Assembly: GCA_948144175.1 (NCBI GenBank)
Contig: CANXME010002190.1
Coordinates: forward strand, 62,001-126,000
DNA: 64,000 nt
Reading direction: 5' to 3'
From: Closterium sp. NIES-65
Taxonomy: Eukaryota; Streptophyta; Zygnematophyceae; Desmidiales; Closteriaceae
A program made the translations under genes and the position numbers. Shown in pieces: positions 1 through 64,000 of this stretch. The notes below the pieces were generated by a model. That model was not told the origin of the DNA. It searched no databases and saw only the letters and a program-made list of their open reading frames with translations. Each line of letters begins with the position of its first letter. Positions within the stretch are counted from its first letter, which is position 1.

Positions 1-225
1 GGCCGAGCCGCACAGCGCGACCCCAGCTGCACCGCGCGACCCGAGCCGAACCGCGCGACCCAGCCGAGCCGCGCCGCCCCAGCCGAGCCGCGCCGCCCTA
101 GCCGAGCCGCGCCGCCCTAGCCGAGCCGCGCCGTCCTAGCCGGGCCGCGCCCTCCTTACCTGAGCAGCAGCACCACTACTGCTACTGCTACTGCTACTGC
201 TACTACTACTTCTGCTACTGCTACT
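1..225 (+). repeat. GC-rich tandem leader array plus (GCTACT)n of Copia-1
   Basis: Positions 1-160 are imperfect copies of a unit of about 18 bp built on AGCCGAGCCGCGCCGCCC; 172-225 is a GCTACT/GCTACTGCT microsatellite running up to the gag ATG at 232. The array occupies the leader between 5' LTR and gag, the same place where Copia-2 and Copia-3 carry longer arrays with different units. Confidence 0.8.
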
Positions 226-231
226 TCAGCT

Positions 232-3200
232 ATGGCTAGCCCTCCAGTTCTCTCGTTCGATGCTGAGGGCCGCCCGATTAAGTTTGAGACCTGGCTCGAT
301 GATCTGCACCTGTTCCTCCAGCTCACTGCCAGAGAGGATATCTCGCTGTACGATCACGCACTAGGCACAGTCCCTCCTCCTGCTACTACCGCTGCTGCTA
401 CTGCTCGCTCACAGTGGCAGACTCGCGATGCCCACGCCCGCTTTGCTATTCGCAACTCCCTGCCAGTCGACGAGCGCGAGCACTTTGGCCAGCATCAGAC
501 TGCGCAGGCCCTGTACACTGCTGTAGTTGCGCGCTACTCCTCCCCGGCCTCAGCTGCACTAGGCCGCCTCTCGCTTCCCTACCTGTTCCCCGACCTGTCC
601 GCCTTCCAGACAGTCGCTGACCTCATCACTCACCTCCGCACTAGTGATGCCCGCTTCCGTGCCGCCATGCCCGCTGAGTTTCTTGCCTCCAACCCTCCCC
701 CGCTCTGGCTCACTCTCTACCACCTAGTCACCCGCCTCCCTGACACTCTGCGTACAGTCAGGGACCACTTCCTAGCTCGCTGCCCCACTGAGCTCACCAT
801 TACCGCCCTAGAGAAGGAACTACTTGCAGCTGAGAAGAGTATTGTAGCTGTAGGTACCTCTCGTGGCGACCCCCGCACCCCTTTCTTCGAGGGGAGTTCC
901 CCCTCCCCCCTGCTCCCCTCTGTCGCCTCTGCTGCTGCTGTCGACCTCCTTGGTGCTGAGCAGGTCGGCTCTGCGTCCGCTCCCAGCGGGCGTCGCAGCG
1001 GCAAGGGCAGGGGAGGCAAGGGCGGTGGGGGTGACGGCGGGGGAGGCGGTGGTGGGGGTGGTGGCGGCGGTGGGGGTGGTGGCGGGGCTGGAGGGGCTAG
1101 TGGCAGCGGTGGGAGTGGTGGAGGCAGCGGCGGCGGCGGTGGCCGGGGTGGGGGCGGTGGTGGTGGCGGCAGTGGACGTGGAGGCGGCAGGGGCGGTGGT
1201 GGTCGTGGTGGAGGCGGCGGTGGTGGTCGTGGAGGCTCTGGCACTGGCCAGAGCGCGCAGCACCCTCAGTCCTCCCAGGAGCTTCGTGAGTGGTACTTAC
1301 AGCACGGGGGTGGCGGGGGTAGCCTTAGCTGCACGTACGTCATCCGCACTGGTCGCCGCAAGGGACAGACGTGCGGGAGGGCGCACACTGCGCAGCGCTG
1401 CTTCTCTCGCCTAGATGACGCGTGGCGTGCTCAGTTTCCTGACGCTCCTGAGCTCCCTCAGTGGGCTGATCTCCTCAAGAAGGATATCGATATCTATGCT
1501 CTTGATTTTGATGTTATTCTCAAAGCCATGTATGCATTGACTTTTAGTGGAGAGGAGGACCAGTACCTGTGTGTTCCGCCTGACCCAGGCATCCGCACGA
1601 GTGAGGCTGCAGCCCTAGGTGCTTGCGTGTCTGCTGCCCCAGGTGCTAGTGAGGCTACTGCTCTAGGTGCTTGTGTGTCCGCCACCCCAGGTACTACTGA
1701 GTCCACTGAGGCACTGCACACCTTCACTCTAGACTCAGGCGCTTCGCGCTGTTTCTTTCGTGACCGCACTGCTCTTGAGCCCCTTGCTCGACCAGTTGCT
1801 GTCTCGCTCGCTGACCCCTCTGGGGGTCCGGTCATAGCGACCTCCTCCACTGTCCTTCCTTGTCATGCTGTCCCATCGGGCACACTGTCAGGTCTCCACG
1901 TCCCCTCGTTCTCTACGAACTTGGTGGCGGGTTGTGCGCTTCAGGATGGGGGTGTTCACCAGTTCACCCCTGCCTACGAGCGTGTGACACACTGCACGTG
2001 TGCTCGGACGAGCCGTCACCTGGCTACCTTCACTCGGCAGCCGGGATCGGACCTGTACACACTGACCACTGAGTCCCCTCAGGTAGCGGCGTCTGCGTCT
2101 GCGTCTGCGTCAGGTCAGCTGTCTGCCCCCTGCTCGTGTCGCTCTCTAGCGCACAAGACTGTCCTCTGGCACCACCGACTTGGTCACCCGTCAGTGCAGC
2201 GCCTTCGGGGCATGCACTCCCGGTACCTTGTCTCTGGTCTTCCTCGGGTACTCCCTCCCCTCCCACCCTCCCTTGCTCCTACTTGTCTTCCCTATGTCGA
2301 GGGGCAGCAACGCGCTGCCCCTCACTCCTCCTCGTTCCCCCCGACGACAGCTCCTTTGCAGACGCTCCACATGGACGTGTGGGGCCCAACCCGCGTTCGT
2401 GGTCAGGGCCAGGAGAGGTACTTCTTGATCGTCGTTGACGACTACTCGCGCTACACCACGGTCTTCCCCTTGCGCACCAAGGGTGAAGTCCCTGATGTCC
2501 TGATCCCTTGGATCAGCAGAGCACGTCTTCAGCTGCGAGAGCGTTTTCGCTCGTAGTTTCCTGTCCTGCGCTTGCACTCTGACAGAGGTGGCGAGTTCTC
2601 CTCCGACCTCTTGGCAGCCTACTGTGCCGAGCACGGCATTCGCCAGTCGTTCACGCTTCCGGCCTCTCCACAGCAGAATGGGGTTGCTGAGCGCCGCATT
2701 GGCTTGGTCATGGAGGTCGCTCGTACCTCCTTAGTCCACGCGGCTGCTCCCCACTTTCTGTGGCCGTTTGCGGTCCGGTACGCTGCGCATCAGCTCAACC
2801 TCTGGCCCCGTGTCTCCGCTCCGGAGACCTCGCCCACACTGCTGTGGACGGGGGAGGTTGGCGATGCGTCACGCTTCCGTGTCTGGGGATCCCGAGCTTT
2901 TGTTCGCGACACGTCTGCGGACAAGCTCTCCTCTCGCACTGCTCCCTGTGTCTTTCTTGGCTTTGTCCCGGATGCGTCTGGCTGGCAGTTTTACCACCCC
3001 GCCTCGCACCGCGTCTTCCCCTCTCAGGACGTTACTTTTGACGAGTCCGTGCCCTTCTACCGCCTCTTCCCCTACCGCAGTGCCCCGCTCCCTCCCCCGC
3101 CTCTCTTCCTTGCGCCAGGTGCTGCAGTGGTAGACCCCCTTCCCCCTCACGGTGCCGCTCCCTCAGGTGTCTCTCAGGTAGACCCGGTTGAGCCTGCCGA

Positions 3201-6177
3201 GGTAGCTGTCGACTCGCGTCCTGCTAGAGGTGCTGAGCCTGAGCGTGCGGAGCCTGAGCGGGTGGAGCCTGGGGGTGCTGAGTCTGGGGGTGCTGAGACT
3301 AAGGGTGCTGAGCCTGGGGGTGCTGGGTCTGGGGGTACTGAGCCTGGCGTTGCTGAGTCTGGGGGTGCTGAGCCTGGTGGTGTTGCAGTTGACTGTGAGG
3401 CGCCTGGAGGACCTCCCTCTTTGCAGCAGCTACGTGAGTGGTACTCACGGTACTGCAGCCTCCGGCAGGGTACGTCTCGGGCTCGTGGTGCTACTGGAGT
3501 TGGTACTCGTGTTTCCCCACCACGGCGGGAGCCGCCCTCTTCCCCACAGCTTCAAGAGTGGTACGCTCGGCACATCAGTCTCCGGAGTGGAGCTGCTGGT
3601 GCTGGGGTCCCCGGAGTTGACGCTGCTGCGGGTGCTGCGGACCCTGGTGCTGGAGGTGCTGCTGCTGCTGGCGGTGCTGCTAGAGGTGCTGCTCGTACTG
3701 AGGACCCGGGCGTTGGAGCTGCTGTGGGTGCTGCGGACCCTGCTGCTGGAGGTGGTGCTGCTGCTGGAGGTGCTGCTGGTGCTGCTGGAGGTGCTGCTGC
3801 TGCCGCTGGAGTGGGGGACCCGGAGGGTGGAGCTTCTGCTGGTGCTGAGGACCCTGCCGCTGGTGTCTCTACTGGTTCGGGAGTTGCTGCACGGCCATGG
3901 CCGTACTTCGTTCCGCTCCTTCAGCAGGTTCTTGGTCAGACTCCTCCTCCTTGTCCTCCTCTCGCCTTAGAGTGTCCGCCGTCTGTCCAGTCACAGCCAC
4001 AGTTACCGCCTGCCTCCCCACTCCCTGTGCCTACTCCTTACACTGGTCCGACTGGAGGTCTTGCTGAGAGACGTGAGCCTGCGTCGCGTCCTGTGTCACC
4101 TGCGTCTCGTCGAGCGTCGCCTGGTCGTGCTACTACCACTGGTAGTCGTGTCTAGCGTCAGCGTCCTCCTGCTGTCCCAGGCACTCACCAGATGGCGCTT
4201 CGTCAGTCCACTGCTCCACAGCGTGTCGCTCTCCCGTCGCCTCCTGCGTCCTCTCTTCCTGCTCTTGCTGACCCGGAGTCAGACACCCTTCGCGCTGCCA
4301 CTCCTACTGTCACACGTCTCCTGGCTACAGTTGTCACTGACCCTTCCTTTGAGTCCGCTGCTGCGTCTGCCTTAGTCACTGAGCTTGTCGACTTTGCAGC
4401 TGCGTGTCGTCTAGACTACGCTGCGAGTCTTGTTGCTGCGTCTGAGTCTGTCTGTCCTCCGTCCGTCGGGGGTGAGTGTGCTCTTAGCACGGACGTTCTT
4501 GAGGACAGACAGGAGGAGTTTAGTTGCCTTGCCGCTGCTTTGCCCCATCTCGTGTCCATGCTTGTTGCCCCTGAGGGAGACCCGGATGCACCAGACATCC
4601 CGACCCCACGCTCTTACGCAGAGGCGATGGCCGGTCCCTACTCCTCTCAGTGGCAGTCAGCCATGGACTCAGAGATGGCTTCCTGGAAGTCGACTGGCAC
4701 CTACGTCGACGAGGTTCCCCCACCTGGGGCGAACATCGTCAGTGGCATGTGGATTTTCAGGGTGAAGCGGCCGCCGGGCTCTCCGCCTGTCTTCAAGGCG
4801 CGTTACGTTGCACGAGGCTTCAGTCAGCGAGAGGGAGTTGACTTCTTCTAGACCTTCTCCCCGACCCCGAAGATGACCACTCTTCGGGTTCTGCTACACG
4901 TCGCCGCTCAGCGTGACTACGAGCTCCACTCTTTTGACTTCAGCACAGCTTTCTTGCAGGGCAGCCTGCACGAGGAGATCTGGCTGCGCCGCCCACCTGG
5001 CTTCACTGGGTCGTTTCCTCCTGGTACCCAGTGGAGCCTCAGGCGACCAGTCTACGGTCTCCGCCAGGCGCCACGTGAGTGGCACGACACACTGAGGACT
5101 ACACTTGCGCCTCTTGGGTTCGCTCCTTCTACTGCTGACCCGTCGCTGTCTCTACGCACCGACACCTCACTGCCGCCGTTCTACATCCTCGTGTACGTCG
5201 ACGACTTGGTCTTTGCCACTTCTGACACAGCTGGTCTCGCTCACGTGAAGTCCGAGCTGCAGAAGAGACACACGTGCACAGACCTGGGTGAACTGACAAG
5301 CTATCTTGGCTTGCGGATCACCCGGGACAGAGCACGGCGCACCATCACCTTGACTCAGTCACACATGGTGCAGCAGGTCCTTCAGCGCTTCGGCTTCACG
5401 TACTCCTCGCCTCAGTCCACTCCTCTGCCTACGGGACACTCGCTCTCAGCTCTGCCTTCGGATGAGTCCGTAGAGCCGAGTGGTCCGTATCCAGAGCTTG
5501 TGGGCTGCCTCATGTACCTGATGACCTGCACTCGACCTGACCTTGCATACACTCTCAGCATCTTAGCACGCTATGTCGCTCCCGGCCGTCACCGGAAGGA
5601 GCACATGGATGCAGCTAAGAGGGTGTTGCGCTACTTGTGCAGTACGTCGGGCATGGGGCTAGTGCTTGGAGGGCGAGACCGGCCTGTTCTCACTGGGCAC
5701 TCGGACGCTTCTTGGGCAGACGACCAGGCTACTCAGCGGTCGTCTCAGGGTTACACCTTCAGTCTTGGCTCTGGCTCTGTCTCTTGGCGTTCTACTCGTT
5801 CCTCTTCTGTTCTCGGCTCCAGCTGTGAGGCTGAGATCTACGCCACGGCCATGGCTGCCCAGGAGCTTCGTTGGCTCACCTACCTGCTGACTGACCTTGG
5901 AGAGCAGCCTCGTTCTCCTCCAGTGCTGTACGTCGACAACAAGGCAACCATAGCCTTGTGTTAGGAGCACAGACTGGAGCACAGGACGAAGCACATTGCT
6001 CTGCGTTACTTTCTAGCTCGAGAGCTACAGCAGCGTGGTCAGCTTCTTCTGCGTTACGTGGCCACTGAGGCCAACACTGCTGATGTGTTCACCAAGGCGC
6101 TTCCGCCTGTTGACCATCAGCGTTTTTGCACTCTTCTAGGCCTTGTGCCGACTGTTCCTCACTTGCTTACTTCTTGA
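232..6177 (+). pseudogene. Copia-1 gag-pol polyprotein, four in-frame stops
   Basis: One reading frame from ATG 232 to TGA 6175-6177, broken by TAG at 2554, 4153, 4849 and 5962. In order: copia-type gag with a long glycine run (about 1020-1250), an unusual C-X13-C-X3-H-X4-C zinc finger (about 1330-1400), protease with DSGAS (about 1735), integrase zinc motif (WHHRLGH, then CLPYVEG, where the other copies have CVPCVEG, so one Cys is lost) and DDE core (MDVWGP, HSDRGGEF, GVAERR), a linker with GAEPGG-type repeats, RT with YVDD (about 5196), and RNase H ending in LLTS. No frameshift is needed, so loss is by point mutation only and is probably fairly recent. The stop at 4849 replaces a glutamine codon that is intact in Copia-3. 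Confidence 0.92.
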
Positions 6178-6409
6178 CCTTGCCTGTACTGTGATCATTA
6201 TATATATACCTGCATGTTTGCCCTTGCTAGGTTGTGATCATTGTACCTCTTGCTCTATTATAAAACTGCATGTGAACTGGTCTTGTGACCGCTTACTTGT
6301 GCTCGGAATTTGTGTGGAATCCTCGAGATCCACCCTGAGCTTGTTTGCCTTGCTTTGCCTTGACTGGTCTTGTGACCCCTAGGTCTCCCCCACTTTGCCT
6401 ATGGGGGTG

Positions 6410-6540
6410 TGTCAAACATTATATGTTTGTGTGGTTCTAGGCTGTAGTGGGTCACACCATAGGGGGTACACCAGTTTAGGGTTTCATATTTGTACTGTTG
6501 TTCTTGCTAGTCACACACATTCCTGTTTCTCATTCTGACA
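6410..6540 (+). repeat. 3' LTR of Copia-1 (131 bp)
   Basis: Starts TGTCAAACAT directly after the purine-rich tract CTATGGGGGTG and ends CATTCTGACA. Same length and termini type as the Copia-2 LTRs. Confidence 0.88.
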
Positions 6541-6944
6541 GATAGTGGGGAAGCGAAAGTGTGGATGCGGTCCGAGATGAGATCGTAGGCTCTGAATACC
6601 AAGTGTTACGAGTGCAATTGAGTGAACGAACGAGAATTGCACTATCAAAGCAAGAATACAATGAGCGAAGGCAGGAGCGAAGAATATATAGCGAAACTAC
6701 AGTGGTAACGGTAATGGACTGTGGTTGTCGTGCGACGAGCCCGGGACTGAGGTTGGGAAAGTGTCGAAGCGGAGGCCCGGAGCGCGGGTTACCAGCCGAG
6801 CCGTGAGGTTGGGGTGCGATGTGCGAAGATGGCGGGATGATTGTCGATGCGAGGATTGCGAGTGGTAACGGTGCTGACTGAGGTGCTACAGTGATGTACG
6901 CGTTGAGCAAGGATGCGAAGTAAGGAAAAGGGATTTTCCTTACA
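6541..6944 (-). mobile_element. Ty3 element fragment: 5' LTR (6604-6944) and start of leader
   Basis: On the minus strand 6944-6604 is a 341-bp LTR (TGTAAGGAAAA to CGTAACA) homologous to the LTRs of the chromovirus at 9814-23099. It is followed by a primer-binding-like site (TTGGTATTCAGAGCC) and a short leader that stops abruptly at 6541 where Copia-1 is inserted. The rest of this element must lie to the left of Copia-1, outside the window. The right-hand target-site base run would be CCCTG at 6945-6949. Confidence 0.87.
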
Positions 6945-7169
6945 CCCTGGAAGCATCAATCCAGACTTGCTGGATGCATTATTTGTATAAGGAAATCAAT
7001 AATACAGACACTTCAATGTAAGGAATGAGTTCCTAGGGTGCTCGGGATCGTAACCTCTGATCTCCGGGCACCACAGCAACTCTTCCTGTTGTCCTATAAC
7101 TGAGTAAAAAGTCTAGCCTACACCAAGAGCTCCAAATTCTTGTGCATGATCACCCATAAACGAAGATGC
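6945..7169. other. Host DNA 3' of the kinase gene
   Basis: About 225 bp between the Ty3 LTR and the kinase stop codon. Lower GC, no ORF or repeat seen; presumably kinase 3' UTR and terminator. Confidence 0.5.
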
Positions 7170-8158
7170 TTAGAGAACTTCGATGGGGATGCACGGTGCC
7201 TCCTTCTGACGCATCAGAGGGGAGAAGGCATGCTTGACGCGGTTCAGAACGGTGCGCGGAGATAACTTTCCGCCCCAGCGCGGCTTCTCCGCGTTGCTCC
7301 CGAAATCATTGTCCATGCTGTTGGTTGCACTCGCCGACGACATGCTTCCTGCCGTGTCGGAATCAACATCAGCCTTTCGTCCGTCAGACAGATCGGCGGT
7401 CTCCATCGCTTCCTGAGTCACTGCCTCGACTGCTGGACGCACCCACGGATGCGCCAGAACATCGTCAATCGTGAACCGTTCGTTCACGTCCACACACAGC
7501 ATCCGACGGATGAGATCCTTCGCATCTCCTGACACGTTCTTCTTGTCCGATGCGAAATCCGCCTTCTCGTCGAGGACCCGCTTCCCGCCGCTAAAGAGCG
7601 GCCACTTTCCCGAAAGCATCGCGTAGAAAGTCACGCCGAGGCTGCAGATATCCGCCGACTCGTCGTACGCAACGCAACCCCCACCATAACCTCCGGCGCC
7701 TCATACGGCTTGCTGCCGGCATACCCGCGAATCTGTTGCAACCACGGCACGTCCACAGCGAGCCCACAATCTGCGAGCTTCGCGGTGTACGAGAACGACG
7801 CGGCGCCGTTATACGATGCGGCGGGGACGCTGTTTGAAGTCGGGCAGATGAGAATGTTTTCGGGTTTGATGTCGCGGTGGACAATGCTGCTGACGTGGCA
7901 CTGCTTCACGGCGCGCGCCACGGACGCGAACACGTGGCGCGACTCCGCCTCGCTGATGAACGCGCCGGGCTGATTCTGGATGAGCTCGAGAAGATCCTCG
8001 CCAGTGCACAGCTCCATTACAAAATAAAGTGAATCGTTGTCCCCGTACACTTCCTTGAGCAAGACGACACTATCGTAGAAGCCAGAATCGCAGATCTTTT
8101 GGAGGATCTTGACTTCGCTGAGAGCTGCGACGCGGGCCCTGCTGCTGCACTTGGTGAG

Positions 8159-8288
8159 TGTCAGAATGTTATCTTATGCTCTAGCCTGTAGTGGGGTGCT
8201 CTATAGTGAGTACAACCCTTCTAGGGTTTGCTATTTGTATCCCCATTCTTGCTAGTGCAACCCCTCTTCTTTCTTTTAAATTTTCACA
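8159..8288 (+). repeat. Left LTR of non-autonomous element copy A
   Basis: 130 bp, TGTCAGAATG to TTTTCACA; followed by the PBS-like site. Confidence 0.9.
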
Positions 8289-9396
8289 TGCTATCAGAGC
8301 AGGTCGATCCCCTTGGATCGATCCTGTGGGTGGGCTCACCACCTCGTGCAACTACTACTGCTACTCTCTGTGCCGCACGCCCCGTGGCGTGCGGCAGTTT
8401 TTTCTTCCCGCCATGCGCCCCAAGGCGCGCGGCGGTTCTCTTCCCGCCGTGCGCCCCGAGGCGCGCGGCGGTTTTCTGCCCGCTGTGTGCCCCGAGGCGC
8501 GCGACGGGTTTCTGCCCCGTCACTTGGCGCGTCGCCCCCGGGAGGCGCTGCGACGGGCGACGAGGACCCGCGCGTCGCACCCCGTCGCCCTACCTACGGC
8601 CCCGGCCCCGTCGCCCTACCTGCGCCCCAGCCCCGTCGCCCTGCCTGCGACCCCGGCCCCGACGCCCCACCTCCGACCCCGGCCCCGTCGCCCTACCTGC
8701 GTACCGGCCCCGTCGCCCTACCTACGGCACGTGCACCCCCCCCCCCCCCCCCCCCCTTTTCCCGTCGCCTGTCGAGGGGAGACCTGAGGGGTGGCGGGTG
8801 TGTGGTCTCCCCTGCTCCTCCTCCTCCTCCGTCTCCCTGTGCTGCAGCTGTCGCTGAGGGGGGGTGGACGTGTTGGAGTCGGTGGAGTGGTACTATGGGG
8901 GGGTGAAGGGGGAGTGGAGCTAGCGGGTAGCAGCGGGTGTGTGCCAGGGGGAAGTGGGATAGTTTGGGGAAGCTGAATGGAGGTTGCCGTCGTGTCGCCA
9001 GCAGCACCTGTATTCCGGGGACTTCGTCCGGTAGCCCAGTCGTAGCCAGCTGTGCCAGCCGCCCGTGGGTCTGTTGCTCGTCTGCCGCTACTTAAGCCGC
9101 GGGGCCAGTTACTCCAGTATTCCGGAGCGTTGTTCCGGTAGCCGCTGTGCCAGTGTGCCTCCTGTTGCCCGTGTGTCTGCAGCTTCATCCGTCGCCTCCT
9201 ATCTCCTCTCCTCTCACTCTCTCTCCTCCTCCTCACATACCCGTTGTGACTACCACTAGCTTTGCTCATAATTGTGAACTTTAAACTATTGTTTCTTGAA
9301 CTTGTGCTCAGAATGTGTGGTGACATTGTGATCCACCCTGAGCTTGTACTGCTTTGCTTGCTCTGCTTATTACACCCCACTTTGGCTATGGGGGTG

Positions 9397-9526
9397 TGTC
9401 AGAATGTTATCTTATGCTCTAGCCTGTAGTGGGCTGCTCTATAGCGAGTACAACCCTTCTAGGGTTTGCTATTTGTATCCCCATTCTTGCTAGTGCAACC
9501 CCTCTTCTTTCTTTTAAATTTTCACA
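9397..9526 (+). repeat. Right LTR of non-autonomous element copy A
   Basis: 130 bp, almost identical to 8159-8288; followed by the target duplication GTGAG. Confidence 0.9.
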
Positions 9527-9813
9527 GTGAGGTCGATGTACTTTAGTGCGAAATGCTCGCCCGTCGCGCGCTCTTCGCAGCGCCACACTGTACCGTACTG
9601 ACCCTTGCCTAAAAACTTCTTTAGCGTGTATTTGCTAGATAGCTCGCTGGATGATGTAATCTCAATCTTCGAATTGCATGCCATAGTTTTTATAAAAAGG
9701 TACTAATGCGGAAATGGGGGTGCTGAAATGGTGGCTAAAGACGATAGAGTCGTTGTTTCTAAATGTCGAATGATCTAGAGTTGAGAGCCTAAAATGCGTT
9801 TGATGTGGAATGG

Positions 9814-10156
9814 TGTAAGGAAAATTCATTTTCCTTACTTCGCATCCCTGCTCAACGCGTACATCACTGTAGCACCACAGTCAGCACCGTTACCACTCGC
9901 AACCCTCGCATCGACAATCCGCCCGCCACCTTCGCACGTCGCACCCCGACCTCACGGCTCGGCTGGTAACCCGTGCTCCGGCCCTCCGCTTCGACACTTT
10001 TTCCCAGCCTCAATCCCAGGCCCGTCGCGCGACAACCACAGTCCATTACCGTTACCACTGTAGTTTCGCTATATATTCTTCGCTCATGCCTTCGCTCATT
10101 GTACTCTTGCTTCGATAGTGTAATTCTCGTTCGTTCACTCAGTTGCACTTGTAACA
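9814..10156 (+). repeat. 5' LTR of the Ty3 chromovirus
   Basis: 343 bp; matches 22757-23099 in the same orientation and 6604-6944 in reverse. A TATATATTCTT stretch near 10070 could be its TATA region. Confidence 0.93.
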
Positions 10157-10337
10157 CTTGGCATTAGAGCCTACGATCTCTTCTCGGACCGCACCCACAC
10201 CTTCGCTTCCCCACTATATCAATTTCTGGGGGGGGTAGACGTTTCTCAGCGACACAGCACCGCCGCTCGTAGTGCTCTCTCGTAAGCACGCACGGCCACA
10301 ACCGAGGCTCTCGCTGAGCTCGCCCGACACCCCCGCC

Positions 10338-11516
10338 ATGGCCGATTTCACACTCGCCACATTGACGCAGGAGCAGCTCGACCGTCTGGTGCGCCAACTT
10401 GAAGATTCGGCGCTCGAAATTGCGACGCTCACAACGGAACGTGACTCCGCGCGTCAGCAATCAACGATGAACACTCCAGCGCCACCACACGCACCGACAA
10501 ATGCATCTCCACAATCAGACGAGCCGATCCTCATCGTGTCCGGCACACCAACACAAAACAACAGCGTGGGACAGCGCTCAGGCGCAGCCAGCGATGGCGC
10601 CGCCCAGCCGATGTCTGGCATGGGAGGAAACAGGGTCGCACCAAGCCCGCGGGAGCCTCGCGAAGCCCGTCGGCACATGGAGTTCGCGGCGACAAATGGC
10701 GAACAGGCCATTATGGCACCAATGCCACTCAAGCCGCAACGCCCGCCCTACTTCGACCCGAGCCAGCGTGGTGGTCCGACGGTTCAATCGTGGGTCTTCA
10801 CGATGAACGTCTTCTTCGACGCGAATTACGTCGAGTCAGACGCAGCAAAGATTCGGTATGCCGTTTCGCTGCTAAGGGCCCCCGCCATGGACTGGTGGCG
10901 AGTCATTGTGACGTCGCCACGCGCCTACGAGCCACCGTCGCAAGAGGAAGGGCCCACGGGCCCAGCTGTCACATGGAGTTCATTCTGCGAGACCGCCCAA
11001 TACAGCACGTGGGATGCGTGGTGGGCAGGGCTTCGGGCGCGCTTCGAGCCGATCGCGGCTTCTATTTCGGCGCGTCAGAGATTGCGCACTTGGCGGCAGC
11101 TTGGATCGGTTCAAGACTATACGAGTGGTTTTCTCGCATTATGCGAGCAAGTCGGCTACATGCACGAAGCGGAGCGGGTGGACCGTTACGTCGGAGGGCT
11201 GAAGCCGGACATCTCGCACGAAATCATGCTACGCGAGCTCTCGAACTTCAACGAGATTCTCGCGCTCGCCGAGAAAATCGACATTTTACGCCGTCCGAGA
11301 CCGGGGTCCTACTATGGACATCGTCCTCGGGGACTGATCGAGCACGCCACTGTACACGCTGTTGCGACGAATGCAGTTGCCGCGCCGTTTAAGGGGCGCT
11401 GCTTTGCTTGCAACAGGCCGGGCCATCGCAAGAGCGAATGCCCAGAGGAGCTAAGGCGCCGCGGAGCAGAGCAAGGGAGGGAGTCTCCAAGGCAAGGAAA
11501 CGCCAGCAGTCAGTAG
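10338..11516 (+). CDS. Gag of the Ty3 chromovirus
   Basis: ATG at 10338 (ATGGCCGAT) is the first ATG in the frame; ORF ends TAG 11514-11516, about 392 aa. The N-terminal region is a coiled-coil-like segment (LTQEQLDRLVRQLEDSALEI). A capsid-like region follows (about residues 130-310, with GLRARFEPI and VDRYVGGLKP, typical of retrotransposon gag), then a classical CCHC zinc knuckle near the C-terminus (CFACNRPGHRKSEC). It binds element RNA and forms the particle. The ORF is intact although the downstream pol is broken. Pol overlaps its 3' end in another frame, implying frameshifting or independent initiation. Confidence 0.88.
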   Translation: MADFTLATLTQEQLDRLVRQLEDSALEIATLTTERDSARQQSTMNTPAPPHAPTNASPQSDEPILIVSGTPTQNNSVGQRSGAASDGAAQPMSGMGGNRVAPSPREPREARRHMEFAATNGEQAIMAPMPLKPQRPPYFDPSQRGGPTVQSWVFTMNVFFDANYVESDAAKIRYAVSLLRAPAMDWWRVIVTSPRAYEPPSQEEGPTGPAVTWSSFCETAQYSTWDAWWAGLRARFEPIAASISARQRLRTWRQLGSVQDYTSGFLALCEQVGYMHEAERVDRYVGGLKPDISHEIMLRELSNFNEILALAEKIDILRRPRPGSYYGHRPRGLIEHATVHAVATNAVAAPFKGRCFACNRPGHRKSECPEELRRRGAEQGRESPRQGNASSQ

Positions 11517-12277
11517 GAATCGGGCCAACTACTGACGAGACTGCCTTCTCGTCCAACCCCACCGACCCTCACCGAGTCACAGTACCAATTCATGCTATCG
11601 ATCGGACTCGGACGAATAAGGAGGGTACAACGACGGATTGCCCAGTACTGATCCACGGGAAAATACAGGGAGCAGCAGTGAAGATTTTTATCGACAGAGG
11701 AGCAAGCCATAGTTTAGTTAATACCGCAACCTCACGAAAACTGCAGCTAAGATTTAGCCGTTGCTTACCGGAGATAGACGCACGCTTAGTCGACGGCACG
11801 CCACTGGCCATATGGGAAAGGGTAGAGAGAGTCAAAGTCCGTTGCGGGGGAAATTTCGGGTTTACACAGGAAATGCTCGCAACGACACTCGATGGGCACG
11901 ATATTTTACTGGGGCGCGATTGGCTGCGACAGTATAACCCGCGAATTGACTAGACGACAGGTAGCTGCACCGTGCGAAGTAGTGGTAACTGGGTCGAGCT
12001 ACCTCGTTGGCAGTCGCCCGAGTCTTCAACGGTACACGTCAACGCCATCACAATGAAACGGGCTGTCGCTGCTGGAGCTGACGTGTACGCAATAGACATC
12101 GCAGTAGTAGAGGAAGTAGAGCAGCCGAGTGATTTCAAGAAACTGTTGGCAGCCGTACCGCCCGAATTACAAGAACTGCTAAGACGATACCCCGGGATCT
12201 TCCCCGTCGACTTACCGGAAGGGCTGCCACCTCAGCAAGCACATGAACACCGAATCGAATTAGAACCGGGGGCACAG

Positions 12278-12418
12278 TGTCAGTAGATCTGCACTATGGA
12301 TGCCCGATTGATCCTGGAGAGGGTTACAGGCGCGTTCGCCTGGGGGGTTATGGGCGCACTGACCCGCTACTGAAACAAGCCCTTTTATCCCAATGGTCTA
12401 GTGGTTGGGATTTTGACA
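12278..12418 (+). repeat. Left LTR of the TRIM
   Basis: 141 bp; contains a 7-bp stem hairpin ATCCCAA/TTGGGAT around the A-box-like sequence near its end. Confidence 0.92.
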
Positions 12419-12455
12419 TGGTATCAGAGCGGTCTCGGGTTCGATTCCCGGTGTA
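12386..12455 (+). other. tRNA-like segment with internal Pol III A and B boxes
   Basis: TGGTCTAGTGGT (12394-12405) matches the A-box of plant tRNA-Glu/Asp genes, and GGTTCGATTCC (12438-12448) matches the B-box consensus exactly. Spacing, about 44 nt start to start, is as in a real tRNA gene. The A-box lies in the LTR, the PBS between the boxes and the B-box in the interior. The T-arm stem CGGG/CCCG is intact. No convincing anticodon stem or acceptor stem pairing is seen, so this is not called a functional tRNA. Confidence 0.6.
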
Positions 12456-12511
12456 TGCACATGTAGGTCGTTGCCGCTGTGCTTAGTCCTGGGCCTCCCA
12501 GTGTGGGGGGG

Positions 12512-12652
12512 TGTCAGTAGATCGGCACTGTGGATGCCCGATTGATCCTGGAGAGGGTTACAGGCGCGTTCGCCTGGGGGGTTATGGGCGCACTGACCCG
12601 CTACTGAAACAAGCCCTTTTATCCCAATGGTCTAGTGGTTGGGATTCTGACA
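12512..12652 (+). repeat. Right LTR of the TRIM
   Basis: 141 bp, near identical to 12278-12418; contains the A-box-like sequence but no B-box follows it. Confidence 0.92.
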
Positions 12653-13608
12653 CACAGCCAACCGTACAGCGGAAGTTCAGACTGACACAGCCCGAGCTCG
12701 ACGAACTAAGGTAGCAGTTAGATTACCTGTTAGAGAAAAAATTCATCCGACCGAGCTCGTCATCGTTCGCCGCACCGATACTGTTCACGTCGAAAAAAGA
12801 CGGGGGTTTTTGCATGTGTATCGACTACAGAGCACTGAAAAGGGTAACAGTCAAGTCGCGGTACCCCATTCCCCGCGCCGACGAACTGATCGACCAACTA
12901 CGAACAGCACGGGTTTTTTTCGAAAATAGATTTACGGGGAGGTTACCATCAGATTAGGGTCGAACCATCAGACTGCGCTAAAACAACTTTCAGGACTAGG
13001 TACGGGTCGTTCGAGTACACTGTGATGCCATTCGGGCTGACCAACGCACCGCCGACTTTCCAAATGACCATGAACGAGACATTTAGACAAATGTGCAATA
13101 GTTTACCTCGACGACATCCTAGTTTACAGTCGGGATAAGCAGCAGCACTTGGCAGATCTGGAAGCGGTATTTAAGGTTTTAGACGAGCACAGATTACTTA
13201 CCAAGGGTTCCAAGTGCGAGTTCTTCCAAGATAGGTTAGAATTTTTGGGGCACGTTATTTCGGAGGCTCGAGTTGAAATCGACCCAAAGAAGCTGGACAC
13301 GGTAAAAGCGTGGCATCCCCTGACGAACATCACGGATCTGCAGAAATTTTTAGGGTTCGTTAATTCCGTGCGTCGGCTCGTCCCCGATATGGCACGGTTA
13401 ACTGCCCCACTGACGTACTTTCTGCGGAAGAGGGTCGCTTTTACGTGGGGGGAGAAAGAGCATGCTCCCTTCTCTGCCCTGAAAAATGTTCTCTGTTTAC
13501 TGCCCATCTTGCGCATCGCCGACCCACACCGCCCATTCGAAGTAGTTACCGACGCAAGCGATATCACCATCGGAGCTGTACTGCTACAGGATTTCGGCAA
13601 TGGCCTAC

Positions 13609-13739
13609 TCATGAGAAATGAGAATGGATGAATGAACTATGAAATAGTTGGGTACAAGTACTAACCCTAATAGGGTTGTACCCCTTATGGGCTACCCCAC
13701 TACAGCCTACACAAATGTATAAGCTATAATGTTCTGACA
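13609..13739 (-). repeat. 3' LTR of Copia-2
   Basis: 131 bp; TGTCAGAACATT to TTCTCATGA on the minus strand; preceded by purine tract next to 13740. Confidence 0.92.
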
Positions 13740-13937
13740 CCCCCCCATAGGCAAAGTGGGGGAGAACAAGCCGTCACAAGACCAGTCAAGCAAAGCAAAG
13801 CAAGCTCAGGGTGGATCACAAAGTCACCACACAACCGAGCACAAGAGTAAGGCCACACGGCCAGTTCACATGCAAGATCATATATATAAAGGTAAACAAG
13901 AAAGTGCAGGTATAGAAAGAGGACAGTACAAACAAGA

Positions 13938-16900
13938 TCAAGAAGTGAGCAAGTGAGGCCAGGTAGGCACAAGACCTAGCAAAGTACAGAAGCGCTGATG
14001 ATCACAAGGCGGAAGTGCCTTGGTGAATATATCAGCAGTGTTGGCCTCAGAGGCCACGTAGGTGAGGCGGAGCTGACCACGCTGCTGCAGCTCACGAGCC
14101 AGGAAGTAGCGGAGAGCAATGTGCTTTGTTCTGTGCTCCAGTCTGTGCTCCCGACACAAGGCCAGCATGGCCTTGTTGTCTACGTACAGAACTGGAGGAG
14201 AACGAGGCTGCTCTCCTAGGTCAGCCAGCAGGTAGGTGAGCCAGCGTAGCTCTTGTGCAGCCATGGCCCCTGCATAGATCTCAGCCTCACAGCTGGAGCT
14301 GAGAATAGAAGACGAGCGGGTAGACCGCCACGAAACAGAGCCGGAGCCAAGGCTGAAGGTGTAACCCTGTGACGACCGCTGTGTAGCCTGGTTGTCAGCC
14401 CAAGAAGCGTCAACGTGACCTGTGAGGACTACTCGATGTCGCCCTCCAAGCACTAGCCCCATGCTCGACGTACTGCACACGTAGCGCAACACCCTCTTCG
14501 CTGCAGCCATGTGCTCTGGTCTGTGTCTCCCATGAGCAACATAGCGTGCCAAGATGCTAAGAGGGTATGCAAGGTCAGGTCGTGTGCAGGTCATCAGGTA
14601 CATGAGGCAGCCAACAAGCTCTGGGTACGGACCACTCGACTCTACATACTAATCCGAAGGCAGGGCTGAGAGCGAGTGGCGAGTAGACAGAGGAGTGGCC
14701 TGAGGCGAGGAGTACGTGAAGCCAAAGCGCTGAAGGACCTGCTGCACCATGTGTGACTGAGTCAGGGTAATGGTGCGCTGTGCTCTGTCCCGGGTGATCT
14801 GCAAGCCAAGGTAGCTACGCAGTTCACCCAGGTCTGTGCACGTGTGTCTCTTCTGTAGCTCGGACTTCACGTGGGCGAGTCCAGCAGTGTCAGCAGTGGC
14901 AAAGACCAAGTCGTCGAGGTACACGAGGATGTAGAACGGCGGCAGAGAGGTGTCGGTGCGCAAAAACAGCGACGGGTCGACTGTAGAAGGAGCAAACCCA
15001 AGAGCCGCAAGTGTAGTCCTCAGTGTGTCGTGCCACTCACGGGGCGCCTGGTGGAGACCGTAGACTGGCCGCCGAAGACTCCACTGGGTACCAGGAGGAA
15101 ACGACCCAGTGAAGCCAGGAGGGCGGCACAGCCAGATCTCCTCGTACAGGCTGCCCTTCAGGAAAGCTGTGCTGAAGTCAAGAGAGTGAAGCTCGTAGTC
15201 GCGCTGAGCGGCTATGTGCAGCACCACCCGAAGAGTGGTCATCTTCGAGGTGGGAGAGAAGGTCTAAAAGTAGTCAACTCCCTGGCGCTGACTGAAGCCT
15301 CGAGCCACGTAACGCGCCTTGAAGACAGGCGGAGAACCCGGCGGCCGCTTCACCCTGAAAATCCCCATGCCACTGACGATGTTCGCCCCAGGTGGGGGAA
15401 CCTCGTCGACGTAGGTGCCTGTGGACTTCCAGGAAGCCATCTCTGCGTCCATGGCCGACTGCCATTGAGAGGAGTAGGGACCCTCGATCGCCTCAGCGTA
15501 CGATCGAGGAGTCGGGATGTCTGGTGCATCCAGGTCTCCCTCAAAGGCAATCAGCGTGGACACGAGATGGGGCAAAGCAGCCGCAAAGCACTGGAACTCC
15601 TCCTGCCTGTCCTCAAGGACGTCCGTGCTAAGGGCACACTCACCCCCGACGAACGGAGGAAAGACAGACTCAGACTCAGCAACGAGACTAGCAGCGTAGT
15701 CTAGACGACAGCGAGCAGCGAAGTCGAATAGCTCAGCAACTAGAGAAGACGAAACAGTGGACTCAAAGGAAGGGTCAGTGACAACGGTAGCAAGAAGGCG
15801 CGTGACCGAAGGACTAGCAGCACGAAGGGAGTCAGACTCCGGGTCAGCAAGAGAAGGAAGAGAGGACTCTGGAGGAGACGGCAACGGGACACGCAGAGGA
15901 GCAGTGGAAGGACGCAGTGCCATCTGGTGTGTGCCGGGGACCGCAGGAGGATGCGGACGCGCAGTACGACCACTTGTGCGAGCAGCACGAACAGGCGACG
16001 CAGGACGAGACGCAGGCTCACGACGCTCAGCAAGACCTCCAGTAAGACCAGTGTAGGGAGAAGGGGCTGGCAGCGGGGAGGCAGGCTGTAACTGTGACTG
16101 CGACTGGACAGGCTGTGGACACTCTAAGGGAGGAGCAGGACCAGGAGAGGGCCGGAGACCAAGAACCTGCTCCAGGAGTGGAACGAAGTACGGCCTCGGG
16201 TGCGCAGCGCCTCCAGAACCAGCAAGGACGGCACCAGTACCCCCACCGGCAGCACCAGCGCCAGCAGCACCTCCAGCTCCAACAGCGCCAACTCTAGCAC
16301 CCTCAAAAGCACCATCGCCAGTAGCACCGCCAGCGCCAACACCCCAAGCAGCTCCAGCAGCACCAACTCCAGTAGGACCGTCAGCACCATCAGCCTCACC
16401 AGCACCACCTCCAGCAGCACCAGCTTCGACAGCAGCTCCAGCAGGACCAACTCCAGGAGCTCCAGCAGCACCCCCAGACTCAGCAGCACGTCTCCAGCGG
16501 CGGGCGAACCACTCGCACAGCTCCTGTGAAGAGAGCGGCTCCTGCCTCGACGAAGCACCGCCGGCGGCCACACGAGCAGACCCAGCACCCCCAGGCTCAG
16601 CACCTCCAGGCTCAGCACCCCCAGGCTCAACACCCTCAGACTCAGCACCCCCAAGCTCAGCACCCCCAGTCTCAGCACCCCCAGACTCAGCACCCCCAGA
16701 CCCGGCACCCGCAGGCTCAGCACCTCTAGCAGCACCAGAGTCAACAGCTATCTCGACAGGCTCGACTGCGTCTACCTGGGACACACCTGACGGGGCAGGA
16801 CCCTGAGGGGGGAGGGGGTCTACCTGGGGAGGACCTGGCGCAAGGAAGAGCGGCGGCGGAAGGAGGGGCGCAGTGCGGTAGGGGAAGAGATGGTAGTAAG

Positions 16901-19821
16901 GCACCAACTCGTCAAAGGTGACGTCCTGGGAGGACAGAACACGGCGCGAGGAAGGGTGGTAAAACTGCCACCCAGGCGCGTTAGGGGGGAAGCCAAGGAA
17001 GACGCAGGGAACAGCACGGGGGGACATCTTGTCCGCAGAGAAGTCGCGGACAAACGCCCGAGATCCCCAGACCCAAAACGCAGACGCATCGCCAACCTTC
17101 CCGGTCCACCGCAAGGCGGGGGAGGTCTCTGGCAAGGAGACCCGGGGCTGAAGGTTGAGCTGATGCGCGGCGTACTGAACCGCAAACGGCCAGAGAAAAT
17201 GGGGGGCAGCCGCATGCATCATGGACGTACGAGCGACGTCCATGACCATGCCAATGCGGCGCTCAGCAATCCCATTTTGCTGTGGAGAGGCCGGAAGCGT
17301 GAAGGTCTGGTGGATGCCCTGTGCCCGACAGAAGGCTCCCAGACGGGCAGAGGAAAACTCCCTGCCTCTGTCCGAGTGCAGACGCAGAAGAGGAAAGTCC
17401 GAGCCGAAACTCTCTATGAGCTGGAGACGAGCTGCGCGGATCCAGTCGATCAACACCTTACTGACGTCACCCTTGGTGCGCAAGGTGAAGATCGTGGTGT
17501 AACGCGAGTAGTCGTCAACCACCAGCAGGAAGTACCGCTCGCGTCCCTGCCCACTGACGCGGGCTGGGCCCCACACGTCCATGTGGAGAGTCTGCAGCGG
17601 AGCCTCTGTCGGAGGAAACTCAGAGGAGTGAGGGGCGGCGCGCTGTCGCCCCTCGACGCAGGGGACGCAGGTAGGGCCAGGCCCTTGAGGAAGGGGAGGG
17701 AGAGACCGAGGGAGACCAGAGACAAGGACACGGGAGGCCATGCCTCGGAGACGAGGCAAGGAGGGGTGACCAAGGCGGTGGTGCCAAAGGAGAGTCTGGT
17801 GGGACAGTAGACGACACGAGCAGGGAGCAGACTCAGGACCGGACCTGGACGCCGCAGCAAACACCTGACTCGACGCAGCTACCTGGGCAGACTCAGCAGT
17901 AGGAGGAGACTCAGAAGTAAGGGTGTACAGGCTCGACCCTGGCCGACGGGTGAACGTGGCCAAGTGTCGGCCTGTCCGAGCACACGTGTAGTGGGTCACT
18001 CTCTGACTCGCAGGAGTGAACTGGACAACCCCCCTATCCTGTAGGTCCGCTCCACTCACCAAGTTTGTAGAGAACGAGGGGAGGTAGAGACCAAACAGGG
18101 TGCCAGAAGGGGCTGCCGGGCACGGTAGGACAGTGGAGAAGCTAGCAAGGACAGGACCCCCAGAGGGGTCTGCAAGGGAGACTGCAACCGGCCGACTGAG
18201 CGATGAAAGAGTGGTGCGGTCTCAAAAGAAGGAGCGGGACGCACCCGAGTCCAGGGTGAAGGTGTGGAAGGCCTGAGCCGACGCAGTATCTGAGAGAGCA
18301 GACACACCAGCACCTGGGGCAGCAGACGCACTGGCACCTGGGGTAGCAGACGCACTAGCACCTAGAGCAGCAGCCTCACCAGTACCTAGAGCAGCGGCCT
18401 CAATGCCCGGGTCAGGCGGTACACACAGGTAACAGGCACCCTCAACACTAGTATCAACAGCATACATAGCAGCAAGAATAGCATCAAAGTCAAGATCAAA
18501 GATAGCAACCCCGGCCTTAGTCAGATCTCCCCAGCGAGGGATCTCTGGCGCCTCAGGGAACTGGCGACGCCACGCGTCCGTCAGGCGACCAAAGCAGCGC
18601 TGGGTGGAGTGCGGGCCTCTGCACTGCTCACCAGCGCGGTCGCCGGTACGGAGGACGTAAGCGCAGGGACCAAAACCCCCACCGCGCTGACGCGCAGTGT
18701 ACCACTCACAAAGCTGCTGAGGGGAGAGGGTCACACCACTCCGCTGCTGCTGCTGGCGCTGACCACCACCGGCGCCACTCCTCTGCGCAGAGTCGCGACC
18801 CGCTCCACCACCGCCGCCTCCGCCGCCGCCGCCGCCTCCGCCGCCTCCTCCACCTCCGCCTCCTCCACTACCTCCGCCGCCTCCGCTCTCTCCGCCACCT
18901 CCACCGCCTCCGCCGCCTCCATTGCTGCCGCCGCCGCCGCCACACCCGGCACCACTCCCACCACCACCCCCACTCCCTCCACTGCCTCCACCACCACCTC
19001 CACCACCCCCTCCAGCCCCTCCAGCGCCCTTACCCCCCTTGCCCTTGCCGGTGCGGCGTCTCCCGCTCGGGGCAGACGCAGTGCCGACCGACTCGAAACC
19101 AACGAGGTCGGCCGCAGCAGCAGAGGCAACAGAGGGCAAGAGGGGGGAGGGAGAACACCCCTCAAAGACGGGGGTGCGAGGGTCACCACGAGAGGCTCCT
19201 ACAGCGACTATGCTCTTCTCTATCGCTTGGAGGGCCTTCTCGAGGAGGTCAACGGTGAGAGTGGTGGGGCAAACTGAGAGGAAGTGGTCCCTGACTACGC
19301 GGAGAGAGTCAGGGAGCCGGGTGACTATGTAGTAGAGGGTGATGTACATGGGGGGGGGGGTTCTTGGCGCAGAACTCAGCAGGAAGCGCAGCGCGGTAGC
19401 GAATGTCACTAGTGCGGAGGTGCGTAATGAGGTCAGCGACTGTGGGAAAGGAAGCAAGGTCAGGGAAGAGGTACGGTAGCATGAGGCGGCTCAGTGCACC
19501 AGTGGCAAGGGAAGAGTAGCGTGCAACTACACCGTCGTACAAGGTCTGAGCACTCTTGTACTGGATAAAGTGCGCACGCTTAGTGGTCGGTAAGTGGCGG
19601 CGCACAGCAAGGCGAGCAGCAGCATCACGCGTGGCCCACTGTGAGCAAACAGTGGCGTCAGCATCAGCAGTAAGGGCAGGGGAGGCACCAGAAGTGAGGT
19701 CAAACAGGGAGAGGCCGTCCGCCCTATCGCACTGAAGAAGCAGCTAGAGGTCATCGACCCAGACCTCAAAGTCAACGGCACGGCCCTCAGCATCAAAAGT
19801 GAGGACACTGGGGGTAGCCAT
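13938..19821 (-). pseudogene. Copia-2 gag-pol polyprotein, several stops and a frameshift
   Basis: Starts ATG 19821-19819 and ends TGA 13940-13938 after LLTS. Gag has a TAG at about 19746, a frameshift at the homopolymer 19351-19360, a long glycine stretch and the C-X13-C-X3-H-X4-C finger (CAYVLRTG to HSTQRC). Protease has DSGAS, then a TGA at 18222 replacing an arginine codon. A long open stretch 18062-15264 covers integrase (HHRLGHPS, CVPCVEG, MDVWGPA, HSDRGREF, GIAERR) and a glycine/alanine/glutamate-rich linker. TAG 15264-15266 precedes RT (YLDD variant of YVDD) and a further TAG lies at 14649. RNase H is complete. The TAG at 15264 is at the same codon as the stop at 4849 in Copia-1. Confidence 0.92.
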
Positions 19822-19904
19822 GAGTGCAGTGGCCTAGGAGGAAGTGAGCTCACCAGGCCGAGGAAGGAGGGGCCGAGGAGCACCGATAGGAACAGCAGCT
19901 GCTG

Positions 19905-20760
19905 TTGTTGGCTCGGTGGCTCGGCGGCTCGGTGGCTCGGCGGCAGGGCGGCTCGGCTGCTCGGCGGCTCGGCGGCAGGGCGGCTCGGCTGCAGGGCGGC
20001 TCGGCGGCAGGGCGGCTCGGCTGCTCGGCGCGCGGGCGGCTCGGCTGCTGTGCAGCTCGGCCGCTAAGGTAGGGCGACAGGGCCGCGGGTGGCGGCGGGG
20101 CCGCAGGTGGCGGCGCGGCCGCAGGTGGCGGCGGGGCCGCAGGTGGCGACGGGGCCGCAGGTGGCGGCGGGGCCGCAGGTGGCGACGGGGCCGCAGGTGG
20201 CGACGGGGCCGCAGGTGGCGACGGGGCCGCAGGTGGCGACGGGGCCGCAGGTGGCGACGGGGCCGCAGGTGGCGACGGGGCCGCAGAGGGGCTTAAACGG
20301 GGCCGTAGCGGGGCCGTAAAGGGGCAAGATGGGGCCGTAGCGGGGCCGTAAAGGAGGCCAGACGGGGCCGCGGAGGGGCCTAGGCGAGGCCGCGACGGGG
20401 CCGTAAGGGGCCTAAGCGGGGCCGTAAGGGGCCGAAAGGGGGGCCAGACGGGGCCGCGGAGGGGCCTAGGCGGGGCCGCGAAGGGGCGGTAAGGGGCCTA
20501 GGCGGGGCCGTAAGGGGCACGACGGGGCCGCGAAGGGGCCTAGGCGAGGCCGTGAAGGGGCCGTAAGGGGCCTAGGCGGGGCCGTAAGGGGCCAGACGGG
20601 GCCGCAGAGGGGCCTAGGCGAGGCCGCGACGGGGCCGTAAGGGGCCTAAGCGGGGCCGTAAGGGGCCAGACGGGGCCGAAAGGGGCCGTAAGGGCGGCGC
20701 GAGGGGCCGTAAGGGCGGCCAAAGGGGGCCACTAAGGGCGGCTCGAGGCGCTACTCGGGT
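19905..20760 (-). repeat. GC-rich tandem leader array of Copia-2
   Basis: Three sub-arrays: GGCTCGGCGGCAGGGC-type units (19910-20065), about eleven 18-bp units GCAGGTGGCGACGGGGCC (20085-20290), and longer units built on GGGGCCTAGGCGAGGCCG and GGGGCCGTAA (20290-20750). No coding signal; ORFs here are by-products of the repeat. Confidence 0.9.
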
Positions 20761-20839
20761 AGGAGCGAAGCGCGCTCCGGGCAGGGAAGAAAAAATTCGT
20801 GCTAGGCAGTATTCCCACTCGGGAACCTGCTCGATACCA

Positions 20840-20970
20840 TGATGAGTTATGAGAATGGATGAATGAACTATGAAACAGTTGGGTACAAGTACTAACCCTA
20901 ATTGGGCTGTACCCCTTATGGGCTACCCCACTACAGCCTACACAAATGTATAAGCTATAATGTTCTGACA
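20840..20970 (-). repeat. 5' LTR of Copia-2
   Basis: 131 bp; adjoins the PBS on its inner side (20822-20839) and the target duplication CCTAC at 20971. Confidence 0.92.
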
Positions 20971-22756
20971 CCTACAGCCTATCGCATACAAGTCACGAAA
21001 ACTGCATCCGCCAGAGAAAATTTTCCCGATACACGACCGCGAAATTCTTGCGATCGTGCATGCGTTCAAAGTATGGCGCTGTTACTTGACTGGCGCGGAC
21101 GTGACAGTACGGACAGACCATAAATCACTACAGTACCTTCGCGCACATCCACACCTCAACCCACGACAGATTTGCTGGCTCGATTTCCTTGAGTCCAATT
21201 TTTACCACACGGTCACTTACAAAAAGGGAGCCTCGAACATCGACGACGCATTGACCCGCCCCACTGCCCAGATCCATGCAATACTACTCGCCCAGACAAG
21301 CCCGCTACTGACAGGCCTATTCACCCACGGGTACCAAACGGATCCATTCTTCATATGAGGAAATTTGCAGCAGTTCGCAGCAGCATGGGGAGTCTATTAC
21401 GTAAAAAACGGGACTCACCGCATTTGGGTGCCTGGGTATACACTGCTATGGGAATTACTGTTACAGGAGGCACACTACGGAGTTACCTTGGGGCATTTCG
21501 GAGTAGAAAAAACACGGCAGCAGCTACAGCGGTGTTATTACTGGCCCGAAATGTTGACCGATGTACAACGACATGTGGCATCGTCTCCCACTTGTGAGCT
21601 CATGAAATCATCACGACAGCGGCCGGCGGGACAGTTGCAGCCAATACCACCCCCAGAGTAGGTGACGATGGACTTCGTCACGGGGTTACCGACTGGGGCG
21701 AGTGGAAACGACGCGATCCTGGTCGTCGTCGATCAACTGACGAAAATGGCGCATTTCGCAGCCTGCAAAAAATCAATCACAGCCAAAGAAACAACACGCC
21801 TCTTCATATCCACCGTCGTTCGATTGCACGGGATACCAGCCGCGATCATCAGCGACCGCGACACGAAATTCACCGGCAACTTCTGGCGGAACCTGTGGCA
21901 ACAGTTCGGCACGCGACTTCCGTTCAGTTCATCATACCACCCCGAAACCGACGGACAGACAGAACGGACAAATCAGACCATGGAACAGCTCATCAGGGCC
22001 ACGTGTGACGATCCGACCACATGGGAATAGCAACTGCCACTAATCGAATTCGCATACAACAACTCGCCATCCGCCACGACCCAACAGTCACCATTTTACC
22101 TAAACTACGGACAAGACCCGACATTACCCATGACCCCGAATCCCGACAACCCAGTACCACGAGCACAACAGTTCGCCGAAATTTTACAAGCGGTGGGGAC
22201 CCGGGCAACAGACGCAATAAAAAAATCCAACATCATCGCTAAACGCAACGCGGACCGCCACTACAGACCTGTCACTTACCAACCTGACGACTTAATTTTA
22301 CTTGACACTCAGAACCTCCGACTGCCCATCACCCCGAAACTCCGCCCCCGATACTGCGGGCCATTTCGCATAAGCCACATGCTCACACCCGTCACCGCCC
22401 ACCTTCTCCTCCCTGCTGACTGGTACATCAGCTCCTCATTTCACGTCAGCCTGCTTCGCCCTTACGTCCCGTCCACGAGCCAAGTGCCACACAATCGCCC
22501 AGCCAGCATGACAAGACCACCAACTGAACCAATCATCACCCCCGAAAAAATCCCGAGTCACAGAGTTCGCGACCCTCGAGGAGCCCGACGGATCGAGTTC
22601 TTACTCCGCTGGAAGGACCGTACACCCACCGAAGACAATTGGGTTCCCCTGGACAGAATCGAAAACCACCACGTCCTCACTGAGTATCTACGCAGCCGAA
22701 ATTTCAAGGATGTACACGCACTTTCGTAAGGAGGAGCTCCTTAGGGGGGGGGGTAG

Positions 22757-23099
22757 TGTAAGGAAAATTACTTTTCCTTACTTCGCATCCCTGCTCAACG
22801 TGTACATCACTGTAGCACCACAGTTAGCACCGTTACCACTCGCAACCCTCGCATCGACAATCCACCCGCCACCTTCGCACGTCGCACCCCGACCTCATGG
22901 CTCGGCGGGTAACCTGCGCTTCGGCCCTCCGCTTCGACACTTTTCCCCAACCTCAGTCCCAGGCCCGTCGCGCGACAACCACAATCCATTACTGTTACCA
23001 CTCTAGTTTCGCTATATATTCTTCGCTCATGCCTTAGTTCATTGTACTCTTGCTTAGATAGTGCAATTCTTGTTCGTTCACTCAATTGCACTCGTAACA
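22757..23099 (+). repeat. 3' LTR of the Ty3 chromovirus
   Basis: 343 bp, follows a run of G residues (22744-22753) acting as the polypurine tract; next to target duplication AATGG. Confidence 0.93.
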
Positions 23100-23104
23100 A
23101 ATGG

Positions 23105-23302
23105 GTAGACTGAAGAGACGTCGGATATAGCTTAGAGTTGGTTGCGTTTGTTCGAATGATTGATGGATGGAAATTAGGTGAGGCTGTGCATTTGTACATG
23201 TACAACCTCTTCCCCCCAACCCGAACCACCGTCCGGACCGCACGAGTCCACTCTGGAAATTCCTGACTGGCGGTGGAAGGTGAAATGAAGTGTTCAACTG
23301 CC
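23105..23302. other. Host DNA stub between Ty3 and Copia-3
   Basis: About 200 bp of unique sequence, originally continuous with 9685-9808 on the left and 32749 onward on the right; part of the kinase upstream region. No ORF or motif recognised. Confidence 0.7.
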
Positions 23303-23307
23303 ACTCG

Positions 23308-23431
23308 GGAGGAAAGTGAAACGAGAATGATGTGCACTAAGGAATGGAATGTGGTACAAATATGCAACCCTAGAACTGTGTACCCCATATAGGCTACCCC
23401 ACTACAGCCTACACAACATTATGATTTGACA
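23308..23431 (-). repeat. 3' LTR of Copia-3
   Basis: 124 bp; matches 32620-32743. Confidence 0.92.
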
Positions 23432-23641
23432 CACCCCCATAGTTAAAGTGGGGGAGAACAAGGGGTCACAAGACCAGTCAAGCAAAGCAAAGCAAAGCTC
23501 AGGGTGGATCACAAAGTCACCACACATTTCGAGCACAATTCAAGGCCAGAATGGCCAGTTCACATGCAGGAGAACATATATATATAAAAGGCTAAACAAG
23601 CAAGAGCAGGAGTATATATATATGTGACAGTACAAGCAAGG

Positions 23642-26600
23642 TCAAGAAGTGAGCAAGTGAGGCCAGGCAGGCACAAGACCAAGCTGAGTACAGAAGCGGT
23701 GATGATCACAAGGCGCAATTACCTTAGTGAAGATATCAGCAGTGTTGGCCTCAGAGGCCACGTACGCAAGTCACAGCTGACCACGCTGTTGCAGCTGACC
23801 ACGCTGCTGCAGCTCACGAGCAAGAAAGTAGCGGAGAGCAATGTGCTTCGTTCTGTGCTCCAAGCGCTGCTCCCGACACAAGGCCAGCATGGCCTTGTTG
23901 TCTACGTACAGCACTGGAGGAGAACGAGGCGGCTCTCCGAGGTCAGTCAGCAGGTAGGTGAGCCAGCGAAGCTCCTGTGCAGCCATGGCTCCTGCGTAGA
24001 TCTCAGCCTCACAACTAGAGCCGAGAACGGAAGACGAGCGAGTAGCCCGCCACGAAACAGAGCCGGAACCAAGACCAAAGGTGTAACCCTGTGACGACCG
24101 CTGTGTAGCCTGGTCGTCAGCCCAAGAAGCGTCTGCGTGCCAAGTGAGGACCACTGGACTCTGCCCTCCAAGCACTAGCCCCATGCCCGACGTACTGCAC
24201 AAGTAGCGCAACACCCTCTTCGCTGCAGCCATGTGCTCCGGTCTGTGTCTCCCAGGAGCAACATAGCGTGCAAGAATGCTAAGAGGGTATGCGAGGTCAG
24301 GTCGTGTGCAGGTCATCAGGTACATGAAGCAGCCAACAAGCTCTGGGTACGGGCCACTCCACTCTACGGACTCATCTGAAGGCAGAGCTGAGAGCGAGTG
24401 GCGAGTAGGCAGAGGAGTGGCCTGAGGCGAGGAGTACGTGAAGCCGAAGCGCTGAAGGACCTGCTGCACCATGTGTGACTGAGTCAGGGTAATGGTGCGG
24501 CGTGCTCTATCCCGGGTGATCTGCAAGCCAAGGTAGCTGCGCAGTTCACCCAGGTCTGTGCACGTGTGTCTCTTCTGCAGCTCGAACTTCACGTGGGCGA
24601 GTCCAGCAGTGTCAGCAGTGGCAAAGACCAAGTCGTCGACGTACACGAGGATGTAGAACGGCGGCAAATAAGAGTCGGTGCGCAGAAACAGCGACGGGTT
24701 GGCTGTAGAAGGAGCAAACCCAAGAACCGCAAGTGTAGTCCTCAGTGTGTCGTGCCACTCACGTGGCGCCTGGTGGAGACCGTAGACTGGCCGCCGGAGA
24801 CTCCACTAGGTACCAGGAGGGACAGACCCAGTGAAGCCAGGTGGGCGACGCAGCCAGATCTCCTCGTGCAAGCTGCGCTGCAAGAAAGTTGTGCTGAAGT
24901 CAAGAGAGTGAAGCTCGTAGTCACGCTGGGCAGCTATGTGCAGTAGCACCCGAAGAGTGGTCATCTTCGGGGTGGGAGAGAAGGTCTGAAAGTAGTCAAC
25001 TCCCTGCCGCTGACTGAAGCCACGAGCCACGTAACGCGCCTTGAAGACAGGCGGAGAACCCGGCGGCCGCTTCACCCTGAAAATCCACATGCCACTGACG
25101 ATGTTCGCCCCAGGCGGGGGAACCTCGTCAACGTAGGTGCCTGTGGACTTCCAGGACGCCATCTCTGCATCCATAGCTGCCTGCCACTGAGAGGAGTAGG
25201 GATCCTCTATCGCCTCTGCGTAAGAGCGCGGAGTCGGGATGTCAAGTGCATCCGGGTCTCCCTCAGGGGTAAGTAGTACAGACACGAGATGAGGTGAAGC
25301 AGCGGCCAAGCACTAGAACTCCTCCTACCTGTCCTCAAGGACGTCCGTGCCAAGGGCACACTCACCCCCGACGGACGGAGGACAGACAGACTAGAACTCA
25401 GCGACAAGACTAGCAGCGTAGTCGAGACGACAGCGAGCAGCAAAGCCGACGAGCTCAGCAACTAGGGCAGACGCAGCAAAGGACTCAAAGGAAGGGTCAG
25501 TGACGACAGTAGCAAGGAGACGCGTGACAGTAGGACTGGCAGCACGAAGAGAGTCCAACTCCGGGTCGGCAAGAGCAGGAAGAGAGGACTCAGGAGGAGA
25601 CGGCAAAGGGGCACGCAGAGGAGCAGTGGACGAACGCAGAGACATCCGGTGCGTGCCAGGGACAGGAGGAGGACGCTGACGCGAACCGCGACCACTAGTG
25701 CGAGCAGCACGGACTGGCGACGCAGGGCGAGACGCAGGCTCACGACGCTCAGCAAGACCTCCAGTAGGACCAGTGTAGGGAGAAGGAGCAGGCAGCGGGG
25801 TGGACGGCTGTAACTGTAACTAGGACAGGACAAGCTGTGGACACTCTAAGGGAGGAGGAGGACCAGGAGAAGGCTGGAGACCGCGCGGCGACTCCAGACA
25901 CAGCAGGGACAGCACCTGTACCCCCAGCGGCAGCACCAGTGCCAGCAGCACCTCCAGCTCCAGTACCTCCACTAGCACCAGCAGCACCCGCAGCAGGACC
26001 GCCTCTAGGACTGACAGCAGTAGCCTCAGCGCCAACACCCTCAGCAGCTCCAGCTCCAGTCGTGCCCGCAGGCCCAGCAGCTCCAGTACTCCCGGCACGA
26101 GCACCTCCGGGACCCGCGGCACCAGCACCCTCAGCAGCCGAAGAACCTCCAGCTCCAGCAGCACGTCTCCAGCGCCGAGAAAACCACTCGCGCAGCTCCT
26201 GTGGAGAGAGTGGCTCCAGGTGGGACGAAGCACCCGGAGAACCTCCAGGCCCAGCTCCGCCAGACGCCACACGAGTAGGCCCAGCTCCCTCAGGCTCCGC
26301 ACCCCCAGGCTCAGCACATCCAGGCGTAGCACCCCCATGCTCAGCACCTCCAGGCTCAGCACCCCCAGGCTCAGCACCCCCAGTCGCCACACCCCTAAGG
26401 CTCAGCACCCCCAGTCGCCACACCCCCAGGCTCAGCACCCCCAGTAGTAGCACCCACACGCTCAGCACCCGAGTCACCAGTAACCTTGACAGGCTCGACT
26501 GCGTCTACCTGGGACACACCTGACGGGGCAGGACCCTGAGGGGGGAGGGGGTCTACCGGGGGGGGACCTGGTACCAGGAAGAGCAAGGGCGGGGGGAGGG

Positions 26601-29550
26601 ACGGAGTGCAGTAGGGGAAGAGGCGGTAGTAGGGGACCGACTCGTCAAACGTGACGTCGTGGGAGGACAGAACATGGTGAGAGGTGGGGTGGTAGAACTG
26701 CCACCCTGGTGCGTCAGGGGGGAAGCCAAGGAAGACGCAAGGAACAACACGAGGGGACAGCTTGTCCGCAGACAATTCGCGAACAAACGCCCGAGATCCC
26801 CAGACACGGAACAAAGACGCATCGGCAACCTTACCCGTCCACAGCAGAGCTGGGGAGGTCTCCGGCCTGGAGACCCTGGGTTGAAGGTTGATCTGATGCG
26901 CCGCGTACCGAACCGCAAACGGTCACAGAAAATGGGGGGCAGCCGCATGCATCATGGATGTATGAGCGACGTCCATGACCATGCCAATGCGGCGCTCAGC
27001 AATCCCATTTTGCTGTGGGGAATCCGGAAGCGTGAAGGTCTGGCGGATGCCTCGTGCACGACAGTAGGCTCGCAGAAGGCCAGAGGAGAACTCTCCGCCT
27101 CGGTCAGAGTGCAGACGCAGAACAGGAAAGTCCGAGCCGAAGCTCTGCCTGAGCTGGAGACGAGCTGCGCGGATCCAGTCGATCAACACCTCAGTGACAT
27201 CACCCTTGCTGCGCAAGGGGAAGACTGTGGTGTAACGCGAGTAGTCGTCAACCACCAGCAGGAAGTAGCGCTCGTGACCCTGTCCACGAACGCGGGCTGG
27301 GCCCCACACATCCATGTGAAGCGTCTGCAGCGGGGCCTCTGTCGGAGGAAACTGGGAGGAGTGAGGGGCAGCCCGCTGCCGCCCCTCGACACAGGGGACG
27401 CAGGTAGGGCCAGGCCCAGGAGGAAGGAGAGGGAGGGACCGAGGAAGACCAGAGACAAGGACACGGGAGGCCATGCCTCGGAGACGAAGCAGGGAGGGGT
27501 GACCAAGGCGGTGGTGCCAGAGGAGAGTCTCGTGAGACAGGAGGCGACACGAGTAGGGGGCAGACTTAGGACCAGACCTGGACGCTGCAGCAAACACCTG
27601 ACCCGACGCAGCGACCTGACCAGACGCAGTGACAGGAGGAGACTTAGTGGTCAGTGTTTACAGGCTCGACCCTTGCCGACGTGTAAACGTGGCTAGGTGT
27701 CGGCCTGTTCGAGCGTCCGTGCAGTGGGTCACCCGCTGACTCGCAGGAGTGAACTGGTGAACCCCCGCATCCTGTAGGTCAGCACCACTCACCAAGTTCG
27801 TAGAGAATGAGGGGAGGTAAAGACTAGACAGGGTGCCAGAGGGAGCCGCCGGACACGGGAGGACAGTGGAGAAGTGAGCAAGGACAGGACCCCCAGAGGG
27901 GTCTGCCAGAGAGACTGCAACTGGCCGGCCAAGAGGCGTGAGTGTGGTGCAGTCTCGAAAGAAGGAGCGAGAAGCCCCCGAGTCAAGTGTGAAGGTGTGG
28001 GAGGCCGAAGCCGACGCAGTACCTGAGAGCGCAAACTCACCAGTACTAGAGGAAGCAGACGCACTAGCACCTAGAGCAGCAGCCTCGCTAGCACCAAGAG
28101 CAGCAGCCTCACCAGCACCTAGAGCAGCAGCCTCACCAGCACCTAGAGCAGCAGTCGCAATGCCCGGGTCAGGCGGGAAACACCGGTAACAGTCACCCTC
28201 CTCACTAATAGACACAGTATACATAGCAGCAAGAATAGCATCAAAGTCAAGGTCAAAGATAGCTACCCCTGCCCTAGACAGCTCGCCCCAGCGAGGGATC
28301 TCAGTGGCCTGAGGGAACTGGTGACGCCAAGCGTCCGTCAGGCGGCCAAAGCAGCTGTGCGTGGGGTGCGCACCCCCACACTGCTCACCCGCACGGTCGC
28401 CGGTGCGGAGGACGTAGGTGCACGGACCAGTACCCCCACCCCGCTGGCGTGCAGCGTACCACTCACGGAGCTGCTGAGGGGACAGGGTCTCCCGACTGCG
28501 CTGCTGCTGCTGGCGCTGACCACCACCGGAGCCACTCCTCTGCGAAGAGCCCCGACCTCCTCCTCCTCCTCCTCCGCCACCGCCTCCTCCACCTCCGCCA
28601 CCTCCACCACCTCCGCTCCCACTGCCACCGCCGCCGCTGCCTCCGCCTCCACTGCCGCCGCCGACACCTCCACCCCCGCTACCACTCCCACCACCACCAC
28701 CACCCCCTCCACTGTCTCCACTGCCACCTCCACCGCCCCCGCTAGCTCCTCCAGCGCCCCTGCCCCACTTGCCCTTGCGAGAGCGACGCTTCCCACTAGG
28801 GGTAGACGCCGCACCGACCGACTCCAGACCAAGGAGGTCGGCCGTAGCCGCAGAGGCAATAGAGGGCAAAAGAGGGGAGGGGGAACACCCCTCAAAGATG
28901 GGGGTGTGCGGGTCACCACGAGAGGCCCCCACAGCGACTATGCTCTTCTCCGCTGCTAGGAGGGCCTTCTCGAGGAGGTCAACAGTGAGAGTGGTGGGAC
29001 AGACTGAGAGAAAGTGGTCCCTGACTACGCGAAGGGAGTCAGGGAGGCGGTTGACTATGTAGTAGAGAGTGATGTACATGGGGGGGGGGTTCTTGGCGCT
29101 GAACTCAGCAGGAAGCGCAGCGCGGTAGCGAGTGTCACTAGTGCGGAGGTGCGTAATGAGGTCAGCGACTGTGGGAAAGGCAGCAAGGTCTGGGAAGAGG
29201 TACGGTAGCATGAGGCGGCTCAGTGCAGCAGTGGCAGGGGAGGAGTAGCGTGCAACTACAGCGTCGTACAAGGTCTGACCACTCTTGTACTGGCTAAAGT
29301 GCGCACGCTCAGAGGTAGGCAGGTGGCGACGCACAGCAAGACGTGCAGCAGCATCGCGCGTGGCCCACTGTGAGCGGACAGTGGCGTCAGCATCAGCAGC
29401 AGGGGCAGGAGAGGCACCAGAGGTGAGGTCAAAGAGAGAGAGACCGTCCGCCCTATCGCACTGTAAGAAAAGCTGCAGGTCATCTATCAAGACATCAAAG
29501 TCAATGGCCCGACCCTCAGCGTCAAAAGCGAGGACACTAGGGGTAGCCAT
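23642..29550 (-). pseudogene. Copia-3 gag-pol polyprotein, degraded
   Basis: ATG 29550-29548; the first stretch is open to 27658 and holds complete gag (glycine run, C-X13-C-X3-H-X4-C finger) and protease (DSGAS), ending where a Tyr codon became TAA. Integrase follows (27597-26923), stopped by TGG to TGA, then a frame-disturbed linker of GAEPGG-type repeats. RT starts about 25300 with the glutamine codon of VDYFQTF intact, has YVDD, and RNase H runs to a TGA at about 23771, replacing an arginine codon. A short local duplication near 23780-23815 repeats the QRGQL codons. Expected terminal LLTS stop is 23644-23642. Several of the stops are C-to-T or G-to-A changes, as expected for decay of methylated cytosines. 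Confidence 0.9.
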
Positions 29551-29719
29551 GACAGCAGTAGACTAGCAGCGCGAACAGTAGGGTGAGGACAGTGCAGTGA
29601 CAGAGGCGCCGCTCTTACCAGACAGGGCGGCTCGGGCGGTTCGGCTGCAGGGGGACTTGGCGGCTCGGCAGCTGGGCGGCTCGGCGGCTCGGCTGCTGGG
29701 CGACTCGGCTACTGGGAGG

Positions 29720-30985
29720 AGGCGGGGGGGCCACAAAGGTAGGTGGCGGGGCCGCAAAGGTAGGTGGCGGGGCCGCTAAGGTAGGTGGCGGGGCCGTTGA
29801 TAGGTGGCGGGGCCGCAGGTATGCGGCGGGGCCAGAGGTAGGCGGCGAGGCCACAGGTAGGCGGCGAGGCCGAAAGTAGGCGGCGGGGCCGCAGGTAGGC
29901 GGCGAGGCTGAAGGTAGGCGGCGAGGCCGCAGGTAGGCGGCGAGGCCGAAGGTAGGCGGCGGGGCCGCAGGTAGACGGCGAGGCCGAAGGTAGGCGGCGG
30001 GGCCGGAGATGGGTGGCGGGGCCGCTGATAGGTGGCGGGGCCGCAGGTATGCGGCGGGGCCAGAGGTAGGCGGTGAGGCCGAAAGTAGGCGGCGGGGCCG
30101 CAGGTATGCGGCGAGGCCGAAGGTAGGCGGCGGGGCCGCAGGTAGACGGCGAGGCCGAAGGTAGGCGGCGGGGCCGGAGATGGGTGGCGGGGCCGCTGAT
30201 AGGTGGCGGGGCCGCAGGTATGCGGCGGGGCCAGAGGTAGGCGGTGAGGCCGAAAGTAGGTGGCGGGGCTGCAGGTATGCGGCGAGGCCGAAGGTAGGCG
30301 GCGGGGCCGCAGGTAGACGGCGAGGCCGAAGGTAGGCGGCGAGGCCGCAGGTAGGTGGCGAGGCCGAAGGTAGGCGGCGGGGCCGCAGGTAGACGGTGAG
30401 GCCGAAGGTAGGCGGCGGGGCCGGAGATGGGTGGCGGGGCCGCTGATAGGTGGCGGGGCCGCAGGTATGCGGCGGGGCCAGAGGTAGGCGGTGAGGCCGA
30501 AAGTAGGCGGCGGGGCCGCAGGTATGCGGCGAGGCCGAAGGTAGGCGGCGGGGCCGCAGGTAGACGGCGAGGCCGAAGGTAGGCGGCGAGGCCGCAGGTA
30601 GGTGGCGAGGCCGAAGGTAGGCGGCGGGGCCGCAGGTAGACGGCGAGGCCGAAGGTAGGCGGCGGGGCCGGAGATGGGTGGCGGGGCCGCTGATAGGTGG
30701 CGGGGCCGCAGGTATGCGGCGGGGCCAGAGGTAGGCGGTGAGGCCGAAAGTAGGCGGCGGGGCCGCAGGTATGCGGCGAGGCCGAAGGTAGGCGGCGAGG
30801 CCGTAGGTAGACGGCGAGGCCGAAGGTAGGCGGCGGGGCCGGAGATGGGTGGCGGGGCCACTGATAGGTGGCGGGGCCGCAGGTATGCGGCGGGGCCAGA
30901 GGTAGGCGGTGAGGCCAAAAGTATGCGGCGGGGCCGAAGGTATGCGGCGAGGCCGAAGGTAGGCGGCGGGGCCGCAGGTAGGCGC
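29720..30985 (-). repeat. GC-rich tandem leader array of Copia-3 with higher-order structure
   Basis: Built from units of about 17-19 bp such as GTAGGCGGCGAGGCCGAAG. A diagnostic block, GGCCGGAGATGGGTGG, recurs at about 30001, 30172, 30419, 30666 and 30837, so the array is organised in larger repeats of about 171 and 247 bp. Long antisense ORFs here only reflect repeats whose length avoids stops. Confidence 0.92.
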
Positions 30986-31059
30986 GACACAGCCGCTAGG
31001 GCGGCGCGACACAGTGAGAAAGGGGGAGCACGACTCGGGCTAGGGCTGAGCGCGCTCCG

Positions 31060-31188
31060 TGTGAAAGTTTAGAAGAAAGAAGAGAGCTGCACTAGCAAGA
31101 ATGGGGATACAAATAGGAAACCCTAGAAGGGTTGTACTCGCTATAGAGCACCCCACTACAGGCTAGAGCATAAGATAACATTCTGACA
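31060..31188 (-). repeat. 3' LTR of non-autonomous element copy B
   Basis: 129 bp, matches 32418-32546. Confidence 0.9.
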
Positions 31189-32417
31189 CACCCCCATAGC
31201 CAAAGTGGGGTGTAATCAGCAGAGCAAGCAAAGCAGTACAAGCTCAGGGTGGATCACAATGTCACCACACATTCTGAGCACAAGTTCAAGAAGCAATAGT
31301 TTAAAGTTCACAATTATGAGCAAAGCTAGTGGTAGTCACAACAGGCAAGTGAGGAGGAGGAGAGAGAGTGAGAGGAGAGGAGATAGGAGGCGACGGATGA
31401 AGCTACAGACACACGGGCAACAGGAGGTATACTGGCACAGCGGCTACCAGAACAACGCTCCGGAATACTGGAGTAACTGGCCCCGCGGCTAAAGTAGCGG
31501 CAGACGAGCAACGGACCCACGGGCGGCTGGCACAGCCGGCTACGACTGGGCTACCGGAGCAACTCCCCGGAATACAGGTGCTGCTTGCGACACGACGGCA
31601 ACCTCCATTCAGCTTCCCCAAACTATCCCACTCCCCTTTGGCACACACCCGCTGCTACCCGCTAGCTCCACTCCCCCTTCACCCCCCCCATAGTACCACT
31701 CCACCGGCTCCAACACGTCCACCCCCCCTCAGCGACAGCTGCAGCACAGGGAGACGGAGGAGGAGGAGGAGCAGGGGAGACCACACACCCGCCACCCCCC
31801 AGGTCGCCGCGGCCCCCGAAGGAGCCGCGACGGGCGACGGGAAAAGGGGGGGGGGGGGGGGGGGTGCACGTGCCGTAGGTAGGGCGACGGGGCCGGGCTG
31901 TAGGTAGGGCGACGGGGCCGGGGTCGCAGGTAGGGCGACGGGGCCGGGGCCGGGGCCGAGGCGCAGGTAGGGCGACGGGGCTAGGGCCGGGGCCGCAGGT
32001 ATGGCGACGGGATTGGGGTCGCAGGTGGGGCGACGGGGCCGGGGTCGCAGGCACGGCGACGGGGCCGGGGCGCAGGTAGGGCAACGGGGCCGGGGCCGTA
32101 GGTAGGGCGACGGGGTGCGACGCGCGGGTCCCCGTCGCCCGTCGCAGCGCCTCCCGGGGGCGACGCGCCAAGTGACGGGGCAGAAACCCGTCGCGCGCCT
32201 CGGGGCGCACGGCGGGCAGAAAACCGCCGCGCGCCTCGAGGGCGCACGGCGGGCAGAAAACCGCCGCGCGCCTCGGGGCGCACGGCGGGAAGAAAACACT
32301 GCCGCACGCCCCGTGGCGTGCGGCACAGAGAGTAGCAGTAGCAGTTGCAGCGGAAGCAACGAGGTGGTGAGCCCACCCACAGGATCGATCCAAGGGGATC
32401 GACCTGCTCTGATAGCA

Positions 32418-32546
32418 TATGAAAGTTTAGAAGAAAGAAGAGAGCTGCACTAGCAAGAATGGGGATACAAATAGGAAACCCTAGAAGGGTTGTACTCGCT
32501 CTAGAGCACCCCACTACAGGCTAGAGCATAAGATAACATTCTGACA
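32418..32546 (-). repeat. 5' LTR of non-autonomous element copy B
   Basis: 129 bp; adjoins the PBS-like site on its inner side. Confidence 0.9.
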
Positions 32547-32619
32547 CTCCGGGCAGGAAAAAAAGGTCGAATGTGTGGGCCCTAGGAACAGTTCCCACGA
32601 GGGAACCTGCTGGATACCA

Positions 32620-32743
32620 TGAGGAAAGTGAAACGAGAATGATGTGCACTAAGGAATGGAATGTGGTACAAATATGCAACCCTAGAACCGTGTACCCCAT
32701 ATAGGCTACCCCACTACAGCCTACACAACATTATGATTTGACA
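32620..32743 (-). repeat. 5' LTR of Copia-3
   Basis: 124 bp; adjoins PBS at 32606-32619 and target duplication ACTCG at 32744. Confidence 0.92.
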
Positions 32744-32748
32744 ACTCG

Positions 32749-33904
32749 ATGTTCTGCGCTCCTCTCATGGGAGTGCTATTCGCCAGTGTGTGTGCTAGCG
32801 CGTCGCGTCACCTTGTCCGTATTTGCTTTTCTTTTTGCTAGCAGACATTTGAATTTTCAAGCGTATGTAAGGTGCTCCACGACAGCGTACAGGCGCGACG
32901 CAAAACCAATTACCGTATTATATATCAGCGCTACATTTCATAATGACGGATATTAATATGGAAATCTATAAGGCATGCGCGACCACCTCAAGAACTATCC
33001 AAGAGCCACAAATTTTCAACCGTTGAGAGATAATATTACATGGCAAAGGAACACAGTAGGCATCCCTCCCTTCCGTTGGCAGTTCCTTGTCTATAGTATA
33101 ATTGCAGTATCTCTTTAAAACCCATGGTGTATTGGTAGATCCGAGCACTACTAAGAAGATTGAGAGAATGTTGATGCGTAGTGTATGGGCCTCTATCGAG
33201 ATATCGCCCCAAATTCTTCACAAAACTACTCTCACCTCAACCCACTGCACCTTACGCCACCGTATTTCAGCTCACATCAGCCCACTCCACCAACCGAATT
33301 CGCTGTTCTCCACCACTCGCCGGCCATCTCGCTAAAGCCGTGCGAAAGCGTTCGCAGCCGCAACGTAGAATCTGGGCCTTGTTTCTGTTGGCCTCGAGTG
33401 CAACAGTTGGGAGGCAAGCAGGCGCTGTGACAACAGACTGCCACTCGTCCCCCACCCCACCCATCAATGCTTTTCAAGGAGCCATGAGTTGCATCATGGA
33501 TTGGGATCTTGTGGTGGGAGGAGGTTTCTAGGCCGACTTTGAATTCTTAGGGCGTCACGGACATTAGGCATCGCTTCCGCTTACTGCTGTGTTGGAAGGT
33601 CCGTTTTGCTTGACCTCCGCATTCGTTTTCGCCTTCTAATTCGTTCGTTTTCGTCACCAAATTTACAAGCCTAGTTCGACCTTCGTAGGCTACACACATA
33701 GGCGACGGAAAATACGCGAATTTGGTTCATTGAGCCACATTTTCTGTGTTATTTCGCCAGGAGATTCGGCGAATTGAAGCGCTTGCAAAGGATTCGTAAG
33801 AAATCTCGAGAGCCACTCTCCCATTATGCCGCTTGATCTTCGGTCCTAGTGCGAAAACACCTGAGGCGGGAAATCGGAAGGGAAATCTGCAGTTCCACGT
33901 CAGC
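32749..33904. other. Divergent intergenic region upstream of the BEACH gene
   Basis: Unique host sequence of lower GC between Copia-3 and the BEACH start codon; once the shared upstream region of the kinase (minus) and BEACH (plus) genes. Only short chance ORFs. No promoter element can be assigned with confidence. Confidence 0.6.
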
Positions 33905-36900
33905 ATGGGCCAATCGCAGTCGCTATCGCTGGTCGAGGCGTCGGAGCTGATTCGCCAGCAACTCTCTGCTGACGTGTTCGTCTCCCATTTGCTCGCCGTC
34001 GAGCCGCACTCGTGGCGTCGCCCGCCATTACCGCACAGCGGACTAATAGTGTGCGAGGTGAGACCGATTTAAGACGCTGGTTAAAAACGCGCTGTGTTCT
34101 TAGTCGCCCGCCCTTACCGCACAGCGGACTCATAGTGTGCGAGGTACGACCGGTTAAAGTCCGTATTAGCAAACAATGTTGATAGGTTCTTAACCCCATG
34201 CCGTTGCCGCACAACGGACTGAAAATAGTTTTCAGAATGAGACGGATTTTTGGCCGTGATCAAAAAGGAAATGTGATGAGACGCATCCTAGCCGGCCAAC
34301 CTTACCGTAAAGTGGGCTGATAGTATACGAGGTGAGAGGTGGTTACTGAGTAGCCAACGGATGTCGTTAGATTGAACTGTAAATTCACGTCTGACTGAAC
34401 CTCTCCTATTCCCCCGTCCCTCTATCCCTCCCTTCTCTCCATCCTTCACCCCCTCCCCTCTCCCCCATCCCTCCCCCTCGCCTCTCTCCCCCATCCCTCT
34501 CCCCTAAAAAGGTAGAGGTGGATGAGCGCGGAGTCCCTGTGGCCTCCTCTTAAGATAGAGTCGACTAAAATACCACCTCCCTCTCCCCCTCTCCCCCTAA
34601 CAGGTGGAGGTGGATGAGCGCGGAGTGCCCGTGGCTTCCTCTAAGGACTACGTCCCCCCATCCTTCTCCCTTTCTCTCCTTTCCCCCCCCCATCCCTCTC
34701 CCCCATCCCTCTCCCCCATCCCTCTCCCCCATGCCTCTCCCCCATCGCTCTCCCCCATGCCTCTCCCCCTAACAGGTGGAGGTGGATGAGCGCGGAGTGC
34801 CCGTGGCCTCCTCTAAGGACTATGTCCCCACTGAAAGGTGAGCAGATTCCTTTAAGATCACTTTTGAGAGTTCCCAGATGGGTATTGTGTGGCTTCCTCT
34901 AAGGACTACGTTCCCACTGAAAGATGAGTGAGCAGATTCTCTCTCCTAAAAACACCTTTGACAAGCCTCGAAAATGAAGCCCATGGCCTCCTCTAAAGAC
35001 TATTCCCGCTCAAAGGTGAGCAGATTCCTTGTAACCCACTTTTGACAAGTGTTGAGAGAGTGAAGCCCATGGCCTCCTCTAACAACTATGTTCCCACTGA
35101 AAAGTCTTTTGAGCCGCCTCAAAAGTCGCCTCAAGAGGCGCCTCAAAACTCACTTTTGACAATTGTTGAAAGGGTGAAGCCCACGGCCTCCTCTAACAAA
35201 CAAACTACTATGTTCCCACTGAAAGGTGGGCAGATTTTGCTGGTTTCCTTTTTGAGATGCCTAAACCCTAACGCTAAGATCCCCTGAGCTCTTACCACTG
35301 AACTCCATTTGATACCTTTCCCTTCCCTTTGCAATGTCTTCAATCCAACCAGACCCGGCCGCAGTCAGCAGTTCCTGCTGCAGCCAATCACATGCCGGAA
35401 CGGGGCCAGCTGTCGCTTCTGCCACTCCCAGGGGTAGGTAATGGTGGAGTGCGGTGGGGAGAGGGTTTTGCCTCAGAGCAGTGCGGTGGGTGGGGGATGG
35501 GGTGGGGTATGGAGTGGGGGCATGCGATGGTGCAGGGTGGTGTTTAGGGATGGAGTATGGCATGGTGCAGTGCAGTGCAGTGTTTATGAGTTAAGATTTC
35601 TTTTCTTTCATGTCACAGTGCATTGCTTATTCCGATCCTTTCTCCTTCATTCCTTTGTCCCACCCACACTGACCGCACTTCTGACCTTTCCCTCGCCTTT
35701 CTCCCAACTTTTTCTGCAACACTGCAACATTAAACCTCATAGCTTCTTTCTGTTTCCTCGCTGCTTTGTGTGAAACATCACATCACATCACATCACATCA
35801 CATCATATCACACATCCAAACAGCTTCTCAGCTGCAGGAGGAGCGCTAGGATCTCTCCCTCTCTCCTCCTCCCTCCCTTCCCTACCAACCTCCACCCAAC
35901 CTCTGTCTTCCGACCCTGCCACTGCCAAACCTGCCGCCTCTGAACCTACCACCTCCGAACCTGCTGCCCCCAAACCTACCGCCTCCGAACATGCCGCCTC
36001 TGAACCTGCTGATTCCGAACCTGCCTCCTCCAATGCCAACACCACCAAGGACAGTGCAGGAGGCGGGGGTCTGGCGGATGAACACAGAGGGGAGGATTCT
36101 TCGTCTCCCCCCGTCCATGTTGACTCACTTCCTCTCCTCTCACTCCCTGAGTATGTCTGCTCGCTAGGCTCGGACCCTTCTGTTCAATTCGACCATGCAG
36201 CCCTCCCACCTGCCCTCCCACCTGCCCTCCCATCTGCCCTCCCACCTGCCCTCCCACCTGCGACATCTGGTAACCAGAAACAGCAGGGGCAGCAGCAGGA
36301 GCAGCAGCAGCAGCAGCAGCAGCAGGGGCAACAACAGCAGCAGCAGCAGCAGGGGAAGCAACAGCAGCAGCAGCAGCAGCAGGGGCAGCAGCAGCAGTGG
36401 ACGAGCCTTGCAGGAGCGGCCAATCGGTGCTTTGCTGTGAGAGCCAATAAGACTGCGCCACGTCTGCAGTACTGCCGCTGCCGCAGCCCCTGTAGCGAGG
36501 GTGGGAGATGCAACGAGGGAGGAGGAAGAAACGGAGTGAGTGGGAGCAGTAATGCCAGAACTGCCGTACCTAGCAAGTTGCCAGACCAATCTCCGAACCA
36601 GTTTCCAAACCAGAGCGGAAGGTCCGGAGCTTGCTGTGACGTGGAGTGGGCCGTGGCTGTTGCTGCCAGGCTGGCACCCAATCTGACGTGGACACATGCC
36701 TCTGCCAGGTCACTATCTGCTGTCGTGGCATCCCTATCTGTCCGGGAAGGGCTTGTAGCGGGTACCAGTGATGTGACTGTATCAAATGGCAGCACGCCTA
36801 TTGAAAGTATGACTATATTGAAGGCTGTAGAGCCTGTTGAGGCGGAAAAAGGGCCTCAGTTTAAGCACAGTGACTCTGACGGGGGGAGCTTTTCCTTCGG

Positions 36901-39822
36901 CACAAGTGGGGAGAGGGGAGAAGAGGGGAGGGAAGGAGAAGAGGGGATGGAAGGAGTGAGGGGTGTGGAAGGAGTGAGGGGTGCAGAAGCAAGACGAGAC
37001 AAACTCGCGGATCAACTACCTGGGAATTCACCTGAAAGCTCATCTGAAAAATCACCTGAGACTGAACAGATTGGAGTGGAGGGAGTGGAGGTCAGGTTGG
37101 GGGGAGAGGTGGGTGGAGGTGGTGAGATGGAGAAGAATGAGAGGACAGAGGGAGAGAATAAGAGGGAGGTCAGTGAGGGAGAGAAAGTGAGTGAGGGAGA
37201 GAAAGTGAGTGAGGGAGAGAAGGTGGGTGAGGAAGAGAAAGTGAGTGAGGGAGAGAAAGTGAGTGAGGGAGAGAAGGTGGGTGAGGAAGAGAAAGTGAGT
37301 GAGGGAGAGAAAGTGAGTGAGGGAGAGCAAGTGAGTGAGGGAGAGAAGGGAGAGAAGCCACAGAAGAGCCCGTCTTCGAAGCCTCCTCTTGCTCCCACTC
37401 CCTCCACACGCACAGCCACAGCCACAGCCACAGCAGCAGCAGCAGCAGGAGCGGCAGGAGGGGCAGCAGCAGCAGCAGCAGCAGCAGGAGGGGCAGCAGC
37501 AGCAGCAGAAGGTGGCAGTGACCTGGCTCACAAAACCCCCTCCCTTCGAATCTGGGTGCCTGAAGAGGAGCAGCAGCAGGAGACGCAGCAGCAAGAGCAG
37601 CAGCAAGAGCAACAGCAGAACTTTCAGCAGCAGCAGCAGCAGCACCAGGAGCACCAGGAGCAGGACGGAAAGTCTGATTTTCTACCCCTCTTATCACCCT
37701 CCTCCTCCCTTCCAGTCTCCCTTCCAGAATCCACCTCATCCTCCTCCGCTCTCCCTCAACTCACTTTGGACAACATCTTTTGTCCTGTAGCGGCGCTCGT
37801 CTCCACCGCCGCCCAACCTTCCGACCAATCAGGGACCACAATCTTCTTCCTCTACCCCTCCGTTCCCTTCACTCTGGCCGGCGTGCTTCGGCACAGCCCC
37901 GAGGCGCTACGAGACGAGTTTGCCGCCCGGCTGGTCGCGTTTGGATTCTTGCAGGGGGTGGCGGCAGCACATGCGCTGGGGATCTCCTGCGGGGCGGCAG
38001 TGCCGCCCAATATTGCGTTCTCGGCGAATCTGTGGCCGCGGTTGATGCTGGGAGGGGATTTTGGGGGTGGTTTAGAGGGGGGGGGGAGGGGGAGTAGGGG
38101 AGGGAAAAGGAGGGATTGGTGATGGTAGTAGGAAGAATAGGGCTGGAAGGCAGGTGAGAGGAGACGAAGGGAGAGGAGGAGGAAAAGGAGGAGAAGAAAG
38201 GAAAGGAGAGCAAAAGGGGCAAGACGCGGAGGTGATTTCGACAGGAGAGGGAGCCATGGCGAAAGGCGGGGACAAAGAAGATGAGCAGGAGGAAATTCTA
38301 AGGAAGCTTCCTCCTCCGCAGCGCGCACTTGCCGCGAAGCTTCCTTTCAGCGATCTCCTGGGCAGGTGGATGGCATGGGAGATCAGCAACCTGGATTATC
38401 TCCTGGAGCTCAACAGAATAGCGGGGAGGCGGAGCGGAGACAGGGATTTCCACGCTGTCATTCCGTGGGTGATTGATTTCACGGTGGCTCCGTTTGATAC
38501 CACCGCAGGTTCATTCACCGGGGGTTCATTCACCGGGCGTTCAATCTCTGCTTTTAATGTCTCTGCTTTTGATCGTACTGGTCCTGCTTCCGAGGCCTCC
38601 GTGGCTGTTGTGGCTTCTTCTGAGGGGGTTGATGCTGCGGGCTTGTTACCCAGGGACCTGTCTGTCGGGGTTGATGCTGCTGGCTTGTTACCCAGGGACC
38701 TGTCTGTCGGGGTTGATGCTGCTGGCTTGTTACCTAGGGACCTGTCTGTCGGTGATCTGATATCTGCGGATAGAGCAAGCGAAAGCTTTCCTCCTCTGCG
38801 TCCTGCCGCCGCTGCTGCTGCTGCTGGTGCTACCGCTACCAGTACTACTCTATCCTCCTCTTCCTCCTCCTCCACAGCTCCCCTCAAGGGTTGGCGGAAC
38901 CTGCGCTTAACTAAGTGGCGGGCGGTAAAAGGCGACGAGCAGCTCGATTTCACCTACTCGTCCTCCGAAGTCCCCCACCACGTGGCAGAAGAGTGTGTGT
39001 CTGACGTGGCAGTCTGCATGTACTCGGCTCGAAAACTCCCTCTGTGGATATTAAGGAGGGTGGTGAGGACGGTCTTTGAGCCTAAGGAGTATCCTAGTAC
39101 GATGGGGAGGATGTATAGGTGGACTCCTGATGAGACCCTGCCCGAGTTTTTTTTCGATCCTGCCCTGTTTCGGTCGTACCATGAGGGGCTGCCCGACCTG
39201 GCGCCTCCTGATTGGATGGATGAGTTTGCGGGCAGTGTGGGGGGAGCGGAGGTGGATGGAGAGAGAGGAGGGGAAAGAGGAGGGGAGGGAGGAGGGGAGG
39301 GAGGAGGGGAAGGGGGAGGGGAGGGAGGAGGGGAGAGAGGAGGAAAGGGAGGAGGAGTCAAATTTGAAAGAGATCTTTCTGGATCTTCAGATCCTGCAAT
39401 CATGATGGACGGCGACGATTTGATCCTGCGAATCAAATCCAATCGCGTCCATCGCTTCCTCGCCCTCCACCGGGCGGCACTAGAGGGTGATTTTGTCTCT
39501 TCTGAGCTGCACCACTGGATCGACCTCACCTTTGGCTACTGTCTCGCTGGCGACGCGGCATTGGCCGCCAAGAATGTGGTCCCGCCACCGACCAATGAGG
39601 AGGCGCCACGTGGACATGGGAGGTGCCAGCTGTTCGTGCATCCTCACCCGCAGAGGGGACCTAGACCAGCGGGGTTGAGTGGAGGGAGGGGAGGAGTTTG
39701 GGGAGGGAGAGAGATAGGAGGAGTGAGAGGAGGAATGGGGTTGGGAGGAGGTGGAAGAGGGGAGGGAGGGGAAGGTGGGAGTAACACTGCTTTGGACCAG
39801 CGAAACCCTGCTGATTCCCCCG

Positions 39823-39857
<35 letters not shown>

Positions 39858-42800
39858 TCCCCGTCTGCTACCACTCCATCCAGCCTCCCTTCTCCCTCTT
39901 TCTCCTCCCCCAGACCGTCACCACTCCCCACATCACCCACCCCTCTTCCCTTAACCTCCCCTCGCTCCCCCTCCCCCTCCCCCTCTCCTTCTCCCTCCCC
40001 CTCCCCCTCATCCCGTCCCCCCCTCTCAATGTCACGCACACTCCAGCAAGTGGAGGAATTTTCTCGATTCCTAGAATCCACGCGCCACCTGTCGCCCGTC
40101 TATTGGCCGCCGCCCGAGATCCTTGCCCCGCCTCCTGTCTCCCCCAGGGGTTACCGGAGAGGGGGGATGGGGTCTGCTGTTGCTGCTGCTGCTGCTGCTT
40201 CTGGTTCCATAGTTACAGCAAACCGACATCATATGGGGCAGGAGGAGGAAGAAACGGACAAACAAGGCACGTCCGCATCCTCGTCCTCTTCCTCATCCTC
40301 CTGCTCCTGCTGGGCGGAAGATATTTTTGTGGCCGGCTGCGTGATTGCGGAGATTTTCCTCCGCCGCCCGCTTTTCGACCCAGACTCAGCACACGTCTTC
40401 GCCACGGTCGGCAGTCTGCCGCCCGCTTTCTACAACCTGCCAAGCTCCGTGCAACCGGTGATCAGAGGCCTAGTAGACCGCAACCCCGCTCGCCGCCCGA
40501 CCGCTGCTACAGTCCTCGCTTCGTCCTTTTTCAGTCCTGCCGTCCGGTCGGCCCACTCGTTCCTCTCCTCGCTGCACTCCCTCCCGTTCCCGAGCCAGCG
40601 GCTCGCGTTCGCCGCGTCCCGAGCCAAGCAGGGAGGCTTGGGAACGAAGCTGCGGACGCACGCGATTGGCCGAAGCAGCAGCAGCGGCCGCAACAGCCGG
40701 GAGAGAATGGAGGGACTGAGAGACCAGGGGGGGGGAGACGGGAGGGTGATTCGAGAGGAGGAAGTTGCACTCTGGATGTGTGCATGCGAGGTGGTAACCC
40801 TGTTACAGCAGCCAGCTCTAGACCTCTCCGACCCTGCGGTTCAATCCCATATCACAGTGGTTCTGAACGGTTTGCTGCATCCCACTAGGGGTCTCGGCCG
40901 GAGGGCGATAGTGGCTCTGCTGGTGCCACTGGCAGTGCGAGCAGTGGAAGCTAATGAACCCAAGGGGTTGAATGAGATTGTGTTCGGTGAAGGGGTGTGG
41001 GATAAGCTTGCAATGGCTGTAGGGTTACCGGAGTATATAGAACGGCTGCATCCTTCTTTGCTCCGTTCGTCTCTCTTCTCCCTCCCCACCACCACCCCTT
41101 CTGCTTCCTCCGCCTCCTCCTCTTCCTCTTCCTCCACTCCTCCCATTCCTCGCCTAGACCGATCCCAATCCGCCGCACAGCCTCGGTCCGGACCTGTGTC
41201 CGCGGCTCGGGCCAAGCTCGGACTGCCTCGGTCTGGATCCGCGATCGTACGGTCAGGATCGCCCCCTGCGCTTCACGCCAGTCCGTGCCATGCGGCATCG
41301 ACGGCTCTGATTGAATCGGTGGCTCTGCTCCCTCTCCCCATCACTATCAGCCAGACAATTGCCCCTCTCATCGCTCACATCACCAGGGGACCCTTACAAC
41401 ACGCCTCCCACATTCAAGACCTCTTGATTGATATCGGTATGTCTTGCTTTGTGTGTCCACTCGTGAGGTGCTCTCTCTCAGTGGGGCCACTGCTGCATGC
41501 ACCACTGCAGCAGCACGGATCATACAACACGCCTCCCACATTCAAGACCTCTTGATTGATATCGGTATGTGTTGCTTTGTGTGTCCACTCAAAGGCTACC
41601 TCGGTGTTACTATAAAGCTCACGTCACCAGGGGTACTCTGCACCACGTCTCCCATATTCACCATCTCTTCATTCATATCGGTACGTCTTGCTTTGGAGAG
41701 GCAGCATAGGAGAATGATTTTTTCAACACACACAAGCTATTACTTGTTGTGCTCGTGTCTTCCCCTTCCCTTGTTGTGCTCGTGTCTTCCCCTTCCCTTT
41801 CCCTCTCTTTCCAGCTTCCAAGTTGGGAGAGAGAGCTACAAAGCGTCACCTGGTGCCCAGGCTACAAGCAGCGCTAGCGCAGCTTTTTCCTTTCCTCCCT
41901 CCCATCTCAACATGTCCTTTCCCTTCTTTTCTTCCTCCCCTCTCTTTCCAGCTTCCAAGCTGGGAGAACAGGCCTCAAAACGACACTGGGTGCCCAGGCT
42001 ACAAGCAGCGCTAGCGCACTGAAGATGAGTGAGGAGCAGCGGCAGGCGGGCGGGGGAATGGGAGCAAGAGGAGGAGCACATGCCATTTTGTCTGAACCGC
42101 TGCTTTCCTCCCTTGCATTTCCCTTCCTCCCTTCCCTTCACAGCTTCCAAGTTGGGAGAGAGGGCTACAAAACGGCACTTGGTGCCCAGGCTACAAGCAG
42201 CACTAGCGCACTTGAAGATGAGTGAGGAGCGCATGTAGAGAGAGCACATAGGCAGGAAGGAAGTCATTTTCCTTCTCGCCCTTCCCATGCCCCCTGTTCC
42301 AGCTTCCAAGCTGGGAGAGAGAGCATTGAAACGAGGTGACATTTGAGTCGACTCATAAGTCACCTCATTTCCCTTCTCGACCTTCCCATGCTCCCTGTTC
42401 CAGCTTCCAAACTGGGAGAGAGAGCATCGAAACGGCACCTGGTGCCCAGGCTACAAGCAGCACTAGCGCACTTGAAGATGAGTGAGGAGCAGCGGCAGCA
42501 GCAGCAGGGGCAGCAGGGGGCAGCGGGGAGGAGGAGGCGGTTGTTAGACGTGGGAGGGGACGAGCAGAGGCGGGAGCTTCTGGCGGGTATCCTTACAGAC
42601 GTGTACGACCTCTTTGCTATGGACGAGGTATGCTTGTGTGTTGGTGGAGCGCATACCCATACTTATGTGTGAGACTGCAGTGCAGAGGGAGCTCCTGGCG
42701 GGTGTTCTTACAGACATGTACGACCTCTTTGCTATGGACGAGGTACGTACGGTGCATGGGTTTGGTGTTCTAGGCAGCTTGAATAGCAGGGGGCAGCAGG

Positions 42801-45800
42801 GGCAGCAGGGGGCAGCGGGGAAGAGAGGGCGGTTGTTAGATGTGGGAGGGGACGAGCAGAGGAGGGAGCTTTTGGCGGGTATTCTCACGGATGTGTATGA
42901 TCTGTTCTGCATGGACGAGTTATGTGGGAGTGTGTATGTTGAACCCATGCCCATACTTGTATGTGGGAGTGTGTATGTTGAACCCATGCCCATACTTGTA
43001 TGTGGGAGTGTGTATGTTGAACCCATGCTCATACTTGTATGTGGGAGTGTGTATGTTGAACCCATGCCCATACTTGTATGTGGGAGTGTGTATGTTGAAC
43101 CCATGCCCATACTTGTATGTGGGAGTGTGTATGTTGAACCCATGCCCATACTTGTATGTGGGAGTGTGTATGTTGAACCCATGCCCATACGTCCATGTGA
43201 GACTGCAGTGCAGAGGAAGCTGCTGGGGGGTATTCTCACGGACGTGTATGATCTGTTCTGCATGGGCGAGCTATGTACTATGCATGTATGGGGATTGTTG
43301 CTTTCTTGCCGAAATGAAAAGCAGGAGGAGGTGGTTGTTGGATGTGGGAAGGGACGAGGTGGGGAGGGAGCTTCTGGCGGTTATCCTTACAGACGTGTAC
43401 AACCTCTTTGCTATGGACGCGGTTTGACTAGTGGCTTGCTTGGTCTTTTCGAGTCAAGGTATGTATGTACTATTGAGGCGCCTCGAGGTGTATGTACTAT
43501 GTAAAGAGATCGTTTTGAGGTGGCTTTTGAGTCGACTCAAAAATGTATGTACTATGTACAGGGATTATTTTTGTAGACAACGTGAAGAGAAGGGGCAGCA
43601 GGGGGCAGGGGGGAGGAGGAGGCACTTGTTAGATGTGGGAGGGGATGAGGGGAGGAGAGAGCTGCTGTCGGGTGTGTACGATAATGTTTTCTATGGTCGA
43701 GGTATGTTTACCGTCAAGGTCATTCCCTTGACGCCTCTCATTCTAAGCCAAACGCTGGGGTTGCCACACCACTGAGCCTTCTTGTTGAGTCAACTCAGAA
43801 ATCTCTCCCCAATCCCTTGCCCCTCCCCCCACATCTCTTGCCCCATCAGGGCAACGAGTCAGGACTCTGCCTTGACTCGAATAATTCTGAAACAGACTCT
43901 GGAATTGCCGCCACTGAGCCTTCTTCTGCTTCTTCACCTGCAGCAGAGGTATCACCAACAGCAGCAGCAGCGGCAGCAGCGGCAACTGCGGCTGCAGCAG
44001 CAGCAGCGAAGCAATTTGCAATCCACACGGTGACCTCTCCAGTCACTTCTCCTCCTCCTGCCGCTCCCACCGATTCAGAAGCTGTTGCAGCAGCCGCAGC
44101 CGCAGCCGCAGCAGCAGCGGCAAAGCGATTTGCCATTCACACTGTCACCTCTCCTGTCGATTCTCCTCCTCCTCCCCCTCCCACTGATCCAGAATCCGCT
44201 AAGAAACCTCCCTCATACCCCACAACTGCAACAGCCGCTACAGCCGCTGCTGACGCAACCAATGCTACTGCTATAGATGCTGAAGCTGCTGCTTCTACAG
44301 CAGCTCCAGCTGCTTCTTCTGAATCCCCCAAACTCGCCTCTAAAACAGGGAACTTATCTAAGCGTCTTGGAATGGTAGCAGCGGCTCTCACCCCCTCTTC
44401 TCTGCTATTAGACGGATTTGGTTGGTCCCTTCCCATGCCAACACTTAACAAGTCACCCTCTCACTCCCGCACAGTCAGCGCCAGCTCATCAGCGGAAGAT
44501 TCCAGGATGCTTCCTCCTGCCGGCGCCTCTGCTGCTGGTGGTCTCGCCACCACCGCCGCTGCAACCAGCAGCCAATCCTGGCTCTCCACGTCAGCCGACT
44601 CTTTGCCCGAGACTCACCCGGGCAGCCCAGAGGAAAATTCCTCCCTGCCCGAACCACCCGAGCCGTGGTTCTGGCTGCCCGAAAAACGTTTGGATGCCCC
44701 TCCGAATGAGGAGGGGTGGGACGTGGGGAGGAGGCTGGGGGGAGGAGGGGGAGGGGCAGGGGGAAGTTCAGTCAGCCTTGCCAGTATGAGCGCTGTTTCG
44801 TCTGTTTCTGGGGGAGGTGGCAGCTCGTGGATGGCTCGCGACAGGGAGGAGTCCCAGCCCGGGTGGCATCTGAATTTGTCTGTACTCAGATCCTGGGCGG
44901 CACACGACGGGCCTATTACGGGGATAGCAGTTCTGGAGAATGAAGAGGCATTTGTGACTATAGGGAGGGGAGGGTTATTGTCAGAGGGGAGTGGAGGAGG
45001 GGGAGGGGGGAGAGAGGGAAGAGCAGGAGGGGGAGGAGGACGGGGTGGGAGAAGCCGGGGAGGGGCAGGAGGCGGGGGAGGTGGAGAAGGAGGGGGAGGA
45101 GGAGGGGAGAGGGTTCGGGTGTGGGATGTGGGGTCAGGGGACTGTACTTTAGAATACTCAGGCCATTCCGAGGTTCCTCTTGCAGTGTGTGCGTTACAAG
45201 GCACCTCGTTAGTAGCAACATGCGACGAAGTAATCCACGTATGGGACTCTTCCTCTGGCGAGCTCTTATCTCTCTTTGAAGAGCCGCCTTCCTCTCTAGC
45301 AGCTCACCTCCAGCAGCAGCAGCAGCAGCGGGAGCAGCAGCAGCTGTACTCACACCACTCCTCCTCCACCCCCACACTCTCTGCTGCTGCCGCCGCCGCT
45401 GCCGCCGCAGCAGGAGCGGCCGGAAACCCCCTCGCGTACTTCTCCTCTTCCCCTCGCCTCGCCATGCCTATCGGCCAGCTTCCGGACCAGACCTCTTCTC
45501 TGGATCCCGCTGCTACATCCTCAATCTTCTCCTCTTTCGCCGCCGCTACAGGCGGAGTGGCAAGTGGGATCCCAGCCTCCCCTCGCATGTCCTCCTCTCT
45601 CTTCTCCTACCATCCCTTCTCCTCCCTCTCCTCTCTCTCCACCACTCCTCGATCCCACCCGTCCCCACACTCCCTCTCCTCGTCCGCCCTCCCGGACCTC
45701 GCCGGCCTAGGCTCAGGAGACGGCTCGGCGGGAGGCTCGGTTGGGACGCCGAGGCATGGGAGGGGGCGCAGCGTTAGCAGTCCCATGACTGTGTGTAGAT

Positions 45801-48188
45801 ACACGTCGCTGCTGTTCCTGGGGCCAGCAGGGGGGAACAGGCTCGTGGCCGGCACGTCTACAGGCTGCATCCGGTGGGTTTGCTGTGCTCTTTGCTGCAA
45901 CTTATCTGATATGTGTGTGCTGCTGCACGTGTGCAACTTATCTGATATGTGTGTGCTGCACGTGTGCAACTTATCCGATATGTGTGTGCTGCACGTGTGC
46001 AACTTATCCAGCTCGTCCTTTAAGGACACGTCACAATTGCAACACCGATCCTGTAGGGGATCGGTGGTTGGATCGCCTCTGGCAGTGCGGCCCATCAGAG
46101 CCGTTCTGCACGCCAGTCACTGCCCTCGCCTCTGCTGCCACCACCACCATCAACCCCATTACCGCTCCCCCTCTCCCCATTCCCACCCCCTTCCAGCCTA
46201 GTGGACATGTGTGCGGGTCGCTTGCTCTCCCTCTGGCAGTGCGGCCTATCCGAGCCATTCTGCACACCAGTCACTGCCCTCGCCTCTGCTGCCACCACCA
46301 CCTCCTCCTCCCACCACCAACCCCGCTTCTGCTCCCCTCCTCCCTCACCTCTGCGGTCTCAACCCATATTTCCCTTCTCCCCTCGTCTTCCCCTCCTCTC
46401 CCTGCCCTCTCTGCCCCCATCCCTCCCCTCATCCTTCTCCTCATTCCCCCCTTCCCTGCCTTGTAGACATGCGTGCGGGGCGTCTGCTCTCCCTCTGGCA
46501 GTGCGGTCTATCAGAGCCATTCTGCACGCCAGTCACTGCCCTCGCCTCTGCTGCCACCACCACCTCCCCTGCCCCCTATTCCTCCCCCCTACACATCTAT
46601 CCTTGCCAGCCTCGTGGACATGTGTGCGGGTCGGCTCCTCTCCCTCTGGCAGTGTGGTCTATCCGAGCCATTCTGCACCTCCCTGTTCCCCACTCCCCTT
46701 CTCATTCACTTTTGAGCCTACCTTCTTCCCAACCCCCAGCCTTGTGGACATGTGTGCGGGGCGTCTGCTCTCCCTCTGGCAGTGCGGTCTATCAGAGCCA
46801 TTCTGCACACCAGTCACTGCCCTCGCCTCTGCTGCCACGACCACCTCCTCCTCCCGCCGCTCCTCCTCCTCCTCCTCGCCCTCCTCCTCTTCCTCCTCTT
46901 CCTCCTCTGCCCACACTCGCTCCCCTGTTTCCACCAAGTGTGTTTCTGTGGGTTTCCACTCGGGACACCTAGCGTTCCTTGATTGGACGACGGGGATGGT
47001 GGTGGCACGGGTGAAGGCACACTCGGGGAGGGTTACAGGGGTGAGTGCTACGGCTTTAGATCTGGTTTCTAGGCGCCTAGAACTTGTAGTGTGCCTGCTT
47101 GTTTTTGGTGGTCAGAAATGTCTGGAACTTCCCAGTAACAATCGTCCTTTTCTCACGCATTTTGCCTCTGCTTTTTTACTTCCTGTCGCTTGTCTCACTC
47201 ACTTCTCAACCAACCAGCTCGTGCCATGTGGCGAGTATCAGCTTCTGTCCTCGTCCACAGACTCGACCATAGCCCTGTGGGATATCAGAAGGTATGCACT
47301 CTTTCACAAGGCGTTCATATACCCAATATTAGCCTCCTCGACATCCATTCTGATAAGCTGCTGTCCTCGTCAACAAACTCGACCGTAGCCCTGTGGTACT
47401 CACTCACCTTGTCATCAACTTCCATCCTTGTCCTGACTCGACCATGACGCTGTAATATTTTCAAAGGTGTGCACTTACCTACAGGGCAATCATATGCCCT
47501 ATATATGCCTTACTCATCCGCCCAACCCCCTTCCCTTCGCCCCACCCCCTCCCTTACCCTCGTCGGCCAATCCAGAGCTGCTGACGTGGCAGCAGTGGAG
47601 AGAGTGGTGGCTCACACACAAGGCATCACAGCAATGGTTGCGCTCACACCCACCATGCTCACGCCCTCATCTGGGGGAGGTACATCTGGAGCAGGCGGAG
47701 GGCTGAGCGGCGTGGGAGCGGATCTAATGCCTCCCAGCATGACCCTGGGCCGGGTTGTGATGACAGCAGCGGGGAGTCATATTGGCGTGACGAATGTCTC
47801 GGGATTGTCCCAAATTGCAAATGCTCGCACACGTGTCAAGTTCTCGAGCCATGAGCTTGTAGTTCGCTGGCCTCCTCCCCATTCGGTAAGCTTTGAGGTC
47901 TTAATTGTTACCCGCGGTTTCCTGCTTGTGACAATGCCTGTGTCGCTGTATCATTCTTTCGTTTTACTTCCATTGAGGTAATTTGGATCCATTCTCCTGA
48001 CATTTATCCCGCCGCTCCTCTTTGTTGGATTTCTCCACCAGGATGTCAATCTACAATTCCATGCACAACAAGTGATCGACAACATTCAATCGTCCAGGTC
48101 AACCCCCATATTTTCGTTGGATGTGCTTCCCTACTCTCGCCTCTTCCTTGCCGGAGGCGAGGATGGTATTGTTCGTGTTTGCAATTAG
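33905..48188 (+). CDS. GFS12-like kinase-BEACH-WD40 protein, 11 exons
   Basis: Proposed exons: 33905-34057, 34776-34837, 35353-35433, 35824 to about 38064, about 38150-41436, 42404-42627, 43850-45873, 46740-47040, 47218-47291, 47576-47885, 48042-48188 (TAG). All except the exon 4/5 border have GT-AG ends and join in phase. Roughly 2,900 aa, inflated by polyQ, polyA and glycine-rich inserts. Order: N-terminal region, degenerate kinase-like N-lobe (about 37750-38060), BEACH domain (RWMAWEISNLDYLLELN to VPPPTNEEAPRGHGRCQLF, 38380-39640), kinase-like C-lobe (DIFVAGCVIAEIFLRRPLF, RNPARRPTAATVL), helical region, then WD40 repeats (HDGPITGIAVLE, RVWDVGSGDC, STIALWDIRR, AGGEDGIVRVC). BEACH proteins act in membrane trafficking; Arabidopsis GFS12 is involved in vacuolar transport and effector-triggered responses. 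Several small exons have decayed duplicate copies in adjacent introns. The exon 4/5 splice is the least certain. Confidence 0.85.
34103..34335 (+). repeat. Decayed copies of the exon 1 3' end (BEACH gene)
   Basis: The last ~40 nt of exon 1 plus its GT donor (34016-34062) recur at about 34103-34145 (donor GTACGA), about 34199-34225 (donor lost) and about 34294-34337 (donor GTGAGA), all inside intron 1. Confidence 0.8.
34510..35230 (+). repeat. Ladder of exon 2 copies (BEACH gene)
   Basis: Exon 2 (34776-34837) has relatives at about 34510-34554 (in-frame TAA), 34604-34656 (no donor), 34889-34923, 34976-35015 (donor GTGAGC), 35060-35104 and 35175-35225 (donor GTGGGC). The shared core is GGCCTCCTCTAAGGACTATG with substitutions. 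Only 34776-34837 keeps acceptor, donor and frame together. Confidence 0.85.
35776..35812. repeat. CATCA pentanucleotide microsatellite
   Basis: Seven or so CATCA units in intron 3 of the BEACH gene, ending ten bases before the exon 4 acceptor. Confidence 0.85.
37168..37350 (+). repeat. 18-bp coding repeat (SEGEKV) in BEACH exon 4
   Basis: About ten units of GTGAGTGAGGGAGAGAAA with variants, in frame, encoding a charged SEGEKV repeat upstream of polyA and polyQ tracts. Confidence 0.85.
41521..41680 (+). repeat. Copies of the exon 5 3' end (BEACH gene)
   Basis: The exon 5 end ACGCCTCCCACATTCAAGAC plus donor (41399-41440) recurs at 41525-41564 (donor GTATGT) and, more diverged, at 41641-41680 (donor GTACGT). 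Confidence 0.85.
41815..42336 (+). repeat. Ladder of exon 6 5' halves (BEACH gene)
   Basis: Four copies of the exon 6 start, each with pyrimidine tract and AG acceptor, begin at 41815, 41952, 42144 and 42303 (the last truncated) before the apparently functional exon 6 at 42404. Core codons SKLGERATKRHLVPRLQAAL are kept in most copies. Confidence 0.88.
42676..43702 (+). repeat. Ladder of exon 6 3' halves (BEACH gene)
   Basis: The exon 6 end (GELLAGILTDVYDLFAMDE-like codons) recurs at about 42676-42742 (donor GTACGT), 42787-42920 (donor mutated to TT), 43200-43270 (donor lost), 43318-43423 (GTTTGA) and 43590-43701 (GTATGT). Confidence 0.88.
42921..43190 (+). repeat. 39-bp minisatellite, about seven copies, in BEACH intron 6
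   Basis: Unit TATGTGGGAGTGTGTATGTT followed by GAACCCATGCCCATACTTG; copies nearly identical, so recently expanded. It lies between two exon 6 copies. The related phrase at 42640-42670 shows it grew from intron sequence next to the donor. Confidence 0.93.
45890..46015 (+). repeat. Short tandem repeat in BEACH intron 7
   Basis: Four copies of a ~30-bp unit around TGCAACTTATCTGATATGTG and TGTGCTGCACG, starting 15 bases after the exon 7 donor. Confidence 0.85.
46050..46690 (+). repeat. Ladder of exon 8 5' halves (BEACH gene)
   Basis: Four copies of the exon 8 start precede exon 8 (46740). They lie at about 46070-46150, 46195-46320, 46465-46570 and 46608-46690, several with a (C)AG acceptor. Core codons GRLLSLWQCGLSEPFCTPVT are preserved. 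Confidence 0.88.
47329..47396 (+). repeat. Second copy of exon 9 (BEACH gene)
   Basis: Repeats the codons around LLSSSTNSTVALW 110 bp after exon 9 (47218-47291); the copy ends at a TGG|TACTC without a GT donor. Confidence 0.8.
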
Positions 48189-48646
48189 CAGCGTACAGAA
48201 ATGTTGTGAATGAAAGCATATTATTTTATTGGTGAAAGTGCAACAATGCCTCGAATTATGAAGTTAGGAAAAAAAATATCTGGTGGATGTGGTACTAAGT
48301 GTAGAAGAAAAGTTGCATTTCGGGAAAGGTGATTGAAACATTGTAGTTTTGAAACGTAAGCTGCTGAATTCTCAAAATATTTTGGCGCTTTGGTCGGTTG
48401 TTTTAAGTGTACAGTGCCTAGATATTTGCGTCTCTCTGTCACCAGGAAGCACCAATCTCGAGGGCGCGAACTGACAAGTCGCACGGAGCGGGCTTTTTGG
48501 CTACAAAGAGAGCGGGAACAGTTTCGAGAACGCCATCTCCTTTCTGTTGAGTTTTGCTTCTCTTTGAAGCCAGTTCAGCCGAGACAGCTGCTTCTGTTTT
48601 GAATCCAGTTCTGCATCGAATCCAGTTTACTCAGACAACTACGACC
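48189..48646. other. Intergenic, tubulin 5' region
   Basis: 458 bp between the BEACH stop and the tubulin ATG. Holds the BEACH 3' UTR (AT-rich, a run of A at about 48268) and the tubulin promoter and leader; nothing else seen. Confidence 0.6.
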
Positions 48647-50151
48647 ATGAGGGAAATTCTTCACGTTCAGGCAGGCCAGTGCGGGAATCAGATCGGAGCG
48701 AAGTTCTGGGAAGTCATTTGTGAAGAACATGGAATCAACCCAGTCGGGGATTATCGTGGGAATTCCGCCCTTCAACTTGATCGGATCAATGTTTACTTCA
48801 ATGAAGCGTCCGAAGGCCGTTATGTTCCGCGTTCTGTTCTTATGGACCTAGAACCGGGTGTCTTGGACAGCGTTCGCGCTGGTCCTTATGGGAAGATCTT
48901 CAGGCCGGACAACTTTGTCTTTGGTCAGAGCGGTGCTGGAAATAATTGGGCTAAAGGCCACTACACGGAAGGTGCTGAGCTTATCGACTCCGTTCTCGAT
49001 GTTGTTCGAAAGGAGGCCGAGAACTGTGACTGCCTTCAAGGTATGACTGCTTCAAGCATGCTGAATGTTTATTTTCCCCTGGAATATTTGTTAATCATGT
49101 TTCGTTTCATGGTTGCAGGTTTCCAAGTATGTCACTCTCTTGGCGGCGGAACCGGTTCGGGAATGGGAACTCTTCTTATCTCCAAGATGCGTGAAGAGTT
49201 TCCTGACAGGATGATGATGACCTTCTCGGTGTTCCCGTCGCCGAAGGTTTCGGATACCGTTGTAGAGCCATACAACGCGACGCTTTCTGTCCATCAACTG
49301 GTCGAGAATGCGGATGAGTGCATGGTTCTTGACAACGAGGCGCTTTATGACATTTGCTTCCGAACTCTGAAGCTGGCTAATCCGAGCTGTAAGTTGGCGT
49401 TTAAGCGATTTTCTCTAGTTAATGCTTGCGTGTTTCATTTTTAAATTAACATTTTGTTTGTTTTGCTTTTGCTGCAGTTGGAGATTTGAATCATCTTATA
49501 TCTGCGACCATGAGTGGGGTTACGTGCTGTCTTCGCTTCCCTGGGCAGCTCAACTCCGATCTCAGGAAGCTTGCCGTGAACTTGATTCCGTTCCCTCGTT
49601 TGCATTTCTTCATGGTTGGATTCGCGCCTCTGACTTCTCGGGGTTCCCAGCAGTACAGGTCATTGACCGTTCCAGAGCTAACTCAGCAGATGTGGGATGC
49701 GAAGAACATGATGTGCTACGCCGATCCACGCCATGGTCGCTACCTGACTGCTTCAGCAGTCTTCAGGGGAAAAGTCAGCACCAAGGAGGTTGACGAGCAG
49801 ATGCTGAATATTCAGAACAAGACCTCCTCTTACTTTGTGGAGTGGATCCCCAACAACGTGAAGTCGAGTGTGTGCGACGTGGCTCCCACAGGACTCAAGA
49901 TGTCATCCACGTTCATTGGGAACTCCACTTCGATTCAGGAAATGTTCAAGAGGGTTGGTGAGCAGTTCACAGCTATGTTCAGGAGGAAGGCCTTCCTGCA
50001 TTGGTACACAGGAGAAGGAATGGATGAGATGGAGTTCACGGAAGCAGAGAGCAACATGAACGACCTGGTTTCAGAGTATCAACAGTATCAGGAGGCGACG
50101 CTTGATGATACTCCACTGGACGAGGAAGAGCGCGAGATGGATGATGCTTGA
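48647..50151 (+). CDS. Beta-tubulin
   Basis: Exons 48647-49040, 49119-49388, 49478-50151, joined phases correct, 445 aa. Starts [17 protein letters not shown], where MREI is the tetrapeptide used for tubulin mRNA autoregulation; carries the GTP-binding tubulin signature [10 protein letters not shown] (start of exon 2) and ends in an acidic tail (EEEREMDDA). It polymerises with alpha-tubulin into microtubules. Exon lengths 394 and 270 nt are those of land-plant beta-tubulin genes, a good pointer to streptophyte origin. No broken residues seen; length is normal. An ordinary single-copy-looking housekeeping gene here, followed by about 200 bp of AT-rich 3' region. Confidence 0.98.
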
Positions 50152-51070
50152 TAACTGCTTGATTGCTTTCATGAAGGCTGGTGCACTAGTTCAGTTGCTT
50201 TTTAGCTGGTGAATATGACTCTTGTGTGAAGATGTTAGTAGGATTTAGCTCTCTTTACTACCATGTAGTGCTTACCTCTGTTGTACACTTGCTTAGTTAA
50301 CCATGTGATTCTCATTTTAATCTCATTAAAAACTCTCAATTCTCAAGAAAAACTTCAGTGCCAGAAGCCCAGAAGTGCAGACATAGCACATTACGAAGAA
50401 TGAAACGGCACAGTACGTAGCACTTATGCCTGTGATATGTACAGGTGGTTGTGCGGGCTTACTTTACTCAAAGATGTGCCTAAACTTGCCTTTCCACATT
50501 GTTGTCTGATGATATTTAGTAAGTTTTGATGGACATCTTATGTTGTGGTAGAGTTGGATTCTACATGTTCTGTTGTGGTTGCCTCAGGCATTTGTACCAG
50601 ACAGTTATCAGCAACTGTACGTTCTCTTATACCGAACAATTGAACCTTAAGTTGTCTAGCGAGTTGACAGTTGAATCGAGCACGATTATTGGTGGCGTGT
50701 CTACCTGCTCTCCACGTCGAAGATTCGGCGGGAGAGAAAAAACAACGGTAGAGATCTTCGTTCACCTCCGCCGTCAGCTTGCCCAGTTGAAGTCCGTTTT
50801 CCACGGAAGCCCTCGGTGCAGGTCCCTTGGTTGCCTTTCCGTGTTTGTGGGTGGGCGGGGAGATCTTGAAACAAGAAGTCTAGGGTTTCAGATTGTTCTT
50901 TTTGGTTGACGCTGCTGCTGTTGCTCCAGAGCGACATTCCCCCCCTCACCTTCAGACTAGTTTCTACGGTCTAGACTGCTAGATCCAAGTCAGGTCTCTA
51001 GGGTTTGTCACTTGTAGCGAGCAGCTTGGCGGCTCTCTTCCGCCATTCGATTAGCAGCTCCAGCCGCATA
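50152..51070. other. Intergenic between tubulin and cyclin genes
   Basis: Tubulin 3' UTR (AT-rich to about 50345) and the presumed promoter and leader of the cyclin gene. Only short ORFs without family resemblance. Confidence 0.6.
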
Positions 51071-52813
51071 ATGCAAACATCTCCAAACTGTGATAGTTGG
51101 CAATTCTCTAGGAAGCATATAGAAGATCAGTCTCCATCTAGAAAGGACGGACTGTCGTTGAGACGGGAAAATTCGCATCGTCGCTTGGCCCTCGCCTTCA
51201 CACAAGATGTTGGCTGTCTGCTTAAGATGTAAGGACCGGCATAGGTTACTCGCGAGCTTTCGTATCTGCATCTTGTTAGGTGCTTAAACGTACCAACCTC
51301 ATCCTAATATGCAGGGACCAGTACACAATTGCTACAGCCTTCGTCTACTGGCAACGGTTCTTCATTATTCAATCCTTGTCCAAGAACGACCCATATGTAC
51401 GTACAGTTTTCTATTTGCAGATCCAGTTTTTGGAAAGATTGTCAGCGAGGCTTTTTTTTCACAACTGGTTTCACGTTCTTATCCAGCTTATCGCATCCGC
51501 ATGCCTGCTTCTCGCTGGGAAAGTCGAAGAGAACTTCAAAAGTTTGCAGAAGATAACGGAGATGTCATTCTATGTTCGCAACAAGAAGGATCCGAAGGCC
51601 TTGGAGTCGATTAAGAGCACTCCCGTAAGTCTGATTGAATGTTTTTGTTATTTGTTTTGTGGTTTCCGAGGCGGTGTTGCATGATGTGTTCACGTGTGTG
51701 TGTTTCAGAAACTCTTATTGGCGGAGATGGACAGGGTAGTCAAGGCAGAAGAAGCTCTTCTTGTTACCATGAATTTTGATTTTTTCGTCAGTCATCCGTA
51801 CAAGCCGATTTGCTCCGTGGTGAAGGAGTTTGGTTTCACTAACCGCCAGTCTGAAAGGGACCGCACTTTCTTTCAGATCGCGTGGAACTTCGCCAATGAC
51901 AGGTCTGCTCCTTGTCCTTTGGGGCTGGATTCTTTAGGATCCTTGTGCGTGCTCAGTGTAATTTCGACCTGAGTAGCACAAGACCAATCCGTATCTGTAC
52001 CTCCCTCGTGGTTCGTTTTCCACGTCCCACGCTGTCTGATGGCATTCAGTTTGCGGACCACGCTCTGCCTTCAGCCGTTTCGGCCGATGGACATTGCGGC
52101 AGCTTGCGTCAATCTTTCAGCGACTGCCTTGAGTGTCCAGCTTCCGAAAGCTGCTGAAGGAGCACCATGGTGGACCAAGTACGGCGTCTCTCCAGAGACA
52201 CTTCAAGGTCAGTAGCTGAATCATGTCACCTGATATGAAGCCTCGCTTCCAGACACCCATTGTGCTAACGTATGATTGCGCAGACGTCGAGCTGCAGATC
52301 ATGTCCTTGTACAAGAGGAAGGAGGGCGATAGCCAAACACCAACGTCTTGCCTTTCTCTTCCAGCCACTCCATCGATCAACGCCCCTCCGGCGAAGAAGC
52401 AAAGGACCGAGACCCCGAGTCCCACTAGTGCCGTACTGTCGTCACACCAGTGCCAGTCTGATGCGAAGGTTGATCAGCAGGGCGAGCCAAACCTGCATGA
52501 CGCTAGGCGTTCTGAGGTAAAATCGAATCACCAGGCGGACGGAGAGCGTGAGGTAAAGCATCAGTCTCTTGGCTCTGAGTTTGTGGGGAAGGCTGGCGGA
52601 CAAGAGAAGCAGGATGCACTGGTCAGCAGTAAGCCGCCTGTGCTTATTTCGTGTGGATCTGCCGCAGCTACAAAAGCGTCTCAGCACACCCCCCCAGGGA
52701 AGGTTGATTCAGGGGGTTCTGGCATGGAGCTTTCAGAGGAGTTGATATGCAGACTGGAGGATGTAGAAGTGCACAGGCCAAAGCGTACAGCAGCAAACGC
52801 TTTTGTTGCCTAG
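51071..52813 (+). CDS. Cyclin T-like (P-TEFb cyclin)
   Basis: Exons 51071-51228, 51315-51396, 51487-51624, 51709-51902, 52050-52207, 52284-52813; phases sum to 419 codons plus TAG. The N-terminus matches the plant cyclin T start (SWQFSRKHIEDQSPSRKDGL), followed by the first cyclin fold (TIATAFVYWQRFF, ACLLLAGKVEEN) and second fold (ETLLVTMNFDF-like, FQIAWNFANDR, TTLCLQPFRPMDIAAACVNL, PWWTKYGVSPETL). The C-terminal third is hydrophilic and disordered. Cyclin T partners CDK9/CDKC to phosphorylate the RNA polymerase II tail and release elongation. The first ATG in frame is 51071. Cyclin K/L families are the alternative; the SPSRKDG start and WWTKYGV segment favour T. Confidence 0.9.
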
Positions 52814-57391
<4,578 letters not shown>

Positions 57392-58172
57392 GTGCTGCTG
57401 ATGGTGTTGAAGGTGACCAGCCAGCACTGTTGTTCCCCTCATAGTGCATTTTGGACACTGGCACATCAGCTTTTCCGTGTTCCCATCCCAAAAGACATCC
57501 ATTCCACTAACCATTTTCCAAGGACTTGCCTCCACCAATACATCCAGTGCCTGGTCTCATAAATGCGCCAGCAGTCTTCCACCTGCCCTTCAGCAGCTTG
57601 CCATGACCTGCGTGTGAGCAGATGTAGATTGGGTTAACCGCCACCATTTTGGATGCTCTTCCTTTTTGAGGAAAGTACTCTAGGACATTGGGTTAGGTTG
57701 CATACTGTTTCAATGCTGAGTGTATAAGAGTGGTACTTCGTTTGTGCCCCTGCCAATGTATTAGTGACCATCACGTTGTCCATATAAAATACTGTGGAAC
57801 TAAATGAGCACAACCTTGTGAATCTGGAAACCAATCAATATCTGAGAAGTCTAAAATCACATACAAAATAGTGGAGGTGTCCGTAGGAAGCGCGACGGAT
57901 ATCGGGGATCTCTCAATTGAGGGAGTAACGGTTACGTAATGATCTGACAACCTTTAATGATGATGGGTTTCCCCTTTCACTCATCAAAGACTGACGTCTG
58001 GAAAGCAGATCAAGCGTGCACCGTTTCCCTCGCGGAAACCGATCACGGGAAGAAGTACCGCCAAATTACGGACCTGAGTTGATTCTGTGGCTTCTGGAAG
58101 CTGAGGTTGACACCTCGGCTTCGTTGCTGTTCTCGCGGGTCGCTAGAGCTTGCTAGGCACAGGATTGAAGCC
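57392..58172. other. Intergenic between beta-amylase and AMMECR1 genes
   Basis: Beta-amylase 3' UTR and AMMECR1 upstream DNA; only short ORFs, no repeat recognised. Confidence 0.6.
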
Positions 58173-59370
58173 ATGGTTGGCGCGTGTAAAGAAATGGCGG
58201 TGTATTGTTTCGACAATCTGCTATCCCACTACAACGGTGACGATCCTCCTCCTCCCGCCTTCGAGGGTGGCCAATAGTAAGCAGCGCGAAATTTGTTTGC
58301 CGCTAGTTTGAGTACTATCGGCAAAGAAAAACGTTCCATTCTGATCGGTTTTCTGGGCTGTGTGAGTGTGCAGCCCACTATTTGTTACCTGGAAGAAAGT
58401 CTCGGATACTGGTGAGGCTCGGCTGCGAGGTTGCATCGGAACGCTCGAAGCTCGCTGTGTACTAACTGGATTTAAGGACTACGCGCTTACAAGGTATGAT
58501 TTCGCGAAACACCCACGTGTTTCCAACCCTTTAACGCCTCATTTCCTTTCCATCCATATCACACGGTGCAAATCTTCATGTTCTCGAAATTGTTCATGCA
58601 GTGCGTTAAGGGACCGCCGGTTTTCTCCCATACAGCCTCGCGAGATTGCTAATCTCCAAGTGACTGTTTCAGTTCTGACCAACTATGAGGTTGCGGTTGA
58701 TCATCTTGATTGGGATGTAAGCTTCTCTGCTCTGGGGCTCGTTGTTCAGGGAGAGCTATATGCCATCGTAATCTCCCTGTCTTCAAAATACAACAGATTC
58801 TCACACAAATTTACACGTGTATGGTATGGTTGCATCAACTTGCAGGTTGGCACACACGGAATGATTCTCGAATTTTTTGATCATCAAAACACAAAGAGAA
58901 GTGCCACTTATTTGCCAGAAGTCGCCCTTCATGAAGGTGAGTTCCTTTGCTGCTCTTCTCCTACCCCCTCCCCCCCTTAGTTCGTCCTTTCCGTATTCTT
59001 TGTCCCCATTCCCTCCTACTCTCTTCGTCCCGTTTTCACCCTTTTCCCCCTCTTTCCTTCTCTGACCATCCCTCTTTTCTCTCCCATCTTTCCCCTCACG
59101 GTTCTTCTCAGTTGTTTGCCTTCATATGTGCCGGGTTTTCTTATTAATTTCAACATGTTGAGCCCCTATTTATCTGCAGGTTGGACTAAGATTGAGGCCG
59201 TGGATTCTTTGATTAGAAAAGCTGGTTATAGCGGACCAATCACTGATGCACTCAGAAGAAAGCTTCGTGTGACTCGTTACCAGTCTTCCATCTTCACTCT
59301 CCACTATGAGGAGTATGTGGATTATGTCCAGAGGACAAGAGGCTACACTCCAAAAGTCTCAAGGTGGTAA
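58173..59370 (+). CDS. AMMECR1-family protein
   Basis: Exons 58173-58276, 58374-58493, 58602-58716, 58846-58936, 59180-59370, all GT-AG, phases correct, 206 aa. Starts MVGACKEMAVYCFDNLLSHY; contains the family hallmark RLRGCIGTLEA (residues about 50-60), ALRDRRFSPIQPREI, DYxxA-type YEVAVDHLDWDVGTHGMI and RRKLRVTRYQSSIFTLHYEEY near the end. The AMMECR1 domain is found from archaea to animals and plants; its biochemical role is not settled, and a nucleic-acid or scaffold function has been suggested. Normal length, no broken residues. Convergent with the REEP gene to its right. Confidence 0.96.
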
Positions 59371-59822
59371 CAATTTGAGCTTATCTTCTCAGCGCCCTTC
59401 TGTACATAATTTCTTCAGGCTGGCTGCGGAAACTGCACGCTGGCCATGCCTCATTCCTGCCTATTGTCTGGCCAGGTCATGTGTGGGTAGTGAAGGAGCT
59501 TTACAAACTCTTTGGAAGCTGCTTGGCTTCAGTACTTCCACATGATGAAGGGTGAAGGCGTTCGTAGAGGCTAGGATCTTTACCTTCAGTGTACCCTTCT
59601 CTTGTGGTTCAACCTTCAATATTCATCCACCTTGCCCCTCATGCCCCTGCTTTCAGCCCTGAAAATTCTGAAGTGAAGCTAGAGAAATCCAGCCATTGTG
59701 GTCTGCTAGCATTGTTACACAAATGTGCAATGCTGCTAGAACAATACCCCCATGCGAGGCACAATCATGAGCATTTTCATGAGAACAAGATTTAGAAACA
59801 CGCACGGGAAAGGAGCGGGATT
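59371..59822. other. Convergent 3' region of AMMECR1 and REEP genes
   Basis: About 450 bp shared by two 3' UTRs; no further gene seen. Confidence 0.6.
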
Positions 59823-61752
59823 TCATGTTTGAGAGGCCGCTGTACGGCCACGACGAAGGAAGCTAAACCCGAGAAAGCCACGTTGTTGGGCTGAATCACG
59901 ATCAGGCAGAAGAACTGTTTCTTCCCCACCCTCAGTGGCATATTCCATGCTTTGCTCCTCCTCCACATAACTTTCAGTGCCTGACTGTCCTTGGTCAACA
60001 TCAGCAACCTCTTGTGGTGCATCTAAATGTCTTGAGGTGTGCATGACATGTGTGCCAACCAGAGTGCTATCAGGAGCACCAGTCATCTGCAAGCAAGGGA
60101 AACGAGAAATAGCGAGCAGCTCCGTGGAGGCGATTGGGGGTTTTGGGGCTAGAGTCAAGACGATAATATGCTGCCAATTTGATTGTGAAATCAACTCACC
60201 ATCTGCTGCCACTGCTGCTGCTGCCTCGCCTGCTGCCGTTGCTGCTGAGCTGTAGCCACTGCTGCTGCTTGGGCCGAAACAGCAGTCAGGTAAGCGATTG
60301 TTTCATCCACAAACCCCTGCATGTATGCCGATACAACAGTTTGCAACTGGCTCACTACATCACTCACACGCCCCTTGATTTCATCCACCTGTTTGTCAAT
60401 GTCTTCCTCGTTCTGTAACAGCACTGGCTGCAGCAGGTTGTTGTAAACGTGGTCTGTGCCTTTGTTGTCAGGGTACCAGAGGTAAATGACCAGAAGCAGC
60501 TTCGCCTCTGGATACATAGGCAGCCTGTCCAGTACACAGAATATGTTTAGAGGGGTAAAAAGGAATGGATACAATTAAAGCGGCACATTTTTGTCTCATT
60601 GGCCAAAAAAAAAAAAAAAAAAAAAAAAAAACCCATGGTTGCCCTCCGTATGTGGAAAAAATAAACCCCATAAGCTTGGAAAGTGGAAAGGTTCTCACAA
60701 GATGTGAATGAGTGGGTTGGGGCAACTGGCAATGTCTGACCAAGATGGCTTTCCTGCACAAATGCTTACCGTTCCAGTATGGGGTCAGCCAGGCGCTCTG
60801 TGACTGTAACGAGGGCAATGAGTACCCTGAAAGAAGCGGGCGAGAAGCATATGCGGGGAAGTAATGGCCAAGAAACATATGTTTTTGGCAGAATGAAAAG
60901 CATTACATGGTTGCACAATAAAAGGTACGAATCACTGGTGTTTCCTGGTTATGCAGGTGGAGCAGATGATAAGCATGGACAGGAATGGAAGGGACTCGCA
61001 TCAGAACTGAGGTGTGTTCTGAGTTGACACTCATTGGTGTTTCCTACAATGGCAGGTGGAGCTGATGACGAACAGGAAGACGAATGCAAGGGACTCGCAC
61101 CAGAACTGACAGAAGCATAGCAGCTCCTTGACAAGCTGGTCATTGAGACTTTTCAAAAGGACAGGGGGGATGAGAAGGACTCGCACCAAAACTGGCAGAA
61201 CCATAGCAGCTCCTTCACATCAAGCCGCAGCTTCCTGATGGCTTTGAAGCAGAGATAGCCACGTGATAAAAGAGGGCTTTTGAGACGTCTCAAAAACACT
61301 CTTTTATAACAGGGATAGAAGAAACTCGCACCAGAATTGGCAGAACCATAGCAGTTCCTTGACGTCCGGCCGTCGCTTCCTGATGGCTTTGAAGCAGAGG
61401 TACGCTGGATAGAGATACCCGAAGATCAGCCTGCTTTGGATCGGGCATGAAGGGAACGGAGAGAGGACGGTGAGAGGGCGGTGAGAAGAATGTGGCGTTC
61501 AGATTAGACATGAGGTCAACTAGGAGTCGAATGTGCCTTATCCGTGATCCGTGATCAGTCAGTGGTCAAGCAATTTGGTTCATCACCACGCGACCACGAC
61601 AGGGATCGGTTGCGAAGCCTTTTGCGAAGCCTATTGCGAAGCCTATTGCGAAGCCTATTGCGAAGCCTATTGCGAAGCCTATTGCGAAGCCTATTGCGAA
61701 GAACGGATTCCAGCACGTACGTCAAGAACTGCAGCAAGGCCGGTGGAAGCAT
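59823..61752 (-). CDS. REEP/HVA22 (TB2/DP1) ER-shaping membrane protein
   Basis: Minus-strand exons 61752-61721, 61430-61326, 60826-60770, 60524-60200, 60086-59823; 260 aa, phases correct throughout. The first exon gives MLPPALLQFLT, joined to LIFGYLYPAYLCFKAIRKRR, a classic REEP start with hydrophobic hairpin. Next come FWCEVLIALVTVTERLADPI, LPMYPEAKLLLVIYLWYPDN and KGTDHVYNNLLQPVL, the TB2/DP1/HVA22 signature. A helical region, a Gln/Ala-rich stretch and an acidic tail follow. Such proteins wedge into the ER membrane and curve tubules; plant HVA22 members are often stress-induced. The donor of exon 2 is a weak GA|GTTTCT and the exon has three decayed copies in intron 2. Intron 1 holds a 12-bp tandem repeat and intron 3 an A29-type run (60604-60631). 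Exon 1 is assigned by frame and similarity, so it is less certain than the rest. Confidence 0.88.
60946..61245 (-). repeat. Ladder of REEP exon 2 copies
   Basis: Parts of exon 2 (61326-61430) recur at about 61180-61258, 61070-61135 and 60955-61015, each around the codons for ELLWFCQFWCE (TGGCAGAACCATAGCAGCTC on the plus strand). The nearer copies keep more of the exon. All lie inside intron 2. Confidence 0.85.
61609..61701. repeat. 12-bp tandem repeat ATTGCGAAGCCT, about 7.7 copies
   Basis: Five perfect and three variant units in intron 1 of the REEP gene, starting 19 bases after its donor. The unit is a multiple of three, so it is open in several frames, but no coding role is supported. Confidence 0.93.
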
Positions 61753-62060
61753 GTGGGACGCTCCGCAACGATCTGTTAAGCCTTCTGCGAAGTACGGATT
61801 TTAAGCTCCAACGCGTTCGTGACAGCCCGTGCTAGAGTGCAAGGCTTTACGGCTCTACAACAGCCCGTAATATGTGACGTGATGACGTGTGCTAGAAAGA
61901 GCAAACGAGGCTGCGGCGCGGAACACGAGCCGTAGAAGAAGCACTTGCAGCAAAAAGCGTGGCAAGGAAGGTTGACAAAGAAACGGATGATTCTTTATGT
62001 CTGGAAAGCTTTGCATTCACAAACAGGTTTCGCACACAAAAGGAGAGACGCGGAAAAAGC
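61753..62060. other. REEP upstream region
   Basis: About 300 bp between the REEP start and the tRNA gene; presumed promoter and leader, no motif assigned. Confidence 0.5.
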
Positions 62061-62132
62061 GCCGCCCGTGGGGCTCGAACCCACGACCACAAGGTTAAGA
62101 GCCTTGCGCTCTACCAACTGAGCTAGGGCGGC
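62061..62132 (-). tRNA. tRNA-Lys (CUU)
   Basis: 72 nt on the minus strand, no intron. Acceptor GCCGCCC pairs with GGGCGGC; D-arm GCTC/GAGC; anticodon stem CAAGG/CCTTG with loop CTCTTAA giving anticodon CTT; T-arm GTGGG/CCCAC with GTTCGAGCC B-box. CCA is not encoded, as usual for a eukaryotic nuclear gene. The body is nearly that of plant nuclear tRNA-Lys(CUU). It overlaps no gene; the ATG of the next gene is 80 bp away on the other strand. Confidence 0.98.
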
Positions 62133-62211
62133 TGTTTCATGGATTGCTATTCTAATAAAAACCTTTTATTGTGTTCAGTTCCACCATTCTTGCTTCTGCT
62201 TTGTTTATCAA

Positions 62212-63014
62212 ATGGCTTTATCAACCACATGGGCATGGCCTCAGTGCAAATGTGTCCCTCGTCTTGCCCCACCCGTTACAGTCACGGTGTTTCCCCGCAA
62301 TGCCAATGACAGGCGTCGAATCAGGGCGACTGCGAGTAGCGCGGGGAAGAGCGGAAGGGGAAGCGCAGGGGGACGCGGAGGGGGAAGAGAGAGGAAAGGG
62401 GGGGATGCGGAGTGGGTGACAGGGGGTTCGTGGTTTGAATTTGATACCGATTCCCTCGCCGTGACGTCAGCTCCGCCCGACGATGACGTCAGCCTGACTG
62501 GCGATGCCCCGGACGCGTCTCGGCCGTCGGATCCGGAACTCAGCGCCAGTCCCTCTGCGGGGGAGGCGCGGGGCTCTGGGCGGCAAGATCTGTCGGATGC
62601 GGGAGGCTCAGCGACAACGTCGGCGGCTGGAGGGCGGCTGGGCGGCAGGCTGGGCGGACAGCGCGGCGGCAGGACCGGCGGGGACCGCGGCGCACGGGGC
62701 GGGGGGAGGAGCGGGAGCTTGAAAGACGCGGAGCTGGCGGAGATAATGGCGGCGGTCAGGCGCGCGGACGCGGGGGGAGGAGAGGGGGAGGGGGGGGAAG
62801 TGTGGGGGGGAGATTTGGGGGCGAATGGCGGAAGAGATGGGGGGGTGGGGGACGTGGAGCGAGTGAGAGAGGTGCATTTTAGTGGATGCATAAATGAGTC
62901 TTATGCTATAAGCTACAGGCGGGGGGGAACGGAAGAGGAGAGGGGGGATGGTGGAGAGAGGGGTGGGAAAGGGGGAGACGGAAACCTGAGGACCATCTTT
63001 GTTAAAGTGAACAG
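62212..63014 (+). CDS. Unrecognised, possibly plastid-targeted protein, first exon
   Basis: ATG 62212 opens an ORF to a donor AACAG|GTGAGA at 63014. The first ~45 residues (MALSTTWAWPQCKC to RRIRATASSAG) are Ser/Ala/Arg-rich with no acidic residue until later and a plausible processing site, as in chloroplast transit peptides. Then come glycine/arginine-rich low-complexity segments, an acidic DDDVSLTGD stretch, LKDAELAEIMAAVRRADAGG and VREVHFSGCINESYAISYRR. No known family was recognised. The last ~150 nt are repeated in decayed form downstream, as in the BEACH and REEP genes, so further exons probably lie beyond the window. Confidence 0.5.
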
Positions 63015-63039
63015 GTGAGAGGAGGGGGGGAGGAGGGGG

Positions 63040-63441
63040 GAAGGTGGAGCGCGTGAGAGAGGTGCATTTCAGCAGGTGCGTGCATTGATGAGTTGTACAC
63101 TATAAGCAGGTGCGTGAAGTGAGGGTGTTTTTTGAGACGTCTCAAAAACACCCTCATTTCAGCAGGTGCATTGATGAGTTGTACGCTTTAAGCTACAGGC
63201 GGGGGAGAATGGGAGGGGAGAGGGGGGACGGTGGAGAGAGGGATGAGAAAAGGGGGAGACGGGTGCCTGAGGACGGTCTTTGAAAAAGTGAACAGGTGAG
63301 AGGAGGGGGGGAGGGGGGGATGGTGTGTGTGGGGCGTGGGGGGCGTGGGGGGCTTGGGGAGAAGCGAGATAGGGGAAGGTGGAGAGAGGGGTGGGGGAGG
63401 GGGAGATGGGGGGCTGAGGAAGGTCTTCGTTAAAGTGAACA
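63040..63441 (+). repeat. Ladder of exon-end copies after the terminal gene
   Basis: Segments of 62855-63016 recur at about 63042-63112, 63156-63300 (ending AAAGTGAACAG|GTGAGA) and 63370-63445 (AAAGTGAACAG|GCGAGA, donor mutated). Landmarks are GTGAGAGAGGTGCATTT and GCTACAGGCGGGGG. Confidence 0.85.
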
Positions 63442-63536
63442 GGCGAGAGGAGGGGGGGAGGAGGGGGAGAGGTTGGGGCAGTCCCCTTTTCTCTGCATAT
63501 GAGGAGGCAAGTATGCCCAACCCACGTGACACGTTC

Positions 63537-64000
63537 TCCCATGTTCCAGCATAGTTGAAATGTTCTTCCATGTTCCAGCATAGTTGAAATGTTCTCCCAT
63601 GTTCCAGCATAGTTGAAATGTTCTCCCATGTTCCAGCATAGTTGAAATGTTCTCCCATGTTCCAGCATAGTTGAAATGTTCTCCCATGTTCCAGCATAGT
63701 TGAAATGTTCTCCCATGTTCCAGCATAGTTGAAATGTTCTCCCATGTTCCAGCATAGTTGAAATGTTCTCCCATGTTCCAGCATAGTTGAAATGTTCTCC
63801 CATGTTCCAGCATAGTTGAAATGTTCTCCCATGTTCCAGCATAGTTGAAATGTTCTCCCATGTTCCAGCATAGTTGAAATGTTCTCCCATGTTCCAGCAT
63901 AGTTGAAATGTTCTCCCATGTTCCAGCATAGTTGAAATGTTCTCCCATGTTCCAGCATAGTTGAAATGTTCTCCCATGTTCCAGCATAGTTGAAATGTTC
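63537..64000. repeat. 29-bp minisatellite, about 16 copies, runs off the window
   Basis: Unit GTTGAAATGTTCTCCCATGT followed by TCCAGCATA, almost perfect; one variant (TTCTTCC) in the first copy. No unique spacers between units. Because 29 is not a multiple of three, the reading frame rotates; no stop occurs on the minus strand, giving artificial long ORFs. Confidence 0.97.

Follow-up and report, generated by a model that had tools for sequence, protein, structure and literature searches.

The nuclear genome of Closterium contains a family of palindromic insertions that are only about 18-60 bp long, of which thousands share an invariant centre. The window, that is, the whole stretch of DNA that was analysed, comprises 64,000 nucleotides of Closterium sp. 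NIES-65 (assembly GCA_948144175.1, contig CANXME010002190.1, positions 62,001 to 126,000 of the forward strand; C1892:62001-126000). A preliminary description of the window had noted hairpins with changing but self-complementary cores between duplicated exon fragments, and had linked them to the process that duplicates exons. That interpretation is partly supported.

Members of the family in the window

The DNA of the window is nuclear and belongs to Closterium. Its content is eukaryotic, including retroelement frames, a tRNA-Lys and BEACH, AMMECR1 and HVA22 domains, and the retroelement gag region was 58-96% identical to at least 120 Closterium proteins among the matches listed. Matches to a GFS12-like (kinase/BEACH/WD40) protein from Closterium sp. 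NIES-68 span 36383..48185 on the plus strand.

Eight places had been listed originally, and the sequences described were present at all of them. The 18-mer pattern, with up to three mismatches allowed, matched the window 7 times; 100 shuffles averaged 0.19 matches and never attained that number. The window was also scanned for near-perfect stems with a loop of up to 10, using three Markov shuffles as a control. The top three hairpins of the whole window were family members (61266-61307, 63115-63161 and 42328-42371) and the shuffles gave none; the fourth hairpin, 32198-32241, is outside the family. When a 34-position consensus was applied, five members scored 37-52, above all 100 shuffled windows, for which the maximum was 34. 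These matches are located at 35106-35132, 42333-42366, 43517-43542, 61275-61295 and 63124-63155. Thus, five of the listed places stand out by sequence. The other three are weaker: the one at 35131 is part of a compound element (35103-35152), and those at 43473 and 43785 scored 23 and 24, respectively, which is chance level on sequence alone. The near-perfect hairpins were confirmed, although their arms are longer than described: those of 42334-42365 measure about 16 bp, those of 61263-61310 measure 24 bp and those of 63115-63161 measure 23-24 bp. The suggestion that every copy has a self-complementary core fails at 35107, where the core is CCGC, as the earlier listing itself shows. A search of window positions 33000-64000 against Rfam at gathering thresholds returned only a tRNA at 62060-62132 and no known RNA family for the palindromes.

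Direct copies at the edges of the insertions

All five strong members, designated A, B, C2, D and E, abut direct copies of 22-91 bp on both sides (inserts and copies are given without strand). Insert A (35103..35152) is a compound palindrome with the cores CCGC and GCGC, flanked by a left copy of 64 bp (35039..35102) and a right copy of 72 bp (35153..35224) that differs from the left one by an 8-bp indel. Insert B (42334..42366), with the core TCGA and arms of about 16 bp, lies between two 68-bp copies; the left copy (42266..42333) is a truncated fragment of an exon in the GFS12-like gene and the right copy (42367..42434) runs into the full exon copy. In C2 (43511..43543), which also has the core TCGA, the left arm exceeds the right arm and the copies are 22 bp each (43489..43510 and 43544..43565). 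Insert D (61258..61311), with the core ACGT and arms of 24 bp, has copies of 91 bp at 61167..61257 and 61312..61402. Insert E (63105..63154), also with the core ACGT, is bounded by copies of 40 bp (63065..63104) and 36 bp (63155..63190), and the last 7 bp of its hairpin lie in the right copy. The reading frame adjoining E gave no scoring match in a protein search. There are also weak members. C1 (43471..43488; core GCGC) has 9-bp copies on either side and a sequence at chance level, and a possibly decayed member at 43784..43800 borders a diverged direct repeat. Two others, also possibly decayed, occupy duplication junctions at 34558..34579 and 61141..61158.

B, C1 and C2 fall within the GFS12-like span, in the gaps between exon matches. 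In the NIES-68 protein, the segment beginning at residue 1689 is present once, whereas the window matches it at 41814, 41951, 42143 and 42403; B sits just upstream of the 42403 exon match, next to the truncated piece. Across 41801-42434, the exon start is present in several tandem copies and the palindrome is absent from most of the junctions. Two more short-unit tandem arrays, at 63527-64000 and 42920-43190, are without strong family palindromes.

The flanks of A, B and E, when joined with one copy and with the palindrome removed, align across both edges to a neighbouring sister unit, and to judge from these alignments the sister units would serve as empty sites. For C2 and D, no sister unit aligning across the joined site was found.

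The window alone does not prove the association with flanking copies, because random positions within its arrays equal the flush scores of the five members in 15-90 of 285 cases. Flush repeats are frequent at random positions too (17-20%), and the flank scores of the five members are equalled at 1-10% of random positions. Among close duplicate pairs of the window, 31 passed the complexity filter in a search that missed A and C2. Palindromic filler was present in four (B, D and E twice), and the remaining 27 had filler scores of 6 or less or no filler. At other duplication junctions, a weak member (p below 0.05) was found in 5 of 23, of which one (43471) is circular, the junction being defined by the palindrome itself.

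In stretches sampled from the genome, isolated exact palindromes had flanking repeats in 22 of 25 cases, compared with 250 of 1500 random positions, so the proposed tie between the hairpins and a process that duplicates neighbouring pieces is borne out. When the edges were restricted to 12 nt, the contrast dropped to 16 of 25 against 198 of 1500. The sample consisted of twenty 10-kb stretches around listed places, all from the first contigs of the list. Among the members in these stretches, flanking repeats accompanied 46 of the 52 exact ones, 24 of the 33 with one mismatch and 13 of the 24 with two, whereas 19.5% of 600 randomly chosen positions had them. The loci of a second set were centred on ACGT members; repeats flanked 20 of the 28 members there, some of which have other cores. 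Given the excess at isolated members, the "exon copies" beside the palindromes look like long target duplications made together with the insertion. The preliminary description placed the palindromes between exon copies; it is more accurate to say that they sit flush between direct copies of whatever DNA the site contained, 13-117 bp of it, and specificity for exons is not supported.

The possibility was considered that flanking copies are a general property of palindromes. A general scan identified 48 palindromes, of which 37 were assigned to the family, 33 of them having flanking copies, and 11 were placed outside it. Four family variants and one simple repeat among these 11 have copies. The remaining six, which are true non-family palindromes, have none, and the idea was rejected on that basis.

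Abundance and core types

The pattern TTTTGAG-NCGN-CTCAAAA (TTTTGAGNCGNCTCAAAA) was counted in the NIES-65 assembly (874,075,685 bases in 2400 contigs). It occurs 24,964 times, a total that includes tandem arrays and near-identical contigs, independent insertions being fewer. The reversed pattern, used as a control over the same 874 Mb, gave 0 matches. As an example of near-identical contigs, C347 and C1658 agree across 1.1 kb at one locus, and the L019 locus is present on three contigs. A chance origin of the family was rejected on the window shuffles, the hairpin scan, the consensus scores and the genome count relative to its control.

The core TCGA accounts for 13,080 matches, GCGC for 5,851 and ACGT for 5,047, while the other 13 NCGN cores together contribute 986. 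Three self-complementary types therefore make up 23,978 of the matches (96%), far from the chance frequencies that would have spoken against the original interpretation. In the sample, the 54 cores of TTTTGAG-NNNN-CTCAAAA were TCGA (25), ACGT (13), GCGC (10), AATT (3) and three that are not self-complementary. The core types look like marks of a few subfamilies.

A viral or prokaryotic source was also considered. There were at least 120 prokaryotic pattern matches, and a self-complementary core was present in 20 of the 80 whose cores were typed; viral contigs had 11 matching stretches, two with such a core. Both sources were rejected, the matches being scattered and at chance expectation. No such elements were described in the titles and abstract openings searched, a search outside which most subscription journals fall, and the string "palindrom" is absent from the available main text of a paper on Closterium genome size (PMC10407611).

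Anatomy of isolated insertions

An ungapped method was used to delimit 30 isolated insertions, 26 from the sample and 4 from the window. The set leaves out clustered members, members near locus ends, edges beyond 22 nt and insert D, and the method places the edges of A and E differently from the flush-copy analysis. By this method, the duplications are 13-117 bp long (median 30.5) and the inserts 19-61 bp, and the two copies are identical in 7 of the 30. The arms are unequal and the outer ends ragged on both sides, while the centre is invariant. Inspection by eye showed that TTTTGAG is preceded by GGTGAC in TCGA members and often by CACGTG and a variable 12-mer in ACGT members, giving half-sites such as GGTGAC-TTTTGAG-TCGA and CACGTG-n12-TTTTGAG-ACGT. 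The outer-arm sequence ends at different points on the two sides, and in members that retain both outer arms these largely match each other. The best case, L032:4603, is a perfect 52-bp palindrome between identical 19-bp copies.

No base preference indicative of a target motif was detected at the 60 outer duplication edges of these insertions, a small sample. Unpaired half-sites were not in excess (44, with 39.9 expected), and thus inserts without the centre were not seen. The same count gave no evidence for the excision footprint that had been put forward as one explanation. Microhomology at the edges averaged 0.46, compared with 0.34 by chance, over 26 arms; ends primed by microhomology were discarded as an explanation, the value not being clearly above chance.

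In the ACGT subfamily (for example window 61263-61310 and L032:4603), the outer arms often terminate in CACGTG and GACGTC lies at the centre, sequences that we take to resemble the plant G-box and C-box sites. Elsewhere, the palindrome and its flanking copy are repeated in tandem, at L017:7990-8138 (period 37 bp), L020:1439-1651 (53 bp) and L031:6176-6302 (42 bp), which has the look of a minisatellite that grew from an insertion. At L020:7343-7483, there is a 20-bp tandem repeat of half-sites (GACTTTTGAGGCACTTTT) without a palindromic partner.

Age and presence of the insertions

Between the two arms of the five window members there are differences at 7 of 82 sites, and between their flanking copies at 24 of 280 sites; the numbers are small, and the arms had been delimited by their pairing. 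With arms and copies equally diverged, the palindromes look as though they were born near-perfect and then decayed; this fits an origin together with the duplication. From member to member, divergence of the arms did not correlate with that of the copies (Spearman 0.31, p 0.61), and their equal divergence gave no sign of continued hairpin repair. Compensatory evolution, one of two explanations that the preliminary description had offered for the changing cores, is not supported, as the arms decay like the copies.

Near-identical contigs were compared at three loci, and no empty site, which would have shown mobility directly, was found. The site was filled on 3 of 3 contigs at L019:3337, on 3 of 3 at L017:6805 and, as judged from gaps between matches, on 2 of 2 at L032:4603. 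In a comparison of L064 with L065 and L066 (contigs C6, C1658 and C347), the palindrome was present on all three contigs; C1658 and C347 match over 412 bp and C6 over 375 bp, and there is a further partial duplication beside the palindrome.

Discussion

The insertions fit no transposon class tested. A transposase is expected to leave precise ends and a duplication of fixed length, and a retrocopy one precise end. The family might be a tiny hairpin RNA retroposed by a LINE-type reverse transcriptase, with target-primed reverse transcription producing variable target duplications, but we regard this as unlikely. LINE and SINE retrocopies do have target duplications of variable length, as do the Closterium inserts, with a median near 30 bp, and the high copy number (24,964 cores) would also be accommodated. 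However, such copies have a constant 3' end or tail, whereas both outer ends of the inserts are ragged where one fixed 3' end would be expected, and no tail was seen. A nick-site motif would also be expected, yet the duplication edges, few as they are, have no base preference.

A minimal MITE or foldback DNA transposon, with a transposase that recognises the palindrome, is less probable still. The inserts resemble these elements in being palindromic and non-coding, and they are multicopy, with subfamilies that have different cores. The ends of MITEs and foldback transposons are precise and their target duplication has a set length, while in Closterium the duplication ranges from 13 to 117 bp, the arms are variable and the outer ends imprecise. 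Moreover, within 264 kb no larger spacing of half-sites was seen to recur that would mark them as termini of larger elements.

Nearest in form are mitochondrial GC clusters, which, together with the hairpin elements of other mitochondria, are short multicopy palindromes like the Closterium family. Yeast mitochondrial GC42 is a 42-nt multicopy palindrome, and the GC clusters and DHE/RHE hairpin elements are held to be mobile in the accessible text of two papers (PMC4478555, PMC2800124). According to the same portions, GC clusters are flanked by AG or ACT only (PMC4478555) and the mitochondrial hairpin elements of Allomyces have no duplications (PMC2800124). The mitochondrial elements are organellar, whereas the Closterium family resides in nuclear genes and has 13-117-bp copies, a fixed centre and ragged ends. 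Introners are likewise dispersed in genes, in diverse eukaryotes according to the available part of PMC9860276, but the 18-bp Closterium core is without intron borders.

It is very improbable that the inserts are ordinary filler from break repair or template switching, with no element family and with hairpins arising independently at duplication junctions. Similar duplications at staggered breaks in plants have reportedly been studied by Schiml and by Vaughn and Bennetzen. As excerpted, PMC8355091 describes small tandem duplications made by fill-in at the ends of staggered breaks, and a direct duplication of the break region is what the Closterium insertions show. Small tandem duplications free of palindromes are common nearby, and breaks in yeast gain inverted templated insertions of 5-34 bp (PMC11724301, in the part consulted). 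The filler of such repair is absent, local or drawn from unrelated donors, however, while the Closterium junctions hold one abundant sequence family with its 24,964 exact cores. A single template switch can create a perfect stem, as stated in the portion available of PMC8794818, but hairpins of that origin copy local sequence and the Closterium centre recurs genome-wide. Furthermore, palindromes outside the family are without flanking copies, one simple repeat excepted.

That older palindromic sites are simply carried in tandem arrays and adjoin copies through array growth is scarcely credible: arrays of palindrome and copy do exist, with periods of 37, 53 and 42 bp, and 27 of the 52 exact sample members lie in clusters or arrays, but the sister units of A, B and E are colinear even though they lack the palindrome, and flanking copies persist at 22 of the 25 isolated members.

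The family is probably explained by insertion at a staggered break, with the same half-sequence added to both ends or with capture of self-annealed DNA. We infer a break, a two-ended addition and a joint at the tetramer. The insertion would occur at staggered breaks, and fill-in of the overhangs would generate the target duplication. Both broken 3' ends would gain an identical half-sequence ending in a self-complementary tetramer (TCGA, ACGT, GCGC or AATT), and the two tails would anneal at the tetramer and be filled in, giving a palindrome whose centre always survives. In an equivalent version, a short self-annealed or hairpin DNA would be captured and its ends trimmed. Two results speak against this mechanism: edge microhomology, which template-primed ends would be expected to show, does not clearly exceed chance, and presence/absence differences were not seen at the three loci compared. 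The exon pieces duplicated around a palindrome would then be target duplications, preserved wherever one side still has an intact exon. The tiny mobile element suggested at the outset comes close to this reading, that is, short palindromic insertions between target copies. More tentatively, and with considerable doubt, the family may represent mobile DNA of a class that is characterised by its centre and not by its ends. The palindrome would be remade at each insertion, the same templated half-sequence being added to both ends of a staggered break and the two joined at a self-complementary tetramer. Spread across the genome, such a class would contribute substantially to the tandem duplication of exons and introns and to the birth of minisatellites in Closterium.

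If the staggered-break reading is right, a noncoding sequence of about 18-60 bp has reached thousands of nuclear sites, each insertion duplicating tens of target bases. A fixed centre with free ends is the opposite of what the tested transposon classes have, and suggests a new way of making inserts. The insertions would also leave a mark, recognisable by its sequence, on the events that give rise to small tandem duplications, partial copies of exons and minisatellites, whose origin is usually studied from unmarked scars.
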